Below are positions 1 through 64,000 of a stretch of 64,000 nt of DNA, one piece after another. The position numbers and the translations under genes are program-made. The stretch's first letter is position 1, and every line of letters starts with the position of its first letter. Source of the stretch: Psychrobacillus sp. BL-248-WT-3. Its GTDB lineage: Bacteria > Bacillota > Bacilli > Bacillales_A > Planococcaceae. Below the pieces are notes generated by a model. It saw only the letters and a program-made list of their open reading frames with translations, made no database searches and was not told the DNA's origin. Location of the stretch: NCBI RefSeq assembly GCF_012843435.1, contig NZ_JABAFC010000012.1, forward strand, positions 1 to 64,000, given 5' to 3'.

Positions 1-212
1 GTGTTCATTTGGAAAGTATCACTTAAGTAATTTCCAATTCATTTCTTTTTTTCGCTTGACATATTACCACTGGGCTTTATCCTATTTTATTTCCACAAGA
101 TTTGGTCATAATCCTTTAATGACTCATTTAAAATAACAATCACCTCGCATAACAAATTAGTAATGTATCACTTATGTATAGTTTGCTATGCTTGTTTAAA
201 GGGGGCGTATTT

Positions 213-677
213 ATGCATACATTTCACGTTAGCTCTATTGGAACAGTACATAACACTAGAAAAACTCCAGAGGATGATTATTGGGGGGAGGTAGTTTCTG
301 AAATCAGGTTAAACAATGATTGGGACGAGAGCAGTCTAGATGGTATTGATGCTTTTAGTCATGTGGAAATCATTTTCTTGTTTCACCTAGTTTCTGACGA
401 TCACGTTCAATATACTGCTAGGCATCCAAGAAACAATACGACTTATCCGAAGGTAGGTATATTCGCGCAGCGAGGTAAGAATCGACCAAATAAAATAGGA
501 CTTACTACGGTTGAATTGATTGAACGGGACGGGTCATCGATCTTTGTCAAAGGGTTAGATGCAATAGATGGGACTCCAGTGCTAGACATTAAACCCGTGA
601 TGAGCGAATTTCTACCGAAAGGGAAAGTGAAGCAGCCAAAGTGGTCAACCGAATTAATGATGAATTATTGGGAGTAA
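213..677 (+). CDS. TrmO-like (UPF0066/YaeB family) tRNA methyltransferase
   Basis: This protein of 154 residues resembles the TrmO/UPF0066 family, SAM-dependent enzymes that N6-methylate t6A37 in tRNAs. The family signature region reads GIFAQRGKNRPNKIGLT (about residues 81-97), followed by GLDAIDGTPVLDIKPV, which matches the conserved fold core. The motif differs from the usual RSPxRPNPIG, so substrate specificity is inferred and the protein may be a divergent paralogue. I chose the ATG at 213 because AAAGGGGG lies just upstream; an in-frame ATG at 174 has no ribosome binding site. It is probably a single-gene unit. Confidence 0.8.
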   Translation: MHTFHVSSIGTVHNTRKTPEDDYWGEVVSEIRLNNDWDESSLDGIDAFSHVEIIFLFHLVSDDHVQYTARHPRNNTTYPKVGIFAQRGKNRPNKIGLTTVELIERDGSSIFVKGLDAIDGTPVLDIKPVMSEFLPKGKVKQPKWSTELMMNYWE

Positions 678-746
678 GCTTTAAAAAGGACTTAAGCGTC
701 CGATAGCGAATAAAAGAAAGAGTACAGTTTATTTAGGAGGGAGCAT

Positions 747-1097
747 ATGAATTTAATCGAACGAATTGATACGGTCTGCTTAAAGGTGCGGGATATTAAT
801 ACCGCTAGCAGCTGGTATCAGGAGATGCTAGGACTGGAGGAACAATATAGGGAGGAACACTATGCCATTTTGAAAATTGGAGAAAGTGGCGTACCCTTGA
901 CGCTTGAAAAGGGAGAGCCAAATGGTGAAGGAAATAGTACATATCCAATCTTTTTCTCTTCTTCTATAGATGAAGCGTATAAAACATTATCCATTCGAGG
1001 AGTAACGGTCACAGATATACAGCACGATGGCCTAAACACCTATTTTGAGCTGTTCGACGTAGATGGGAACAAATCTCAAATTTGTTACTGGAAATAA
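747..1097 (+). CDS. VOC (glyoxalase/bleomycin resistance-like) family protein
   Basis: A single vicinal-oxygen-chelate domain fills the 116 residues: an N-terminal strand (IDTVCLKVRDINTASSWYQEMLG), a second half beginning near residue 70, and the terminal FELFDVDGNKSQICYWK typical of this fold. Such proteins bind a metal and act as dioxygenases, lyases or drug-binding proteins. The substrate cannot be told from sequence. An AGGAGGG ribosome binding site lies close upstream of the ATG. It follows the TrmO-like gene by 69 bp and could be co-transcribed with it. Confidence 0.8.
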   Translation: MNLIERIDTVCLKVRDINTASSWYQEMLGLEEQYREEHYAILKIGESGVPLTLEKGEPNGEGNSTYPIFFSSSIDEAYKTLSIRGVTVTDIQHDGLNTYFELFDVDGNKSQICYWK

Positions 1098-1153
1098 GGA
1101 TGCTCTAAAAGGCATATAGTAAAAAGAACAACTTTTAAAGGGTGGAATGCACA

Positions 1154-1642
1154 TTGGACTTTGTCACATCATTATTTAACTCACATTATGATCTATATAT
1201 AAGATTAGCAGTAGCCACATTCATAGGTCTGTTAATAGGACTAGAGAGGGCTATTAAGCACAAGCCTGCAGGGATTCGTACGCATATTTTAGTATGTCTC
1301 GGCTCTACACTGGCGATGAGCTTATCTACCTTAAACCAAGGGCCTTATATGGATCCCATGCGATTAGCAGCCCAAGTTATTAGCGGTATCGGCTTTCTAG
1401 GCGCAGGAGTTATTTGGGTGGATAAGGATAACGTGAAACGAGGTCTAACAACAGCAGCAAATCTTTGGATTACCGCATGCGTAGGATTAACAATCGGTTA
1501 TGGCGCATATGATTTAGCAATACTCACAGTTTTCCTCATGTTTATCGCCATGAACCTTCCAAGGGTATTAGAGAAGATGAGACTTCTACCTCCAAGAGGG
1601 AAAGAGAAGGAAGCGCATGAGGTTGATAGTGATGGGGAATAA
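1154..1642 (+). CDS. MgtC/SapB family membrane protein
   Basis: The roughly 162-residue protein has four hydrophobic segments and the MgtC/SapB hallmarks: GLLIGLERAIKHKPAGIRTHILVCLGS near the start and ISGIGFLGAGVIW in the middle. Family members are inner-membrane proteins linked to magnesium homeostasis and modulation of P-type or F-type ATPases. This one lacks the cytoplasmic ACT-like C-terminal domain of Salmonella MgtC, so it is a short SapB-type protein. A GTG at 1142 is in frame, but AAAGGGTGG overlaps it and is better placed for the TTG at 1154. An intrinsic terminator follows. Confidence 0.85.
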   Translation: MDFVTSLFNSHYDLYIRLAVATFIGLLIGLERAIKHKPAGIRTHILVCLGSTLAMSLSTLNQGPYMDPMRLAAQVISGIGFLGAGVIWVDKDNVKRGLTTAANLWITACVGLTIGYGAYDLAILTVFLMFIAMNLPRVLEKMRLLPPRGKEKEAHEVDSDGE

Positions 1643-1652
1643 AAGGTGGAAC

Positions 1653-1697
1653 AAAGCCACGCTACCAGTTCAGTTACTGGAGTGATGGCTTTTTCTT
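1653..1697 (+). terminator. Intrinsic terminator after mgtC-like gene
   Basis: An interrupted hairpin (AAAGCCA...TGGCTTT outer arms, ACCAGT...ACTGG inner arms) runs into TTTTTCTTT directly downstream of the MgtC-like stop codon. Confidence 0.75.
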
Positions 1698-1863
1698 TGT
1701 ATAATCTATATTGTTTAATTCACAGCAAATAGGAATGAAACAGCCTGCCTATTAATATTATTTTAGAGAGGATTCTTTGAACAGAATCGTTTGCGGATAA
1801 ACTAATTTTTAGTACAAGACTTCTTTGCTAGAACGACTATATGATAAAAGAAAGGAGTATTAT

Positions 1864-3201
1864 TTGGAGCTATTCCTTATCAAGTCATTTAAACATCTTA
1901 GTTTGTATGAAAAAGAATGGTCCACTATTTTAGCAGCAAATCAAAATTCTAATCCATTTCTAGAATTTCATTTTATATACAATTGGTGGAGATATTTTTC
2001 AGACGATAAGAAAATTGAGATTTATAGTGTTAGAGAAAACCAGAAAGTAATTGCTTTTTTTCCCTTTATAGTGAGTAAAAAGAACAATGTTAAAATTGTG
2101 CAAACGTTAGCTATTCAATCCTGTCCCTATACAGACTTCGTAGTAAAGAAGAGAGATTTAGATAGGGTGCTTATGTTTGTGATGGACGGAATTATTTTAG
2201 ATAAGCAGCAGGCTGTATTCTTGATTAATTCGTTAAGTTATGACAATCATACTCATCTAAAATTAAGGAATTACATGAATGCTAGAAGCTACAAATGTAT
2301 AGAAAAGAAAAACAATCCAGTAGAAATTTTACATGTTATAACTCCAATGATGGAAGTAAAGCTAAGGGCACTAGGTGATCTACAGGAAGAGGTTGTGACA
2401 TTTGACCAATTGCAGTCATTATTAGAGGGAAACATGGACAAATTTAATCACTCCAGTAACGATAGATTGGATTTTATGAAAAAATTTGAAGGTGATCGGC
2501 CTCATGTCAGCGCAAAGGTAATACATCTTAATAATGAATTAATAGCATTTTCTTATGGTTTTCAGTGGCTGGATAAATACATGGAGTACGGAAACGGAAA
2601 ACTAAAGGATCTTTTTCATGCTGAGAAGCTGCTTGGCGAGGCTATGCCCATACATGCTCCAGGCACTGTGTCTATCCTATTTTCAACTAAAAATTTTAGG
2701 GGTAAGCTTGGTCTTATCCTGGAAAAGCGTCATATAGCAAAATATGAAAGAAAACAATTGAATCCTACTAAGAAGAAGGCATTTAAGAAAAAGCATTCTA
2801 TTCTTATTGCTGAGCTCAACGATATCCACATCAAAGCCCCCAATTGTAACTTTAAAAGTATTTCTAACACAGAGATATGGTCAGGTAACCGACAAAGATT
2901 CCTTCTCAATTACCTTCGAGGTTTCGAGGGCTATCATTCTGGAAATCCCCAAAACACTTTTTGGATCAATTCAACATCGCTTTATATAGATGAACTAAAT
3001 CATAAAGAAAAGCTATCTGAAGGAACTCTATTTATAGAAGGGTGGGAGTCTGAGGAGCTAGAAAAGATACTATGCTTTACACAAACAAACTACAGAGTAC
3101 GGAATATATTAGTACGTGTTAATAAAGACAACAAAAATCAAATCAAAAAATTAATGCTTTTTGGATTTCAAATTAGAGATAAGTTTTTGATTCCTAGCTA
3201 G
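1864..3201 (+). CDS. GNAT-like (BioF2/CelD-type) acetyltransferase domain protein
   Basis: This AT-rich gene encodes about 445 residues. The pattern, an N-terminal part with LYEKEWSTILAANQNSNPFLEFHFIYNWW followed by a central SAKVIHLNNELIAFSYGFQW segment and a C-terminal TTG-like extension, resembles the BioF2-like/CelD group of the GNAT superfamily. That group is often linked to modification of exopolysaccharide or cell-wall precursors. The acceptor is unknown. The start is taken as the TTG at 1864 because AAAGGAG sits six bases upstream; an earlier TTG at 1825 lacks a site. The C-terminal 150 residues match nothing I know. Assignment is at the superfamily level only. Confidence 0.6.
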   Translation: MELFLIKSFKHLSLYEKEWSTILAANQNSNPFLEFHFIYNWWRYFSDDKKIEIYSVRENQKVIAFFPFIVSKKNNVKIVQTLAIQSCPYTDFVVKKRDLDRVLMFVMDGIILDKQQAVFLINSLSYDNHTHLKLRNYMNARSYKCIEKKNNPVEILHVITPMMEVKLRALGDLQEEVVTFDQLQSLLEGNMDKFNHSSNDRLDFMKKFEGDRPHVSAKVIHLNNELIAFSYGFQWLDKYMEYGNGKLKDLFHAEKLLGEAMPIHAPGTVSILFSTKNFRGKLGLILEKRHIAKYERKQLNPTKKKAFKKKHSILIAELNDIHIKAPNCNFKSISNTEIWSGNRQRFLLNYLRGFEGYHSGNPQNTFWINSTSLYIDELNHKEKLSEGTLFIEGWESEELEKILCFTQTNYRVRNILVRVNKDNKNQIKKLMLFGFQIRDKFLIPS

Positions 3202-3413
3202 GAGAAGGTTTTTTCTCTGCGTGCAACGTCTAATTACTAGGCTTGACCCACAAATAGAAGGAGTCGACTTTTGATTGGAGGGAAGAGTGGAGACTTTCAA
3301 CGAGAATAGTACGAGCTGAAGATCCAGGAGAGCACATATCGTTACTTTAATAGAAAAAACTTTAGACAAAACATCACAATTCATGGTGTTTATCTAAAAT
3401 TTGGAGCGACTAA

Positions 3414-4640
3414 TTATTGATTAGTCGCTTCTTTGCTTTTACTTAGCCTATTCAACTGTACAATCTCAGCATCTTCATTCTTATGACCGGTTATTAAATC
3501 TCTCAATATATGAGATCCGAGCATACTATAAACGGTTCCGTTTCCACCATAACCTAATAGGTAATAATGATTTTCTTTCGTTGGGTGTTCTCCAATGAAT
3601 GGAAGATTATCAGTAGATTCTCCAAAAGTCGCAGCGTATGCATAATCAATGCTTATATCGTATTGTGGGAATAGTTCTTTTGCTTGGAAAAGTAGATTTT
3701 CTACTCTTTTCATCATCAGCTCTTCCGATTGTGGTGCCTCAGGTTGGTCTTTGTCCATACCACCTATAATTAATCTACCTTCTTTGCATGTACGAGCGTA
3801 TAAGTAAGGTCGCTTTGTCTCCCATATTAAAGCTTTTTCATGCCAGCCACTTAAATTACTAATAGGATTGCTGACGCACACATAAGAATGATTGATATCA
3901 GCTCCCCTACGTTTTCCAACAGGGACATCCTCATATCCAGTCGTATATACAACTTTTTTAGCATAGAACGGTTTTCCAGCAGTACGAACTTCCAGATCAT
4001 CATCTCTATCTATCACATTTATAACTTCTGTATATGGATATAGATGAACGCCTAGCTCTTCCGCTTTTCGAAGAACCCCTTGTACAAACTTTAACGGGTT
4101 AACCTCTGCGTCACCTAAAGTTAGTAGGGCGCCATCCTTGGAAAAGGAAAATTTTTTGGCTATCTCGTTCCTTCCTAAATAATCACAAGGGAAGTTATAT
4201 TTTTGAAGTGTTATGTATTCCGCCTTTAGCTTCTCCACATCATTTTCTTCGCTAGCAAAACACAGGCTAGGGCGTCGTATAAAATCTGAATCCTCATCGA
4301 GACTTTTAGCTACAAGCTCTAAATCATCCATTGCTTCATAACAGAGCTGATAAAAGCGAACAGCATCCTTTTCGCCGATTTGGTCGATTAGTTCATGAAG
4401 CATAATATCATTTGAATACTGAAGCAATCCTGTATTTGCGCTAGTGCTGCCGGTACCCATCATACGTTTATCTAGTACTGCAACCTTCAATCCGGCCTTC
4501 GCAAGCGATAGCGCAGTTAAGGAGCCAGACATTCCTCCACCGACAATAACGACATCGTATATATCTAAAGGCTCAATGAATTTTGGTGTAAATGGTTTCG
4601 TTGTAGTTGGCCAATAAAGAGACCCGTTATGTAGATTCAT
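3414..4640 (-). CDS. FAD-dependent oxidoreductase (DAO family)
   Basis: The protein of about 408 residues carries an N-terminal dinucleotide-binding motif, DVVIVGGGMSGSLTALSLAKAG, and the acidic end of the second strand (VAVLDKR), followed by a D-amino-acid-oxidase-type substrate domain and the C-terminal GYGGNGTVYSMLG FAD contact. It likely oxidises an amine or amino acid with FAD in the cytoplasm; the substrate cannot be inferred. The ATG at 4640 follows TTGGAGGTAC, a strong ribosome binding site, so the in-frame TTG inside that site is rejected. It is transcribed divergently from the ypcP-like gene. Confidence 0.85.
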   Translation of the reverse strand: MNLHNGSLYWPTTTKPFTPKFIEPLDIYDVVIVGGGMSGSLTALSLAKAGLKVAVLDKRMMGTGSTSANTGLLQYSNDIMLHELIDQIGEKDAVRFYQLCYEAMDDLELVAKSLDEDSDFIRRPSLCFASEENDVEKLKAEYITLQKYNFPCDYLGRNEIAKKFSFSKDGALLTLGDAEVNPLKFVQGVLRKAEELGVHLYPYTEVINVIDRDDDLEVRTAGKPFYAKKVVYTTGYEDVPVGKRRGADINHSYVCVSNPISNLSGWHEKALIWETKRPYLYARTCKEGRLIIGGMDKDQPEAPQSEELMMKRVENLLFQAKELFPQYDISIDYAYAATFGESTDNLPFIGEHPTKENHYYLLGYGGNGTVYSMLGSHILRDLITGHKNEDAEIVQLNRLSKSKEATNQ

Positions 4641-4770
4641 ATGTACCTCCAAAGAGTTTTTTAGAATTATATACCCTTAATTTTTATTTTCAATCCATGT
4701 TATAATAATATGTGATAAAAGTATTAAACTGCTTGTTTAGATGCTTTTAATAAACTAAAGGATGATGTAT

Positions 4771-5670
4771 ATGACACAGGAAAAACCTCGTGTATTAGTT
4801 ATAGATGGTATGGCATTATTATTCCGTTCTTTCTTTGCAACTGCTATGTCAGGAAACTATTTTAAAAATGAAAAGGGGATTCCAACGAATGCAGTACAGG
4901 GCTTTGCTCGTCATGTATTGGCAGCACAGGAGCTAATGAACCCTACTCATATGGCGGTTTGCTGGGATAAAGGAATGAAAACGTTTAGAAATGATTTATT
5001 TGATGGGTATAAAGCGAATCGGCCAAAGCCAGCAGAGGAGATGATTCCTCAATTTGATATGGCCCAGGAGCTGTCGGAGCATTTAGGATGGCAAAACTTT
5101 GGGATAGTTGGAATGGAAGCAGACGATACGATTGCATCTATCACACATAAATGGAAAGACGAAGCCCATTTCACGATTGTCAGTGGCGATAAGGATTTAC
5201 TTCAGCTTTTAGATCCTTCTACTGAAATTGCATTCACGAAAAAGGGCTTTACGATATATGACTACTATAATCATGAAAGATTCACAGATGAATATGGTAT
5301 CTCTCCACTGCAGTTCCCGGATGTGAAGGCCTTTATGGGAGATTCCAGTGATGGCTATGCAGGCGTGAAGGGTATTGGACCGAAAACTGCTCTTCAGCTT
5401 ATACAAGCCTATGGTTCAGTTGAAAAGGTAATAGACTCACTGCATCTTTTAACAAAGGGACAGCGAACAAAAATTGAAGCTGATTTAGAAATGCTTCACT
5501 TATCGAAGCAGCTTGCTACCATCAGTAGAGATGTACCAATTGAAGCGGAGCTCGATCACTTAGTCATACCGAATATTGATACGAACAAATTCGATTTTTT
5601 ATATGAGCATGGCTACACTATTTTAGCTCGTCAGCTGCAAGGGAAACAGAAGCCGGTGGGACAACTTTAA
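4771..5670 (+). CDS. ypcP: 5'-3' exonuclease, YpcP-like (PolA N-terminal domain family)
   Basis: The 299-residue protein is a stand-alone 5'-3' exonuclease/flap endonuclease domain as found at the N-terminus of DNA polymerase I. Visible features are the first acidic loop (VLVIDGMALLFRSFFA), the EADDTIAS and VSGDKDLLQLL acidic clusters that bind metal ions, and the GVKGIGPKTALQLIQAYGS helix-hairpin-helix that holds DNA. It probably removes RNA primers or flaps during replication and repair. Of three closely spaced ATGs the third (4771) has the best spacing from AAAGGA. Its last 53 bp overlap the convergent C39-like gene. Confidence 0.9.
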   Translation: MTQEKPRVLVIDGMALLFRSFFATAMSGNYFKNEKGIPTNAVQGFARHVLAAQELMNPTHMAVCWDKGMKTFRNDLFDGYKANRPKPAEEMIPQFDMAQELSEHLGWQNFGIVGMEADDTIASITHKWKDEAHFTIVSGDKDLLQLLDPSTEIAFTKKGFTIYDYYNHERFTDEYGISPLQFPDVKAFMGDSSDGYAGVKGIGPKTALQLIQAYGSVEKVIDSLHLLTKGQRTKIEADLEMLHLSKQLATISRDVPIEAELDHLVIPNIDTNKFDFLYEHGYTILARQLQGKQKPVGQL

Positions 5671-6157
5671 CAAATGTGAGGATAGGGGCATTTTCCGTAT
5701 ATTTTATCTTGCGTATAGAACTTTCTCGTCCTCTTCCCCCATTATCATGAACGATTAAATAGAGCTCGTCGTTTGTATGTTCATATCCAATTAATGGTAC
5801 CCAGTGATAGGAAAAAGAGAATTTCTGTTTCCATTTAAAAGAAAAATATTTATCAAACTTTAATGCCACTGGTCTACCTTGTTGCAGCTCACCTAAGGAC
5901 TCCTCTATGGAGCATTTTTGGATTGTCCAACCAGGACCAAGAAGCTTTTTTAATCGCCTAATAAATCGATATGTAAATAGACCGATTCTTGTTCCTTTTA
6001 AATGCTTATACAAATCGTTAGGAATGTAGGAGTGGTTCGGTAAAAGATAGTTTAGGAGCACGTATACTGTGACCGGTCCACATGCAGAAGATTGTAGCTT
6101 TGGATTAATGGAAACATCGTACTGGGAAAAGCCTTTAACCGGCAATTGGATTTTCAA
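5618..6157 (-). CDS. C39-like (papain-fold) cysteine peptidase-type protein
   Basis: The 179-residue protein fits the Peptidase_C39-like family: a cysteine in SACGPVTVYVLLNYLL (about residue 26), a histidine in SYHWVPLIGYE and an aspartate in IVHDNGG form the expected Cys-His-Asp set. No signal peptide or membrane segment is visible, so it probably acts inside the cell. The lack of a fused ABC transporter domain argues against a bacteriocin exporter. Its substrate is unknown. The 3' end overlaps the convergent ypcP-like gene by 53 bp. The ATG at 6157 has an AGAAAGGAG ribosome binding site. Confidence 0.7.
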   Translation of the reverse strand: MKIQLPVKGFSQYDVSINPKLQSSACGPVTVYVLLNYLLPNHSYIPNDLYKHLKGTRIGLFTYRFIRRLKKLLGPGWTIQKCSIEESLGELQQGRPVALKFDKYFSFKWKQKFSFSYHWVPLIGYEHTNDELYLIVHDNGGRGRESSIRKIKYTENAPILTFVKVVPPASVSLAADELK

Positions 6158-6264
6158 GTTAATTCTCCTTTCTCGTTACTATATACAGTACGTTTATATT
6201 ACCCTAAAAGTTTTTACTAAAAGCATTAAATTAAGTTAATTTCCTAAATAACGTTTTCCATTTT

Positions 6265-6386
6265 AAACACGAACAATTATTTGATTGAATGCGGCATGAG
6301 AGACAAGGCGTTGCAATTAGACTTGTGTATCAGTCGCTAGCAGAACGGTTTCCAGTAGCTAAAATCAATTATTGTTCGTGTTTTTT
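6265..6386. repeat. Long inverted repeat in a divergent promoter region
   Basis: Two arms share a perfect 13 bp inverted repeat (AAACACGAACAAT at 6265-6277 and its complement near 6371-6383). With one bulge the pairing extends to about 20 bp through TTGATT/AATCAA. They enclose about 75 bp of higher-GC sequence, and a T run follows the right arm. The region lies between the minus-strand C39-like gene and the plus-strand Eis-like gene. It could be a small MITE, a leader or attenuator for the downstream gene, or a pair of PurR-like boxes, since the arm resembles the Bacillus PurBox core CGAACA. I cannot decide between these. Confidence 0.5.
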
Positions 6387-6430
6387 ATATAAATAGCAAT
6401 TCTAATTTAATTACTAAGGGGATGGATGGT

Positions 6431-7687
6431 TTGATTAGAGTATTAGAGGAAACGGATTTTGAGGCAGCAGCTGACCTAGCGTCTATGGCATATCCAGGAA
6501 TGGGCATTCAGTCAGAGGAAAAGAAGAAGGAATATGAGGAAAGACTGAAACGAGAGCAAAGGGAAGAAAACGGTATTCTTTTTTATGGAAGCTTTAACGC
6601 GAAAGAAGAATTAGTAGGAATCTACCGACGAAGTGATTTTGAATGTAATATTAATGGTGAGTTTCAACGTCTATTTGGGATAGGCATGGTGGCAGTACAT
6701 ATTTTACATAAGAAGGAAAAGGTAGCTTTTGAGCTGTTGAACCATTTTCATCAAGAGGCAAGAAAGGAAAATGTTGCCCTTGTGGCTCTATATCCTTTTA
6801 GCTCTAGTTTTTACCGCAAAATGGGCTATGGCTACGGTCCATTAAAATACGAGTTTAGGATAAAACCAGGTGCTTTAAATAGTAATGGACAGAAGGACTT
6901 GGTAGAGCTGTTATCTCCTACAGATGTAGAAGAAATTACAGTCTTATATAACCACTTTGCCCAAATGCATCATGGTATGATCAAACGGACATGGAGTGAG
7001 CGTCAGCATATTAAAAATGCAGCATCTCGTTATGTAGGGGTCCGAGAAGACGGCAAGCTGATAGGGGCCTTAGCTTTTAGTCTTCAGCCAGTGAAGGATA
7101 GTCACTTCCTGCATCAAAATATGATGATTCATGAGTGGGTATGGAGTAGCCAGAAGGGCTTTAAGCAGCTAGAGGCATGGGTTCATTCCCAGCAGGATCA
7201 GGTAGATCGAATTATATATGGAACGAATAATCCAGCTTTTGTTTATAGCTTAAACAATCCACCAAATGACTCTAATCATTTAATTCCTAGTGTTTATCAT
7301 GAGGTGGCTACCACCGGCTCAGGTTTAATGTACCGGATTTCAGATATACCACGCTTTTTTAAGCAGATGCACTTTCAAGCACTACGCAAGCCAGAGGGCC
7401 AACCAGAAATTATTGTGAAGGTCGAGGACACCTTTATCGAGGAGCAGTCCGGCTTTTATAAGCTTTCATTTTTGGGTGAAGAATGGGATATTGAAAAAGT
7501 GGGAGAGGATATCGGTCAGGTGAACATCGAAATAGGAATTCAAGATTTAAGTGCATGGTGGATGGGCTGTGTATCGATTAAGGATTTGGATAGCTATGGT
7601 GAAGTAGTAGTGAAGGGTTGTAGCCCAGAGGATTTAGATGACTGGTTTAAGCCACGAAAAGCACCAATTTGCATGACAAATTTTTAA
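6431..7687 (+). CDS. Eis-like GNAT N-acetyltransferase
   Basis: The roughly 418-residue protein matches the Eis/enhanced intracellular survival type of acetyltransferase: an N-terminal GNAT domain (RLFGIGMVAVHILHKKEKVAFELLNHFHQEARKENVALVALYPFSSSFYRKMGYGYG, about residues 80-140), a second GNAT-like domain, and a C-terminal SCP2-like domain ending in WFKPRKAPICMTNF. Family members N-acetylate amines including aminoglycosides. The terminal carboxylate acts as catalytic base and is preserved at the usual end. The natural substrate is unknown. The TTG at 6431 is preferred to the ATG at 6422 because AAGGGG abuts the latter. Confidence 0.8.
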   Translation: MIRVLEETDFEAAADLASMAYPGMGIQSEEKKKEYEERLKREQREENGILFYGSFNAKEELVGIYRRSDFECNINGEFQRLFGIGMVAVHILHKKEKVAFELLNHFHQEARKENVALVALYPFSSSFYRKMGYGYGPLKYEFRIKPGALNSNGQKDLVELLSPTDVEEITVLYNHFAQMHHGMIKRTWSERQHIKNAASRYVGVREDGKLIGALAFSLQPVKDSHFLHQNMMIHEWVWSSQKGFKQLEAWVHSQQDQVDRIIYGTNNPAFVYSLNNPPNDSNHLIPSVYHEVATTGSGLMYRISDIPRFFKQMHFQALRKPEGQPEIIVKVEDTFIEEQSGFYKLSFLGEEWDIEKVGEDIGQVNIEIGIQDLSAWWMGCVSIKDLDSYGEVVVKGCSPEDLDDWFKPRKAPICMTNF

Positions 7688-7704
7688 GTAAACATGATAA
7701 AAAA

Positions 7705-7784
7705 GACAAAGGGAGATGCGAGAACAACTTCTCGTTTCCTTTGTCGCTAGAAAAAAGGTTTAGGAGAAATCCCTAATCCTTTTT
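7705..7784. terminator. Tandem terminators between convergent genes
   Basis: Two hairpins lie back to back. The first (7705-7745, GACAAAGG...CCTTTGTC with an inner GCGAGA...TCTCG stem) follows the Eis-like gene. The second (about 7751-7783, AAAAAAGG...CCTTTTTTT) reads as a terminator on either strand and serves the minus-strand STAS gene. Confidence 0.75.
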
Positions 7785-8249
7785 TTATTTAGAAGCAATT
7801 GTTTTATTGGATTCTTGCAGTAGGCGGTTCAATGCTTCTCGGAAATTTTTATATGTTTCGATATTAACATGTAGATCTGCATGGACAATTTCACGAATAA
7901 ATTTCGGGTTAAAGCCAACATAGATTGGACGGATCCCCATTAAACGAAGAGAGCTATTCAGTCGGGATATAGATATGGCCAATTCATTGTAATCGAATTC
8001 CTCAATATGCTCCACAGTTACCCCGGTAAAATCGAAAATAGCGTGTTCTACTTCTTTATGCTCGCCAATATATTGTAGTGTTTCCGTCTCAATATTTTCA
8101 AAGCGTTCCTTATACATATAGCCGGCAATCGGCATCAAAATTGTTTTAGGCACAATAGATGGAATGATTGGGGTGGACATTGCTTTTATAATTCGTTCAT
8201 AGTAAGCGACTTTCTCTTTTAATTCCAGAATTTCGTTTTCTTGCGACAA
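7785..8249 (-). CDS. STAS domain protein (RsbR/RsbS-like)
   Basis: The 154-residue protein starts with a short coiled-coil-like stretch (NEILELKEKVAYYERIIKAMS) followed by a STAS domain (TILMPIAGYMYKERFENIETETLQYIGEH...HAIFDFTGVTVEHIEEFD). This resembles the C-terminal part of RsbR-type stressosome paralogues. It lacks the N-terminal globin-like sensor domain, and the usual phosphorylatable Ser/Thr positions are not obvious, so a role in stress signalling is inferred. AGAGGTG best fits the TTG at 8249; a GTG at 8258 overlaps that site. It appears to be a single-gene unit. Confidence 0.75.
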   Translation of the reverse strand: MSQENEILELKEKVAYYERIIKAMSTPIIPSIVPKTILMPIAGYMYKERFENIETETLQYIGEHKEVEHAIFDFTGVTVEHIEEFDYNELAISISRLNSSLRLMGIRPIYVGFNPKFIREIVHADLHVNIETYKNFREALNRLLQESNKTIASK

Positions 8250-8419
8250 ATATAACACCTCTGTTTTTCTTATTATGGTAAGAAAGTAGAAGAGGACTGT
8301 CGTTAAGAGCAGTCCTATTTCCTTTCATACTTTCTAAGGTTACCTTGGCTTATTCTAAAGAAAGTATAGACTATTCAGTTTTGAATATTATGCCTATATA
8401 TAGCTGTTCTAAATAGTAT

Positions 8420-8740
8420 CTATTTAGTTTGCGCTTGTAAAAATTCTTCTACCTGGTCCGGTGTTTTCGCATTTGCACTATGCAGGTGAGCTTTTTTCTC
8501 GCCGTTTTGGTATATAAGTAGGCTAGGAATCCCCATTACTTCATACTTTTCAGCGATTTCAGGTAGCTCGTCACGATTTACTTCATACCATGCGTAATTA
8601 TTATACTTTTCCATGATAGGATCGATAAACATTTCCATGCGACGACAATCAGGACACCAGCCTGCTTCAAATTTTACTAATACCTCTTGATCACCAGAAA
8701 TGATTTCATTAAATTGCTCAGTTGTAGTAATTTTTTTCAT
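8420..8740 (-). CDS. Thioredoxin family protein
   Basis: The 106-residue protein has one thioredoxin fold with the redox motif WCPDC (GWCPDCRRMEMF, about residues 28-39) and the cis-proline loop GIPSLLIYQNG. CPDC instead of CGPC suggests a divergent thioredoxin that reduces specific partners. The start is the ATG at 8740 behind TGGAGG. The reading frame stays open upstream for 70 codons, but that stretch is low-complexity and covers the divergent fad promoter, so it is excluded. It is transcribed away from fadN. Confidence 0.88.
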   Translation of the reverse strand: MKKITTTEQFNEIISGDQEVLVKFEAGWCPDCRRMEMFIDPIMEKYNNYAWYEVNRDELPEIAEKYEVMGIPSLLIYQNGEKKAHLHSANAKTPDQVEEFLQAQTK

Positions 8741-8898
8741 TATAAGATACCTCCAATGATAATACATACAGTTTACACTGTTTCCCAAATAGGAGAAAGA
8801 AAAATGTATTAAATTATTCATTTTATTATTGCGAAAATTTAAACATTGCACTAGAATAATAGATATAGAGATTGCTTCTATTTTTTTTGTAATTAAAA

Positions 8899-8916
8899 TG
8901 AATGAGCGTTCATTCA
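8899..8916. promoter_or_regulatory. FadR-type operator upstream of fadN
   Basis: TGAATGAGCGTTCATTCA is a near-perfect palindrome that matches the Bacillus FadR (TetR family, formerly YsiA) box. It lies 40 bp before the fadN start. In B. subtilis FadR represses beta-oxidation genes and is released by long-chain acyl-CoA, so the same control is inferred here. Confidence 0.8.
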
Positions 8917-8938
8917 AGATGAAGGGGAGGCTTTGCAC

Positions 8939-11323
8939 GTGACATATCAAATTAAAAAAGCAGCTGTACTTGGTTCAGGGGTAATGGGATCTGGGATTGC
9001 AGCTCACTTAGCAAACATCGGTATACCAACACTTTTGCTGGATATCGTACCAAAAGAAGTTAGTAAAGAGGATGAAGCAAAAGGACTTACATTGGAGCAT
9101 CCTTCCGTACGTAATCGTTTTGCGGAAACTGCCGTACAGAAATTATTAAAGCAAAAACCAGCACCATTAACATCGAAAAAGAACCTGCAATTAATCACGG
9201 CAGGGAATTTAGAGGATGATCTTGAAAAGCTAAAAGATGTGGACTGGATTATTGAAGTAGTAGTAGAAAACTTAGATATTAAGAAAAATTTATATGACAA
9301 AATAGATGCAGTTCGTAAGCCAGGCACAATTATAAGCTCTAACACATCAGGAATCAGTATCAATGCAATGGTAGAAGGTAGATCAGAAGACTTTGGCAAG
9401 CATTTCCTAGGTACTCATTTCTTCAATCCACCTCGTTATTTGAAGCTATTAGAAGTGATTCCTGCTAATACAACTGCTCCTGAAGTAGTAGAATTTATGC
9501 AAACCTTTGGTGAGGATGTGCTTGGAAAAGGTGTTGTTCTTGCAAAGGATACGCCTAACTTCATAGCCAACCGAATTGGAACATACGGTTTACTTGTAAC
9601 CCTTCGTGAGATGCAAGCAAGAGGCTACTCGGTTGGAGAGGTAGATTCTGTTACTGGTCCACTTATTGGCCGTCCGAAGTCAGCTACGTTCCGTACACTT
9701 GATGTAGTAGGTCTTGATACATTTGCTCACGTAGCAAAGAACGTGTATGACCAAACAACAGGGGAAGAGCAAAAGGTTTTTGAAGTACCCGCTTTCATGC
9801 AAAAAATGCTTGAAAACAAGTGGCTTGGTGCTAAAACAGGGCAAGGCTTCTTCTTAAAAGAAGGCAAAGAAATTAAAGAATTAGATCCGGAAACTTTGGA
9901 ATATGGACCAATGAAGAAGCTGAAAACTCCTTCCATGGAAATGGCAAAGCAACAAAAAGGCTTAGCCGCTAAAGTGAAAACGTTAACATATGCAAAGGAT
10001 CGCACGGGAGAGCTTTTATGGAGTATTTTAAGCCCGACACTTATTTATTCTGCACAGCTTCACGGTGAAATTGCAGATGATATCGTTGCAATTGACAATG
10101 CCATGAAATGGGGCTTCGGCTGGCAGCAAGGACCGTTTGAAATTTGGGATGCAATCGGAGTAAAAACCTCTGTTGAAAAAATGCAGTCAGAGGGCTATGA
10201 AATACCTGCTTTCGTTCAGTCCTTATTAGATAAAGGATTCGATTCCTTCTATAAAGAAGATAACGGTGAATTGTTCTTCTTTGACGGTTCGGTTTACCAG
10301 GCGGTACCAGTCAATGAAAAGACGATTAACTTAAAAAGCTACAAGAAAAAGCATGGTGTCATTAAGTCGAATTCAGGAGCTAGCCTGATCGATTTAGGAG
10401 ACGGGATTGCATTGCTTGAATTCCACTCTAAGTCCAATTCTATAGGGTTAGATATTCTTCAAATGATTAACTTTGCTGTCGATGAAGTAGAGAAAAACTT
10501 TAAGGGTCTTGTTATTAGTAACCAAGGTAAAAACTTCAGCGTTGGAGCAAACCTTGGCATGATTCTAATGGAAGCGCAAGATGACAATATTTTTGAACTT
10601 GATTTCGTTGTTCGTCAATTCCAAAATGCGACAATGAAAATTAAATATTCTTCGAAGCCAGTAGTAGTTGCTCCTTTTGGAATGACATTAGGCGGAGGAG
10701 CAGAGGTTACTCTACCAGCAGCTCATATCCAGGCATCTTCTGAAACATATATGGGACTTGTGGAAGCGGGCGTTGGTCTAATCCCTGGTGGTGGGGGTAA
10801 TAAAGAGCTTTACATGAAACACCTAAAAGGAATTCCAAACGGAGTGCAAATAGATTACTTAAATGTAGCTAGCAAGGTTTTTGAAACAATCGCTATGGCT
10901 AAGGTATCCACTTCGGGTGAAGAGGCACGTGAGAACAATTTCTTAAGCATGGCTGACGGCATTAGCGTTAACCCAGATCACTTAATCTATGATGCGAAGC
11001 AAGCCGCACTAGCCCTAGCAGAAGCAGGCTATAAGGCGCCGATTCGTGAAAAGGTACCTGTTGTAGGATCCCCGGGATATGCAGCACTTTTATTAGGAGC
11101 TGAAGGCATGTTCTTATCAGGATATATTAGTGAGCATGATTTGAAAATTGCTAAAAAGCTTGCCTATGTCATTGCTGGTGGAGAGGTTCCATACGGTACG
11201 TTAGTAGATGAGCAATATTTATTGAACTTAGAGCGTGAAGCTTTCTTAAGTTTAGTTGCAGACCCTAAATCCCAGGCAAGAATGCAGCACATGTTAGTGA
11301 AAGGTAAACCATTACGCAACTAG
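8939..11323 (+). CDS. fadN: 3-hydroxyacyl-CoA dehydrogenase / enoyl-CoA hydratase FadN
   Basis: The roughly 794-residue bifunctional beta-oxidation enzyme has an N-terminal NAD-binding domain (AAVLGSGVMGSGIAAHLAN, residues about 8-26), the 3HCDH signature region (GTHFFNPPRYLKLLEVIP and DTPNFIANRIG), a second 3HCDH segment (about 350-430), and a C-terminal crotonase domain (KPVVVAPFGMTLGGGAEVTLPAAHIQ). The dehydrogenase-first order is that of Bacillus FadN, the reverse of E. coli FadB. The GTG at 8939 is eight bases from GGGGAGG. It heads fadN-fadA-fadE under the FadR-type operator. Confidence 0.95.
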   Translation: MTYQIKKAAVLGSGVMGSGIAAHLANIGIPTLLLDIVPKEVSKEDEAKGLTLEHPSVRNRFAETAVQKLLKQKPAPLTSKKNLQLITAGNLEDDLEKLKDVDWIIEVVVENLDIKKNLYDKIDAVRKPGTIISSNTSGISINAMVEGRSEDFGKHFLGTHFFNPPRYLKLLEVIPANTTAPEVVEFMQTFGEDVLGKGVVLAKDTPNFIANRIGTYGLLVTLREMQARGYSVGEVDSVTGPLIGRPKSATFRTLDVVGLDTFAHVAKNVYDQTTGEEQKVFEVPAFMQKMLENKWLGAKTGQGFFLKEGKEIKELDPETLEYGPMKKLKTPSMEMAKQQKGLAAKVKTLTYAKDRTGELLWSILSPTLIYSAQLHGEIADDIVAIDNAMKWGFGWQQGPFEIWDAIGVKTSVEKMQSEGYEIPAFVQSLLDKGFDSFYKEDNGELFFFDGSVYQAVPVNEKTINLKSYKKKHGVIKSNSGASLIDLGDGIALLEFHSKSNSIGLDILQMINFAVDEVEKNFKGLVISNQGKNFSVGANLGMILMEAQDDNIFELDFVVRQFQNATMKIKYSSKPVVVAPFGMTLGGGAEVTLPAAHIQASSETYMGLVEAGVGLIPGGGGNKELYMKHLKGIPNGVQIDYLNVASKVFETIAMAKVSTSGEEARENNFLSMADGISVNPDHLIYDAKQAALALAEAGYKAPIREKVPVVGSPGYAALLLGAEGMFLSGYISEHDLKIAKKLAYVIAGGEVPYGTLVDEQYLLNLEREAFLSLVADPKSQARMQHMLVKGKPLRN

Positions 11324-11351
11324 ACTGCGTTAGGTAAAAGGAGGAGAACTC

Positions 11352-12527
11352 ATGCGTGAAGCAGTTATCGTAGCAGGTGCAAGAACACCAGTTGGTAAAG
11401 CGAAAAAAGGATCTCTAGCCAATGTACGCCCAGATGATTTCGGGGCATTGGTAGTAAAAGAGACATTAAAAAGAGCGGGCGGATACGATGGCCCAATAGA
11501 TGATTTAATCTTAGGATGTGCAATGCCAGAAGCAGAGCAAGGAATGAACGTAGCTCGTAATATCGGTGCACTTGCTGGACTTCCAGATACAACACCAGCA
11601 ATCACAATCAATCGTTTCTGTTCCTCTGGCTTACAATCCATCGCATATGCGGCTGAACGTATTATGCTAGGTCACTCCGAGGCAATTATTGCCGGAGGAG
11701 TAGAGTCTATGAGTATGGTTCCAATGATGGGTAATGTCATTCGACCAAATGCTCATTTAGCAGAAACAGCGCCTCAATATTATATGGGAATGGGTCATAC
11801 AGCAGAGCAGGTGGCGAATAAGTATAATGTGAGCCGTGAAGACCAGGATGCATTTGCTGTTCGGTCACATCAGCTTGCTGCAGCGGCAATTGCAGCTGGT
11901 AAATTTAACGATGATATCGTTCCGGTTGAAGTGATCAAGCATTTCGTAGATGAAAACAACAAAGCGCAATCGAAAAAATTTATGTTCGAAATGGATGAGG
12001 GTGTACGTCCAGGAACAACAGTAGAAACACTTGCAAAATTACGTCCAGCATTCAACGTGCGTGGTTCTGTAACAGCAGGTAATGCATCTCAAACTTCGGA
12101 CGGTGCAGGCGCAGTATTAGTGATGGACCGTGAAGTTGCAGAGGCACAGGGCTTAAAGCCGATAGCAAAATTCCGTTCATTCGCAGTTGGCGGCGTGGCT
12201 CCGGACGTAATGGGGATCGGACCCATCGTTGCTGTACCTAAAGCATTGAAAATTGCAGGTCTATCTATTGAAGATATCGACCTATGGGAGATTAATGAAG
12301 CATTCGCTTCTCAATCTATTCAAGTCGTTCGTCATTTAGGTATCGATCTAGATAAAGTAAATGTAAATGGTGGAGCTATCGCACTAGGGCATCCACTTGG
12401 AGCAACAGGTTCTATCTTAACTCTAAAAATGATGAGCGAACTTAGAAGACAAGGGAAGCAATTTGGTGTTGTGACGATGTGTATTGGTGGAGGCATGGGA
12501 GCAGCTGGAGTATTTGAACTTCTTTAA
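11352..12527 (+). CDS. fadA: Acetyl-CoA C-acyltransferase (thiolase) FadA
   Basis: The 391-residue thiolase performs the last step of beta-oxidation, cleaving 3-ketoacyl-CoA with CoA. The acyl-accepting cysteine is in NRFCSSGLQ (about residue 91), the catalytic His in GGAIALGHPLGATG, and the second catalytic cysteine in TMCIGGGMGAAG near the C-terminus; NEAFA is also present. The ATG follows AAAAGGAGGAG, 28 bp after fadN, so the two are co-transcribed. All catalytic residues are intact. Confidence 0.96.
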   Translation: MREAVIVAGARTPVGKAKKGSLANVRPDDFGALVVKETLKRAGGYDGPIDDLILGCAMPEAEQGMNVARNIGALAGLPDTTPAITINRFCSSGLQSIAYAAERIMLGHSEAIIAGGVESMSMVPMMGNVIRPNAHLAETAPQYYMGMGHTAEQVANKYNVSREDQDAFAVRSHQLAAAAIAAGKFNDDIVPVEVIKHFVDENNKAQSKKFMFEMDEGVRPGTTVETLAKLRPAFNVRGSVTAGNASQTSDGAGAVLVMDREVAEAQGLKPIAKFRSFAVGGVAPDVMGIGPIVAVPKALKIAGLSIEDIDLWEINEAFASQSIQVVRHLGIDLDKVNVNGGAIALGHPLGATGSILTLKMMSELRRQGKQFGVVTMCIGGGMGAAGVFELL

Positions 12528-12533
12528 TTTTAA

Positions 12534-12569
12534 GTGGGAAATGCGCTTTGATTGAAGGGCGCATTTCAC
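12534..12569 (+). other. Intergenic hairpin between fadA and fadE
   Basis: GAAATGCGC pairs with GCGCATTTC across an 11-base loop just after fadA. No T run follows, so it is more likely an mRNA-stabilising or processing hairpin than a terminator. Confidence 0.5.
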
Positions 12570-12612
12570 AATCAATTAAACAAACGTTTACACACAATAG
12601 GAGGAGAAGGAA

Positions 12613-14394
12613 ATGACACAAGTTCAAGATGCAATTAAAGGTGGAAGCTTTTTAGTAGAAGATATTGAGGCAAGCCGCGTATTTACACCAGAGGATTTCA
12701 ATGATGAGCAAAAAATGATTGCTAAAACAGCAGAAGACTATGTTAAAAACGAAGTATTACCTGTTGTGGAAAACCTAGAAAATCATGAGTTTGATCACTC
12801 TGTACGTTTATTGAAATCTGCTGGTGACTTAGGTCTTTTAGCAGCTGATATTCCAGAGGCATATGATGGCCTAGGGTTAGACAAAATCTCTTCTGCATTA
12901 ATCGCTGAAAAGCTATCAGTTGCAGGTGGATTCTCTATCACTCACGGAGCACACGTAGGAATCGGTACGCTTCCAATCGTTCTTTTCGGTAATGAAGAAC
13001 AAAAGAAAAAATACCTTCCAAGCTCAGCATCTGGAGAAAAAATCTCAGCATACGCTTTAACAGAGCCAGGCTCAGGTTCAGATGCACTTGGAGCTAAAAC
13101 AACTGCTAAATTAAATGAAGCAGGAACTCACTATGTCCTTAATGGTGAAAAGCAATGGATCACTAACGCAGGCTTTGCAGACGTATTCGTTGTTTACGCA
13201 AAAGTAGACGGTGACAAATTCTCTGCATTTATCGTGGAAAGAACATTCCCAGGAGTATCTGTAGGTGCAGAAGAGAAGAAAATGGGTATCAAATCTTCTT
13301 CTACACGTACGTTGATCCTAGAAGACGCACAGGTTCCAGTTGAAAACCTATTAGGGGAAATTGGCCGTGGTCATATTATTGCATTTAACATCCTGAACAT
13401 TGGTCGTTACAAATTAGGTGTAGGTAGTATTGGTGCTTCTAAACGCGCGTTAGAGCTAGCTATTTCTTACTCTAATCAACGCCAACAATTTAAGACACCT
13501 ATTTCTTCATTCAATTTAACGAAGCAAAAGCTAGCAACAATGGCGTCTAAGCTATATGCTACGGAAAGCTTAATATACCGTACAGTAGGTTACTTCGAGG
13601 ATCGTATGAGCCAAATGAGTGAAGAAGATCAAAAAGACGGAGGTAAAATTGCGGCTGCAATCGCTGAGTATGCAATTGAATGCTCTATTAACAAAGTAGT
13701 AGGTTCTGAGGTTCTAGATTACATCGCTGACGAAGCGGTTCAATTACATGGCGGATACGGCTTCATGCAAGAATATGAAGTAGAGCGCATTTACCGCGAC
13801 TCACGTATTAACCGTATTTTCGAAGGTACAAATGAAATCAACCGCTTAATCGTTCCAGGAACATTCCTGAAAAAAGCAATGAAGGGTGAATTACCACTTC
13901 TTCAAAAAGCACAAGGTCTGCAGGAAGAGCTATTAATGATGATGCCAGAGGAAGTTGGCGATGAAGCATTAGCTCAAGAAAAAGTGCTAGTTGCAAACGC
14001 TAAGAAAATCGGTATTTTAGCTGCTGGTATGGCTGCTCAACGCTTCGGTACAAAATTAGAAGCAGAGCAAGAAGTACTTGTACACATCGCAAACATTGCG
14101 AACAACATCTTTGCAATGGAATCAGCAGTACTACGTACAGAAAAAGCAATCGCACGCAGTGGAGAAGAAAAAGCAGCACAAAAGCTTCTTTACACTCAAA
14201 TCTTCTGCCAAGAAGCCTTCAATGAAATCGAAGCAGCAGCAAAAGAAACACTAATTGCTTCAGTTGATGGCGATAACTTACGTATGATGATTTCTGCACT
14301 TCGCAAGCTAACTCGCTACACACCATATAACGTGATCGAGAAAAAACGCGAAGCTTCCGTTAAGCTAATCGAAGCTGAAAAATTTGTAGTTTAA
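12613..14394 (+). CDS. fadE: Acyl-CoA dehydrogenase FadE
   Basis: The 593-residue flavoenzyme introduces the first double bond in fatty acyl-CoA. It has the N-terminal helical domain, the central FAD-contacting region ([19 protein letters not shown] and [20 protein letters not shown]) and the C-terminal helical domain with [19 protein letters not shown]. About 180 extra residues beyond the classical family end form a long helical tail, as in B. subtilis FadE. GGAGGAGAAGG precedes the ATG. Codon use (AAA, GAA, TTA and CTT) is strongly biased, as expected of a well-expressed gene. It ends the fadNAE operon. Confidence 0.95.
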
Positions 14395-14404
14395 TAATAG
14401 CATT

Positions 14405-14433
14405 GGCCATCTGGAACTCCAGATGGCTTTTTT
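14405..14433 (+). terminator. fadNAE terminator
   Basis: A perfect nine-base stem (GCCATCTGG / CCAGATGGC) with a four-base loop is followed by six T residues, 11 bp past fadE. Confidence 0.93.
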
Positions 14434-14449
14434 GTTTAATGGGGATGAA

Positions 14450-14571
14450 TTTATCACCGTTCGCGCATGATTTATCACCGCTCAGCGAGATTTATAACCG
14501 GTTAGGCATGATTTATGACCGTTCGGAGAGATTTATAACCGCTCATGGGAATTTATCACCGCTAAGCAAAA
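14450..14571. repeat. Phased intergenic array 1 (TTTATNACCG units)
   Basis: Six degenerate units carry TTTAT(C/A/G)ACCG at 14450, 14471, 14491, 14512, 14532 and 14552, giving spacings of 21, 20, 21, 20 and 20 bp. The rest of each unit varies. A short frame crosses the array but has no ribosome binding site and looks like a by-product. The array lies between the fadE terminator and yusI. Its function is unknown; see the findings for three more arrays with the same spacing. Confidence 0.85.
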
Positions 14572-14670
14572 ACAAGGATATTTTTAAAGTTAAGAAGAGA
14601 GCATTTCACTGTTCTCTCTTGCATGAGTAACAAAATATTATTATGATAAAAAGAAAAAGGTGAGATATAA

Positions 14671-15033
14671 ATGACAATCCAATTTTATGGATATCCAAAA
14701 TGTAGTACATGCAACAAAGCAAGCAAATGGCTGAAAGATAACGATATCCCATTTGAGAACCATCATATCGTTGACGCACCGCCTTCAAAGGAACTATTAA
14801 AGGAAATGGTGGCACAAGGCGATTATGAACTGAAAAAATTCTTTAATACTAGCGGCGTAAAATATCGTGAATTACAATTGAAGGACAAGCTTCCTACAAT
14901 GTCGGAGGATGAGCAGTTAGAGCTGCTTGCTTCGGATGGAAAATTGATTAAACGACCTCTTGTATATAATGGACATAAGCTAACGCTTGGTTTTAAAGAA
15001 GAGCAGTTTGAAGACATATGGAAAACCTCTTAA
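14671..15033 (+). CDS. yusI: ArsC/Spx-family protein YusI
   Basis: The 120-residue ArsC-like thioredoxin-fold protein has a CSTC motif (YGYPKCSTCNKASKWL, cysteines at residues 10 and 13) and the conserved RPLVYNGHKLTLGF stretch near the end. It belongs to the arsenate reductase/Spx-MgsR superfamily but is neither a proven arsenate reductase nor Spx itself. The gene order fadE-yusI-gcvH is the same as in B. subtilis. AAAAAGGTGAG precedes the ATG. Confidence 0.88.
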   Translation: MTIQFYGYPKCSTCNKASKWLKDNDIPFENHHIVDAPPSKELLKEMVAQGDYELKKFFNTSGVKYRELQLKDKLPTMSEDEQLELLASDGKLIKRPLVYNGHKLTLGFKEEQFEDIWKTS

Positions 15034-15106
15034 AGCACCTTGTATTTACTATGAAAATATGTGAATATTAAATAGAATGGATTAATTATTTGAGAGGGGT
15101 TTATTT

Positions 15107-15487
15107 ATGAGCGTACCTAAAGATTTTAAGTACTCAGCTGAACATGAATGGGTTAAAAATGAGGACGGAAATGTCCGTATTGGAATTACTCATTTTGCAC
15201 AATCTGAACTTGGAGATATCGTATTCGTTGAACTTCCACAAGTTGGCGATGAGATCAAGGCAGGAGACGCTTTTGGTAGCGTTGAATCCGTAAAAACTGT
15301 TTCAGAATTATATGCACCTATCAGTGGTAAAGTAGTAGAAGTAAATACTGAGCTAGAAGATAGCCCCGAATTTGTTAATGAATCACCTTATGAAAATGCA
15401 TGGATGATCGTGGTTGAGCCTTCAGACGTATCAGAAGTGGACAGCTTATTATCTCCTGAAAAGTACGAAGAATTAATAGCAGAGTAA
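15107..15487 (+). CDS. gcvH: Glycine cleavage system H protein
   Basis: The 126-residue lipoyl carrier shows the H-protein signature [22 protein letters not shown], in which the lysine of VESVKT (about residue 63) is the lipoylation site. It shuttles the aminomethyl group in the glycine cleavage system and, in Bacillus, also serves as the first acceptor for lipoate assembly by LipM and LipL. That ties it to lipA at 34.5 kb in this window. GAGAGGGG lies upstream of the ATG. A terminator follows immediately. Confidence 0.97.
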
Positions 15488-15492
15488 TAATG

Positions 15493-15523
15493 AAAACGCC
15501 GGTTAATAATCGGCGTTTTTTTC
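15493..15523 (+). terminator. gcvH terminator
   Basis: AACGCCG and CGGCGTT form a seven-base stem around a nine-base loop, followed by a T run, just after the gcvH stop codon. Confidence 0.9.
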
Positions 15524-15561
15524 ATATAATAAAGGAAAGGATAAGTTGGGAGAGAAGCTAA

Positions 15562-15912
15562 ATGGCACATGTATTTAGTGATAAAATAATTATCGTTGAG
15601 GGTAGGTCTGATAAGCTGCAATTATTAAGCCTTCTCGATGAATCTCCAGAAATTATATGTACTAATGGAACGATATCCGATGTAAAATTGGAGGAGCTAT
15701 TAAGCCCTTATGATGGCTTGCCGATTTATGCTTTTCTAGATGCAGACAAATCCGGGGAACAAATTCGATCGGTCGTTAGGAAGGAGTATCCAGAGGCAAT
15801 TCATTTGTATACGAACCCGACGTATGGCGAAGTAGCAAACACACCGGCGAAGGTTTTGGCATCTATATTAAAACGTGTTAATATTAAGGTGAAAAAAGAA
15901 TTTTTACCTTAG
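15562..15912 (+). CDS. yusF: Toprim domain protein YusF
   Basis: The 116-residue protein is a small stand-alone Toprim domain: the conserved glutamate in KIIIVEGRSDKLQLL (about residue 14) and the DxD motif in YAFLDADKSGEQ (about residues 58-60) form the metal-binding centre used by primases, topoisomerases and OLD-type nucleases. Similar small proteins include RNase M5-like and YusF proteins. The substrate here is unproven. It follows the gcvH terminator and precedes yusE by about ten bases, which suggests co-translation. Confidence 0.85.
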   Translation: MAHVFSDKIIIVEGRSDKLQLLSLLDESPEIICTNGTISDVKLEELLSPYDGLPIYAFLDADKSGEQIRSVVRKEYPEAIHLYTNPTYGEVANTPAKVLASILKRVNIKVKKEFLP

Positions 15913-15922
15913 GATGATGTGT

Positions 15923-16243
15923 ATGAATGAATGGACTAGAGAACAATGGGATAGCGCTAAAAACAATTCAACACTTACCTTGTTTTATATCTATACGCCT
16001 ATGTGTGGAACGTGTCAGGTAGCAAGTAAAATGATGAATGTTATTAAAGAAATGGTTACCTATCCAATTGGTCAGGCAAATATTAATTTTCTAGGTGATT
16101 TGGCGATAGAACAGGAAATTGAAAGTGTACCTTGTCTTCTTATTACAAAACATGGGAAAGTGGAAAAGAAAATCTATGCTTTTCAATCAGTTCCTTACTT
16201 ATTGGAAACAATAAAGGCTATTGACGAAGATGGAAACCTATGA
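15923..16243 (+). CDS. yusE: Thioredoxin-like protein YusE
   Basis: The 106-residue thioredoxin-fold protein has the motif MCGTCQVASKMM (CGTC, about residues 27-30) and a proline-containing loop, VPCLLITKHGK. It is likely a cytoplasmic disulfide reductase of unknown partner. Among several ATGs the one at 15923 lies eight bases after AGGA and is chosen. The promoter of the downstream SAM-riboswitch operon begins within its last codons. Confidence 0.82.
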   Translation: MNEWTREQWDSAKNNSTLTLFYIYTPMCGTCQVASKMMNVIKEMVTYPIGQANINFLGDLAIEQEIESVPCLLITKHGKVEKKIYAFQSVPYLLETIKAIDEDGNL

Positions 16244-16249
16244 TAATAT
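16221..16249 (+). promoter_or_regulatory. SigA-type promoter of the metNPQ operon
   Basis: TTGACG (16221-16226) and TAATAT (16244-16249) are separated by exactly 17 bp. Initiation about seven bases further would start the transcript some 25 bases before the SAM riboswitch. The -35 element lies inside the end of yusE. Confidence 0.75.
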
Positions 16250-16279
16250 TCGTTATGTTGAAAACACAATTTAATAGTG

Positions 16280-16390
16280 TCGCTCTTATTAAGAGAGGTG
16301 GAGGGAAGTGCCCTTTGAAGCCCGGCAACCGTCATGAAAGTGAAATGGTGCCAAGTCACGCAAAGCTATAGCTTTGGGAAATGAGAGAAT
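16280..16390 (+). ncRNA. SAM (S-box) riboswitch
   Basis: The sequence has the S-box core: CTCTTATT opens helix P1, followed by AAGAGAGGTGGAGGGA, then GCCCGGCAACC, the GGTGCCAA segment, and a closing AATGAGAG strand that pairs with the start. It sits upstream of a methionine ABC transporter and is followed by an intrinsic terminator, so SAM binding should favour termination. This is the classical S-box arrangement of Bacillales methionine genes. Confidence 0.97.
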
Positions 16391-16421
16391 GGATGAACGT
16401 TATTTTAAATAGATAACATAC

Positions 16422-16455
16422 ACCCCTTCTGCTCTTTTGCAGAAGGGTTTTTTTA
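16422..16455 (+). terminator. S-box-controlled terminator
   Basis: CCCTTCTGC pairs with GCAGAAGGG across a short loop and is followed by seven T residues. It lies between the riboswitch aptamer and metN, which makes it the expression platform. Confidence 0.92.
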
Positions 16456-16478
16456 TTAGGAAAGGTGGTCAGATTTAC

Positions 16479-17504
16479 TTGATTAGTTTAAAAGACGTTT
16501 CGAAAAGATTTATTACAAAGCAAGGAGAAATCGTTGCAGTAGATAGTGTAAATCTGGACATACAGCGTGGAGAAATTTTCGGGATTATTGGATACAGCGG
16601 AGCGGGCAAGAGTACGCTAATACGTTTGTTGAATGGGCTAGAAAAGCCATCTGACGGTCATATTACAGTGAATGGCCAGGAAATTACATCTATTAATGAG
16701 GACAAGCTTCGAAGCTTTCGTCAAAAAGTAAGCATGATCTTCCAGCATTTCAATTTACTATGGTCGCGAACAGTCGCTGAAAATATAGCATTCCCATTAG
16801 AAATTGCAGGAGTTCCAAAGGAAAAAAGAAAAGCTAGAGTAGAGGAGCTTTTAAGCCTTGTTGGATTGGAAGGAAGAGGAGACTCTTACCCATCTCAATT
16901 ATCTGGAGGACAAAAGCAACGCGTAGGAATTGCAAGAGCGTTGGCTAATGGTCCAGAGGTATTGCTTTGTGATGAGGCAACATCAGCTCTTGACCCTGAA
17001 ACAACCGACTCCATTTTAGACTTGCTCGTAAGCATTAATGAAAAACTCGGATTAACCATTGTATTAATCACACATGAGATGCAAGTTATTCAAAAGATCT
17101 GTAACCGAGTAGCAGTTATGGAAAATGGGCAAGTTGTAGAAGAAGGAGATGTGCTTGAGGTATTCCAAAAGCCACAACAGCCTATAACAAAGCGTTTCGT
17201 TTCTCAAATTTCTGATTCTAAAGAGCCAATTCAAACCATTCAAAATCTAGTTAAACTTTATCCAAACGGCAAGCTAGTTAAGCTCGTTTTCGTTGGAGAT
17301 ACTACAGAGCAACCAATTCTTTCAAGATTAATCAAACAGTTCGATTTAGAGGTAAACATTGTCCAGGGGAATATATCACACACGAAAAGTGGAGCGTTCG
17401 GGACACTAATCCTGCAAATCGATGGAAATGAACAAGCGGTGGAAGAGGCAATTGAATTTATCCACTCGCAAAAAGTTAAAACTGAGGTGATCAACAATGA
17501 TTGA
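16479..17504 (+). CDS. metN: Methionine ABC transporter ATP-binding protein MetN
   Basis: The 341-residue ATPase has Walker A GYSGAGKST (about residues 38-46), the signature LSGGQKQRVGIARAL, Walker B LLCDEATSALD and the switch histidine in LITHEM. A C-terminal NIL regulatory domain (about residues 265-340) senses intracellular methionine. It energises methionine uptake with MetP and MetQ. The start is the TTG at 16479 after AAAGGTGG; an upstream in-frame TTG falls inside the terminator. It overlaps metP by 8 bp. Confidence 0.96.
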   Translation: MISLKDVSKRFITKQGEIVAVDSVNLDIQRGEIFGIIGYSGAGKSTLIRLLNGLEKPSDGHITVNGQEITSINEDKLRSFRQKVSMIFQHFNLLWSRTVAENIAFPLEIAGVPKEKRKARVEELLSLVGLEGRGDSYPSQLSGGQKQRVGIARALANGPEVLLCDEATSALDPETTDSILDLLVSINEKLGLTIVLITHEMQVIQKICNRVAVMENGQVVEEGDVLEVFQKPQQPITKRFVSQISDSKEPIQTIQNLVKLYPNGKLVKLVFVGDTTEQPILSRLIKQFDLEVNIVQGNISHTKSGAFGTLILQIDGNEQAVEEAIEFIHSQKVKTEVINND

Positions 17505-18165
17505 ATCGTTATTTCCAAATGTTGATTGGCCTAAAATGTGGGAAGCCACTATAGAAACCCTTTATATGACCGCAATTTCTACAGTCCTAACAGCAATCTT
17601 TGGACTAATTTTAGGACTATTATTATTTTTGACAAGCCCACACCAAGCATGGGCAAATAAAATAGCAAACTGGTTGACCAGCGGAGTAGTCAATATTTTC
17701 CGTTCTATTCCGTTTATTATTTTAATCATTTTGTTGATACCATTTACAACGTTGTTGACGGGATCGATGCGTGGTCCGAATGCGGCCATCCCTGCATTAG
17801 TAATTGGAGCTGCTCCATTTTATGCCCGTATGGTTTTAATCGCACTACGAGAAATCGACAAGGGTGTTTTAGAGGCAGCTAAATCGATGGGTGCTAAAAC
17901 CTCTACAATCATTTGGAAGGTTTTATTGCCAGAATCGATGCCAGCCTTAGTATCTGGTATTACCGTAACGTGTATCTCACTAGTTGGTTATACAGCGATG
18001 GCGGGAATTATTGGCGCTGGCGGACTTGGGAATCTAGCATTTCAAGATGGTTTCCAGCGTAATCGCGGGGACGTAACACTCATTGCTACTATTTTAATAT
18101 TAATCATCGTCTTTATTCTACAATGGATCGGCGATATTATTACTACAAAAATTGATAAAAGATAG
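17497..18165 (+). CDS. metP: Methionine ABC transporter permease MetP
   Basis: The 222-residue MetI-type permease has five or six predicted membrane segments and the EAA loop ALREIDKGVLEAAKSMGAKTSTIIWKVLLPES that docks onto MetN. Its length and arrangement match the Bacillus MetP/MetI family. GAGGTGA inside metN serves as ribosome binding site, so the two genes are translationally coupled. Confidence 0.95.
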   Translation: MIESLFPNVDWPKMWEATIETLYMTAISTVLTAIFGLILGLLLFLTSPHQAWANKIANWLTSGVVNIFRSIPFIILIILLIPFTTLLTGSMRGPNAAIPALVIGAAPFYARMVLIALREIDKGVLEAAKSMGAKTSTIIWKVLLPESMPALVSGITVTCISLVGYTAMAGIIGAGGLGNLAFQDGFQRNRGDVTLIATILILIIVFILQWIGDIITTKIDKR

Positions 18166-18178
18166 GGAGAGATTGAAA

Positions 18179-18982
18179 ATGAAAAAATTATTGGCTGGGG
18201 TTTTATTATCCGTTAGTGCATTATCGCTTGCTGCTTGTGGCGATGAGGATAGCGACAAATTAGTTGTTGGTGCCTCTAACGTACCGCACGCAGAAATTTT
18301 AGAGCAGGTAGTACCTATATTAGAAGAACAAGGCATTGAGCTTCAAATTGAAACGTACCAAGATTACGTACTACCAAATAAAGACTTAAATAATGGCGAC
18401 CTAGATGCCAATTATTTTCAACATGCTCCTTATCTAGAATCACAAATGAATGATTTCGACTATGACTTCGTAAATGCTGGTGGCATCCATATCGAGCCGA
18501 TTGGTCTTTACTCTCAAAAGTATGATTCGATTGAAGAGCTTCCAGAAGGAGCAACGATCTTAATGAGTAACTCGGTTGCTGACCATGGCCGCGTACTAGC
18601 AATGCTAGAAGCAGAAGGGCTAATTACGCTTGCTGAGGGAATAGATAAAACAAAAGCAGAAATTGATGACATTATAGACAACCCGAAGAACCTAGAATTC
18701 GATCCAAACTACGAAGCTGCTTTAATGGTTCAGCTATATGAAAACAATGAAGGCGACGCATTGCTAATCAACTCCAACTACGCAATCGACGCTGGCTTAA
18801 ACCCACTAGAGGATGCAATCGCAATTGAAGACTCAGAATCTCCATACGTAAACCTAGTAGCGGTAAACGCAGGTGACGAAAAAGACGAGCGCATCAAAGC
18901 ACTAGTAGAAGCCCTAAAATCCCAGGAAATTCAAGATTTCATCTTAGAAGAATGGGGCGGATCAGTAGTTCCGGTGAAATAA
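18179..18982 (+). CDS. metQ: Methionine-binding lipoprotein MetQ
   Basis: The 267-residue lipoprotein has a signal peptide ending in the lipobox LAAC (LSASALSLAACGDED), so the cysteine near residue 20 is lipidated after cleavage. The mature part is a NlpA-family binding protein (NVPHAEILEQVVPILEEQGIELQIETYQDYVLPN) that captures methionine outside the membrane and delivers it to MetNP. The ATG at 18179 follows AGGGAGA and lies 13 bp after the metP stop codon. An intrinsic terminator ends the operon. Confidence 0.96.
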   Translation: MKKLLAGVLLSVSALSLAACGDEDSDKLVVGASNVPHAEILEQVVPILEEQGIELQIETYQDYVLPNKDLNNGDLDANYFQHAPYLESQMNDFDYDFVNAGGIHIEPIGLYSQKYDSIEELPEGATILMSNSVADHGRVLAMLEAEGLITLAEGIDKTKAEIDDIIDNPKNLEFDPNYEAALMVQLYENNEGDALLINSNYAIDAGLNPLEDAIAIEDSESPYVNLVAVNAGDEKDERIKALVEALKSQEIQDFILEEWGGSVVPVK

Positions 18983-19001
18983 TTGATAAAGCTGTAGAGT
19001 G

Positions 19002-19033
19002 AAGCAAGCACCTGGTGTGCTTGCTTTTTTTTG
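19002..19033 (+). terminator. metNPQ terminator
   Basis: GCAAGCAC and GTGCTTGC form an eight-base stem with a short loop, followed by eight T residues, about 20 bp after metQ. Confidence 0.93.
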
Positions 19034-19059
19034 TGGGGTGGGTTGAGGGGAAGAAAGCC

Positions 19060-19463
19060 CGTAAACGTGAGAAGCGCCTATAAACGTGAGACCCGCCCAT
19101 AAACTAGCGGAAAGTGTCCCATAAAGGGGGGGAAAGCGCCCATAAACCAGTTGAAACTGACCCATAAATGAAAGAAAAGTGCCCATAAGCGTGAGAATCG
19201 CCCATAAACTAGTGCAAAGTGTCCCATAAAGGGGGGGGAAGCGCCCATAAACCAGTTGAAACTGACCCATAAATGAAAGAAAAGCGCCCATAAACGTGAG
19301 AATCGCCCATAAACTAGCGGAAATTGTCTCATAAAGGGGTGGAAACCGCCCATAAACTAGTTGAAACTGACCCATAAATGAAAGAAAAGCGCCCATAAGC
19401 GTGAGAATCGCCCGTAAACTAGTGAAAAGTGTCCCATAAAGGGTTTAAAAGAGCCCATAAACC
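19060..19463. repeat. Phased intergenic array 2 (CCCATAAA units, 105 bp superblocks)
   Basis: About twenty units carry CCCATAAA or a close variant. Within one block they start at 19096, 19118, 19139, 19161 and 19182 (spacings 22, 21, 22, 21, then 19), and the whole five-unit block recurs at 19201, 19306 and 19411, an exact 105 bp period. Because 105 is divisible by three, two long minus-strand frames stay open across it with repeating peptides; neither has a convincing start site, so they are not reported as genes. The array follows the metQ terminator. Function unknown. Confidence 0.9.
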
Positions 19464-19604
19464 AGTTGAAACTAATCCCTCAATCAAACTCATAACAACC
19501 TACATATACTCTCTTAAATGTTTCATCACAAATAGGTTTAATTACCAAATTAATGGTATCTTTCTTAACTTAATTTTGCTAATCTAAAATTGAGGTGATG
19601 ACTA

Positions 19605-20552
19605 TTGATTATCAAAAAATATGCGAAATCGGAACAACTGAAAGCAATGAGATTATTATTGAATCGACTACCTTCGAAGCACCCGTTTTATCCCAAGCTA
19701 GCCACAGAAATACAGACAACGATGGCAGGTGACTATGGCGAGGAAATGGTTTATAGAGAATTGGAGAGGATGCGTTTACCTTATAATTATTTTTTATTAC
19801 ATAAGGTAATGCTGCGTACGGAAAAGTTATTTGAAATTGATTTTCTATTACTAACCCCTTTTGGTGCAGTTATTCTTGAAATAAAAAACATTATTGGATT
19901 GCTCGAATTTAAAGTGAATCCTTCTCAATTAATACAAACCAAAGATAATGGCGAGATTAAAAAGTACCCTTGCCCCGTTAATCAGTTAAATGAGTATTCC
20001 TATTTATTGTCTAATTTCTTTACACATCATAATCTTACGATACCAGTCTTTGGCGCTATTGTTTTTGCCTCTAAAAATAGCCATGTTAAAACTACAAACA
20101 ATGATACGACCATTCTTTATAAGAATGAGGTCTATTCATTCCTTCGAAACCTCCAAAATAACTCTACTATAGTATCCGTTTCTAAACTGAATCAGGTAAA
20201 AAATCTGATTTTAAAGCATGATTCCCCATTTGAATTTTTTCCATTAACGAAACATTATTCAATAGAAGTAAGTGATTTAATCTCAGGCGTAGCTTGTGAA
20301 GGCTGTGGACAGGTAGGTATGAATAAAATTAAAAATATTTGGTATTGTACAAGCTGTCAGTATGCTGACAAATATGCTTCGCTAAAATCAATTCAGCATT
20401 ATTTTTGGCTATATGATGACATTCTGACCAATAAAGCTTGTAGAAAATTTTTACTTTTGGACAGCCGTTATGAAGTGAAGAGGCTATTAAGGAAAGCCAA
20501 TCTCTTAAAATTAGGAAAATATAAAATTACACAGTATAAAAAGAAAAATTAA
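19605..20552 (+). CDS. NERD (nuclease-related) domain protein
   Basis: The 315-residue protein has an N-terminal NERD domain: GDYGEEMVYREL (about residues 42-53) and EIDFLLLTPFGAVILEIKN (about 86-104), where D and ExK are the predicted nuclease-type metal site. Near residues 226-248 a CEGCGQ...WYCTSC motif forms a zinc ribbon. The C-terminal region is helical and may bind nucleic acid. Activity and target are unknown; such proteins occur widely in Bacillales. The TTG start follows GAGGTGATGAC. It stands alone, flanked by array 2 and a gene-poor stretch. Confidence 0.85.
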   Translation: MIIKKYAKSEQLKAMRLLLNRLPSKHPFYPKLATEIQTTMAGDYGEEMVYRELERMRLPYNYFLLHKVMLRTEKLFEIDFLLLTPFGAVILEIKNIIGLLEFKVNPSQLIQTKDNGEIKKYPCPVNQLNEYSYLLSNFFTHHNLTIPVFGAIVFASKNSHVKTTNNDTTILYKNEVYSFLRNLQNNSTIVSVSKLNQVKNLILKHDSPFEFFPLTKHYSIEVSDLISGVACEGCGQVGMNKIKNIWYCTSCQYADKYASLKSIQHYFWLYDDILTNKACRKFLLLDSRYEVKRLLRKANLLKLGKYKITQYKKKN

Positions 20553-20880
20553 CTTCCCTGCACAAAACTTTTTTAAAATGATTCATTTCTCCCCTTTTTA
20601 ATTTCACCTAAATTATTACCAATTAAATAAGTTTCCAATTATCGAAAACGATTAGCTAGAAGCTTATTCCTCTCAGGCGCATGAGGGTGGGATTTAAAAT
20701 AGGAGACTGGCTTTTATTTTACGCCGATATGTTACGTGAAATGATAAAAAGGATTCGTGTGACATATGTATCAATTCAATATTTACGAAATGAATTTTCA
20801 GAATAAAAAGGATGTTTGAACTTAACATGAGGTGGTATGTAGTGTAGTATAGAAAACATTAAAAAGGAAAGGAATGATTC
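20553..20880. other. 328 bp without a recognised gene
   Basis: The stretch between the NERD gene and the small gene at 20881 is AT-rich, with a moderately GC-rich patch near 20670-20715. I searched it for riboswitch cores, tRNA and long hairpins and found none I can support. It presumably holds the promoter of the following small gene. Confidence 0.4.
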
Positions 20881-21072
20881 ATTATCAGTTCGGGAGAGTT
20901 ACCCTATACAGAACAGATGGACCACGCATTCAGAGGAGTACATGGTTTCGGTTACGATGAATTAAGAAATAGTCAAACATTGAGAGCAAAAGTTGAGAAA
21001 CGTCGTCAGGCAGATCACGAAAAAAGTATGCAGCTTGCAGCTAAGCTCGATGCTCGTGCTTTCCGAGGTTAA
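20881..21072 (+). CDS. Small conserved-looking protein, probable ATT start
   Basis: A 63-codon frame reads ISSGELPYTEQMDHAFRG and then VHGFGYDELRNSQTLRAKVE, ending KLDARAFRG. It is hydrophilic, with a helical, charged C-terminal half and no membrane segment. An in-frame TGA at 20875-20877 leaves no ATG, GTG or TTG upstream of the apparent N-terminus. The strong site GGAAAGGA (20866-20873) is seven bases from an ATT codon at 20881, so an ATT start, as in infC, is inferred. The only in-frame ATG near the N-terminus, at 20917, has no ribosome binding site. I do not recognise the family. A terminator follows. Confidence 0.6.
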   Translation: MISSGELPYTEQMDHAFRGVHGFGYDELRNSQTLRAKVEKRRQADHEKSMQLAAKLDARAFRG

Positions 21073-21087
21073 TTTAAATAGAAGACA

Positions 21088-21122
21088 AAAATCCATGCAG
21101 TCTAGGCTGCATGGATTTTTTA
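21088..21122 (+). terminator. Terminator after the small ATT-start gene
   Basis: AATCCATGCAG and CTGCATGGATT form an eleven-base stem with a five-base loop and a T run, 16 bp after the stop codon. Its presence supports the preceding frame as a real transcription unit. Confidence 0.93.
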
Positions 21123-21354
21123 GTTAACACTATCGCCGTAGTGATATGCATTCTCAATTAGAGTTATCTTATTGAAAATGATAGTGTCATAAAGTACCAT
21201 GCGGAAGAACCTAATTTTTCTCTTATAATTGTTATATATTATCAATAAGAAAGTGTTTCAAAAGATTTGCAAGGGACTTCAGTTTGAGTTAAGATTAGAA
21301 TGATAATAAATTAGAATGGTTATACATTTCTAGTTACTTAATGGAGGTTATTAA

Positions 21355-22134
21355 ATGTCGACTTTAGTTATTAAGGATTTACACGTCGCTATCGACGGTA
21401 AAGAGATCTTAAAAGGTGTTAATTTATCCCTTAACACAAATGAAATTCACGCTATCATGGGTCCAAACGGTACTGGTAAGTCTACTTTGGCTTCAGCTAT
21501 CATGGGTCATCCTAAATATGAAGTTACTTCTGGTTCGGTTGAATTAGATGGTGAAGACGTATTAGAAATGGAAGTGGACGAGCGTGCTCAAGCTGGTTTG
21601 TTCCTTGCAATGCAATATCCAAGTGAAATCACTGGAGTAACTAATGCAGACTTCTTGCGTTCAGCTATCAATTCTCGTCGTGAAGAAGGCGACGAAATTT
21701 CTCTTATGAAATTCATCCGCGAATTAGACAGCAAGATGGAATTCCTAGAAATGGATCTTGATATGGCACAACGTTATTTAAATGAAGGATTCTCAGGTGG
21801 AGAGAAAAAACGTAACGAGATTCTTCAATTAATGATGCTTAAGCCTAAATTCGCTATTTTAGATGAAATTGACTCTGGTCTAGATATCGATGCACTTAAA
21901 GTTGTATCTAAAGGAATCAATGAAATGCGTGGAGAAGGCTTTGGTAGCTTAATCATCACTCACTACCAACGTTTACTTAACTACATCACTCCAGACCATG
22001 TACACGTAATGATGCAAGGTCGCGTTGTTAAATCTGGCGGTCCTGAGCTAGCTCAAAAATTAGAAGCTCAAGGTTATGACTGGATTAAAGAAGAATTAGG
22101 AATTGAAGACGAGACAGTTGGACAAGAAGCATAA
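21355..22134 (+). CDS. sufC: Fe-S cluster assembly ATPase SufC
   Basis: The 259-residue ABC-type ATPase has Walker A GPNGTGKST (about residues 36-44), the signature LNEGFSGGEKKRNEILQLMML, Walker B FAILDEIDSGLDIDALK and the switch histidine in IITHYQRLL. With SufB and SufD it forms the cytosolic SufBCD scaffold that builds Fe-S clusters. The EKKRNE form of the signature distinguishes SufC from transport ATPases. GGAGG precedes the ATG. It heads sufCDSUB. Confidence 0.97.
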   Translation: MSTLVIKDLHVAIDGKEILKGVNLSLNTNEIHAIMGPNGTGKSTLASAIMGHPKYEVTSGSVELDGEDVLEMEVDERAQAGLFLAMQYPSEITGVTNADFLRSAINSRREEGDEISLMKFIRELDSKMEFLEMDLDMAQRYLNEGFSGGEKKRNEILQLMMLKPKFAILDEIDSGLDIDALKVVSKGINEMRGEGFGSLIITHYQRLLNYITPDHVHVMMQGRVVKSGGPELAQKLEAQGYDWIKEELGIEDETVGQEA

Positions 22135-22151
22135 GAAAGGGGACGCATGAC

Positions 22152-25115
<2,964 letters not shown>

Positions 25116-25136
25116 AATCAGAACGGAGGAAACACG

Positions 25137-26534
25137 ATGGCAAAAAAAATGCCTGAAATTGGTGATTACAAATATGGCTTCCACGATAAAGACGTATCCA
25201 TTTTCCGTTCAAAACGTGGTTTAACGAAAGAAATCGTTGAAGAAATTTCCCGTATGAAGAATGAACCACAATGGATGTTAGACTATCGATTAAAAGCATT
25301 AGAAATTTTCTACTCTAAAGCAATGCCACAATGGGGCGGAGATCTAGAGCCATTAAATTTCGATGAAATCACATATTATGTAAAACCATCTGAACAAACT
25401 GAAAAATCTTGGGATGAAGTACCAGAGGAAATCAAAGCAACTTTTGATAAATTAGGTATCCCTGAAGCAGAACAAAAATACCTTGCTGGTGTTTCTGCAC
25501 AGTATGAATCTGAGGTTGTTTACCATAACATGAAGCAAGAGCTTGAAGACTTGGGAATCGTATTTAAAGATACTGACTCTGCCCTACGTGAAAACGAAGA
25601 TCTTTTCAAAAAACACTTTGGTACAGTAATCCCGTCTTCTGACAACAAATTTTCTGCACTTAACTCTGCAGTATGGTCAGGCGGATCATTTATCTATGTA
25701 CCACCAGGCGTAAAAGTGGATACTCCACTTCAAGCATACTTCCGTATTAACTCAGAAAATATGGGTCAATTCGAACGTACACTGATCATTGTTGATGAAG
25801 GTGCTTCTGTACATTATGTTGAAGGATGTACAGCTCCTGTTTACACAACAAACTCACTTCACAGTGCAGTAGTTGAAATTATCATCAAAAAAGATGCTTA
25901 TTGCCGTTACACTACTATCCAAAACTGGGCAAACAACGTATATAACTTAGTTACAAAACGTGCTGTTTGTGATGCTAACGCAACGATGGAATGGATTGAT
26001 GGTAACATTGGTTCTAAGCTTACAATGAAATATCCAGCAGTTATCCTTAAAGGTGAAGGTGCACGTGGAATGACACTTTCTATCGCTATCGCTGGTAAAG
26101 GACAACACCAAGATGCTGGTGCTAAAATGATGCATTTAGCTCCAAATACTTCTTCTACTATTGTTTCGAAATCTATTTCTAAACAAGGTGGTAAAGTAAC
26201 ATACCGCGGAATCGTTCACTTTGGACGTAAAGCAACAGGAGCACGTGCTAACATTGAATGTGATACGTTAATCATGGATAATCAGTCTACTTCTGATACA
26301 ATTCCATACAACGAAATCTTGAACGATAATATTTCTCTAGAGCATGAAGCGAAAGTTTCTAAAGTGTCAGAGGAACAATTATTCTACTTGATGAGTCGTG
26401 GTCTAAGTGAAGAAGAAGCAACTGAAATGATCGTAATGGGCTTCATCGAACCATTCACAAAAGAACTTCCAATGGAATATGCGGTAGAAATGAACCGTCT
26501 AATCAAGTTCGAAATGGAAGGTTCTATCGGTTAA
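25137..26534 (+). CDS. sufB: Fe-S cluster assembly protein SufB
   Basis: The 465-residue scaffold subunit has the SufB-specific features: YKYGFHDKD...FRSKRGL near the start, [48 protein letters not shown] in the middle, with the conserved cysteine of EGCTAP, and a C-terminal [29 protein letters not shown]. It is the site where the cluster forms in the SufBC2D complex. GGAGG precedes the ATG. It ends the suf operon. Confidence 0.97.
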
Positions 26535-26580
26535 TAATTTAATAATTAGTCGTCTCAAGTTTGTGGCGATTTGTTTTAGG

Positions 26581-26614
26581 AGAAGGCGAACTTTATAGTT
26601 CGTCTTCTTTTTTT
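26581..26614 (+). terminator. suf operon terminator
   Basis: AGAAGGCGAAC and GTTCGTCTTCT pair with one G-U wobble around a six-base loop and are followed by a T run. The end of a repeat element begins nine bases later. Confidence 0.92.
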
Positions 26615-26623
26615 ATTAAATTT

Positions 26624-26935
26624 GGCTAGGTTAAAGTTAATGGTTGATTTTGACTAAGAATTTTTTTTATAGTGACTGTAAACATTAACAATGGAACATT
26701 CAAATGCTATTAAGAACATAAATAGATGATGAAATTGGTGTTGGTGACAGTTTTTCAACTGTGCTGCTTATGCGAAAAAATTTATTAGCACTTATCGATA
26801 CATTAAAGCTGTTCCCATTTATTGATTGGAGCACCAGTCGGCGACTCCTACGGGGTGAGGGCTTATCGCTCACCCCGTGGAAAGCGTCCGGCTGGGGCGG
26901 AAATCAATTCTACTCTCTTGAAGATTTCTTTGCTT
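26624..26935 (-). mobile_element. MITE-like element, truncated copy
   Basis: This stretch is an inverted and diverged copy of the element at 50861-51244. Shared landmarks include TATAGTGACTGTAAACAT, GCTATTAAGAAC, TTGACAGTTTTTC-like sequence, GCTGTTCCC, GATTGGAGC, CGGCGACTCCTACGGG, AAAGCGTCCGGCTGGGGC and GATTTCTTTGC. The left end (GGCTAGGTTAAAGTT) matches one terminal repeat; the other terminal repeat is missing after GATTTCTTTGC. A 66-codon frame inside it (26761-26961) is not considered a gene. The GC-rich hairpin core is a type of repeat common in Bacillaceae intergenic regions. Confidence 0.8.
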
Positions 26936-26959
26936 TTTTTATTAATTTAAATACAATAT

Positions 26960-26994
26960 AAAAACTCCCTAATTACAAAAGTAACTAGGGAGGA
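26960..26994 (-). terminator. Terminator of the manganese catalase gene
   Basis: Read on the minus strand, CTCCCTAGTTAC and GTAATTAGGGAG form a stem with a four-base loop followed by TTTTT. Confidence 0.88.
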
Positions 26995-27003
26995 AGTAAT
27001 TAT

Positions 27004-27861
27004 TTAGTTATTCATATCTTGAATGCCAGGACTATGTTCGTTCGGCATATCAGGCATTAAAGGTACCGGAAATCCTTTTGGAGGATCAACTACGGAAAGT
27101 GTACCATCGTTACGGCTAGGGCTCTGACCTTGGAATATTTCGCCTATGCGAGTAGGGTCCAGCCTAAAGTTGAATTGGGCATTATGGTATCCCATCTCTA
27201 CATATTTTCTGCATTCCGGATATTTATTTATATCGTAGTTCGGAACAGGGAATAGCTTGCCCCAATCCACTCCTAATGTTTCCAATGCTTTAGCAAATGC
27301 ATTTTGGTGAGCGTTATCGCGCACAATAAGAAAAGCTAGGGTCTCTCTGAAGGTTTTGTTAGAACTCATTTCATAAATACGTGTTTTTTGAAGCACGCCT
27401 GTTGACTCTAGGACAAGGTTATTGAGTAAATCAGCGATTAGATTTCCGTGTGAGTATACCCAGGATCCATTCCAAGGGTTACCTGCAGCATCAACAGGTA
27501 AGGATGCCTGTGCTCCAATAATGAAATGGTGCGGGTTAGCATCTTTTACAGCATCATTTAATGGTGCTCCATCTACCCCAGCATTACCAGGAACAGCAGA
27601 TTGCCCTGAGTCATTGAGTAATTGATTTATTGTATTCTGTACAAGCTCTACATGTGCAATTTCTTCCAAGAAAACACCACGAAGCAAGTCTCTAAATTGA
27701 GTATCTTTACCTCGGAAATTCGAGCTTTGAAAGAAGTACTGCATCATCGTTCTCATTTCTCCATAATGGCCACCTAGTATTTCTTGTAAAACTTTAGCTG
27801 CTTCCGGATCTGGACGGTCTGGCATGATGGGATTTATTAGTTCCTCTTTGTAGTAATACAT
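27004..27861 (-). CDS. Manganese catalase (YdbD/YjqC/CotJC family)
   Basis: The roughly 285-residue di-manganese catalase degrades hydrogen peroxide. The ligand set is visible: glutamate in GGHYGEMRTMMQYFF (about 34-35), glutamate and histidine in FLEEIAHVELVQNTI (about 66-69), glutamate in NLVLESTGVLQKTR and histidine in IVRDNAHQNAFAKAL. The length and the C-terminal FQGQSPSRNDG segment fit the larger non-coat enzymes as well as spore-associated ones. The ATG at 27861 follows GTGAGGAA; the GTG within that site is rejected. A role in spore or stationary-phase peroxide defence is inferred. Confidence 0.92.
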   Translation of the reverse strand: MYYYKEELINPIMPDRPDPEAAKVLQEILGGHYGEMRTMMQYFFQSSNFRGKDTQFRDLLRGVFLEEIAHVELVQNTINQLLNDSGQSAVPGNAGVDGAPLNDAVKDANPHHFIIGAQASLPVDAAGNPWNGSWVYSHGNLIADLLNNLVLESTGVLQKTRIYEMSSNKTFRETLAFLIVRDNAHQNAFAKALETLGVDWGKLFPVPNYDINKYPECRKYVEMGYHNAQFNFRLDPTRIGEIFQGQSPSRNDGTLSVVDPPKGFPVPLMPDMPNEHSPGIQDMNN

Positions 27862-28000
27862 CAAATTCCTCACTTCTTATATTAGGTTTTAATTTTGTGC
27901 ATGTTTTATTTTGTACTAATAAAAGTGTTTTATTCGTGATTGGTAAAGATGTCGAGGTTTATATAAACTGTAGTAAGAAAGTTTTTTTTAGGAGGATCTA

Positions 28001-28236
28001 ATGGGAAGATACATGGAATTTAAGGAAGCCGCAAAAGAGTATAGTTTTAAAGGGATTTCCAATGAAAAATATGTAGGCTTGCTAAAAGATGCTCCACAGG
28101 AAAAGATGCAATGGGATTTTTAACAAATGAAGAGTGGGCAATTGTAGAGATTTGGCATGAGGACTTATACATCTGGCGAAGAGAAGAGGCTAATTTTTAT
28201 GAGATTGTAAGAAAGGCTTTTGCGATGGAGCTTTAA
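28001..28236 (+). pseudogene. Frameshifted small gene, unknown function
   Basis: A strong ribosome binding site (AGGAGGATCTA) precedes an ATG at 28001. The first frame gives MGRYMEFKEAAKEYSFKGIS and stops at 28123. The next frame continues without a gap as GKDAMGFLTNEEWAIVEIWH and ends at 28236. One extra A in the AAAA run near 28101 would join the two into a single protein of about 78 residues. It is therefore either a pseudogene, a homopolymer sequencing error or a slippage site. The family is not recognised; it is small, charged and soluble. Confidence 0.65.
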
Positions 28237-28329
28237 CTACTGCGAACAAGCGAAAGTGTCAAAATAGAGCTAACGGGGTAAAAATAAATAAGCTAAAGTC
28301 AGTAGTTAGGTCGCACAATGTTTTTTTAC

Positions 28330-28580
28330 GCAACACTTGAGGCCGTTTACGCAACACATAAATTTAGTGGAACAGTATGATCCATACTCGCAACACTTTC
28401 AAGTTTAGTGCAACACTTTGGTGATTACTCGCAACACTTGAGGCCGTTTACGCAACACTTAAATTTAGCGCAACAGTTAGACCCATACCCGCAACACTTA
28501 CAAATTTAGTGTAACACTTTAGTGATTACGCGCAACACTTACTGAGAAAAGCGCAACACTTTGAGATTATCTGCAACACA
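28330..28580. repeat. Phased intergenic array 3 (GCAACACTT units, 101 bp superblocks)
   Basis: Thirteen units with GCAACAC or a one-base variant start at 28330, 28351, 28369, 28390, 28410, 28431, 28452, 28470, 28491, 28511, 28532, 28553 and 28573. The spacing series 21, 18, 21, 20, 21 occurs twice exactly, giving a 101 bp five-unit block. The array fills most of the 427 bp between the frameshifted gene and yunF. It has no coding signature. Function unknown. Confidence 0.9.
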
Positions 28581-28663
28581 TAGGCACTTTCCATCAACTC
28601 ATTTTTTTGTCTGTTTGATGAGGGAAATGATATGATAATTAGTAATAACGAAGAGGTGGTTTG

Positions 28664-29515
28664 ATGATAAAAATTGGGTTAACTGGTTGGGGGGATCATC
28701 CAGATCTTTATGTTTCTTCGCCTAGGGAGAAGCTGCAGGATTATAGTGCGCATTTTCCGATTGTCGAGTTGGATGCATCGTTTTATGCGATTCAACCGCA
28801 GCGAAATATAGAAAAGTGGATTCGTGAGACGCCTGATAATTTTCAGTTTATCGTGAAAGCCTATCAAGGGATGACAGGGCATTTGAGAGGGGAGAATCCG
28901 TTTAAGTCTCCAGAGGAAATGTTTGAAAGCTATCGTCAGATGCTTGGGCCGCTTAAGGATGCGGGGAAGCTTGCGATGGTGCTTGTTCAGTTTCCACCTT
29001 GGTTTGAGTGTGAGAAGGATAATGTGCAGTATATGAGAAGAATTCGAGAGGAGCTAAAGGATTTTGAGGTGGTCATTGAGTTTCGCCACCAGTCCTGGTA
29101 TCTTCCGGAGTATAAAGATTCGACTCTTCAATTTTTAAAGGATAATCATTTTCATCATAGTGTCTGCGATGAGCCACAAAATGGAGAAGGTAGCATACCT
29201 GTAGTGCCGGTTGCTACTTCTGATAAAGTGTTGGTCCGTCTTCATGGGAGAAACTTTTATGGGTGGAAGAATCCAGGAAACAACGAAAAGTGGAGAGAAG
29301 TCCGCTATTTATATGATTATAATGAGCAGGAGCTTGCTTATATTCAGTCAGTTTGTGAGGTTTTATCTAAGCAGGCTTCCGAGGTGCTTGTTGTATTCAA
29401 TAATAACTCTGGTGGTCATGCTGCTAAAAATGCTAAAGCCTTTCAGCAAATGCTTAATTTAGAATTTGATGGACTTGCGCCTAAGCAATTAAATCTTTTC
29501 GAAGGGGATTTTTAA
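28664..29515 (+). CDS. yunF: DUF72 domain protein YunF
   Basis: The 283-residue DUF72 protein begins with the typical strand IKIGLTGWGDHPDLY and continues with FPIVELDASFYAIQPQRNIEKWIRETPDNFQFIVKAYQGMTGH and VVIEFRHQSWYL. DUF72 proteins adopt a TIM-barrel and bind metal, but their reaction is not established. AGAGGTGG precedes the ATG at 28664. The stop codon is directly adjacent to the yunE start, so the two are translated together. The order yunF-yunE-yunD corresponds to B. subtilis. Confidence 0.9.
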   Translation: MIKIGLTGWGDHPDLYVSSPREKLQDYSAHFPIVELDASFYAIQPQRNIEKWIRETPDNFQFIVKAYQGMTGHLRGENPFKSPEEMFESYRQMLGPLKDAGKLAMVLVQFPPWFECEKDNVQYMRRIREELKDFEVVIEFRHQSWYLPEYKDSTLQFLKDNHFHHSVCDEPQNGEGSIPVVPVATSDKVLVRLHGRNFYGWKNPGNNEKWREVRYLYDYNEQELAYIQSVCEVLSKQASEVLVVFNNNSGGHAAKNAKAFQQMLNLEFDGLAPKQLNLFEGDF

Positions 29516-30334
29516 ATGGAATGGTTTTTATTAGTACTGAGCGGGCTTTTTTCAGGTACGATTGGTGCACTAGTGGGATTAGGAGGCGGGGTTATTTTAG
29601 TACCAGCCGTGCTATTCCTTGGTACGACGCTGGATTTGATTCCAAATATTACGCCTCAGAGTGTTGTAGGTTTATCTGTTGTTATGATGATTTTTATTGG
29701 TCTGTCCTCTACGCTTTCTTATATGAAGTCTAAGACGGTGGATTTTAAAAGTGGATTTATATTTTTTATAGGAAGTATCCCGGGAACCATTTTAGGTGCT
29801 TGGGTAAACAAAGGATTAGATCTCCCTTCGTTTAACCTATACTTTGGTATATTGCTTGTCATTTTATCCGTTCTTTTGCTAGTTCGTAAATATTTGAAGC
29901 CCGTTCAATGGTTTGTCAAGCATGGCAAGAAGCGTACCTTTGAGGATGGGGAAAATACATATGTATATGGATATCCAGTCTGGTTTGCACTAGCTTTAAC
30001 CTTTTTTATAGGTTTTGCTTCCGGGTTGTTTGGAATTGGTGGAGGCTCGATGATTGTGCCGGCCATGATTCTATTATTTCTGTTTCCGCCCCATGTGGCA
30101 GTCGGAACGTCAATGTTTATGGTCTTTTTATCGTCTATTGTGAACTCTGCTACACATATATCTTTAGGAAACGTACCATGGCTATATACCATTCCTGTCA
30201 TCCCTGCCGCCTATATTGGTGCTAAGATAGGTGCTAAGCTCAATAAAAAGCTAAACTCGGAAACGCTTGTGACAGCACTTAGAATAGTACTGCTATTGCT
30301 AGGAATAAGATCTATTATAGATGGGCTATTTTAA
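29516..30334 (+). CDS. yunE: TauE/SafE family membrane transporter YunE
   Basis: The 272-residue polytopic protein has about eight membrane segments in two homologous halves, each carrying a glycine-rich motif: GALVGLGGGVILVPAVLFLG in the first and GLFGIGGGSMIVPAMILL in the second. This is the sulfite exporter TauE/SafE family, which exports sulfur- or carboxyl-containing anions. The substrate here is unknown. It has no spacer from yunF and is 32 bp from yunD, so the three form an operon. Confidence 0.9.
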   Translation: MEWFLLVLSGLFSGTIGALVGLGGGVILVPAVLFLGTTLDLIPNITPQSVVGLSVVMMIFIGLSSTLSYMKSKTVDFKSGFIFFIGSIPGTILGAWVNKGLDLPSFNLYFGILLVILSVLLLVRKYLKPVQWFVKHGKKRTFEDGENTYVYGYPVWFALALTFFIGFASGLFGIGGGSMIVPAMILLFLFPPHVAVGTSMFMVFLSSIVNSATHISLGNVPWLYTIPVIPAAYIGAKIGAKLNKKLNSETLVTALRIVLLLLGIRSIIDGLF

Positions 30335-30366
30335 TAAAGGCGAGCGATAGCCCGCATAAAAAAGAG

Positions 30367-31746
30367 GTGAGAAAGCTGAGAGAGACCATTCATATTTATC
30401 ATACAAATGATTTGCATAGTCATTTAGAAAATTGGCCGTCTATCCATCACTTTCTCTCTGAAAGACGTAAAAAGCATGCAAGCGAGTCCTCTCTTATATT
30501 AGATATCGGTGATCATGTGGATCGCTCGAATATATACACAGAGGGGACACTTGGGAAGGGGAACGTGAAGCTCTTAAATGAAGCCCGATATGATTATGCA
30601 ACGATTGGAAACAATGAAGGAATCACATTGAGTCACGAAGAATTGGATTCATTATATGAACAGGCTAAATTCGAGGTCATAGTTTCCAATTTTACGGATT
30701 TGGAAGGGAATATCCCTAGGTGGGTGAAGCCTTATAAAATTCATCAGACGGCCTCTGGAATACGAATTGGGATTATAGCTGCTACTGCGGATTATAGTGT
30801 TTATTATGAAAAGCTTGGGTGGAGATTGCAGGATCCTCTTCCTAGACTGCAGGCAGTTGCTGATCAGATTTCTCCTCATGTCGATGTCCTTATTTGTATG
30901 TCTCATTTAGGAAAGTCTAAGGATGAAGAGCTATGTGAGCTGATACCGTCTCTGGACTTAATTTTAGGAGCACACACGCATCATTTGTTCGAGGAAGGGA
31001 AAATGGTTGGGAATACATTGCAGGCCGCTACAGGGAAATTTGGGATGTATGTGGGCTATGTGAGTCTTGAATATGACCATTCCATGAAAAGAGTTGTTTC
31101 TAAACAGGCTGTTGTCTACCCTACAGACGAGTTGCCAGTCCCTCAAAATGCAGGACACACGATGGAAAATTGGGAGCGAATCGGTAAAGAAAAGCTATCT
31201 TATCCTGTTTTTACAAGCAATTCCTTGTTAAAAAAAGAGTGGTTCAATGGGTCTGAGTTAGCGAATTTCTTTGGAAAGGCATTGCTAGCATACACGAATG
31301 CAGATTGTGCCATGTTTCCTGCAGGAATTTTCTTAAAGGATTTACCGGAGGGACCTGTCACTGCTTGGGATCTACATCAATGCCTGCCTCACCCCATTAA
31401 TCCATGTATCGTTACATTAAGTGGAGCTGAGCTGCTAGAGGTGATGGAGCTTTCAAAAAACGAAAAATGGCCAAATTTAGAAGTGAAGGGTCTCGGATTT
31501 CGTGGTAAGTATTTAGGGGCTATTTTATTTGAACAGGTTGAACAAGATATGCATGGGCAGCTTTTGATTAAAGGTGAGCCATTAACGCTACATCAAACGT
31601 ACCGACTGGCGACGCTAGACATGTTTACTTTTGGATTTTTCTTTCCTTCCTTTAAGACCGCGAAGAAACAATATATTATGCCAGAAACTATTCGGGACGT
31701 TATAAAATGGTATGGAATAAAGGAAAAGCATAAATGTAGGGCATAA
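30367..31746 (+). CDS. yunD: Metallophosphatase/5'-nucleotidase family protein YunD
   Basis: The roughly 459-residue protein has an N-terminal calcineurin-like domain with IYHTNDLHSHLENW, LILDIGDHVDRS, TIGNNEG, CMSHLG and GAHTHH, and a C-terminal 5'-nucleotidase domain. The third motif reads GNNE where most relatives have GNHE, so a metal or transition-state histidine is replaced. It probably hydrolyses a nucleotide or nucleotide-like phosphate. No signal peptide is present. The GTG at 30367 overlaps the AGAGGTGA site; a CTG at 30376 is better spaced, so the true start may be non-canonical. Confidence 0.88.
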   Translation: MRKLRETIHIYHTNDLHSHLENWPSIHHFLSERRKKHASESSLILDIGDHVDRSNIYTEGTLGKGNVKLLNEARYDYATIGNNEGITLSHEELDSLYEQAKFEVIVSNFTDLEGNIPRWVKPYKIHQTASGIRIGIIAATADYSVYYEKLGWRLQDPLPRLQAVADQISPHVDVLICMSHLGKSKDEELCELIPSLDLILGAHTHHLFEEGKMVGNTLQAATGKFGMYVGYVSLEYDHSMKRVVSKQAVVYPTDELPVPQNAGHTMENWERIGKEKLSYPVFTSNSLLKKEWFNGSELANFFGKALLAYTNADCAMFPAGIFLKDLPEGPVTAWDLHQCLPHPINPCIVTLSGAELLEVMELSKNEKWPNLEVKGLGFRGKYLGAILFEQVEQDMHGQLLIKGEPLTLHQTYRLATLDMFTFGFFFPSFKTAKKQYIMPETIRDVIKWYGIKEKHKCRA

Positions 31747-31749
31747 TAG

Positions 31750-31786
31750 ACCTCCTCGTTACATAAAAGTAATGAGGAGGTTTTTT
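31750..31786 (+). terminator. yunD terminator overlapping the yunB ribosome binding site
   Basis: CCTCCTCGTTAC pairs with GTAATGAGGAGG around a six-base loop and is followed by six T residues. The right arm contains GAGGAGG, the ribosome binding site of yunB, whose TTG start lies eight bases further on. Confidence 0.88.
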
Positions 31787-31788
31787 CG

Positions 31789-32559
31789 TTGTTTTATCGC
31801 AAAAAGAAGAAGCGTTTCATATTTTTTAGCACTCAACGCAAATTAGCCATCTTTTTAACATGCTTTTTATTGTCAGTGGCTTACGTATTTTATTATATAA
31901 ATGCGCAACTGACTCCCACTTATTTACAATATGCTGAGGTGCAAACTAACAAGATTGCCTCTATGGTAATAAGTAAGGCGATTAACTCGCGTACAGCAAA
32001 TGTTCTAGATGTAAACGATATTATTGAAGAGGTTCCTTCGGATAGCAAAAATATGGTTACAACCAAATTCAATACAGAAATTATTAACCGAGTGCTATCT
32101 GATACAAATAGTTTAGTACAATCCCATTTAGAACAGGCTGAACAAGGGAATTTATCAAGTCTTCCTTACTTGGATGATATTGAGTATGATAAGCAAACAA
32201 TGGAAGACCAAGGTGGAGTCGTATTTTTTGTTCCGATGGGGCAAGCAACGAATATACCTTTGATCGGGAATTTAGGTCCAAAAATACCTATTCGATTCCA
32301 CGTGATCGGAAACGTTCAGTCAAATGTGGTGCCTACTATTACCGAGTTCGGTATTAATAATGCGTATGTAGAAATTAGTATCCACATTAAGGTGAACGTA
32401 CAAATCATCGTCCCGCTTGCTAGTAAAATGAGTGTAGTGGAACAGAATATACCAGTAGCCATGGGTCTAGTACAAGGGCAGGTTCCTCACATTTATACAG
32501 GTGGGGATGGGTCGGCTGCTCCATCGGTGGAGGTACCTATACCGTTACCGGAAGATTAA
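31789..32559 (+). CDS. yunB: Sporulation protein YunB
   Basis: The 256-residue protein has one N-terminal membrane anchor (about residues 14-34) and an extracytoplasmic domain with FVPMGQATNIPLIGNLGPKIPIRFHVIGNVQSNVVP, characteristic of YunB/YraG-type sporulation proteins. In B. subtilis yunB is made in the mother cell and is needed for efficient spore formation. The TTG start uses GAGGAGG, which lies inside the yunD terminator arm. Its presence is the clearest evidence in the window for a spore former. Confidence 0.9.
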   Translation: MFYRKKKKRFIFFSTQRKLAIFLTCFLLSVAYVFYYINAQLTPTYLQYAEVQTNKIASMVISKAINSRTANVLDVNDIIEEVPSDSKNMVTTKFNTEIINRVLSDTNSLVQSHLEQAEQGNLSSLPYLDDIEYDKQTMEDQGGVVFFVPMGQATNIPLIGNLGPKIPIRFHVIGNVQSNVVPTITEFGINNAYVEISIHIKVNVQIIVPLASKMSVVEQNIPVAMGLVQGQVPHIYTGGDGSAAPSVEVPIPLPED

Positions 32560-32611
32560 AAAAACTTCATTTTTCTTAAATTACTGTTAGAATAGATAAA
32601 AATGAATAATA

Positions 32612-32787
32612 AATAGGTAGAGGCCGCATTGCTTAATAGTATGTTACGGGAGGGTGACTCCAAGGATCGTAATAGAAAGGAAGTTTTGCCGAAACTAAGT
32701 ATGTCTAGTCAAGGATGCTTAGTTGGGGTTATTTTGAACAAGAATAACACTGTCATGTATATGGGGACATATAGATGGGGAGCTACA
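32612..32787 (+). ncRNA. Lysine riboswitch (L-box)
   Basis: The segment contains the ordered L-box landmarks: AGGTAGAGGCCGC, TAATAGTATG, GAAAGGAAGTTTTGCCGAA, GCTTAGTTGGGG, ACTGTCATG, and a closing AGCTAC strand that pairs with GTAG at the start. It is followed by an intrinsic terminator and an NhaC-family transporter gene. Lysine binding should promote termination. A 126-codon frame that runs through it (32629-33009) is not regarded as a gene. Confidence 0.88.
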
Positions 32788-32826
32788 AAAGTGAAACAAA
32801 GTGTTATAACTAAAATTTCATGTATA

Positions 32827-32860
32827 AGCCAACCTATAAAATACTATAGGTTGGCTTTTC
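32827..32860 (+). terminator. L-box-controlled terminator
   Basis: GCCAACCTATA and TATAGGTTGGC form an eleven-base stem, followed by TTTTCTATTTT, 22 bp upstream of the transporter start. Its position makes it the expression platform of the lysine riboswitch. Confidence 0.9.
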
Positions 32861-32881
32861 TATTTTCAAGGAGGAACAGTT

Positions 32882-34453
32882 TTGGAGAATACAATTTTTT
32901 CGTTAGTGCCACCGCTATTGGCAATCATCATGGTTTTATTGACAAAAAGGGTCTTGTTATCGTTAGGAGCAGGTATTCTTTCTGCAGCCTTACTAGTAGA
33001 GGAATTTAGCCCTGTTGGATCTTTGTTAATGTTATGGAATTCCTTTAAAATCTCTTTTTGGGATGGGGGTTTAAATGTATATAACATATATATTTTATTG
33101 TTCATTCTCTTGTTAGGTGTAGTTACTGCTTTTGTCAGCCTGTCAGGAGGAAGCACAGCTTTCGCTAATTGGGCGATCAAGCGAATTAAAACGAAAAGAG
33201 GCTCTAAACTATTAACAGCCTTTTTAGGAATCATTATTTTTGTGGACGATTATTTTAATGCATTAGCAGTAGGGCAAATTGCAAGACCAATTACGGATTC
33301 GCATAAGGTTTCTCGTGCAAAGCTAGCCTATTTCATCGATTCTACATCAGCACCGATATGTGTAATCTCACCAGTTTCTAGCTGGGGAGCATTTTTGATA
33401 AGCCAGCTAGGTGTTATTTTCACAACACATGCTGTAACAGAATATACTCCGCTAGAAGCTTTTATCACAATGGCGCCTATGAACTTCTATGTAATAGCTA
33501 CTTTGGCGATCGTATTCTTTACGGCTTGGACAGATTTTGATTTATTTGAGATGAAGAAGCATGAAAAGCGTGCGAAGGAAACAGGAGTATTATTTGATCC
33601 TAATAAAACTAATCCGGGAGATATGGATGGAGATTTTCCTGACAATCAGTATGGGAAAGTGATCGATTTATTACTTCCAATCATCTCTTTAGTAGTGGTG
33701 ACGTTAGGGTTGATGTTCTGGACGGGCTATCAGTTGTCCGGAGGAAGTTTAGATATATTTGTCATCTTTGAAAATACAGATGTTCCTTTTTCATTATTTA
33801 TAGCTGGATTGGTAGCAAGTATTTTAGCTTTCCTGTTATATGCTCGCCAATTCAAGGTTAACCCAAATGCTAACATGAGCTACGTGTGGAAGGCTTTACG
33901 TACAGGCATTCAATCTATGCTTCCTGCCATTTTGATTCTTGTATTCGCATGGGCATTATCTTACCTTATTACAGCCTTAGAAACAGGTGCATTCCTTGCA
34001 ACGATTGTTACAGAAAATAATATCCCAGTAGGTATTATTCCAGTATTACTGTTTGTGCTGACTGCTTTTATGGCCTTTGCTACAGGTTCATCCTGGGGTT
34101 CGTTTGGTATCTTGCTTCCGATTGGTGCAAGCATTATTATGGCAATCGATCCTCAGCTATTGCTACCAGTATTAGCAGCAGTATTGGCAGGAGCAGTTTT
34201 CGGAGACCATTGTTCACCGATTTCGGACACTACGATCATGTCGGCTACGGGAGCTGGAGTTAATGTCATTGATCATGTGATGACACAGCTGCCTTATGCA
34301 ATAACTAGTGCGATAATAGCTGCAATCGGATACTTAGTATTAGGATTGACAGGCTCTGTCATGATAGGATTAATAACAGTAGTAGGAATCCTCATTCTAT
34401 TATTTGGGTTTTGGACCCTTAGTAATAAAAGTGGGAACAAGCATTCTATTTAG
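32882..34453 (+). CDS. NhaC-family transporter, predicted lysine transporter (LysW-like)
   Basis: The 523-residue protein has about twelve membrane segments and the NhaC motifs LTAFLGIIIFVDDYFNALAVGQIARPITD and AVFGDHCSPISDTTIMSATGAG. NhaC members exchange sodium or protons for a substrate. The lysine riboswitch upstream, and the published prediction that L-box-linked NhaC proteins (LysW) carry lysine, make lysine uptake the best hypothesis rather than Na+/H+ antiport alone. The TTG start follows AAGGAGG. It is transcribed alone under the riboswitch. Confidence 0.82.
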   Translation: MENTIFSLVPPLLAIIMVLLTKRVLLSLGAGILSAALLVEEFSPVGSLLMLWNSFKISFWDGGLNVYNIYILLFILLLGVVTAFVSLSGGSTAFANWAIKRIKTKRGSKLLTAFLGIIIFVDDYFNALAVGQIARPITDSHKVSRAKLAYFIDSTSAPICVISPVSSWGAFLISQLGVIFTTHAVTEYTPLEAFITMAPMNFYVIATLAIVFFTAWTDFDLFEMKKHEKRAKETGVLFDPNKTNPGDMDGDFPDNQYGKVIDLLLPIISLVVVTLGLMFWTGYQLSGGSLDIFVIFENTDVPFSLFIAGLVASILAFLLYARQFKVNPNANMSYVWKALRTGIQSMLPAILILVFAWALSYLITALETGAFLATIVTENNIPVGIIPVLLFVLTAFMAFATGSSWGSFGILLPIGASIIMAIDPQLLLPVLAAVLAGAVFGDHCSPISDTTIMSATGAGVNVIDHVMTQLPYAITSAIIAAIGYLVLGLTGSVMIGLITVVGILILLFGFWTLSNKSGNKHSI

Positions 34454-34537
34454 CTTTTTTAGAAGGTTGTTTGAATTCAAATAATATGGTACATTGACAA
34501 CAGTGAAGTCAGATTATTTGAAATGGGGGATGGAATC

Positions 34538-35470
34538 GTGACATCATGTAAGCCACCAAAAGAACAACATGAGCGCAAGCCTGAATGGCTCAAAATAAAG
34601 CTAAATACGAATGAAGATTATAAAGGCTTAAAAAAATTAATGCGCGAAAACAATCTAAATACTGTGTGTGAAGAGGCAAGATGCCCTAATATTCATGAGT
34701 GCTGGGGATCTCGTCGTACTGCTACATTTATGATTCTTGGAGCAATTTGTACAAGAGCATGTCGCTTCTGTGCTGTAAAAACTGGCCTTCCAAATGAATT
34801 AGATTTAGCTGAGCCAGAACGTGTGGCAGATTCAGTTGTTATTATGAATCTGAAGCATGCGGTAGTGACGGCTGTAGCAAGGGATGACTTAAAAGATGGC
34901 GGCTCAGAGGTTTTTGCAGAAACGATCCGTGCAATTCGAAGAAAAAATCCTTTTACTACAATTGAAGTGCTTCCATCAGATATGGGGGGCATTGAGCAAA
35001 ACATCCGAAACATTATGGATGCGAAGCCAGATATCCTGAACCATAATATTGAAACGGTACGTCGATTAACTCCAAGAGTTAGAGCACGCGCACAATATGA
35101 CCGTTCTTTAGAATTATTAAAGCGTGCAAAGGAAATGCAGCCAAGCATTCCTACAAAGTCTTCGTTAATGCTAGGTTTAGGGGAAACGTTTGAAGAAATC
35201 ATTGAGGTTATGGATGATTTACGTGCAAACAACGTTGATATTATGACAATTGGTCAATATTTGCAGCCTACGAAAAAACATTTAAAGGTTCAAAAATATT
35301 ATTCTCCAGCTGAGTTTGGAGAACTGCGTAAGATAGCAATGAGTAAGGGTTTTTCACATTGTGAGGCAGGCCCACTTGTTAGAAGTAGCTATCATGCAGA
35401 TGAGCAAGTAAATGCTGCTGCGAAGCAAAGACAGCAACAAGGTGAGGAATTACTAGCTGTTCAAGAGTAA
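34538..35470 (+). CDS. lipA: Lipoyl synthase LipA
   Basis: The roughly 310-residue radical-SAM enzyme inserts two sulfur atoms into octanoyl groups bound to GcvH or E2 proteins. The auxiliary cluster motif is [13 protein letters not shown] with a third cysteine in range, and the radical-SAM motif CTRACRFC binds the catalytic cluster; the terminal RSSYHADE serine is also present. I chose the GTG at 34538 because GGGGGATGG lies before it. The protein then aligns with B. subtilis LipA, which has a similar short N-terminus. Confidence 0.95.
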
Positions 35471-35491
35471 TAGCTAATGGATGGTGAATGT

Positions 35492-35833
35492 ATGATAATA
35501 GCAGAAGGCTTCACTTATGAAGTAATAGAAGATTACCGTGATGCGTTTAAAGAGGAAGCTTTTTTGGAGCGTTACAGTGAGATTTTAACAAAGTACGATT
35601 ATATTATGGGAGACTGGGGATATGGTCAGCTTCGCCTAAAAGGGTTTTTCGAGGATCGTAACCAGAAGGCAACATTCGATACAAAAATTAGTACGATGAA
35701 GGATTATTTGTACGAGTATTGCAATTTTGGCTGTGCTTATTTCCTTGTTAAAAAAACAGGTGTGGCTCCAAAACCAGTAGTTTTAGAGCTAGTAAAAGAT
35801 AAACAAGAAAACCTTGAGCAGGATCAGTTATGA
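35492..35833 (+). CDS. yutD: YutD family protein (DUF1027)
   Basis: The 113-residue cytoplasmic protein is a YutD family member: FTYEVIEDYRDAFKEEAFLERYSEILTKYDYIMGDWGYGQLRLKGF, then KDYLYEYCNFGCAYFLVKK. The biochemical function is unknown. It follows lipA by about 20 bp, as in B. subtilis. The in-frame ATG at 35477 lacks a ribosome binding site, so the ATG at 35492 after GGTGA is preferred. Its last codons form the left arm of a terminator. Confidence 0.88.
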   Translation: MIIAEGFTYEVIEDYRDAFKEEAFLERYSEILTKYDYIMGDWGYGQLRLKGFFEDRNQKATFDTKISTMKDYLYEYCNFGCAYFLVKKTGVAPKPVVLELVKDKQENLEQDQL

Positions 35834-35852
35834 TCTAGCTCAAGGTTTTTTT
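35810..35852 (+). terminator. lipA-yutD terminator
   Basis: AACCTTGAGC and GCTCAAGGTT pair as outer arms, with GATCA/TGATC as an inner stem, followed by a T run. It overlaps the yutD stop codon. A terminal-repeat sequence begins four bases later. Confidence 0.9.
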
Positions 35853-35856
35853 CTAA

Positions 35857-35886
35857 GGCTCTGTTATAGGCTAGGGTTGGCTTTGT
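35857..35886 (+). repeat. Left terminal repeat of the 1.9 kb accessory cassette
   Basis: GGCTCTGTTATAGGCTAGGG resembles the ends of the element at 50861-51244 and is inverted relative to the copy at 37710-37740. Together they bracket three accessory genes. Confidence 0.65.
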
Positions 35887-35970
35887 TTTGTGAAATGTTA
35901 CACTTAAACTTAAGGTTCAGGTTAGTATAATAAGAAATGACGCTATACATAAAGAAAGTAGGTATTTCTA

Positions 35971-36711
35971 ATGTATTTGAGAGACATAGGTCTAGATTTA
36001 CCATATAAAAAAAATTATGAATATATCCTTGATATGATATCCAATCACAATTTAACTGAAGAAGAAGCAGTAAGATTAGATTTTGAAAAAAGTTGGAAAG
36101 AAAATAAAGTTAAGTTTGGTGATGAAGTAAGATGTATTGCAGCGTTGTATTTGGATTTATTAGGAAATTTTAAGACAGAAAAAACAAAAAAAATAATGAT
36201 TAGATGTGTAAATGATTTAGCTATGCATAGTATTGTACCTAAAACTACGGAAGGATTTACTGAGGTATATGTATTATTAGATTTTAATTGTTACTGGAAT
36301 TATTCTAATATCGAGAAGAAAAAACTTATTTTAGAAAAAATAAACGAAGGAATATTACTGATAGCAAATGAATTTTCTTGGGATATTAGTCCTTTTAGTC
36401 GAGTCACAAAAGAAATAATTGATAGAAACTATGTTAATGAATTCTCTTTGAAGCAGAAATCCTCTCCAGATAGAAAACATAAAGCAGAAATTTTTTGCCA
36501 GCATGATATTGATTTTATTACTATTTCGATGATTATTAGAGAACGAAAGTCAAATGAGGTGATAAAAAGTGAATTACTATTTAAAGATAGACCTCATGAA
36601 TTATCATTTGTTCAAAAACTAGGGGATTTAAAGTGGATTTCAAATAGAGAGGTTACACTTAAACATAGATACAATCTCCGTAAAAAGTGGACAGTTAAGA
36701 TGGATGAATGA
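35971..36711 (+). CDS. Hypothetical protein, 246 residues, accessory region
   Basis: I do not recognise this family. The protein is soluble, rich in lysine, glutamate and isoleucine, without signal peptide or membrane segment. The N-terminal half looks helical (YEYILDMISNHNLTEEEAVRLDFEKSW); the C-terminal part has alternating strands (HKAEIFCQHDIDFITISMIIRERKSNEVIKSELLF). The gene is clearly more AT-rich than yutD or lipA. It lies first in a cassette flanked by inverted repeats. An immunity-type or stress protein is conceivable, but nothing in the sequence proves it. Confidence 0.7.
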   Translation: MYLRDIGLDLPYKKNYEYILDMISNHNLTEEEAVRLDFEKSWKENKVKFGDEVRCIAALYLDLLGNFKTEKTKKIMIRCVNDLAMHSIVPKTTEGFTEVYVLLDFNCYWNYSNIEKKKLILEKINEGILLIANEFSWDISPFSRVTKEIIDRNYVNEFSLKQKSSPDRKHKAEIFCQHDIDFITISMIIRERKSNEVIKSELLFKDRPHELSFVQKLGDLKWISNREVTLKHRYNLRKKWTVKMDE

Positions 36712-36848
36712 ATCACATCCTAAAGGATTTGGATATGGATAATGAAATTGTACTTATTCAACAAACGTCGCATGTAAGTGGAAGGTGGGCTTTAATTTTG
36801 ACACTATTGCAATATTCAATCGCCTATATCGGTGAAGGGGGAGTTAAA

Positions 36849-37220
36849 ATGCTTAGAAAAACTATTCTATCATTACTAATACCTATTTTTGTTTTAGTTG
36901 TGTTGTCTGGTTGTAATAGTGGAAGCTCGGAAAGTTCTTATGGTGCATATTTGATAATTGATGGGAAAGAGTACACTTGGCAAGGCGATATTGAAAATAA
37001 TGAATTCACAGTCGCAGATAAAATTGGAGAAGTTAATAATAAAGTTGATAAAGAAGTAATGCCAAAGGATAATCTATCATCTAATTTTCTGGAAGTTGGA
37101 GAAGAAATATACACCTCAAACGAGGATAGTAAAGTTGTTATAGTAAAAAGAGAACATGATGGAAATTATGATAAATTTACGGAAAGTGACTACTATAAAG
37201 AACATAAGAGTGAAGATTAA
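36849..37220 (+). CDS. Small lipoprotein, accessory region
   Basis: The 123-residue protein has a lipoprotein signal peptide, MLRKTILSLLIPIFVLVVLSGC, so the mature protein starts with the lipidated cysteine at residue 22. The exported part is short, acidic and strand-rich (YLIIDGKEYTWQGDIENNEFTVADKIGEV), a pattern often seen in small Bacillus lipoproteins of unknown role. I chose the ATG at 36849 because GGGGGAG is right upstream; a longer frame from 36708 has no such site. The 137 bp between this start and the previous gene hold nothing I recognise. Confidence 0.8.
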   Translation: MLRKTILSLLIPIFVLVVLSGCNSGSSESSYGAYLIIDGKEYTWQGDIENNEFTVADKIGEVNNKVDKEVMPKDNLSSNFLEVGEEIYTSNEDSKVVIVKREHDGNYDKFTESDYYKEHKSED

Positions 37221-37264
37221 GGAATCCTTGTTATGCTAACGGGTAGCAGGTAGGAGAGAGTGCA

Positions 37265-37673
37265 TTGAGCTTAGCAAGCTATATTGGATGTAATGTAGAA
37301 ATCCCTCTGAACGATGAAGGGTCAGAAGATTTGATTATAATAGGAAACTGTTTTTCAGATAAGTATAACCAACGAGATGTGAAAAAACATCAATTTAACA
37401 CTCCTTTTGTTTACGAAATATCAAGTGACTGGGGAATAGAGATTAAAAAATATATCAACCAAAATACATGTGCCGAATCAAAAGAAAAGCGAATTGAACT
37501 GTGTAAAATTATGGACAGTTACATTGATAGAGGTGATTATTTTGAACTGTATAGTTGTTGGGTCGGTAGAAGAGGCAGATAAGCGGGTAGGTGAGATAAC
37601 GCTTCGAATCAATAACTTTGACATTGATCAGATTGAAATGCCTGAAAAAACGTTAGTTAGATTTGAAAAATGA
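37265..37673 (+). pseudogene. Frameshifted hypothetical gene, accessory region
   Basis: A TTG at 37265 after TAGGAGAG opens a frame (SLASYIGCNVEIPLNDEGSE) that runs to DYFELYSCWVG and then changes to RRGR and a stop at 37582. The third frame continues from the same point as EEADKRVGEITLRINNFDID and ends at 37673. Removing one base near 37568 restores a protein of about 135 residues with a smooth join WVG-EEAD. The frame shift therefore looks recent. The family is unknown to me; the protein is soluble and acidic. Confidence 0.75.
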
Positions 37674-37702
37674 GCCAGGAGAATTATCCTAGCTCATTTT
37701 TA
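37666..37702. terminator. Terminator after the frameshifted accessory gene
   Basis: AAAATGAGC and GCTCATTTT outer arms enclose an AGGA/TCCT inner stem. The T run on the plus strand and A run upstream allow bidirectional use. It overlaps the stop codon of the restored frame. Confidence 0.85.
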
Positions 37703-37709
37703 TATCTAT

Positions 37710-37740
37710 TTAAAATCAGCCTTTACCTTTAACATAGCCT
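37710..37740 (-). repeat. Right terminal repeat of the 1.9 kb accessory cassette
   Basis: On the minus strand the sequence begins AGGCTATGTTAAAGGTAAAG, nearly the same as the left end of the element at 50861 (AGGCTATGTTAAAGGTTAGG). It is inverted relative to the repeat at 35857-35886. Confidence 0.7.
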
Positions 37741-37812
37741 TTTCTCATAACATCATAGTGTTTGGACGGACGCACTGCTGGAAATTTGCTGAGCAAATAA
37801 TAGAATAAGTCA

Positions 37813-38823
37813 TCAGGAGTTAGTTTCAGTGTGATTTTTAAGGATAAGTTCCACTTTGTGAACCTTTTCTACAATATCTGGATGTATTTGATTCTCTTCT
37901 TTTAAGATTAAATTAGCTGTGTCTATTTCCTTGAACACAGCTTGTATTGATTTTAATTGATTCATCTGCTCGGATGTTGGTGGCTTGTTATCGATTTGGT
38001 AAAGTAAGTTGATTAGGTTCGCTAAAGAGACATTTAGCTCTGGATTTAGGTCAGTGGCCATCTTCAACAATCTCTCTGCATTACTAATATTCTCTAGCAT
38101 TGGACCGATGGTGAGCCACCTCTTTTCATCATCCTGAAGATTCTTCTCACTTTCTTGAATAAAGGAGGCGTTAGTTGTAAAGGCCATGTCTATGAATTGA
38201 AATGCTTCCTGAAAAAAGGCATGGGATGCGGTCTCATTATAGTGATTATTTGTGTTTTCTTTCTTGTAAAATGTTTCTTTCAAGTAGCCTTGTTCATCTT
38301 TATCAAATTTGAAACTCTGTACAGTTCTATCAGAGTGCTGCGCATTAATCATAACGATTAATGGTTTTCTCTCATAAAATGTTGTACTAAATTCTATATA
38401 GCCTAATTGAACATATTCATCAAAAAGAGGATAGGTTTTATCACCGTCTTTAACGACCAACAACCACTTCTGCCCATCATCCCATCCATAACGACCGTTC
38501 TCCATTTTTCCTGCATCCACATGCAATTCAATTATTTCATCTTCTCCATCCTCATCGATGTCAATTGATGCCGTTTTATAAAGCGCATATGGATACTTTT
38601 CAATATCTTTTGCCAGAATCATAGAATAATCCCTGTTCGCTTCCTCACTCATCGCCAACTCTAGTGTGTTTTTTTCCTCCTCTAGATTGTCTTTTTCTAA
38701 TGAAAGTTGTTCTAGCTGCTTTTTAAGCTTGTTAATTTCGTTGGCTTGATCTGTGTCTGACTGATCAGTGCAGCCCACAAGTATACCTATTAAACATACT
38801 ATGCCCAGTAAAAACCCTCTCAT
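37813..38823 (-). CDS. Coiled-coil lipoprotein, accessory region
   Basis: The 336-residue protein has a lipoprotein signal peptide (MRGFLLGIVCLIGILVGC), a coiled coil at about residues 28-60 (ANEINKLKKQLEQLSLEKDNLEEEKNTLEL), then a globular domain with a calcium-binding-like DIDEDGEDEIIELHVDAG stretch typical of VCBS/FG-GAP-like repeats. It should be anchored on the outer face of the membrane; its role is unknown. The lipoprotein at 44431 has the same signal-plus-coiled-coil plan, so the two may be distant relatives. No upstream partner gene is on the same strand. Confidence 0.8.
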   Translation of the reverse strand: MRGFLLGIVCLIGILVGCTDQSDTDQANEINKLKKQLEQLSLEKDNLEEEKNTLELAMSEEANRDYSMILAKDIEKYPYALYKTASIDIDEDGEDEIIELHVDAGKMENGRYGWDDGQKWLLVVKDGDKTYPLFDEYVQLGYIEFSTTFYERKPLIVMINAQHSDRTVQSFKFDKDEQGYLKETFYKKENTNNHYNETASHAFFQEAFQFIDMAFTTNASFIQESEKNLQDDEKRWLTIGPMLENISNAERLLKMATDLNPELNVSLANLINLLYQIDNKPPTSEQMNQLKSIQAVFKEIDTANLILKEENQIHPDIVEKVHKVELILKNHTETNS

Positions 38824-39068
38824 TTTATTATTTCCCCCTATATATCAGTAATAAATATTAATTCTCTATTCTTTTGCTTATACCTCTTTCAATTATCTAA
38901 TTGAAAGAAAAGAATTGATTTCCGCTCATATGAGTGTGCTTAGGTTCAAACACAAAAAGTTATGGCGCTTAATAACCATTAAACATCTATTTTTAGAAAT
39001 ATTTAGTGTGTTAATATGTTATAAGAGAAATAGTAATTGCTATAAAAATACTATTTGGAGGAAAGAGA

Positions 39069-40046
39069 GTGAATTCAAACACTAACCGTTTAGCATACAA
39101 TGAAACAGAAATTTACTGGAAGAATTATCAGAGATTTTTTCCTGAAGAATTGCGTATAAATGACAATAACCTACCTGCTGAAGAATGGTGGGTTTGGAAT
39201 GACTATCATATACATCTAGAGCGAATGACTGCTTTGGGTTCGAACATTAAAGTTGTTTTACTACATGGTGCAGGTGGAAACGGGCGACTATTGGCTCCCT
39301 ATGCTCTGATGCTACAAGCAAATGGATATGATGTTGTATCTCCAGACCTTCCTCCTTATGGTCTTAGTTACACCGAGTCAGTGAAATCCATGGAATACTA
39401 TGACTGGATAGAAATAATTTCAGAGTTTATTAAACAGGAATTCAACCGAGACGGTAAGCCAATTGTTTTATTAGGGGCAAGTATCGGAGGCATGCTAGCA
39501 TATCATGTGGCTAGTATGAGTAAGCAAGTGAAAGGTTTAATTGTTACGACTTTTGTAGATACAAGTAATCAGAGGGTTCGTGATTAAATTGCCCCCAATA
39601 AGTTAATTAGCCGACTAGGTAAATTCACGTTGGATTGCTTCCCTCTTGTATTAGATTCGTTTCTGATCTCCGTTTCTAAAGTATCAAGAATGAAGTTAAT
39701 CACAAATAATTATGAACTGACGAAACTAATTATTCAAGATTCTCGAGCTGCGGGGACAAAAATTCCTTTGCGATTTCTAAGAACCTTTTTAAATGCGAAA
39801 CCAATTATTGAACCTGAATATTTTGATGTTTGTCCTATATTACTTGTCCATCCTGAAGTAGATCCGATGACGCCATTTAAATTAAGTGAATCTTTTTATA
39901 AACGACTGAAATGTAAGAAGAGATGTGTAATTTTAGAAGGAACCGGTCATTTTCCTATAGAACAACCTGGTGTCGAACAGATGAAAATAGCTGTCCTAAC
40001 CTTATTGAATGAGATAGAAAATACTTTTGAGTCAAAAGAAGATTAG
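39069..40046 (+). pseudogene. Alpha/beta hydrolase interrupted by one in-frame stop
   Basis: A GTG at 39069 after GGAGGAAAG starts an alpha/beta hydrolase (VVLLHGAGGNGRLLAPYALML, then VLLGASIGGMLAYHVASM with nucleophile serine). The frame hits TAA at 39585-39587 after QRVRD, yet continues in the same frame to 40046, including the acid loop HPEVDPMTPF and catalytic histidine in GTGHFPIEQPG. A single C-to-T change in a CAA codon would explain the stop. All triad residues survive, so the loss is recent, or the stop is read through. The intact product would have about 325 residues. Confidence 0.85.
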
Positions 40047-40127
40047 AATTAACTATATGTAACCAGTGTATTCAAGCCACTCAGGTGGAAATATACGACT
40101 TATTATTAATGAGGTTGGTGCTCAATA

Positions 40128-40598
40128 TTGAACAATACGCTTTTTAATCTATTAGTTTTTGTAGGACTGGGTTCAACCCTTTTTACTATCGTACTTTTAA
40201 TAGTACTAATTTCAATTAAATTCATTCGCAAGAAACCAAAAGGCCTTCCTAAAAAAGTCTTTGTTTCTATGAGTATTTTAGGCATAACATCGGCTGTTTT
40301 TTGGAGTAGTTGGATTGTTAATCCTAATTTCTTACCTCAAGGACATCCTGGTCAAACGGTACCATCTCCAAATGGCGAATTTAAAGCGCAGGTATATCAT
40401 ATGACAGGATTTATAGATTATAAAAATGTGAGAGTAGATATAATTAACAATGAAACGAAAAAGAAAGAAATGATTTATTATGACTATGTAGATAAAGCAT
40501 TAGACATTATGTGGGTAGGGGAAGACACTTTAAAGATTGAAGATAAATATTTACTGGTTGATAGGGATAAATTTGATTATAGAACACAGGGGACTTAA
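40128..40598 (+). CDS. DUF5412-like membrane protein
   Basis: The 156-residue protein has two N-terminal membrane segments (about residues 8-31 and 45-65) and an external domain beginning QGHPGQTVPSPNGEFKAQVYHMTGFIDYKNVRVDIINNE, which fits the DUF5412 family of Bacillus. Its function is unknown. The TTG start lies behind a modest GAGG site. It is the last gene of the accessory stretch before the conserved yut block resumes, and is followed by a terminator. Confidence 0.72.
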   Translation: MNNTLFNLLVFVGLGSTLFTIVLLIVLISIKFIRKKPKGLPKKVFVSMSILGITSAVFWSSWIVNPNFLPQGHPGQTVPSPNGEFKAQVYHMTGFIDYKNVRVDIINNETKKKEMIYYDYVDKALDIMWVGEDTLKIEDKYLLVDRDKFDYRTQGT

Positions 40599-40629
40599 AC
40601 AATCGTGTGCGTGATGAGGTAAATAAGTA

Positions 40630-40668
40630 AAATGAGCATAGAAGCATAGCTTCCAGCTCATTTTTTTG
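40630..40668 (+). terminator. Terminator after DUF5412-like gene
   Basis: AAAATGAGC and GCTCATTTTTTT arms with an inner GAAGC/GCTTC stem. The outer arms are the same as in the terminators at 37666 and 50820. Confidence 0.88.
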
Positions 40669-40748
40669 TGCATTATAACTTAACCATATAAGAAATGCTT
40701 TCTCCCAAACGTGTACAGAGAACTTTTCTGATTATGTCAGGGACATCA

Positions 40749-41015
40749 TTAACTCAGTAATTCTCTTAAATATTCTCTAAGCTCTAATGCTTCCTCTTCG
40801 GATCTATTAAAAATATGCTCTAGGTAGCCCGGTTCTTCTACATCATCTGAACCTATGATGGCTGACCGATTGTATTGTATATCCATTACAAGAACTTTTC
40901 CAAAAAATCGAGAGCTCTGTACGATCGCTAAGTCGTAACGCTGAGACTCGCCTGTAAATCCAACAAACCTTGTTTTTGTATCTTCGACATCATCATATAA
41001 AAAGAATCGCTCCAC
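40749..41015 (-). CDS. DUF3055 family protein
   Basis: The 88-residue cytoplasmic protein begins MERFFLYDDVEDTKTRFVGFTGESQRYDLAIVQSSRFFGK and ends EEEALELREYLRELL, the pattern of the DUF3055 (SAV0927-like) family found across Bacillales and staphylococci. Function is unknown. I chose the GTG at 41015, eight bases from GGAAGGAG, because the product then starts at the conserved ERFFLYDD. It is divergent from yutE. Confidence 0.82.
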   Translation of the reverse strand: MERFFLYDDVEDTKTRFVGFTGESQRYDLAIVQSSRFFGKVLVMDIQYNRSAIIGSDDVEEPGYLEHIFNRSEEEALELREYLRELLS

Positions 41016-41102
41016 CCTTGACACTCCTTCCTTACCTAACAATTATGGTACTATAGAATAGAAGTAGATATCAACGAAAACAAGAAATTAGGAGGCTGTA
41101 CC

Positions 41103-41564
41103 ATGTATTTTGTGGACCGTAAAAGTATAGCACTGACACTAAAGCATATGAGAGAATTGTTAGTGTTAATTGATGGCAATAAAGACTGGAATGAAAATGA
41201 AATTACCAAGTTAGCCCTGGAGCGAGTTGGACAAAATATGATTGAGTCTGTTATAGATGTAGGTAATTCTATGATTGATGGCTTCATCATGAGAGATCCG
41301 GGTGGCTATGACGATATAATTGATATTTTAACCGATGAAAAAGTTATTACACCTGAAATGGATGCCCCTTTAAAAGCTGTGATTGAAATGAGAAAAGAGC
41401 TTGTAAGACATTTCTTTTCCGTTGACCATAAGCAATTAGAAAGCGTATTGGTGGAAAACCTTCCTTATTTAAAACAGTTCCCAGAAAGAGTAGAAAATTA
41501 TTTGATTAACGAACTTGGACCCGTTTCGGCATTTTTACCGGAGGACTCCGATGTCCGCCTATAA
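41103..41564 (+). CDS. yutE: YutE, HepT-like (DUF86) domain protein
   Basis: The 153-residue protein belongs to the DUF86/HepT-like group: YFVDRKSIALTLKHMRELLVLI at the start and a conserved core RVGQNMIESVIDVGNSMIDGFIMRDPGGYDDIIDIL. In HepT toxins an R-x4-6-H-x-Y motif is catalytic; here the corresponding place reads MRKELVRHFFSVD, with phenylalanine for tyrosine, and no MntA antitoxin gene is adjacent. A housekeeping role is more likely than a toxin role. GGAGG precedes the ATG. It overlaps yutF by 14 bp. Confidence 0.85.
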   Translation: MYFVDRKSIALTLKHMRELLVLIDGNKDWNENEITKLALERVGQNMIESVIDVGNSMIDGFIMRDPGGYDDIIDILTDEKVITPEMDAPLKAVIEMRKELVRHFFSVDHKQLESVLVENLPYLKQFPERVENYLINELGPVSAFLPEDSDVRL

Positions 41565-42315
41565 AGGGTACTTTTTAGATTTAGATGGAACTGTTTATAA
41601 GGGACAAACACCAATTCGTGAAGCTGTCGATTTTGTTCATTATTTGCAAAATAAAGGAATCGAGCCTTTCTTTGTAACAAATAATTCATCGATGACTCAA
41701 AAGCAATTACAGCAGAAGCTCGCAAAGATGGAAATACGAACATCAGAGGAGCAAATCATTTCTTCTAGTATTGCTGCAGCAAATTATATTGCAGAGCATT
41801 ATCCTGCAAAGAGTGTTTTCATGATTGGGGAAGAGGGGCTAAGCGATGCTCTAGCCTCCGTGGGAATTGAGACGACTGATGAGCTAGCGGAAGTGGTCGT
41901 AATGGGAATAGACCATCAGGTCAATTATGAGAAGCTTGCGCAGGCTTGTTTATCAGTGAGAGCAGGAGCGGCATTTATTTCTACTAATAGTGACCATGCG
42001 TTTCCAAGCGAGAGAGGGTATCTTCCTGGGAATGGTGCATTCACGAAATTAGTAGAGCATTCTACTGGTGTTGAGCCAATTTTTACTGGAAAGCCACAGC
42101 CATTTATGCTGGAGTTTATTCAAAAAAAGTATGGTTTTAAAAAAAAAGAGATGGTTATGATCGGAGACAACTATCAAACAGATATCCTTACGGGGATACA
42201 CATGGGTATTGATACAGCTCACGTCAATACAGGAGTCAATCGTACTGAAGAGCTACAGATGTTACTGAAAAAACCGACTCATTTCTTAGAAACCTTACAT
42301 GATTGGATAAAATAA
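41551..42315 (+). CDS. yutF: HAD-family phosphatase YutF (NagD-like)
   Basis: The 254-residue haloacid-dehalogenase-type phosphatase shows the four family motifs: YFLDLDGTVYKG with the nucleophile aspartate, FVTNNSS, the lysine in FTGKPQPFML and MIGDNYQTDILTG. It belongs to the NagD/pNPPase subgroup that dephosphorylates small metabolites. Substrate unknown. The ATG at 41551 is preceded by GGAGGA and lies within the end of yutE, so translation is coupled. A terminator follows. Confidence 0.92.
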   Translation: MSAYKGYFLDLDGTVYKGQTPIREAVDFVHYLQNKGIEPFFVTNNSSMTQKQLQQKLAKMEIRTSEEQIISSSIAAANYIAEHYPAKSVFMIGEEGLSDALASVGIETTDELAEVVVMGIDHQVNYEKLAQACLSVRAGAAFISTNSDHAFPSERGYLPGNGAFTKLVEHSTGVEPIFTGKPQPFMLEFIQKKYGFKKKEMVMIGDNYQTDILTGIHMGIDTAHVNTGVNRTEELQMLLKKPTHFLETLHDWIK

Positions 42316-42333
42316 ATAGCATTAAAAAATGAA

Positions 42334-42379
42334 AAAAAGGCACTTCCTGTTCGTTTGAACAGAAGAGTGCCTTTTTTTC
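42334..42379 (+). terminator. yutEF terminator
   Basis: AAAGGCACTT(C)CTGTTC and GAACAG-AAGAGTGCCTTT form a long stem around GTTT, followed by a T run. Confidence 0.93.
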
Positions 42380-42427
42380 TATTAGTTTAAAAAATTATTT
42401 TAAAATCAGATTTTCTTGCGGTTGCTC

Positions 42428-42664
42428 TTAAAACAAAGGATTTTCTTCAATATATTTGTATATATTAGATACTAAATCTTCAGAGGAATTACCTTCGACT
42501 ACATCTCCATTTACGATGGCAAATAGCGTTTCAGAGCATAGAGAACAATAGCTGAGGCAGCCATATTCTAGTACGTCTAAATCTGGATCTTGTTCTAATA
42601 TATCAAAAGCCTCTTGTGAACCATTTGCAAGGTTGCTTATACAAAATTCAACCATTGGATTCAT
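42428..42664 (-). CDS. yuzB: YuzB family protein (DUF1450)
   Basis: The 78-residue protein has the DUF1450 pattern: [43 protein letters not shown]. The cysteine arrangement C...C-x3-C-x2-C suggests a small redox or metal-binding protein. Function is unproven. The ATG at 42664 follows GTGAGGTGACA. It is divergent from yutJ, as in B. subtilis. Confidence 0.88.
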
Positions 42665-42792
42665 AGCTGTCACCTCACTACATCGTCATGCTACTCTATT
42701 TTTTTTAAAAGGTCAATTGAGAAGTTGTATTGTGAAAACTGTCACAATCATTTATAATTTGAGGAGACATTGAAAGAAAAGGGAGAATATTT

Positions 42793-43860
42793 ATGCGAAA
42801 ATTAGTCTTATTAGGTGGTGGATACGGTAATATGCGCGTATTATTACGCCTATTGCCAAATAATTTACCGGATGATGTAGAAATAACATTAATAGATCGT
42901 ACGCCATTTCATAGCTTAAAAACAGAATTTTATGCTTTAGCAGCTGGAACTTCATCTGACCAAAATATAAGAGTTGCTTTTCCAGACAGTAACAAACTAA
43001 ATATTGTTTATGGGGAAGTTGAGACAATCGATGTAGAAAACAAGCAAGTGATTCTACAAGGTGAACAAACTGTTCCTTACAATGATTTAGTCATAGGGTT
43101 AGGCTGTGAGGATAAATATCATAACGTTCCGGGTGCAGAGGAATACACTTATAGTATTCAAACAATAGGACGTTCAAGAGACACTTATAATAAAATCGGT
43201 GGACTTCCAGCTGGATCTATAGTAGGTATTGTTGGAGCAGGCTTAAGCGGAATCGAGCTTGCAAGTGAACTTCGAGAAAGTAGACCGGACCTTAAGATTA
43301 AATTATTTGATCGTAGTCCTCGTGTATTACGAGATTTTCCAGAGCGCTTAAGTAATTTTGTACAAAAATGGTTTGACACAAATGATGTTGACGTTATTAG
43401 CAACTCGAATATAACGAAGGTCGAGCCAAATAAATTATACAATCATGATGAAATAATCCCTGTGGATGTAGTAGTATGGACTGCTGGTATTCAGCCTGCA
43501 GCACCAGTACGAGCTTTACCAGGTGAGAAGGATAAGACAGGACGCATTATTCTAACTCAATATCATGATTTACCAAGCTATGAGAATGTATTTGTGGTGG
43601 GAGATTGCGCTTCTTTACCTTTTGCACCAAGTGCTCAGCTTGCAGAAGAACAGGCAGAACAAATAGTTAAGGTTCTACAAGCACGCTGGAAGGGTCAGCC
43701 GCTACCAGAGAAAATGCCAGAGATTAAACTAAAAGGCTTCATGGGATCATTAGGGAAAAAACAAGGATTTGCCTATTTGGCAGATATCTCAGTTACTGGT
43801 CGCATTGCGAGATTAATGAAGTCAGGCTTACTATGGATGTATAAACGACATAACGGTTAA
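42793..43860 (+). CDS. yutJ: NAD(P)/FAD-dependent oxidoreductase YutJ (NDH-2-like)
   Basis: The 355-residue flavoprotein resembles type II NADH dehydrogenases. It has an FAD-binding N-terminus (KLVLLGGGYGNMRVLLRLL), a second Rossmann motif for NAD(P)H (IVGIVGAGLSGIELASELRE) and the C-terminal FAD motif VFVVGDCASLPF. It is shorter than YumB (at 47035) and lacks a long C-terminal membrane anchor. It may pass electrons to a quinone or serve another reductase role. GGGAGA precedes the ATG. A terminator follows. Confidence 0.88.
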   Translation: MRKLVLLGGGYGNMRVLLRLLPNNLPDDVEITLIDRTPFHSLKTEFYALAAGTSSDQNIRVAFPDSNKLNIVYGEVETIDVENKQVILQGEQTVPYNDLVIGLGCEDKYHNVPGAEEYTYSIQTIGRSRDTYNKIGGLPAGSIVGIVGAGLSGIELASELRESRPDLKIKLFDRSPRVLRDFPERLSNFVQKWFDTNDVDVISNSNITKVEPNKLYNHDEIIPVDVVVWTAGIQPAAPVRALPGEKDKTGRIILTQYHDLPSYENVFVVGDCASLPFAPSAQLAEEQAEQIVKVLQARWKGQPLPEKMPEIKLKGFMGSLGKKQGFAYLADISVTGRIARLMKSGLLWMYKRHNG

Positions 43861-43863
43861 AAT

Positions 43864-43904
43864 AAAAAGCTTAGGAACGTAAAGAATACGTTACTAAGCT
43901 TTTT
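43864..43904. terminator. yutJ terminator (bidirectional)
   Basis: AAAAAGCTTAG and CTAAGCTTTTT form an eleven-base stem with an inner AACGTA/TACGTT stem. It lies between the convergent genes yutJ and yuzD and can serve both. Confidence 0.9.
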
Positions 43905-43912
43905 GCGATTAT

Positions 43913-44239
43913 TTAGTTTGCTATATACCCATACTTTTCAAGAGCCGAAAATACTGGCTTTAATTGAATATATCCTTCACCTATTACTTCCTCGTTAATC
44001 ATGATTAGTGGATAAAAAAACTCATCATTGGCAATTTGATTGGCAATCGATTGTTGTTTTTCATCTTCTAGAGGCTGCTCTATATCAATATATGAAAATG
44101 TTATTTGATGTTCTGGAAATTTTCTGCTGATAGCGGCTTCTAACCATTCGTATGTGTCCTTTGATGAAGGTGCATTCACACAGCTTGCACATACTATATC
44201 GGCACCGTAAACTTCTACAGTGAGCTTTTCTTGTGCCAT
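43913..44239 (-). CDS. yuzD: YuzD family thioredoxin-like protein (DUF1462)
   Basis: The 108-residue protein fits the DUF1462/YuzD family, small thioredoxin-fold proteins. The motif VYGADIVCASCVNAPSSKDTYEWLEAAI carries CASC (cysteines about residues 17 and 20), and PLIMINEEVIGEGYIQLKPVF matches the family end. A disulfide oxidoreductase role is inferred. The start is the ATG at 44239 behind AAGGGGA. The adjacent Fe-S genes yutI and yutM suggest, but do not prove, a link with cluster handling. Confidence 0.86.
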   Translation of the reverse strand: MAQEKLTVEVYGADIVCASCVNAPSSKDTYEWLEAAISRKFPEHQITFSYIDIEQPLEDEKQQSIANQIANDEFFYPLIMINEEVIGEGYIQLKPVFSALEKYGYIAN

Positions 44240-44430
44240 AATTTACTTGTCCCCTTTATCTGTTTAATCCTTATCCCCTACACATTACATTATAAAGGGG
44301 TTACTGAAAAGCTGTCAAAAGGTCCACACCTCTTCATTTTAATAGGAGGCTTCATGAGCAAAGTCAGGACTGGATTAATTTACTAGCCCAATAAGGAGCG
44401 ATAGGGATATACGATACTTCTTCTCTTATT

Positions 44431-44910
44431 CTATCTGCCACCTAATGAGACGTACTCCAATTGGTTATCCTTGTCGTAATGGAACACGACGAGACTGTTG
44501 CTGTCGTGCTGCGGGTTATACATGTAATAGCTTATCTCGGTCATGTCATCAAATTTGTTGAAGAAACCGATGTGTTTCGACTGCTTGGCCAGTTCGACCT
44601 CGAACGGTAGATTACCCTCTGGTTCCATGAGGTGTATCGCATTGTTCTTTACTTCGAACTCGACCGGGAACTCGGCTTTTAGCGTTTCGAAATCCTCAGC
44701 TGCAAGTAAATCCATGAAGCGCCTCGACGTTCTATCGGTTTCCTGTAGGAATTCGTTGTAGTCAGCTCTGTCCTCACTTAGTTTATCTTTCAGTTCTAGA
44801 TTCTCTTTTTCCAGCGCTTCGATTTTTTTCTCGTGATCCGCAAGGTCTTTTTCATTTGAACAACCGACCATCATGATTGAAATGAGCGTCAACGATAGTA
44901 ATTTTTTCAA
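44431..44910 (-). CDS. Small coiled-coil lipoprotein with higher GC than its neighbours
   Basis: The 159-residue protein starts with a lipoprotein signal (MKKLLSLTLISIMMVGC), followed by a coiled coil (LADHEKKIEALEKENLELKDKLSED) and a globular domain ending QLEYVSLGGR. It should sit on the outer membrane face. Function unknown. The coding sequence is about 45 per cent GC in the parts I counted (44581-44820), against about 30 per cent in a counted part of yuzD, and uses codons such as TCG and ACG more often. That suggests acquisition from another genome. Confidence 0.78.
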   Translation of the reverse strand: MKKLLSLTLISIMMVGCSNEKDLADHEKKIEALEKENLELKDKLSEDRADYNEFLQETDRTSRRFMDLLAAEDFETLKAEFPVEFEVKNNAIHLMEPEGNLPFEVELAKQSKHIGFFNKFDDMTEISYYMYNPQHDSNSLVVFHYDKDNQLEYVSLGGR

Positions 44911-45244
44911 TTAATTAGCCTCCTGCTATGTCATTAAGTGACATTTTATACCAAAATACAAAATTGTACAATTTTTCTAAAATAAGTGTTGTGAAGATAG
45001 TAACAAAAGTTAATAAAAATGGCATAAATTAATGTCCTTTTTTACTAAAAGATATGACATAAGCTTATTTTGAGATGTTCAAAACTACCTGGAGCCATTC
45101 TTTGAATGTCATGCAGAGATCACAGTATGTAATATTCATTCATCTTTGGGCAGACTATTTACCGTAGATGTTTTATGGGAAGTAAACACTTCCATTTAAT
45201 CAGCAATTATTCTATAATGATTGTAGTGAAAGGAGTCGATCTAT
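44911..45244. other. 334 bp without a recognised gene
   Basis: The AT-rich stretch between the lipoprotein gene and yutI must hold both divergent promoters. I see no riboswitch core, long hairpin or small open frame with a good ribosome binding site. Confidence 0.4.
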
Positions 45245-45478
45245 ATGACTGATACAATTAATGAACAAGTTCAAGAAGTTTTAGATAAATTGCGCCCATT
45301 CTTACTACGAGACGGTGGGGACTGCGAGCTTGTTGACGTTGAAGACGGCATTGTAAAACTACGACTTTTAGGAGCATGCGGAAGCTGCCCAAGTTCTACG
45401 ATCACTTTAAAAGCTGGTATAGAACGCGCTTTACTAGAGGAAGTACCTGGTATCGTAGAAGTAGAACAAGTATTTTAA
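45245..45478 (+). CDS. yutI: NifU C-terminal domain Fe-S carrier YutI
   Basis: The 77-residue protein is a stand-alone NifU C-terminal (Nfu-type) domain: [52 protein letters not shown]. The CGSCPSS motif (CxxC) binds a 4Fe-4S cluster between two monomers. It likely carries clusters from SufBCD to target enzymes such as LipA. GAAAGGAG precedes the ATG. Confidence 0.95.
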
Positions 45479-45491
45479 TCCAAATAAATAT

Positions 45492-45522
45492 GAAAAAAGA
45501 AGCCTAACTGGCTTCTTTTTCT
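45492..45522 (+). terminator. yutI terminator
   Basis: AAGAAGCC and GGCTTCTT pair around a five-base loop and are followed by a T run. Confidence 0.88.
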
Positions 45523-46194
45523 TTATGTACGCATTTCCTGCCAGCGTTCCTTGGCCATCTCAATAAGTGAAGGTTCAATAGAAGAGCTTTGTTTTTCTAA
45601 GATCATCGAAAAATAGCGTGTAGCTAAATCTCTTGCCCCAACTCGTCTAGACAGCTCTGCTATCATGTAAAGAACTCGTATCTCAGACATTTGAGTTCCG
45701 CTATAATCCTCCCTAGAATACGAATCGATATAGCGATCTCTTGCTATTTCTAGAAATCTTTTTTCCTCATCTTTTTGTCCTAATATACGGTAGAGCCAAG
45801 CTACTCGCAATGCTAAGCCGGCTATGGATACAAACTTTTCCTTCTTTAAAGATGCACATAAAATTCCTAACTTATAAGCAGTGATCCCTTCTTGAATCGT
45901 TCTTTCACCGCCGTACGAACGTGATGTCCATTGTTTAGTTATGTTCTCCTTAATTGCGTCTTTTACACTTGGAGCAAAATATTTTGTGAAATCATCTGTA
46001 AACGAAAAGCCACAGTGCTCACATACAAATACATTATAAAGTAATGGATTGATCTCTTTATTTTGGTAGATTGGTTGAAAATCTGTATCATGGGTTTCTA
46101 GCTTTATATATTTCGAACGAATCTTAGTTGACTTAAATTTATTTTTACAGTGTAAGCATACTACCTCTTTTTGATAATACGGAAGTATTTCCAT
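45523..46194 (-). CDS. DUF2225 family protein
   Basis: The 223-residue protein has two zinc-ribbon-like pairs, VVCLHCKNKFKS (about residues 12-21) and VFVCEHCGFSFTDDF (about 56-68), and a helical TPR-like C-terminal half (YKLGILCASLKKEKFVSIAGLALRVAWLYRILG). This is the DUF2225 pattern, a Firmicutes family of unknown function. The ATG at 46194 is followed directly by the conserved start. It is a single gene between yutI and yutM. Confidence 0.85.
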   Translation of the reverse strand: MEILPYYQKEVVCLHCKNKFKSTKIRSKYIKLETHDTDFQPIYQNKEINPLLYNVFVCEHCGFSFTDDFTKYFAPSVKDAIKENITKQWTSRSYGGERTIQEGITAYKLGILCASLKKEKFVSIAGLALRVAWLYRILGQKDEEKRFLEIARDRYIDSYSREDYSGTQMSEIRVLYMIAELSRRVGARDLATRYFSMILEKQSSSIEPSLIEMAKERWQEMRT

Positions 46195-46337
46195 TACTTT
46201 TTCCCCTTAGAAGCCTATTATTTCTTCTATTATACTGTAAAAATATGTAGAAAGCGATGCGAGTTTCGAGTAGTTTTCCTTGTATAGATAGTGAAAACAT
46301 TGATATTATATATACATAAGGAAGGAATGTGATCTAG

Positions 46338-46700
46338 ATGACAGAAGTAGTTAATTTGTCTGAAGCGGCAGCTTACCGCGTTAAAGAGATGATGGTCCAC
46401 AATGAGGAGGAAGGTTCACTTCTACGTGTTTCCGTTAACGGTGGTGGATGTAGCGGACTTTCCTATGGTATGGGATTTGAAAAAGAGAAAAATCAAGATG
46501 ATTTAGTTTTGCATCAGCACGGACTAGACATCATTGTTTCCAAGGAAGATGCATCTATACTTACTGGAACGGTCATCGATTATAAAGAGTCGTTGATGGG
46601 TGGAGGCTTTACGATTGATAACCCGAATGCAATTGCTTCCTGTGGTTGTGGTTCATCGTTTAGAACTGCTAAAAAAGAAGGCACACCTGAAAGCTGTTAA
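46338..46700 (+). CDS. yutM: HesB/IscA/ErpA-family protein YutM
   Basis: The 120-residue A-type Fe-S carrier has the three conserved cysteines in VNGGGCSGLSYGMGF and NAIASCGCGSSF. It takes part in cluster transfer or iron delivery to Fe-S enzymes, together with SufBCD and YutI in this window. GAAGGAATGTGAT precedes the ATG. A terminator follows. Confidence 0.94.
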   Translation: MTEVVNLSEAAAYRVKEMMVHNEEEGSLLRVSVNGGGCSGLSYGMGFEKEKNQDDLVLHQHGLDIIVSKEDASILTGTVIDYKESLMGGGFTIDNPNAIASCGCGSSFRTAKKEGTPESC

Positions 46701-46706
46701 ATAAAT

Positions 46707-46746
46707 GAAAGAACATTTTCTTGCATTAGAAAATGTTCTTTTTTAT
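46707..46746 (+). terminator. yutM terminator
   Basis: AAAGAACATTTTC and GAAAATGTTCTTT form a thirteen-base stem, followed by T residues. Confidence 0.93.
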
Positions 46747-47034
46747 AAATAAAAAAGCATATACGCTCTTAAAAGGAGAAAGCTAAAAGGACTGAATAGT
46801 TTCCTTATTGCATGTTAGTTAAACTTGCATTTGAACTTTTTAATAAATACTAACAATTATCTGTATATTCCTACCTTTAGAATGTTGTTAAATAGTGTTG
46901 AAATCCTATTCTAAAAGGTCTAAAATAGGTATAGTGTGAAATTTGTCGGAAAAATGACAAGCTAAAAACGAATGAACGAGATTTATGTATTATTCGGTTG
47001 TTATAAAAAATAAAAAAAGGTGGTTGCGATCTTC
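46747..47034. other. 288 bp leader of yumB, no gene seen
   Basis: The region is very AT-rich and should contain the yumB promoter. I looked for a Rex box (TTGTGAA...TTCACAA), which often controls NADH dehydrogenase genes, and did not find one. Confidence 0.4.
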
Positions 47035-48246
47035 GTGAAAAGACCAACAGTTCTAGTATTAGGAGCAGGTTACGGTGGATTATCTACTGTAGTAAACCTT
47101 CAAAAATTAGTAGGTACAGATGAAGCAGATATAATTTTAATAAATAAAAACGATTATCATTACGAATCAACTTGGTTACATGAGGCTTCGGCTGGTACGT
47201 TAAGTCCAGATCAAGTACGTTACGATATTAAAGACGTTATCAATAAAGGAAAAGTTCAATTCGTAAAAGCTACAGTTGAAGGAATTGATGTAAACTCTAA
47301 AAAAGTAGCAACAAGTGCTGGGGAATACACATATGATTACCTTGTAATTGGATTAGGCTTTGAAGGAGAAACATTTGGAATTACAGGTTTAGATAAATAT
47401 GCTTTATCTATTGCAAACGTAAATGCAGCTCGTCAAATCCGTGACCATATCGAGTACCAATTTGCTACATGGTCTACAGAAGAAACAAGAGATGATGCTC
47501 GTTTAACAATCGTTGTAGGTGGGGCTGGATTCTCTGGTATCGAATTCTTAGGAGAGTTAGGGAATCGTATTCCTGAGCTTTGTGCGGAATATGATGTTCC
47601 AAAAGAAAAAGTACGCGTTGTTTGTGTTGAAGCAGCACCTATGGTTTTACCAGGATTCGATCCTGAGCTAGTTGAATATGCTGTTCGCCAACTAGAAGCA
47701 AAAGGAATTGAATTCTCTATTGGAACACCAGTAGTAGAAGCAACTCCTGAAGGCGTTAAGATTAAAAAAGGTGAAGAAGAATTTGAATTCATCAAAGCTG
47801 GTACGGTTGTTTGGGCAGCTGGTGTCCGCGGAAACCGTTTAATCGAAACTTCTGGCATCGAAAACATGCGTGCTCGTGTTAAAGTTGAAAAAGATATGCG
47901 TGCTCCTGGTTTCCCAGACGTATTTATCGTTGGAGACTGTGCATTGATGATCAACGAAGCAATTAATCGTCCATACCCACCAACAGCTCAAATTGCAATG
48001 CAACAAGCTGTAACAGTAGCTCAAAATATCGTAGCTCTTATGAAGGGTGAAAATACGAAGGAATTCGTTCCTGAGCTTAAAGGAACAGTATGTTCTTTAG
48101 GTGAGCATGATGCAATTGGTGACGTAATGGGTAGAAAACTTACTGGTACAAAAGCTTCTATTATGAAAAAGGTTATTGATAACCGTGCTCTTTACATGAT
48201 CGGTGGAGTTCCATTAATGATCAAAAAAGGTAAATTCAAACTATAA
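47035..48246 (+). CDS. yumB: Type II NADH dehydrogenase YumB
   Basis: The roughly 403-residue flavoprotein oxidises NADH and reduces menaquinone without pumping protons. The FAD site is [17 protein letters not shown] (residues about 5-21), the NADH site [20 protein letters not shown] (about 160-180), and the second FAD contact [10 protein letters not shown]. The C-terminal amphipathic segment [24 protein letters not shown] probably anchors it to the membrane. The GTG at 47035 follows AAAGGTGG. With yutJ it is the second NDH-2-like protein in the window. Confidence 0.93.
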
Positions 48247-48259
48247 TATTAATATAACC

Positions 48260-48296
48260 AAATCTCCTACTGAATTATTCAGTAGGAGATTTTTTG
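48260..48296 (+). terminator. yumB terminator
   Basis: ATCTCCTACTGAAT and ATTCAGTAGGAGAT form a fourteen-base stem with almost no loop, followed by a T run. Confidence 0.95.
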
Positions 48297-48439
48297 TGGA
48301 GGAAAATACCAAAAAGTTTAGAGAAGCGCTTTCAGCTTAATCACATCCAATTATAATTAAATTAGTGGATAATAAAAGGCGTGCTAAGTTTAAGGTTAAC
48401 TTTTAGTACCTTGTAATAAGGTTAAGGGGGTCGAAGTCA

Positions 48440-48613
48440 ATGCAAACTAAACTAGTTTTATATATTTCAATTTGCTTGATGCAATTAATAATTTTAACCA
48501 ATATCGTTCTTTTTGAGGGACAGTGGAATGGAATTACGATGTGGTTATGCACAGCTATATTTGTTCTTTCTTCTGCTGTTTTTGGTTTTAATAGAACAAG
48601 AAAAAAAAGATAA
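48440..48613 (+). CDS. Small two-span membrane protein
   Basis: A 57-codon frame reads MQTKLVLYISICLMQLIILT and ends FGFNRTRKKR. Two hydrophobic segments (about residues 5-23 and 33-49) with a positively charged tail indicate a small membrane protein with both ends inside. AAGGGGGT lies about ten bases before the ATG. I do not recognise the family. The opposite-strand frame over the same place has no ribosome binding site. Confidence 0.6.
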   Translation: MQTKLVLYISICLMQLIILTNIVLFEGQWNGITMWLCTAIFVLSSAVFGFNRTRKKR

Positions 48614-48724
48614 TTGAGATCCATTAAAAAATAATCGTAACAAGAACTTTCCCTTTAATTTTCTCCCCATTTTCTTGTCTTGAAGGAAATTGGCGCTTAC
48701 ACTTATCTTAAGGGAGTTGGTTTA

Positions 48725-49219
48725 ATGTCTAGAGATAAAAGAGGTAGCGTATGGCTAGGAGTAGCTGGGTTAGTTTTAAATAGTAAAGGTGAATGGTTGG
48801 TTGTTAACAAGCGATACGGTGGGTTGGAAGGTAAATGGTCGCTTCCAGCTGGCTTTGTAAATGGCAATGAAACAGTTGACGAGGCTGTGCTCAGAGAGGT
48901 ATTAGAGGAGACAGCGGTAAATTGTAGGGTCATCAATATGATCGGGTTTAGAAGTGGTGTATTGCAAGGAAAAATAAGTGATAATATGGCTATTTTTCTT
49001 CTCGAACCAACAACAGATGAGCCAATTATCCAGGTCCAGCTGTCAGAGCTTTACGAGGCAAAGTGGATTCATCCTACAGACTTATTGCTCGATCAGACAG
49101 CCTCCGTTATGTTACATGAGCTAGCAGCAGCTTCCTTAGAGGTGGGTTTTCCAACTATAGATGGTGTAGATCCAGGAGATATATTTGGTTATACGAGTTA
49201 TAAATTATTCATAAAATAA
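48725..49219 (+). CDS. NUDIX hydrolase
   Basis: The 164-residue protein has a full Nudix box, GFVNGNETVDEAVLREVLEETAV (about residues 43-65), matching Gx5Ex7REUxEExGU except for alanine at the last glycine. It should hydrolyse a nucleoside diphosphate derivative. The N-terminal RGSVWLGVAGLVLNSKGEWLVVNKRYGGLEGKWSLPAG is typical. The ATG at 48725 follows GGGAGTTGG; an earlier in-frame ATG at 48680 lacks a site. Substrate unknown. Confidence 0.88.
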   Translation: MSRDKRGSVWLGVAGLVLNSKGEWLVVNKRYGGLEGKWSLPAGFVNGNETVDEAVLREVLEETAVNCRVINMIGFRSGVLQGKISDNMAIFLLEPTTDEPIIQVQLSELYEAKWIHPTDLLLDQTASVMLHELAAASLEVGFPTIDGVDPGDIFGYTSYKLFIK

Positions 49220-49230
49220 AAGCTGAAACT

Positions 49231-49271
49231 AATACGGCATAAGTGGCTAGCCTAGCTTTTTATGCCGTATT
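49231..49271. repeat. 12 bp perfect inverted repeat after the NUDIX gene
   Basis: AATACGGCATAA and TTATGCCGTATT flank a 17-base loop that itself contains GGCTAGCC. No T run follows, so it is a weak terminator at best or a structured end of the mRNA. Confidence 0.7.
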
Positions 49272-49583
49272 AATATTATGTGTTAATTTCTTATATAATA
49301 GCTTACGTCATTACGCTCCCCCCATAAAAAGCATCCGCTAGATAAGCCAAAAATAATTTGCTGTATTAATAAAAGCATATAAACCCTAATATTCATTTTC
49401 AATTGTTCGGTTTTTTTCAAACAAAAAGGTAAACGTTTTAATTAATAATAAATTAAATAATTAGAATAATTTCATTATTTAGACACATTTATATAAAAAA
49501 GTAGAGGATGTTCATTTACAAATATATTAATACGTGATATATTATCTGAATATTATAAATAAATGAATGAGGAGGCGCTAAGA
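49272..49583. other. 312 bp AT-rich region, no gene seen
   Basis: Apart from the inverted repeat at its left edge, this very AT-rich stretch before yuiA shows no open frame with a ribosome binding site and no RNA motif I can support. Confidence 0.4.
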
Positions 49584-49706
49584 ATGACTAAATTACAAGA
49601 AGTAACTTCAAAATCATGTCCGTATTGTAAAGGGGAAGGGTACTTTCAATTAAGGCTTGGAGGATCCGAAACATGCGGCTGTTGTCAGGGCACTGGCAAG
49701 AAATAA
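49584..49706 (+). CDS. yuiA: YuiA family small zinc-ribbon-like protein
   Basis: The 40-residue protein has two CxxCxGxG-type motifs, SCPYCKGEGYFQL and TCGCCQGTGKK, as in DnaJ zinc domains. This is the YuiA family seen just before yuiB in Bacillus. It should bind one zinc ion; function unknown. GAGGAGGCGCTAAGA precedes the ATG. Confidence 0.88.
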   Translation: MTKLQEVTSKSCPYCKGEGYFQLRLGGSETCGCCQGTGKK

Positions 49707-49759
49707 TAATAAGGCTTTTTGACAAAAATGTGAAAAGAGATAACTGGATTGAATACCTG

Positions 49760-49797
49760 CCTCCGTTAAGGTAAACTATTTAAAGATGTAACGGAGG
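49760..49797 (+). promoter_or_regulatory. Hairpin that hides the yuiB ribosome binding site
   Basis: CCTCCGTTA (49760-49768) is perfectly complementary to TAACGGAGG (49789-49797), with a 20-base loop. The right arm is the yuiB ribosome binding site. Folding would block translation of yuiB. Confidence 0.65.
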
Positions 49798-49806
49798 TTA
49801 ATGACT

Positions 49807-50130
49807 ATGAATTTTACAATTACACAGATGATTCTTTCAGTTCTAATATTTCTAGTAATGTTTTTTGGAATCGCCTTCCTATTAAATATGTTGCTTAGAA
49901 TGTCTTGGTTTGTAGCTATTCTTTATCCACTTATAGTGATATTTATTATTGATGAGGTCGGATTCTTTGATTACTTTACAAAACCGGGTTCTTCCTTCTC
50001 TGCTCTAGGAGAAAAATTCATGTCACTACATATGGCAGATATCGTTATTTTATCAAGTGGTTTTGTCGGTGCAATTCTAGCGGGAATTGTGATTAAAATG
50101 CTACGTAAAAGTGGATATCAGATGTTTTAG
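49807..50130 (+). CDS. yuiB: YuiB family membrane protein
   Basis: The roughly 107-residue protein has three membrane segments (MILSVLIFLVMFFGIAFLLNMLL, WFVAILYPLIVIFIIDEV and IVILSSGFVGAILAGIVIKML) and belongs to the YuiB family, whose role is unknown. Of two in-frame ATGs, the one at 49807 is better spaced from GGAGG. A nine-base hairpin covers this binding site. It follows yuiA by 100 bp, and the pair corresponds to B. subtilis yuiA-yuiB; yuiC is missing. Confidence 0.85.
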   Translation: MNFTITQMILSVLIFLVMFFGIAFLLNMLLRMSWFVAILYPLIVIFIIDEVGFFDYFTKPGSSFSALGEKFMSLHMADIVILSSGFVGAILAGIVIKMLRKSGYQMF

Positions 50131-50205
50131 AAAGATGGCCTGTCTAGGCTGTCTTTTTTTGGTGTTTAGGAAATTATAAAATACTGAACCTGTGGATAAA
50201 TTAAT

Positions 50206-50360
50206 GTCTAGCTCCACCGCCTTGCCCCTCGGGGTCAAATGGATAAAAGCTGCTCCTGCGCAAGCTCGTCGCAAACAAAAGCGTTTGCGGTGGCTGAGGA
50301 ACTGCCTCCTCGATTTTGCCCATTTGCCTGTCGGGGCAGTGACAGGCGCTTGCGCTTTTC
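50206..50360. repeat. Bacillaceae-type intergenic palindromic repeat
   Basis: The segment starts GTCTAGCTCCACCGCCTTGC and ends CAGGCGCTTGCGCTTTTC, with CCCCTCGGGGTCAAATG near the left and TTTGCCTGTCGGGGC near the right. The whole folds as an imperfect palindrome. Similar GTCTAGCTCCAGCGCC...GGCGCTTGCGCTTTTC repeats are common between genes in Bacillaceae. A 79-codon frame crossing it (50192-50431) is not a gene. Confidence 0.75.
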
Positions 50361-50545
50361 TTGTTATAGAGCCACTCTACTTAACTCTGCTTAAAAAAGA
50401 TTATTATAAATACACACAAACAGTTTTCTAGTTATATGCATATGTTTCGGCTGAAGTGATATCTACTCTTTTATTATCATTTGTGTGCTTCCTCTTATGA
50501 GGTTTATATTACTGAAGAACAAATAAGTTAAATGGGAGTGGGAAA

Positions 50546-50779
50546 ATGTTATTATTATGGCAACTTTCATTATTTGTTTCAATTTTAACTTTATTAGTTG
50601 GTTTTGTTAAAAAGTCTTGGGTCTTCTTATTAATTAGTACGTTTACTTTTATACCGATAGCATATTATTTTTTAGGGGCGAATAATGCTTGGAAATATGT
50701 TGGTTTAACTCCTGTCATACTACTTGTTCTTACTATATTATTCTGGTTCATAAGTAAAAAAATGAGTTCAGTTAAATGA
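50546..50779 (+). CDS. Small three-span membrane protein
   Basis: The 77-residue protein is almost entirely hydrophobic, with three predicted membrane segments (about residues 2-20, 23-42 and 51-70) and a short basic tail (SKKMSSVK). GGGAGTGGGAAA precedes the ATG. I do not recognise the family. It stands alone between two repeat elements and has its own terminator. Confidence 0.72.
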   Translation: MLLLWQLSLFVSILTLLVGFVKKSWVFLLISTFTFIPIAYYFLGANNAWKYVGLTPVILLVLTILFWFISKKMSSVK

Positions 50780-50819
50780 TAAATCTATAAATAAAACCCT
50801 TTAAAAAAAGAAATCAAAT

Positions 50820-50858
50820 AAAAATGAGCTTGGAGAAAATATCCCAGCTCATTTTAAT
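50820..50858 (+). terminator. Terminator after the small membrane protein
   Basis: AAAATGAGCT and AGCTCATTTT outer arms with an inner GGA/TCC stem, followed by AATTT. The MITE-like element begins three bases after it. Confidence 0.85.
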
Positions 50859-50860
50859 TT

Positions 50861-51244
50861 AGGCTATGTTAAAGGTTAGGGTTGATTTATGATGCAAAGA
50901 AATCTTAGATCAGAGAGTAGAATTGATTTCCGCCCCAGCCGGACGCTTTCCTCGGGGTGAGCGATAAGCCATCACCCATCGCTTACGCGCGTGGTTGTGA
51001 TGTCTTATCTGTCTCACTCATCCCGTAGGAGTCGCCGTCTGGCGCTCCAATCAATAAACGGGAACAGCTTTAGCATCGATAAAGCGCTTATAAACTTACT
51101 CGCATAAATAAAGTAGAAAAACTGTCAACAACCCCAATTCATCAACTATTTAAGTTCTTAATAGCCATTTGACTTTTTATAATGTTTACAGTCACTATAA
51201 AAAAGAATTGTTAGTCAAAATCAACCGATAACTTTAACAAAGCT
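50861..51244 (+). mobile_element. MITE-like element with terminal inverted repeats
   Basis: The left end AGGCTATGTTAAAGGTTAGG and, on the opposite strand, the right end AAGCTTTGTTAAAGTTATCG form imperfect terminal inverted repeats of about 28 bp that continue GGTTGATTT. The element is flanked by TTTAATTT on both sides, an apparent 8 bp target-site duplication. The interior carries no coding sequence but a GC-rich hairpin core (GGACGCTTTCC...GGGATGAG-type). It is about 80 per cent alike, by eye, to the truncated inverted copy at 26624. The parent insertion sequence is not in the window. Confidence 0.8.
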
Positions 51245-51274
51245 TTAATTTATTCAACCTTCACCTTGATAGCC

Positions 51275-51760
51275 TTATAAAATAACCGTATAAATAACGA
51301 TGGATATTAAAATACCGGTTAATGCCCCCATAAAAACTTCAATAGGCTTATGTCCAAGTAAAGTTTTTAGTTCTTCTAGCTTTTCCTCGCTCTTCTTGTG
51401 TCCCCAATCCTTTGTTTGATTAACAAAAGTTTGAAAATCTACACGCATCTGATTGATAATGATGGCTTGCTGACCGGCTTGAAATCTAACACCTGTTGCA
51501 TCAAACATCACTATAACTGCGAACACTGTAGCAACTGCGAAAAGGGTAGAGTCTAACCCCGTTTCAAAAGCAATAGCTGTACACAATGACGTTACAGCAG
51601 CCGAATGAGAGCTTGGCATTCCACCTGTAGAAGTGAATAATTTCCAATCTATCTTTTTAGTGACCAGAAAATGTATTGGTATTTTCACGAACTGGGCAAA
51701 GAAGATGGAGAAAAGAGCAGCTAATAGTGGAGTATTTTGGAGAATTGCCACAGCAGACAC
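51275..51760 (-). CDS. yuiD: Divergent PAP2 family membrane protein YuiD
   Basis: The 161-residue protein has four or five membrane segments and the divergent PAP2 motifs: FVKIPIHFLVTKKIDWKLFTSTGGMPSSHSAAVTSLC contains the GGMPSSHSA core, and MFDATGVRFQAGQQA is the second family block. It probably dephosphorylates or binds a lipid phosphate in the membrane. The GTG at 51760 follows AAGGAAGG. It is divergent from pepA, as yuiD is next to yuiE in B. subtilis. Confidence 0.9.
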   Translation of the reverse strand: MSAVAILQNTPLLAALFSIFFAQFVKIPIHFLVTKKIDWKLFTSTGGMPSSHSAAVTSLCTAIAFETGLDSTLFAVATVFAVIVMFDATGVRFQAGQQAIIINQMRVDFQTFVNQTKDWGHKKSEEKLEELKTLLGHKPIEVFMGALTGILISIVIYTVIL

Positions 51761-51870
51761 CGCCTTCCTTGTAAAACTTTGTTACTTTTAGTATAACATA
51801 TTCTCACTATTCGAAAAATCATTCTCGTTGCTATATAATAAGAATGTATCCAAATTATGTAGGGGGAAAA

Positions 51871-53376
51871 ATGATGATTATTAGCACTAACAATGTAACA
51901 TTCGAAGAAGTACAATCCGAAACACTAGTGGTAGGAATTCCTAAGCATCCTGAAAATACAGAGAAATGGGATGCATTATTAAATGTGTATGGAAATCACA
52001 TTCTTGATTGGGTAAAAAGTGGTGACATATCATCAGACTCGAAAAAAATAATTAAAGTCCCAATAGCAGGTCAAGAAACTGTTAAAAGAATATTATTTGT
52101 AGGGCTTGGAGATCGTAAAAAGTTAACACAAGAAAATATTCGAGAAGCATTTGGTTTAGTAGGGAAAGAGCTACTTTCTAGCAAGCCTGAATCCCTTGCA
52201 GTGTGGGTTCCATCATTTACCTCTGAGAGCGCTACAGAAGCTGATGTAGCTTATTTAGCTGGTGAGGGGATTGGTATGGGAGCTTTTGTTTATGAGGGCT
52301 ATAAAACAACCTCTAACGTGCCGGATTATTATTTACCAGCTATCGAGCTTTTAACAGATACTGACTTAGAAGAAGCTGCAACTTACTTTGAAGTAGGAAG
52401 TATTTATGCGGATGCTGTTAATGAAGCTAGAATTTTAGTGAATACACCAGGGAATGTGCTGACTTCTACACAACTAGGAGAGTATGCAAGAGAGCTTGGT
52501 GAGACATATGGCTTTGAAACAGAAATATTAGGTAAGAAAGAAATAGAAGAGCTTGGTATGGGAGCTTTATTGGCGGTAAACCAAGGATCAGTTGAAGAAC
52601 CACGTTTAATAGCTTTGAAATATCAAGCTACGGATAATTGGGATGATGTGGTAGCACTTGTTGGGAAAGGAATTACTTTCGATACAGGAGGTTACTCTAT
52701 TAAAACAAAAACTGGTATCGTTGGTATGAAAGGCGATATGGGTGGAGCAGCAGCAGTTTTAGGTGCTATGCAAATTATTGGTGAGCTTCGCCCTAATAAA
52801 AACGTAATAGCAGTAATTGCTTCAACGGACAATATGATTTCTGGAAATGCATTTAAGCCGGATGATGTTATTACTTCTATGAGCGGAAAAACGATTGAAA
52901 TTCTTAATACAGATGCAGAGGGACGTTTAGTTCTTGCAGATGCGGTAACATATGCAAAACAGCAAGGTGCTAATTACATTGTCGATGTGGCTACTTTAAC
53001 AGGTGGAGTAATCACCGCATTAGGATTTGACAAAACTGGAGCACTAACAAATAATGAAGAATTTTTTGAAACCTTTATGGAATCCTCTTTGGAAACAGGA
53101 GAATTTGTATGGAGACTTCCGTTAACTGAAAATGATAAGAAACGCATTCGTAAAAGTGACGTCGCAGATCTAAACAATTCCCCTGGAGGAGATGGCCATA
53201 TGATTTTCGGTGGTGGTTTCGTAGGAGAATTTGTAGAAGATACACCATGGATTCACTTAGATATCGCAGGTACGTCCGATGCAAAAGCAGCATATGACTT
53301 TGGACCAAAAGGCGGTACTGGTGTAATGGTTCGTACTTTAGCAACGCTTATTGAAAGAATGGCAGACGAAGAGTAG
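51871..53376 (+). CDS. pepA: Leucyl aminopeptidase (PepA/YuiE, M17 family)
   Basis: The roughly 501-residue enzyme removes N-terminal residues from peptides with two metal ions. The M17 signature NTDAEGRLVLADAVTYA (about residue 350) and ligands in VALVGKGITFDTGGYSIK, MKGDMGGAAAVLGAM and ASTDNMISGNAF are intact. The N-terminal alpha/beta domain regulates assembly into hexamers. The ATG at 51871 follows AGGGGGA; an earlier ATG at 51844 has no site. It ends just upstream of a glycine-rich protein gene. Confidence 0.95.
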   Translation: MMIISTNNVTFEEVQSETLVVGIPKHPENTEKWDALLNVYGNHILDWVKSGDISSDSKKIIKVPIAGQETVKRILFVGLGDRKKLTQENIREAFGLVGKELLSSKPESLAVWVPSFTSESATEADVAYLAGEGIGMGAFVYEGYKTTSNVPDYYLPAIELLTDTDLEEAATYFEVGSIYADAVNEARILVNTPGNVLTSTQLGEYARELGETYGFETEILGKKEIEELGMGALLAVNQGSVEEPRLIALKYQATDNWDDVVALVGKGITFDTGGYSIKTKTGIVGMKGDMGGAAAVLGAMQIIGELRPNKNVIAVIASTDNMISGNAFKPDDVITSMSGKTIEILNTDAEGRLVLADAVTYAKQQGANYIVDVATLTGGVITALGFDKTGALTNNEEFFETFMESSLETGEFVWRLPLTENDKKRIRKSDVADLNNSPGGDGHMIFGGGFVGEFVEDTPWIHLDIAGTSDAKAAYDFGPKGGTGVMVRTLATLIERMADEE

Positions 53377-53435
53377 GATAAACGCACAGGACACTTATCC
53401 CACATAGCATACACTGTGTTGAAAGGAGGGACATT

Positions 53436-53696
53436 ATGGTTAGATATCAACGCGGTGGTTATGGGGGAAGAGGTCCAGGAGGTCCTAGGGGTCCAGGTGG
53501 CCCTGGAGGATTTGGAGGTTACGGAGGTTTTGGTGGTGGCTTTGGTGGATTTGGAGCTCCGCTATTAGGAGGCTTTGTAGGAGGACTTTTAGGTTCTTCT
53601 ATTATTGGATTTGGTGCAAGACAACCATATCCATATCAACCTTATCCATACCAGCCTTATCCTTACTATGGTTCACCATATTCCCCGTATTATTAA
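53436..53696 (+). CDS. Glycine-rich, PYPYQ-repeat protein, possible spore-surface protein
   Basis: The 86-residue protein is low in complexity. Residues about 5-45 are glycine-rich (GGYGGRGPGGPRGPGGPGGF), the middle has a hydrophobic glycine segment (LLGGFVGGLLGSSIIGFG), and the end repeats PYPYQ three times before YYGSPYSPYY. Proteins of this kind occur in spore coats and exosporia of Bacillales, so that role is inferred. GAAAGGAGGG gives a strong ribosome binding site. A terminator follows. Confidence 0.85.
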   Translation: MVRYQRGGYGGRGPGGPRGPGGPGGFGGYGGFGGGFGGFGAPLLGGFVGGLLGSSIIGFGARQPYPYQPYPYQPYPYYGSPYSPYY

Positions 53697-53703
53697 CTAG
53701 TAT

Positions 53704-53755
53704 AAAAAAGCTTTTGCAATTCGTGGAGGATCACGTTTTGCAAAAGCTTTTTTTA
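53704..53755 (+). terminator. Terminator after the glycine-rich gene
   Basis: AAAAAGCTTTTGCA and TTGCAAAAGCTTTTT form a long stem with an inner CGTG/CACG pairing, followed by a T run. Confidence 0.92.
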
Positions 53756-53778
53756 GTTGAAACTATTTCCAGCCCCTG

Positions 53779-53895
53779 GATTATAGTAAAAAAATGAGTG
53801 ATTGTCGAAAATTAGAGCACGATTGTAGTAAAGGAGTGCTGAATTGTCGTAATCCATGCACTGGAGGGACATCCAACTCCTCGATGGTAGAAAAC
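53779..53895. repeat. Phased intergenic array 4 (GATTGTMG units)
   Basis: Degenerate units with GATTGTAGTAAA or GATTGTCG start at 53779, 53800, 53821, 53842 and 53883. The first four are exactly 21 bp apart; the last is 41 bp on, which equals two units. The array lies between the terminator of the glycine-rich gene and that of mrpG. It is the weakest of the four arrays. Function unknown. Confidence 0.6.
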
Positions 53896-53931
53896 TGGCT
53901 CTAAATTCAAGGGAGGATACTTTAGCCTTAA

Positions 53932-53972
53932 AAAAAGAGTAGGGAAAGTCATATGAATTTCCCTACTCTTTT
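53932..53972. terminator. mrp operon terminator
   Basis: AAAAGAGTAGGGAAA and TTTCCCTACTCTTTT form a fifteen-base stem. On the minus strand it is followed by T residues and ends the mrp operon. Confidence 0.92.
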
Positions 53973-53974
53973 AG

Positions 53975-54349
53975 CTAATTAGCTTTTACCTTCATATTCT
54001 TTCTTTTCTCTTCGACAACTTCTTCTAAGTCATCTCGTACTGTAAGGTCACAGCATTCCACACCAGAATAATACGCAGCTCTTCCCATCATATGACCACC
54101 GACAGGGCCAGTAATGAAGAGAAATAATATACCAAGTAAAATTCGAGAATTAAATGTGCCCTCGATTAACCAGAAGTGAAGGAACACTCCTATTAAGATG
54201 CTCATTACACCGAGCGTTGCACTTTTGGAAGCGGCATGAGCTCTTGTGTAGACATCAGGTAACCGAAACAAGCCTATTGCAGTGACCAGGATAAAAATAG
54301 TTCCAAAGGATATAGTACCTACGATAAGAATATTAGCTATTACGGTCAC
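53975..54349 (-). CDS. mrpG: Na+/H+ antiporter subunit MrpG
   Basis: The 124-residue membrane protein has three membrane segments and the PhaG/MrpG core FRLPDVYTRAHAASKSATLGVMSILIG. It is the last subunit of the seven-subunit Mrp complex, which exchanges cytoplasmic Na+ for protons and supports alkali and salt tolerance. The start overlaps mrpF by 17 bp. The C-terminal tail is hydrophilic and charged (RDDLEEVVEEKRKNMKVKAN). Confidence 0.94.
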   Translation of the reverse strand: MTVIANILIVGTISFGTIFILVTAIGLFRLPDVYTRAHAASKSATLGVMSILIGVFLHFWLIEGTFNSRILLGILFLFITGPVGGHMMGRAAYYSGVECCDLTVRDDLEEVVEEKRKNMKVKAN

Positions 54350-54614
54350 GTTGAATGATCTCTCCCTTCTCCGTGAACTTAGAAAACGCTATTGTTCCAA
54401 TAAAGGAAAGAACGGCCAATAAGAGGATGACCTCTAAAAAGAATGGAGTGTCAAATAAAATCGAAATCAGACCTATTAATGAGATTAGGCCGACTCCAAT
54501 GGCATCTAAGGCAATAACCCGGTCTGGAGTAGTAGGCCCCTTTACAAGACGATATATGAAGCCTAGTAAAGCAGCACTGATAAGCACGACAATTACCCAT
54601 AAAAAAGTTATCAT
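54333..54614 (-). CDS. mrpF: Na+/H+ antiporter subunit MrpF
   Basis: The 93-residue protein has three membrane segments and the family motif RLVKGPTTPDRVIALDAIGVGLISLIGL, where the conserved aspartate (DRV-x3-D) matters for function in studied Mrp complexes. It overlaps mrpE and mrpG. It is shared with the cholate-efflux family but here acts within the Mrp complex. Confidence 0.94.
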   Translation of the reverse strand: MITFLWVIVVLISAALLGFIYRLVKGPTTPDRVIALDAIGVGLISLIGLISILFDTPFFLEVILLLAVLSFIGTIAFSKFTEKGEIIQRDRNS

Positions 54615-55090
54615 GATCTACTCACCTCCAAAATTGCTTTCTCAAAAGTATCGCGTATGGAGTTTACTGCTTCGTCAATATCGCTAAAATCGATAGAATG
54701 GATATATAACGTTTTGTTGTCATCAGAAACATCGATAACTACTGTACCAGGTGTTAATGTTATAAGACTAGACAGCAAGGTTATTTCCCAGTCTTCAGTC
54801 AATACCGTTTCTAGGGCAAAGATTGCCGGACGTATTGGCATTTCTGGCTTCACGATTAATTTTAATACAGAGAAGTTTGATAAAATTAGCTCCTTTAAAA
54901 ATAAGAATGCTAATTTTATCACAGCCAATACCCGATCCATATAGAATCGTGACTTAAAGGATTTTCGAAGCATGAAAAGCATTACCAAACCGAGCAGATA
55001 TCCTACTATAAAAGTAGTAGGTTTAAATGATATGGATAGAAACATCCACGTAAGGGCTATAAATACATTTAACAAAATTTGAAAAGCCAT
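54611..55090 (-). CDS. mrpE: Na+/H+ antiporter subunit MrpE
   Basis: The 159-residue subunit has two N-terminal membrane segments (MAFQILLNVFIALTWMFLSISFKPTTFIVGYLLGLVMLFML) and a cytoplasmic domain with TLTPGTVVIDVSDDNKTLYIHSID, the MrpE core. It is needed for assembly of the full complex. Start and stop overlap mrpD and mrpF. Confidence 0.94.
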   Translation of the reverse strand: MAFQILLNVFIALTWMFLSISFKPTTFIVGYLLGLVMLFMLRKSFKSRFYMDRVLAVIKLAFLFLKELILSNFSVLKLIVKPEMPIRPAIFALETVLTEDWEITLLSSLITLTPGTVVIDVSDDNKTLYIHSIDFSDIDEAVNSIRDTFEKAILEVSRS

Positions 55091-56580
55091 TATTTCACCC
55101 CTTCAAAGACAGCATCAACATATAAGGAAGGATCTAATAACACATTGGATGCATCAGTCATAAGTGGCACTAAGAATTCAGCTCCAACACCATAAAAAAC
55201 AGTAACAGCAACTAGAGCTATTGTTGGAACTAATAAACGCTTATAGGACGTAGCGTCCAGATAAGAGGATTCGCCTTTTGGCTCACCCCAGAATGCATAA
55301 ATGAAAATACGTATCGCGGAAAGTAAAACGATGAGACTAGAAAGTAGGATAAAAATACTTTGCCATAATAATTCCCCTTCGAAACCACCTTGAACGATTA
55401 ACATCTTACCAATAAAGCCGCTTAATGGAGGAATTCCAGCTAAACCAAATGCTGCGATTAAATAACTCCAAGCAAGAAGTGGATATTTCTTCATCAATCC
55501 ACCCATTTTTCGTAAATTGGATGTGCCTGTAATTTTAATAACGATTCCAATCAGTAGGAACAGAGCACCTTTTATCAATATATCATGGATTAAATAAAAT
55601 ACAGAACCAATCATTCCGTTTTCGTTCATAATAGAAGCACCGAATAGGATTACTCCGACAGCAATGACGATATTATAAATAATAATTTGCTTTAAATCAA
55701 AGTAAGCAAGTGCACCAATACATCCGACGATGATCGTAATAATCGAGAGTATCATGAGCAGTTCATGAGTGAACCCAACATCTGTTGTAAAGAACAAAGT
55801 ATAGGTACGCATAATAGCATACACACCGACTTTAGTAAGCAATGCGCCAAACAAAGCTAGTACAGGTACTGGCGGAGCGGCATAAGAGCCTGGTAGCCAG
55901 AAGTAAAGAGGGAAGATACCGCCTTTTATCCCGAACACTATTAAGAATAATACAGCGATTACTGTTACGATTCCTACCCCACCATGCTCGGCCAATTTAA
56001 CGGAAATATCAGCCATGTTTAATGTCCCAACTACGGAATATAAGTATCCTACTGCAATAACGAATAAGGATGAAGAGACAATATTGACTATTATGTATTT
56101 AATAGATTCTTTTAATTGTGTTTTTTCTCCACCCAACACGATTAGTACATATGAAGCCATTAATAATACTTCAAAAAATACAAAAAGGTTAAAAATATCA
56201 CCTGTAGTAAATGCTCCGTTTACACCAGTTAGCATAAATAAGATAGCTGGATAGTAAAATGATTTTTCTCTAGCTTCATCTATGTAAGTAAAGCTATACC
56301 ATACAACAAATAAAGTGATGATAAGAGAAGAGGTGACTAAAAGAGCTGAAAACATGTCTGAAACCATTGTAATCCCAAATGGTGGAGCCCAGCTACCTAG
56401 GGTAAGGGTTTGTACACCATCTGTTTTTACTTTAAAAAGTAAGGTAAAAGCCGATACTAGTGCCGCTAGCAATCCAACAATAGTGACAATTCGCTGCGCT
56501 TTTATTCTTTTAGGGAAAAATAAAAGAATTGCCGCAAACAAGAAAGGGATGAGGACTGGGAATAATAATAGATTAATCAT
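55090..56580 (-). CDS. mrpD: Na+/H+ antiporter subunit MrpD
   Basis: The 496-residue subunit has about fourteen membrane segments and is related to the NuoM/NuoN proton-channel subunits of complex I (proton_antipo_M domain: DIFNLFVFFEVLLMASYVLIVLGG, with the conserved glutamate, and YLIHDILIKGALFLLIGIV with its lysine). It is thought to carry the proton path of the complex. The start overlaps mrpC by 8 bp. Confidence 0.96.
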   Translation of the reverse strand: MINLLLFPVLIPFLFAAILLFFPKRIKAQRIVTIVGLLAALVSAFTLLFKVKTDGVQTLTLGSWAPPFGITMVSDMFSALLVTSSLIITLFVVWYSFTYIDEAREKSFYYPAILFMLTGVNGAFTTGDIFNLFVFFEVLLMASYVLIVLGGEKTQLKESIKYIIVNIVSSSLFVIAVGYLYSVVGTLNMADISVKLAEHGGVGIVTVIAVLFLIVFGIKGGIFPLYFWLPGSYAAPPVPVLALFGALLTKVGVYAIMRTYTLFFTTDVGFTHELLMILSIITIIVGCIGALAYFDLKQIIIYNIVIAVGVILFGASIMNENGMIGSVFYLIHDILIKGALFLLIGIVIKITGTSNLRKMGGLMKKYPLLAWSYLIAAFGLAGIPPLSGFIGKMLIVQGGFEGELLWQSIFILLSSLIVLLSAIRIFIYAFWGEPKGESSYLDATSYKRLLVPTIALVAVTVFYGVGAEFLVPLMTDASNVLLDPSLYVDAVFEGVK

Positions 56581-56914
56581 TGTCTTCAGATCCTTTCATA
56601 AGTTCCATATTGTCTGTTCCCACTTCTTTATACGTTCTATAGGCTAAAACTAGTGAGAATGCTGTAACACCGAAGGCTATTACAATAGCCGTTAATATTA
56701 AGGCTTGCGGAAGTGGATCAGCATAGTCAGTTACTCCATCAGCTAAGACCGGAGCAGATTTTCCTCCAAGGCCTCCCATTGTTAAAAGAAGCAAATGGGT
56801 TCCATGGCTCAGTAAGCCTGTTCCAATAATAATCCGAATTAAGCTCCGGGAGAGGATTAAATAGACTGCAGCCATAAATAGAAAGCCGATTAAAATGGAC
56901 ATCATAATTTCCAT
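56573..56914 (-). CDS. mrpC: Na+/H+ antiporter subunit MrpC
   Basis: The 113-residue subunit is a NuoK-like protein with three membrane segments (MMSILIGFLFMAAVYLILSRSLIRIIIGTGLLSHGTHLLLLTMG) and the motif DPLPQALILTAIVIAFGVTAFSLVLAYR. It probably forms part of the transmembrane ion path. It starts right at the end of mrpB. Confidence 0.95.
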   Translation of the reverse strand: MEIMMSILIGFLFMAAVYLILSRSLIRIIIGTGLLSHGTHLLLLTMGGLGGKSAPVLADGVTDYADPLPQALILTAIVIAFGVTAFSLVLAYRTYKEVGTDNMELMKGSEDND

Positions 56915-57336
56915 TATTCATCTCCTCCTATCATTTGAATAATTGTCATTGTAACACCCACAACTACTAAATATACTCCGGTGTCAAAAAACATCGCAGT
57001 ATGGATGGATGTTTTCCCTAGTAAGGGAAGATTAAAATAGTCATACACGTGGGTGAAGAAAGGTACGTTAAAAAAGATAGATCCTGCAGCAGTTGCTAAG
57101 GCAATAATAAGTCCTATTGCAGTTACCATCACATAGTTTAAAGGCAGCATATCCTGTACTGTTTTTAAGTCGAATGCCAGTAAAAGAAGCACAATTGCAC
57201 TGGACATTAGCAAGCCCCCGACAAATCCTCCTCCAGGTGTATAGTGACCAGCAAAGAAGATATGGATGGAGAAAAGAAAGATGATAAAAAAGACTACTTT
57301 CGTCGTTGTCTGGATGATTAAATCATTTGTTTTCAA
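56914..57336 (-). CDS. mrpB: Na+/H+ antiporter subunit MrpB
   Basis: The 140-residue subunit has four membrane segments and the family core HIFFAGHYTPGGGFVGGLLMSSAIVLLLLAFD. The homologous MnhB domain is also fused to MrpA in some organisms, but here it is separate. The TTG start uses AAAGGAG and overlaps the end of mrpA. Confidence 0.95.
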   Translation of the reverse strand: MKTNDLIIQTTTKVVFFIIFLFSIHIFFAGHYTPGGGFVGGLLMSSAIVLLLLAFDLKTVQDMLPLNYVMVTAIGLIIALATAAGSIFFNVPFFTHVYDYFNLPLLGKTSIHTAMFFDTGVYLVVVGVTMTIIQMIGGDE

Positions 57337-59755
57337 CTTTATTTTCTCCTTTCTTTTTTGCCAATCTTAGTGTGATCATGCCTATTATTCCTAGAGAAGC
57401 TATAGTAAGAACACCAATTTCAAACAATGTATCAAAACCACGATAGTCTACTAAAATTACGTTTACTATATTCCCGCCCCCTGCTTCGCTATAGACGGTT
57501 TTTTTATAGTACTCCGATATAGAAGGAACGAGTTTTTGAGAGTGTGCAGAAATAGCTATTAAGGAAACCATTACTCCAACACCTAGGGCTATGAGAAAGT
57601 TAGTTAAACGGAATTTACGATCTTCCTTCCCTTTTTCGTGCTTGTTTAATTTAGGTAGGTGGTAGAACGCTCCAAGGAATAATGCCACTGAAACTGTTTC
57701 AATTACTAGCTGAGTAAGCGCCAGGTCAGGTGCCTTGAAAATGATGAAAAACAATGCAACTGTATATCCTACAGCCCCCAAAGCAATGATTGCAGTGAGT
57801 CTAGATTTAGTAATTAATATTGTAAGTGTTCCAATAATAATTAATAAAGATAACAGTACTTCAAAAAACTTAATAGGCGCTAAGTTATCAAAGCTAATGA
57901 CAAAGGCTTCCTTTATCCACAAAGTGCTTGCAAGTAAAATAATAATTGCTCCAAAAATGTAAATTAAGTAGGAGCGGATGGAACCTTTCATGTATAAAGA
58001 GGACACCTGTTTGGCGCCACTCTCTGAAAGCATCATTAACCAATCATAAATGCCGTTCAATGTAACCTTGGCTGGCATCTTCGAGTAGGCAACACTCCAT
58101 TTAGGTAGTGTTTTGTATAAAAGATAGCCGACAAGGAATATTCCTAGTGTCATATATAGCGCGGGCGAATCAAATCCATGCCAAGCCTTTATTTTGAATC
58201 CTACGTCAGAAGGTAGAGCATATACGCTCGGTTGAATGGCTGCTACTGCAGGCTTAATAAATGTATTTCCAACGAAATTTGGAATAAAAAATATCACGAT
58301 TACAAGTGTTGCTAATATTCCAGGGGAAATAAGCATTCCGATAGGAGCCTCATGCGCTTTTTTCGGCAGTAACTCAGGTGTATGCTTTCCGCGGAACGTG
58401 TGTAGTACAAAGTACAAGCTGTAAACGAATGTAAAGACACTCGCAACCCAGGCAACGATTGGAATCAATATCCACCAAGTATCCATTGAATATAGACCAA
58501 CATGCTGGAGTGACAGGGTAGCATCTAAAAACATTTCCTTACTCAAAAATCCATTGAATAGGGGAATTCCTGCCATAGAAAGACTACCAATCATTGCAAT
58601 CGTAAAGCTAATTGGCATCAGGCTCATTAGCCCTCCAAGCTTACGAATATCACGTGTGCCGGTTTCATGATCTACAATTCCAGCAATCATAAAGAGACTT
58701 CCTTTAAAGGTTGCATGATTTAGAAGGTGGAAAATAGCAGCAAATGTAGCAAATGTGTATGTCGTTACTAAATCACCTGTAACGTGATACGCAATAGAGC
58801 CAATTCCTAGTAACGACATGATTAAACCAAGCTGACTTACTGTAGAAAAAGCCAAAATTGCTTTTAAATCAGTCTGTTTAACTGCAAAGAATGATCCCCA
58901 GAATAGTGTGAGGATACCGACACCAGTGACTAACCAAACCCAAACCTCAGAAAGTGCGAAAATAGGAGTAAGTCGTGCAACTAAATATAATCCTGCTTTA
59001 ACCATAGTTGCTGAATGTAGATAGGCACTGACGGGTGTTGGTGCTTCCATAGCATCTGGAAGCCAAACATAAAAAGGGAATTGAGCAGATTTTGTAAATG
59101 CGCCAAGTAATATTAGGACTAACGCCCAGACGAATAGATCATGCTCGGCAATAGTAGCTGCTTGTGAGATGAGTTCCCTAATAGAGAAAGTTTCTCCCAT
59201 AATGCCTAGCAGTAAGAAGCCACCTAGCATCATCAATCCACCAAATACAGTAATCATCATAGATTTCAATGCACCAAAGCGAGAACGATCGCGAGTATAC
59301 CAGTAGCCAATGAGTAAGAATGATGAAATTGAAGTTAGCTCCCAGAAAAAATAGAGCCCAATTAAGTGGTCAGATTGGACAACGCCAAGCATCGCCGTCA
59401 TAAACATTAATAAGTATACGTAAAAATTTCCTAGATTCTCTTTATCCTTATCTAAATAAAAGATAGAGTAGAGAACTACGAGGGATCCTATCCCAGTTAT
59501 TAATAAAGAAAATAGTAAGCTAAGGCCATCTATGTACGAGACTAATGAAATATCGAGTGATGGAATCCAAGGCATTTCTTCTGAAAAAGTTTTTCCATCC
59601 ATTACTGAAGGGATATACAATGCATATAAAACTACTAAAATTAAAGGTGCGATTAGTACAAACCATCCAGTATGGATTCTTTTTGCTTTTTTATACAATA
59701 AAGGGATAAAAATAGCCAAAATAATAGGCAAGAATATTGCAAAAATCATGGACAT
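57323..59755 (-). CDS. mrpA: Na+/H+ antiporter subunit MrpA
   Basis: The 810-residue subunit has about twenty membrane segments. Its N-terminal two thirds resemble NuoL (SIFYLDKDKENLGNFYVYLLMFMTAMLGVVQSDHLIGLYFFWELTSISSFLLIGYWY and KAILAFSTVSQLGLIMSLLGIG); the C-terminal third holds the extra MrpA/MbhD-E-like part (LALTQLVIETVSVALFLGAFYHLP). It probably contains the Na+ route of the complex. I chose the ATG at 59755 behind GGAAGGAGG; the frame is open further up but without a site. It heads mrpABCDEFG. Confidence 0.96.
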   Translation of the reverse strand: MSMIFAIFLPIILAIFIPLLYKKAKRIHTGWFVLIAPLILVVLYALYIPSVMDGKTFSEEMPWIPSLDISLVSYIDGLSLLFSLLITGIGSLVVLYSIFYLDKDKENLGNFYVYLLMFMTAMLGVVQSDHLIGLYFFWELTSISSFLLIGYWYTRDRSRFGALKSMMITVFGGLMMLGGFLLLGIMGETFSIRELISQAATIAEHDLFVWALVLILLGAFTKSAQFPFYVWLPDAMEAPTPVSAYLHSATMVKAGLYLVARLTPIFALSEVWVWLVTGVGILTLFWGSFFAVKQTDLKAILAFSTVSQLGLIMSLLGIGSIAYHVTGDLVTTYTFATFAAIFHLLNHATFKGSLFMIAGIVDHETGTRDIRKLGGLMSLMPISFTIAMIGSLSMAGIPLFNGFLSKEMFLDATLSLQHVGLYSMDTWWILIPIVAWVASVFTFVYSLYFVLHTFRGKHTPELLPKKAHEAPIGMLISPGILATLVIVIFFIPNFVGNTFIKPAVAAIQPSVYALPSDVGFKIKAWHGFDSPALYMTLGIFLVGYLLYKTLPKWSVAYSKMPAKVTLNGIYDWLMMLSESGAKQVSSLYMKGSIRSYLIYIFGAIIILLASTLWIKEAFVISFDNLAPIKFFEVLLSLLIIIGTLTILITKSRLTAIIALGAVGYTVALFFIIFKAPDLALTQLVIETVSVALFLGAFYHLPKLNKHEKGKEDRKFRLTNFLIALGVGVMVSLIAISAHSQKLVPSISEYYKKTVYSEAGGGNIVNVILVDYRGFDTLFEIGVLTIASLGIIGMITLRLAKKKGENKVENK

Positions 59756-60059
59756 GAGAATCCTCCTTCCAACAATATATTTATGTATATGAATAAAATT
59801 ATACTCCAAATATGATGTGTTTGCATGGCTTATTACTTCCTTCCTATATATAAGCAACCATATTTTATAAGCGTAAATAATGTGAGATAACTAAAATGGA
59901 AGAGGGGAGAAAAAATGAGATTCTTTTAGTAAATATTTGTTGTTTCTCGTCTCGATTGCTCGTGTTTTTTATGGAAATTTAGATAGGCTCTTGCGAAAGG
60001 GGAATCCCATCCGATATCATACTAAGTATCAGAATTTCCTATAGATTAGAGGAGCAACA
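59756..60059. other. 304 bp divergent promoter region, no gene seen
   Basis: The AT-rich region between mrpA and the YufK-like gene should hold both promoters. A strong-looking GAGGGGAGAAAAA site near 59908 precedes an ATG whose frame stops after three codons, so nothing is called there. Confidence 0.4.
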
Positions 60060-60620
60060 ATGAAAAACCCTTATGTGTTTGGCTTTCTTCCGTTAATTAC
60101 AATCATTTTGTTTAGTTTAACCTTTTCTACCTACACTATGTTTAAAGCAATTGAATTGTTTAAGGTTATTGGTGTGTACAGTGGAATGAAAGAGTTTCTT
60201 ACTGATTTTGAGATAAAACTGTTCGTTCTAATTGTATTTGCTCTTATTTATTTCATGCTTTTTTCTGCCTTAAAATTAATTGCAGAGACTATTCATGAGA
60301 TCGGAATGTTATTCTTTTCAAAGGATTATGAGGGGAAAACGATGGCACAGGCCCGAGGTGGCTATGTCATTTTTCTAGGTGGAGCAATTATTTCAGCTGT
60401 CGGATTTCAATCCATACAAATTCTTATGCTTGTCTTTTTAGTTACAGCTTTCATCTATTTTATTTATGTTGTATTTAAGCTAAGCAACTCGATGACACTC
60501 ATTGGAACGTTGGGACTAGTTATGTTTGAAATAATTGTGTGGAGTTTGTTCCTTGCGTTAGTTATTTATGTAATTATTAAACTTTATAATGGAATTATTG
60601 CAAGTCTGCCATTTTTATAA
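60060..60620 (+). CDS. yufK: YufK-like membrane protein (DUF5366)
   Basis: The 186-residue protein has about five membrane segments (for example residues 7-28, 50-75, 103-120, 121-140 and 152-175) and a short loop EIGMLFFSKDYEGKTMAQARGG. It resembles the DUF5366/YufK group, whose gene lies near mrp in B. subtilis too. Function unknown. GAGGAG precedes the ATG. The family assignment is moderately certain and rests on topology, size and position. Confidence 0.68.
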   Translation: MKNPYVFGFLPLITIILFSLTFSTYTMFKAIELFKVIGVYSGMKEFLTDFEIKLFVLIVFALIYFMLFSALKLIAETIHEIGMLFFSKDYEGKTMAQARGGYVIFLGGAIISAVGFQSIQILMLVFLVTAFIYFIYVVFKLSNSMTLIGTLGLVMFEIIVWSLFLALVIYVIIKLYNGIIASLPFL

Positions 60621-60699
60621 TCGACAAATATTGCCTAGGAAATATTGAATGATGTGTCCATGTAATCTTTAAATAGATGTATCGCGAGGAGGCAAGGGG

Positions 60700-61287
60700 T
60701 TGGATACTGTATTTGATAAGATGAATATGCAAACAAAGAAAAAAATACAACAATCGTTCCTTTCCCTATTAAAGGGAAAAGAATTTACAAAGATATCGAT
60801 AAAAGATATAACAGATAGTGCTTGTATAAACAGAGGAACTTTTTATTTACATTATCTTGATAAATACGACTTGCTCGAAAAAGTAGAAGAAGAGCTTTTG
60901 GAAGGGCTCCGATTACATATAGCATCTATAGATTCCAAGTATAAAGTGGAAATGGTGAAACAATTACAAGTTGCAGGCTTTTCCATGGAAGTATTCCGAT
61001 ATATCGAAATGCATGTGGACCAATTTATCGTTTTATTGTCCAAAAACAATACGTCTGGCTTTCATTTAAGACTAAAAAAATTCTTTGTAGAGCAATTCGA
61101 GGAAAATTATCAAACAACGGAAATGTCATCTATCGATCCAACCATTCCAACAGATTATTTGTCTGCATTTGCAGCTTCGGCCATATTAGGTCTCATAGAG
61201 CAATGGTTATCTCATACACATCGGGAAACACCAGAAGAGGTAGCTGTTTTATACTTGAAAATATTGAACTTCATAAAAAGTGTATAA
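60700..61287 (+). CDS. TetR family transcriptional regulator
   Basis: The 195-residue regulator has an N-terminal TetR helix-turn-helix (FTKISIKDITDSACINRGTFYLHYLDKYDLLEKVEEEL, about residues 29-66) and a C-terminal ligand domain of the TetR_C type seen in DhaS-like regulators (SAILGLIEQWLSHTHRETPEEVAVLYLKIL). Its targets are unknown. The TTG start follows GCGAGGAGG. The neighbouring membrane protein gene could be a target but no palindrome proves it. Confidence 0.88.
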   Translation: MDTVFDKMNMQTKKKIQQSFLSLLKGKEFTKISIKDITDSACINRGTFYLHYLDKYDLLEKVEEELLEGLRLHIASIDSKYKVEMVKQLQVAGFSMEVFRYIEMHVDQFIVLLSKNNTSGFHLRLKKFFVEQFEENYQTTEMSSIDPTIPTDYLSAFAASAILGLIEQWLSHTHRETPEEVAVLYLKILNFIKSV

Positions 61288-61289
61288 AA

Positions 61290-61327
61290 AAAAGAGAAGC
61301 TCAACATTGGCTTCTCAATTTTTTTTA
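61290..61327. terminator. Bidirectional terminator between tetR and the PBP gene
   Basis: GAGAAGC and GCTTCTC pair around a nine-base loop, with a T run to the right and an A run to the left, so it can work for both convergent genes. It overlaps the PBP stop codon. Confidence 0.88.
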
Positions 61328-63180
61328 TCCATAATTCGATTAAAAATTCGATGGTGTATTTTGTTGGACTCTATGCTTTTCATATTTTTAGGTAAATCAT
61401 AACCAATCCATACTGCTGAAGTATATGTATCGGTTAGGCCAGCTAGCCAGTAATCATAATACTCATTTGTGGTCCCTGTTTTAGCACCGACATAGGAAGA
61501 ATTGACAGAAATTCCTTTTCCAGTTCCGTTTGTTACTACCTGCGCAAGCAGGCCCCTCATTGTTTGAGCTGTTTTATAAGACCATACTTCTTGGAAATCA
61601 TCCTCCCAAGCATATAAAACAGTTCCTTCTTTATCTACGACCTTCTGAATTGCACGTGCAGGCTTATAGGTCCCATTGATAAAGCTAGTATAGGCATCTG
61701 CCATTTCTAACACAGTGACCCCTTTTGTTAATCCACCTAGCGCAGCAGAATACGTGTGATCTTTTTCCTCTATATTTTCAAACTGAAAAGGAGAGATTCT
61801 CGCAAAAGCATTTTCAATGCCGACTGTATCTAATAATCTAACAGCTGGTGTATTGTGACTTAAACGAAATGCCTCTTGAATGGTTACATAATCATATACT
61901 GCACCACCATAATTTTGCGGGCAATAAGAGCCTATGCACAGTTTTCCGGCGTTTATAGAGCTATTGGGAGTATACGTAGTTGTTTCAAACAATGGTGCGT
62001 ATACTAGTAGCGGCTTAAAGGCAGAGCCGGGCTGACGAATTGCCTGATAGGCTCTATGGAAGTCTAGTTTCTTGTAATCCTTCCCACCATAAATACTTAC
62101 TATCTCCCTTGTATCATTGTTAATAACTACAGAAGCAGCTTGTAGATTCGACTTTTTACTTAATAGACTATTAATATACCGCTCATCATCTTCTTGCTTC
62201 AGAGGATCCAGTGCAGTATGCACGGTTATTCCATTGGAAATAACCTCATCAACACGAGTCTTTAGCTCATGTTCAATAAATTGCCTTTGCTGTTCATTTT
62301 GAGCATTTGCTATTTTGTCCTTAAAGCCTTCTTTATGAGCAATAAGGCTTTCTAATTCATGTAACACAAACGTGCTATATGCAGGATATAATTGCTTTTT
62401 CGTTTTCGTCACTAATTTAATTGGTGCTTGTTTTATTTCATTTGCTCGTTCGACAGTAAGTCTACCGTTTTTAACGAGGACATCAATTAGAAGCTCCTGG
62501 CGATTTTTTGTTGCTTCAAAATTGGTGAGCGGATTATAAATGGTTGGATTATTTGGTATTGCACTTATAAAAGCTAGTTCTGCCTCACTCAATTGATCGA
62601 TTGAGCGTCCAAAATAGAATGTGGAGGCTGCTCCTATTCCATATACTTGATTGCTGAAATAAATTTCGTTTAAATAATTTGTAAAAATATCCTCTTTGCT
62701 CGTTTGTTTTTCCATTTCATGCGCATATAGTAACTCCGTTAGCTTTCTTTCATACGTTTTCTCAGTAGACAAATAGCGGAGGCGGACAAGCTGTTGAGTA
62801 ATAGTACTTCCTCCTTGTTCCATTTGCTGGGCAGATGCATTTGCAAAGACAGCCCTAAAAATAGCGGTGAAATTGAAGCCGATATGCTGATAAAATTCTT
62901 CATCTTCACTTTGAAGAAAGAGTTCCTGAGCAAATAAGGGAATCTCTTCTAAAGAAAGAGGCTCTCTCCATTCGATATAATCCTCTGAGAATAGTTTTCC
63001 TTTGTTATCTAAGAGCACTACAGGGGAGGTTATGGTAGGATTTGATAGTTGAATGGAACGTTCTAAATCCGAATTAAAGGAGGCTGCAGATAGCACCTCT
63101 GTATGGATAAAGGAATATAAAATCCACAGTATGGGAAAACATAACAAGATGACTAAAAATCCTATACCTTGTCGCATCAT
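61315..63180 (-). CDS. Class A penicillin-binding protein (bifunctional)
   Basis: The 621-residue protein has an N-terminal membrane anchor (about residues 5-25), a GT51 transglycosylase domain with LQSEDEEFYQHIGFNF and GGSTITQQLVRLRYLS, and a transpeptidase domain with the SxxK motif in QPGSAFKPLLVY, SHNTPAV and KTGTTNEYYDYW (KTGT about residues 567-570). It polymerises and cross-links peptidoglycan outside the membrane. The moderate length, with no long C-terminal extension, resembles B. subtilis PbpG, a sporulation-linked PBP, but vegetative use is equally possible. Confidence 0.93.
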   Translation of the reverse strand: MMRQGIGFLVILLCFPILWILYSFIHTEVLSAASFNSDLERSIQLSNPTITSPVVLLDNKGKLFSEDYIEWREPLSLEEIPLFAQELFLQSEDEEFYQHIGFNFTAIFRAVFANASAQQMEQGGSTITQQLVRLRYLSTEKTYERKLTELLYAHEMEKQTSKEDIFTNYLNEIYFSNQVYGIGAASTFYFGRSIDQLSEAELAFISAIPNNPTIYNPLTNFEATKNRQELLIDVLVKNGRLTVERANEIKQAPIKLVTKTKKQLYPAYSTFVLHELESLIAHKEGFKDKIANAQNEQQRQFIEHELKTRVDEVISNGITVHTALDPLKQEDDERYINSLLSKKSNLQAASVVINNDTREIVSIYGGKDYKKLDFHRAYQAIRQPGSAFKPLLVYAPLFETTTYTPNSSINAGKLCIGSYCPQNYGGAVYDYVTIQEAFRLSHNTPAVRLLDTVGIENAFARISPFQFENIEEKDHTYSAALGGLTKGVTVLEMADAYTSFINGTYKPARAIQKVVDKEGTVLYAWEDDFQEVWSYKTAQTMRGLLAQVVTNGTGKGISVNSSYVGAKTGTTNEYYDYWLAGLTDTYTSAVWIGYDLPKNMKSIESNKIHHRIFNRIMDKKN

Positions 63181-63433
63181 TTTACACTCCAGTTCTTGTA
63201 ATCTATTTAAAGAATAGCATATTCCATGCTTATTCTATCGACCAAATAATATGAGGTGTGAAGTGTAAAATTGGGTCTATGTAAAAGAAAAGGTTGATTA
63301 TTCGTAAATGCACTGCGCAGACAACACTATTACGGATTATACTACTGCTTCTTGAAATGGATATTTATGTTAAAATTTATGAGGAAGAATCGTAAAAAAA
63401 TTTAAAAGGTACAGTTAGAGGAGCCAGTAAAAT

Positions 63434-64000
63434 ATGAAGCCATTACAAGGAAAAATTGCTGTTGTTACAGGAGCATCCCGTGGTGCGGGTCGGGGAATTG
63501 CTTATCAACTAGGCAGTGCAGGTGCAACAGTATACGTAACAGGGCGTAGTGTAAAGGGGAGTACAACCGATAACCGTCCGGAAACCATTGAGGAAACTGC
63601 CGATGGTGTCACTTTAAGAGGGGGTAAAGGTATTGCGATACAATGTGACCATACACGTAGTAGTGACGTAAGAAAGCTGTTTGAGAGAATTGGAAGGGAA
63701 CAGGGTCGGATTGATATTTTAGTTAATAGTGTATTTGGCGGATCCGAAAGATCGCTACCATCAGGGGATGGACGGCATTTTTGGGAACGCCCATTGGAAC
63801 ATTGGGAGGCTATGATGGTTGCTGGGCCACAAGCCTATTTACTAACTACTCGATACGCTGTGCCTTTAATGACAAAGCACCAAAAAGGATTAATTGTAAA
63901 TCTCACATTTTTTATAAAAGACCAAATCTCTAGTAATTTATATTACGACTTAGCTATGAATGCTATTAATCGAATGACACGAGGAATGGCAAAGGAATTA
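63434..64000 (+). CDS. SDR family oxidoreductase, cut by the window end
   Basis: The first 189 codons encode a short-chain dehydrogenase: KIAVVTGASRGAGRGIAYQL (TGxxxGxG cofactor motif, residues 12-18), IDILVNSVFGG in place of the usual NNAG, and YYDLAMNAINRMTR in the region of the catalytic YxxxK, where the lysine position is not conserved (YYDLAMN). Serine and lysine of the normal triad are thus doubtful, so activity is uncertain. GAGGAG lies before the ATG. The 3' end is outside the window. Confidence 0.85.
   Translation, partial: MKPLQGKIAVVTGASRGAGRGIAYQLGSAGATVYVTGRSVKGSTTDNRPETIEETADGVTLRGGKGIAIQCDHTRSSDVRKLFERIGREQGRIDILVNSVFGGSERSLPSGDGRHFWERPLEHWEAMMVAGPQAYLLTTRYAVPLMTKHQKGLIVNLTFFIKDQISSNLYYDLAMNAINRMTRGMAKEL

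Follow-up and report, generated by a model that had tools for sequence, protein, structure and literature searches.

The window, a 64,000-nucleotide stretch of the genome of Psychrobacillus sp. BL-248-WT-3 (G000), contains four intergenic arrays of short direct repeats (Table 1). Two genes neighbouring the arrays in the window were searched, encoding a NERD-domain and a DUF72 protein, and the gene upstream of array 2 is taken by us to encode a metQ-like lipoprotein. The cores of array 1 start at 14450, 14471, 14491, 14512, 14532 and 14552, which reproduces exactly the spacings of 21/20/21/20/20 given in the preliminary description; in a second strain of the same species (G096), approximately three degenerate units were recognised by eye at this locus. 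Spacings are 18/20/22/21/22/21/19/22/21/22/21/19/43/22/21/19/22/21 in array 2, with a higher-order repeat of 105 bp (five units), and 21/39/20/21/21/18/21/20/21/21/20 in array 3, with a higher-order repeat of 101 bp. Array 4, previously described with the core GATTGTMG, is weak when taken alone, with exact cores only at 53800 and 53821, mutated ones recognised by eye, and no array seen by eye at the corresponding place in G096, but its family is real genome-wide. Pairs of GATTGTNGTAA numbered 49 in G000, 62 in G096 and 39 in a further genome (G104), all of those listed being spaced by 21 bp, with none for the reversed-pattern control. Arrays 1 to 3 are genuine, and array 4 belongs, in degenerate form, to a genuine family. 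The four sequences had been called unrelated, and their cores do differ, but by eye most follow a loosely shared GAA-(G/C-rich)-TAAA pattern, and some may therefore have diverged from a common ancestor.

Table 1 Repeat arrays and adjacent features in the 64-kb window
Feature	Position	Strand	Description
Terminator hairpin	14405..14428	+	Immediately ahead of array 1
Array 1	14450..14571	-	Six units; core TTTATNACCG, minus-strand form CGGTNATAAA; spacing 20-21 bp
metQ-like lipoprotein gene (presumed)	18152..18982	+	Upstream neighbour of array 2; anchor for slot comparison
Terminator hairpin	19001..19027	+	Right behind the metQ frame, ahead of array 2
Array 2	19058..19473	+	About 20 units; core CCCATAAA; spacing mostly 19/21/22 bp; between metQ and the NERD-domain gene
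NERD-domain protein gene (PF08378)	19605..20552	+	Downstream neighbour of array 2
Array 3	28330..28581	-	12 recognised units; core GCAACACTT, minus-strand form AAGTGTTGC; spacing 18/20/21 bp
Array 4	53780..53895	+	Three to five units, degenerate; GATTGTMGTAAA family; spacing 21/21/21/41 bp

Each of the four cores represents a genome-wide family, with 29-69 exact pairs in G000 (none for the reversed-pattern control) and a spacing of 18-22 bp (mode 21). Across seven core patterns, in stretches sampled from the two strains, neighbouring cores no more than 35 bp apart were spaced by 18-22 bp in all but two cases (27 and 34 bp). A de novo periodicity scan (lags 8-80) of 826,570 bp of G000, in contigs partly picked for holding pattern hits, returned 37 groups at a score of 0.32 compared with 1 in one Markov-1 shuffle, so that the periodicity is not reproduced by shuffling. 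The modal distance was 18-23, 39-44 or 59-65 bp in 27 of the 28 stronger arrays, the remaining one being an in-gene repeat. Twenty-seven of the 37 groups contained at least two exact cores and were used in the strain comparison, noncoding-share and curvature analyses (23 of the 27 in the last); in a 614,609-bp subset of G000, 12 arrays account for 3.0% of the noncoding DNA. At least six core types are present in one genome, the same core occurs at many loci with differing spacers, and composite arrays combine two core types within one block.

With other cores, the period of about 21 bp is seen again in Psychrobacillus and in some other Bacillales, and 21-bp-class arrays were present in 15 of 18 sampled stretches from relatives of G000. 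The two-turn phasing noticed for differing cores in the window holds genome-wide and in relatives. The four arrays belong to a class of direct-repeat arrays that lie between genes with their units in helical phase; most of the Psychrobacillus sampled have such arrays, as do some other Planococcaceae and Bacillaceae. A broad spread of unit lengths, named beforehand as evidence against a common period, was not seen in G000, yet the relatives also carry a second class with a period of 51-52 bp and a few arrays of 33-36 bp, which is not a whole number of helical turns. Members of the four families occur all around the G096 chromosome, so that the terminus-region protein suggested initially is not indicated; no chromosome-position rule was found for them there, and a strand bias was apparent by eye only in the CCCATAAA family.

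Comparison of G000 with G096 showed that 40 of 1,536 core positions (2.6%) and 269 of 2,290 spacer positions (11.7%) had changed, a 4.5-fold difference (Fisher p = 2e-27), counted over the 14 of 15 chosen array pairs that gave data, with swapped or lost arrays excluded and cores called from the G000 sequence allowing one mismatch at most, a definition that slightly favours the cores. Strain gaps in well-aligned arrays were mostly whole units (19, 43, 101, 21, 39 and 40 bp), with some of 1-8 bp. Elsewhere arrays had been lost or had swapped type, and in one slot the array orientation was reversed (L027 compared with L177). Of the 13 Psychrobacillus genomes retaining both neighbours, 11 have an array in the metQ-NERD slot, and the cores vary.

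Such turnover would be expected of neutral minisatellites, maintained by slippage and unequal exchange at a unit length inherited from an ancestral array, in which IS256 elements (see below) simply gather as in other dispensable DNA. Unit number varies between G000 and G096 as in minisatellites, units are gained and lost whole, higher-order repeats of 101 and 105 bp are present, and the loose likeness of the cores, the type swap and losses between strains and the composite two-core blocks are all consistent with this origin. However, part of the unit is constrained, one core occurs at many loci with different spacers, and spacing is held at 18-22 bp in every family, and we consider a neutral origin unlikely. 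Repeated slippage, raised in the preliminary description, does not account in full for cores and spacers that differ so strongly in their rate of change.

The period of two helical turns is also what phased, intrinsically curved DNA would display, and in each of three separate sets the autocorrelation of AT content shows a weak secondary peak at 10-11 bp (contrast 0.065, 0.082 and 0.102; approximately 0 for column-shuffled units). Predicted curvature in a wedge model nevertheless differed little from that of intergenic DNA elsewhere (75.5 versus 73.2; mean z of 0.64 over 23 arrays versus 0.28 over 150 controls), and phased bending, proposed at the outset, is highly improbable as an explanation.

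A role as RNA, in terminator read-through, small RNAs or mRNA 3′ ends, would suit the position of the arrays, which in nine tandem gene pairs lie on the whole closer to the upstream stop than to the downstream start. Against it, no folding beyond that of shuffled sequences was found on either strand for array 1 or for 141-nt segments of arrays 2 and 3 (z of -0.5 to 0.6), cores of one family occur in both orientations relative to transcription, the orientation of one slot is flipped between strains as noted above, and the period matches helical turns; such a role is very unlikely. It is true, as had been reported, that three of the four arrays lie downstream of an intrinsic terminator (two by search, and array 4 by a long-loop hairpin that the search missed and that was recognised by eye), but this is no special enrichment, terminators being present at 12 of the 19 gene 3′ ends that face an array and at 88 of the 183 others. 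Coding potential was also considered and set aside, since units of 18-22 bp do not preserve a reading frame, and a scarcity of stops probably explains why long open frames run across arrays.

Certain IS256-family insertion sequences are concentrated in the arrays. In two strains of the Psychrobacillus species, 18 of 20 distinct IS256-family sites were within arrays of six core types, and the remaining two were in one gene, hit at a position that differs between the strains. The inserted element matches NF033543 with 419 bits (cut-off 150) and is flanked by 8-bp duplications; IS256-family elements duplicate 8-9 bp of their target. In other genera, all 17 examined copies of three elements were inside arrays (7/7 in G039, 5/5 for a 413-aa element in G106 and 5/5 for a 413-aa element in G125), with ends set from the terminal repeats and 20 full-length copies listed for the three elements; an 8-bp duplication was visible at 14 of the 17. 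Both visible junctions of an IS256-family element in G141 were also in arrays. The arrays at two G096 loci (L161 and L162) carry no insertion sequence in G000, indicating that the arrays are older than the insertions. No match to the IS256-family transposase was found in 16 of 19 Psychrobacillus genomes, including G000, whose copies are unassembled, and IS256-family insertions can account for many of the contig breaks of its draft genome. That something acts on the arrays whatever their core, as first proposed, is supported by these insertions.

Array targeting is not general to the IS256 family. Among further IS256-family loci, one per genome, a 21- or 52-bp-class array lay beside the transposase in 5 of 27 and none in 22, and three of the five are the elements of G039, G106 and G125. 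In an earlier test of 25 copies, with ends partly guessed, 18 were in arrays, two of them weak; with such ends, the counts were 1/5 (weak) for the G044 element, 0/2 for G101 and 1/2 (weak) for a 411-aa element of G106. Other transposases served as a control, with 30 of 63 rve matches sampled in four genomes (14/14 in G096, 4/12 in G123, 6/29 in G147 and 6/8 in G129): with approximate boundaries, 0 of 28 copies were inside arrays, and the other two matches are one IS3-family element that was within arrays both times. One control copy (L228) is flanked on the left by a stretch with a 43-bp period but does not itself lie inside an array. The 28 control copies, which likewise need dispensable DNA, are a further argument against neutral minisatellites. 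The arrays might instead be traps kept by the host to divert IS256-type transposons from genes, as the 18 of 20 sites, the confinement of the other two to one gene and the 17 of 17 copies elsewhere would suggest. Traps leave the conservation of the cores unexplained, however, and the family has no match in most Psychrobacillus genomes although arrays are widespread in the relatives of G000; this explanation is improbable.

Folded on a period of 10.5 bp, the insertion phases are clustered (R = 0.68, p = 0.0016), as determined for 14 of the 18 array sites (three without a phase and one with only two units were dropped) with families aligned on their GAA motif by the analyst, whereas a weight matrix built from the same duplicated targets predicts an R of only 0.24. 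The value of 10.5 bp is not sharply resolved, because a 12-bp period also gave p = 0.007 and the phase at 21 bp was not significant (R = 0.27). Insertion points are thus biased to one helical face. On a tentative reading, certain IS256-family transposons may home by helical phasing, with a whole-turn unit of two or five turns as the target whatever its sequence, sensed via a one-face filament of host protein or a groove pattern. A purely helical rule would also predict three-turn arrays of 31-32 bp, which counts against it; none was seen in the sampled genomes beyond one weak, mostly in-frame group (L004, lag 31).

Taken somewhat more broadly, and with a little better than even confidence, the arrays are phased, putatively protein-binding sites that certain IS256 transposases read through their architecture. 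Each unit consists of a conserved 8-12 bp core and a variable spacer and is held at two helical turns (18-22 bp, mode 21), which puts the cores on one side of the double helix. The cores are proposed to be binding sites of sequence-specific DNA-binding proteins lined up on that face, and different core families may reflect different proteins or a fast-changing specificity; the class of arrays, its period, the constraint on cores, the conserved slot with core turnover, the IS256 enrichment and the helical-face bias of insertion are observed here, and from them we infer the bound protein, its cellular role and the transposase's way of sensing the array. What the transposons would recognise is the architecture common to the arrays, either a bound protein or the geometry of the groove, rather than the base sequence, and they would use arrays as safe landing places. 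With at least six cores in one genome, several proteins or one very loosely specific protein would be needed, which counts against the model, as do the missing three-turn arrays, the few repeats of 33-36 bp, the basing of the phase result on 14 sites, the IS256-family elements that do not target arrays and the IS3-family element that does.

Several known systems resemble the arrays in part. STAR elements of staphylococci are also direct repeats between genes that combine a short conserved motif with locus-specific spacers, change copy number by whole units and have no known function; their motif is GC-rich and 14 bp long (T(G/A/T)TGTTG(G/T)GGCCC(C/A)), spacers of recurring sequence are at least 40 bp, and one motif occupies loci conserved within lineages, whereas the arrays have many cores, a 21-bp unit, turnover within the same slot between strains and a link to IS256 (PMC3532100). 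Motifs in the arrays are only 18-22 bp apart from core to core, and a search of the window for the STAR motif gave a single hit (2 mismatches), outside all arrays and below the chance mean of 1.87. REP/BIME elements are intergenic repeats favoured as targets by particular transposases, as the arrays are by certain insertion sequences, but REPs are palindromes of a given sequence (PMC1525189); the arrays are direct repeats of many sequences with only phasing in common, and form no hairpins (no folding beyond shuffles in array 1 and parts of arrays 2 and 3). TnGBS and ISLre2 of the Mutator superfamily are related transposases that also spare genes via a preferred intergenic target, inserting upstream of sigma-A promoters, 15-17 bases upstream for TnGBS and related insertion sequences; IS256 insertions are reported there to have appeared random, in contrast to the concentration of certain IS256-family elements here (PMC3942029). 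TAACTGA repeats are abundant short intergenic direct repeats too, but consist of a single seven-bp sequence repeated in tandem and, in the principal genome of that study, mostly lie immediately ahead of start codons (PMC4679880).

A full-text search judged by titles and the starts of abstracts, with subscription journals mostly outside it, found no published description of such arrays or of IS256 targeting them. In this group of bacteria many arrays retain their physical period as the sequence turns over, which provides a testable instance of targets chosen for their DNA architecture and points to a possible new chromosome-binding protein. If this is correct, the arrays would be a common, fast-evolving and so far unnamed chromosomal landmark of Planococcaceae and Bacillaceae.

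CRISPR repeats are approximately 23-47 bp long with unique spacers of similar length; the arrays have cores of 8-12 bp, units of 18-22 bp and spacers that recur in the 101- and 105-bp super-units. In the iterons of plasmid origins, direct repeats recur at about two helical turns and a protein binds them on one face; the arrays share this spacing. Copies of plasmid or phage iterons, acting as decoys against incoming replicons, would suit the many cores and fast turnover as the outcome of an arms race. The arrays, which comprise many chromosomal loci and many cores, gave no match by blastn against plasmid and phage sequences, and iteron decoys are extremely unlikely. Seventeen viral contigs match three core patterns, and several have 19-21 bp repeats with other unit sequences. 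Viral contigs with repeats of this length, some of them outside frames, are L277, L279, L280, L283 and L286.

The window makes up 64 kb of contig C4 in a draft genome of 3,795,545 bp and 91 contigs (G000). A sequence-blind scan of 826,570 bp of this genome, at lags of 8 to 80, gave 37 periodic groups compared with 1 in shuffled DNA, so the shuffled control does not reproduce the periodicity. The majority of groups fell at 20-22, 40-43 or 60-63 bp; those outside this class, at 8-17, 29-31, 52 and 56 bp, were mostly within genes or AT-rich. Seven core patterns (the core being the conserved 8-12 bp of an array unit, and the spacer its variable remainder) were measured in sampled stretches of two strains, and neighbouring cores up to 35 bp apart lay at 18-22 bp, except for a single distance of 27 and a single distance of 34. 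The spacings listed in the preliminary description, which had proposed four unrelated arrays sharing a unit of about 20.5 bp, proved exact throughout array 1 and in parts of both array 2 and array 3; the fourth array is present, but small and degenerate.

Core pairs at array spacing numbered 69 for CCCATAAA, 52 for GCAACACTT, 29 for TTTATNACCG and 49 for GATTGTNGTAA across G000, and the reversed patterns of all four, included as a control, were absent from this genome. Among 151 family genomes, GCAACACTT pairs were found only in G000, in another strain of the same species (G096) and in G104, and G077 supplied the single match to the reversed GCAACACTT pattern. Further cores surfacing in G000 were ACCGACCGATTAT, AACCTTGC, GCACCTAAA and AGTTGCGGGAAAT. 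Two composite arrays carry AACCTTGC units and AAGTGTTGC units in succession and in equal orientation. On the G096 chromosome, CCCATAAA arrays are oriented one way on one half and the opposite way on the other (9 of 10 loci).

In 14 array pairs aligned between two strains, 40 of 1,536 core positions had changed, compared with 269 of 2,290 in spacers and 391 of 9,872 in the flanks, which include genes. These counts are hard to reconcile with plain slippage, which had been suggested as an origin of the arrays. Phased bending, also suggested, is not borne out by the predicted curvature, which was ordinary, and neither strand of array 1, nor of the tested portions of arrays 2 and 3, folded better as RNA than shuffled sequence. 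AT content in arrays showed a weak additional correlation at 10-11 bp, as would be expected if every unit contained a pair of AT-rich patches separated by one turn.

Array flanks are 90.7-99.9% identical between G000 and G096, which are strains of a single species. In G096, array 1 had decayed and array 4 was absent (both by eye); the units at one slot were of the AACCTTGC type in one strain and of the AAGTGTTGC type in the other, and another slot had opposite core orientations. The slot of array 2, between metQ and a NERD-domain gene, held an array (called at a score of at least 0.31) in 11 of the 13 genomes where both genes remain neighbours; the two array-free gaps were only 117 and 105 bp, and a neighbour gene was missing in six other genomes. 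Taking the most frequent 8-mer in each of the 11 slots gave eight kinds, with partial likeness among some. In 18 further Psychrobacillus genomes, sampled over about 20 kb (7.4 kb in one case) surrounding the corresponding genes, 15 had arrays of the two-turn, 21-bp class, with mostly different cores; none was found within the sampled stretch of G087, G057 or G129.

A survey of Bacillales (80 named loci, 1.54 Mb) gave 50 periodic groups versus 3 in shuffles. Stronger arrays at loci L060-L081 were of the 21-bp class in 31 of 35 cases (exceptions 38, 33, 35 and 9 bp), and those of other genera (n=32) comprised 16 of the 21-bp class, 14 of a 49-54-bp class and 2 others. These counts indicate that array periods fall mainly into two classes, one close to two helical turns and one close to five. 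A pure helical rule is disfavoured, since no clear three-turn class was seen among the surveyed arrays and the few repeats of 33-36 bp, some with GCGCAGGAGC or GACGAGC-like parts, are not whole turns. Units of 51-52 bp, in Neobacillus, Bacillus, Peribacillus and relatives, often contain an inverted repeat (by eye).

Locations of arrays, repeats and control insertions
Feature	Genome or locus	Position or loci
Array 1	window	14450-14571
Array 2	window	19058-19473
Array 3	window	28330-28581
Array 4	window	53780-53895
Composite array	L037	12737-13090
Composite array	L040	15557-15860
51-52 bp arrays		L104, L109, L111, L113, L121, L128, L135, L137, L138, L142
51-52 bp arrays		L290, L291, L314-L317, L320-L323
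33-36 bp repeat	L074	1766-2002
33-36 bp repeat	L077	17358-17440
33-36 bp repeat	L100	5981-6081
rve-type insertions examined for terminator hairpins	G147	L228, L241, L266-L269
rve-type insertions examined for terminator hairpins	G123	L249, L261-L263
rve-type insertions examined for terminator hairpins	G129	L222, L237, L248, L257

One and the same 1,496-bp element, an IS256-family transposon, splits three CCCATAAA arrays of G096. Told apart by their 8-bp duplications, its six G096 copies and the 23 ends assembled in G000 gave 20 distinct sites, none common to the two strains. Eighteen of these lay within arrays of six core types (read from flanks), whereas arrays cover 3.0% of the noncoding sequence of a 614,609-bp subset (binomial p = 7e-26); this share is slightly too low because array ends were trimmed, and the preference holds regardless. 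The remaining two sites fall in one gene (L188 in G096, L200/L205 in G000; an SGNH/GDSL hydrolase by eye), where the insertions of the two strains differ in both position and target duplication; this suggests selection for losing the gene. Many G000 contig breaks (C3, C5, C8, C24, C28, C34 and others) are IS256 copies within phased arrays.

IS256-family elements of three genomes from other genera, with ends placed by terminal repeats, were inside arrays in every copy examined (17 of 20 full-length copies): 7/7 in G039 (21-bp class), and 5/5 each for the G106 element with a 413-aa transposase and the G125 element (51-52-bp class). An 8-bp duplication was visible in 14 of the 17; at L324 (G039), two adjacent copies among those with no visible duplication have flanks matching crosswise, as if ends had been exchanged or recombined between neighbours. 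Arrays of the two classes occupied 2.6-4.4% of noncoding DNA in a random 120 kb each of G106, G125 and G039, and none was present in 40 kb of G044. Both visible IS256 junctions in Psychrobacillus G141 adjoin arrays, with differing cores, and the single copy in G041 sits in a degenerate array (by eye). Among 27 further loci, one per genome, an array of the 21- or 52-bp class adjoined the transposase in five (L289, weak; L290, L291, L292, L295) and in none of the other 22. The elements of G044 (1/5, weak) and G101 (0/2), and the G106 element with a 411-aa transposase (1/2, weak), depart from the pattern. Array targeting is therefore a trait of some IS256 lineages, and the claim is confined to certain elements. 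A survey of Mutator-type elements describes IS256 insertions as seemingly random (PMC3942029).

The strongest rival explanation is that the arrays are an inherited satellite whose dispensability draws IS256. Dispensability alone is disfavoured by control copies of other rve-type transposases, none of which (0/28; G096, G123, G147, G129) lay inside arrays; an IS3-family element of G096 had both its copies within arrays. The array class, its period, the core constraint and the IS256 preference are established observations, and the simplest account of a sequence-blind preference would be that proteins bound to the cores create a geometry which the transposase senses. The 14 placeable insertion centres, measured from the GAA start of the unit, fell at 2-5 and 11-16 bp, besides 22, 36 and 36. 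Modulo 10.5 bp their phase gave R = 0.68 (p = 0.0016), with 0.24 expected from the weight matrix of those duplicated targets, which suggests that insertion favours one helical face; the sample is small (n=14), however, and a 12 bp period also gave p = 0.007. By eye, 14 of 16 rve-type copies in G123, G147 and G129 lay in terminator hairpins, flanked by the stem halves.
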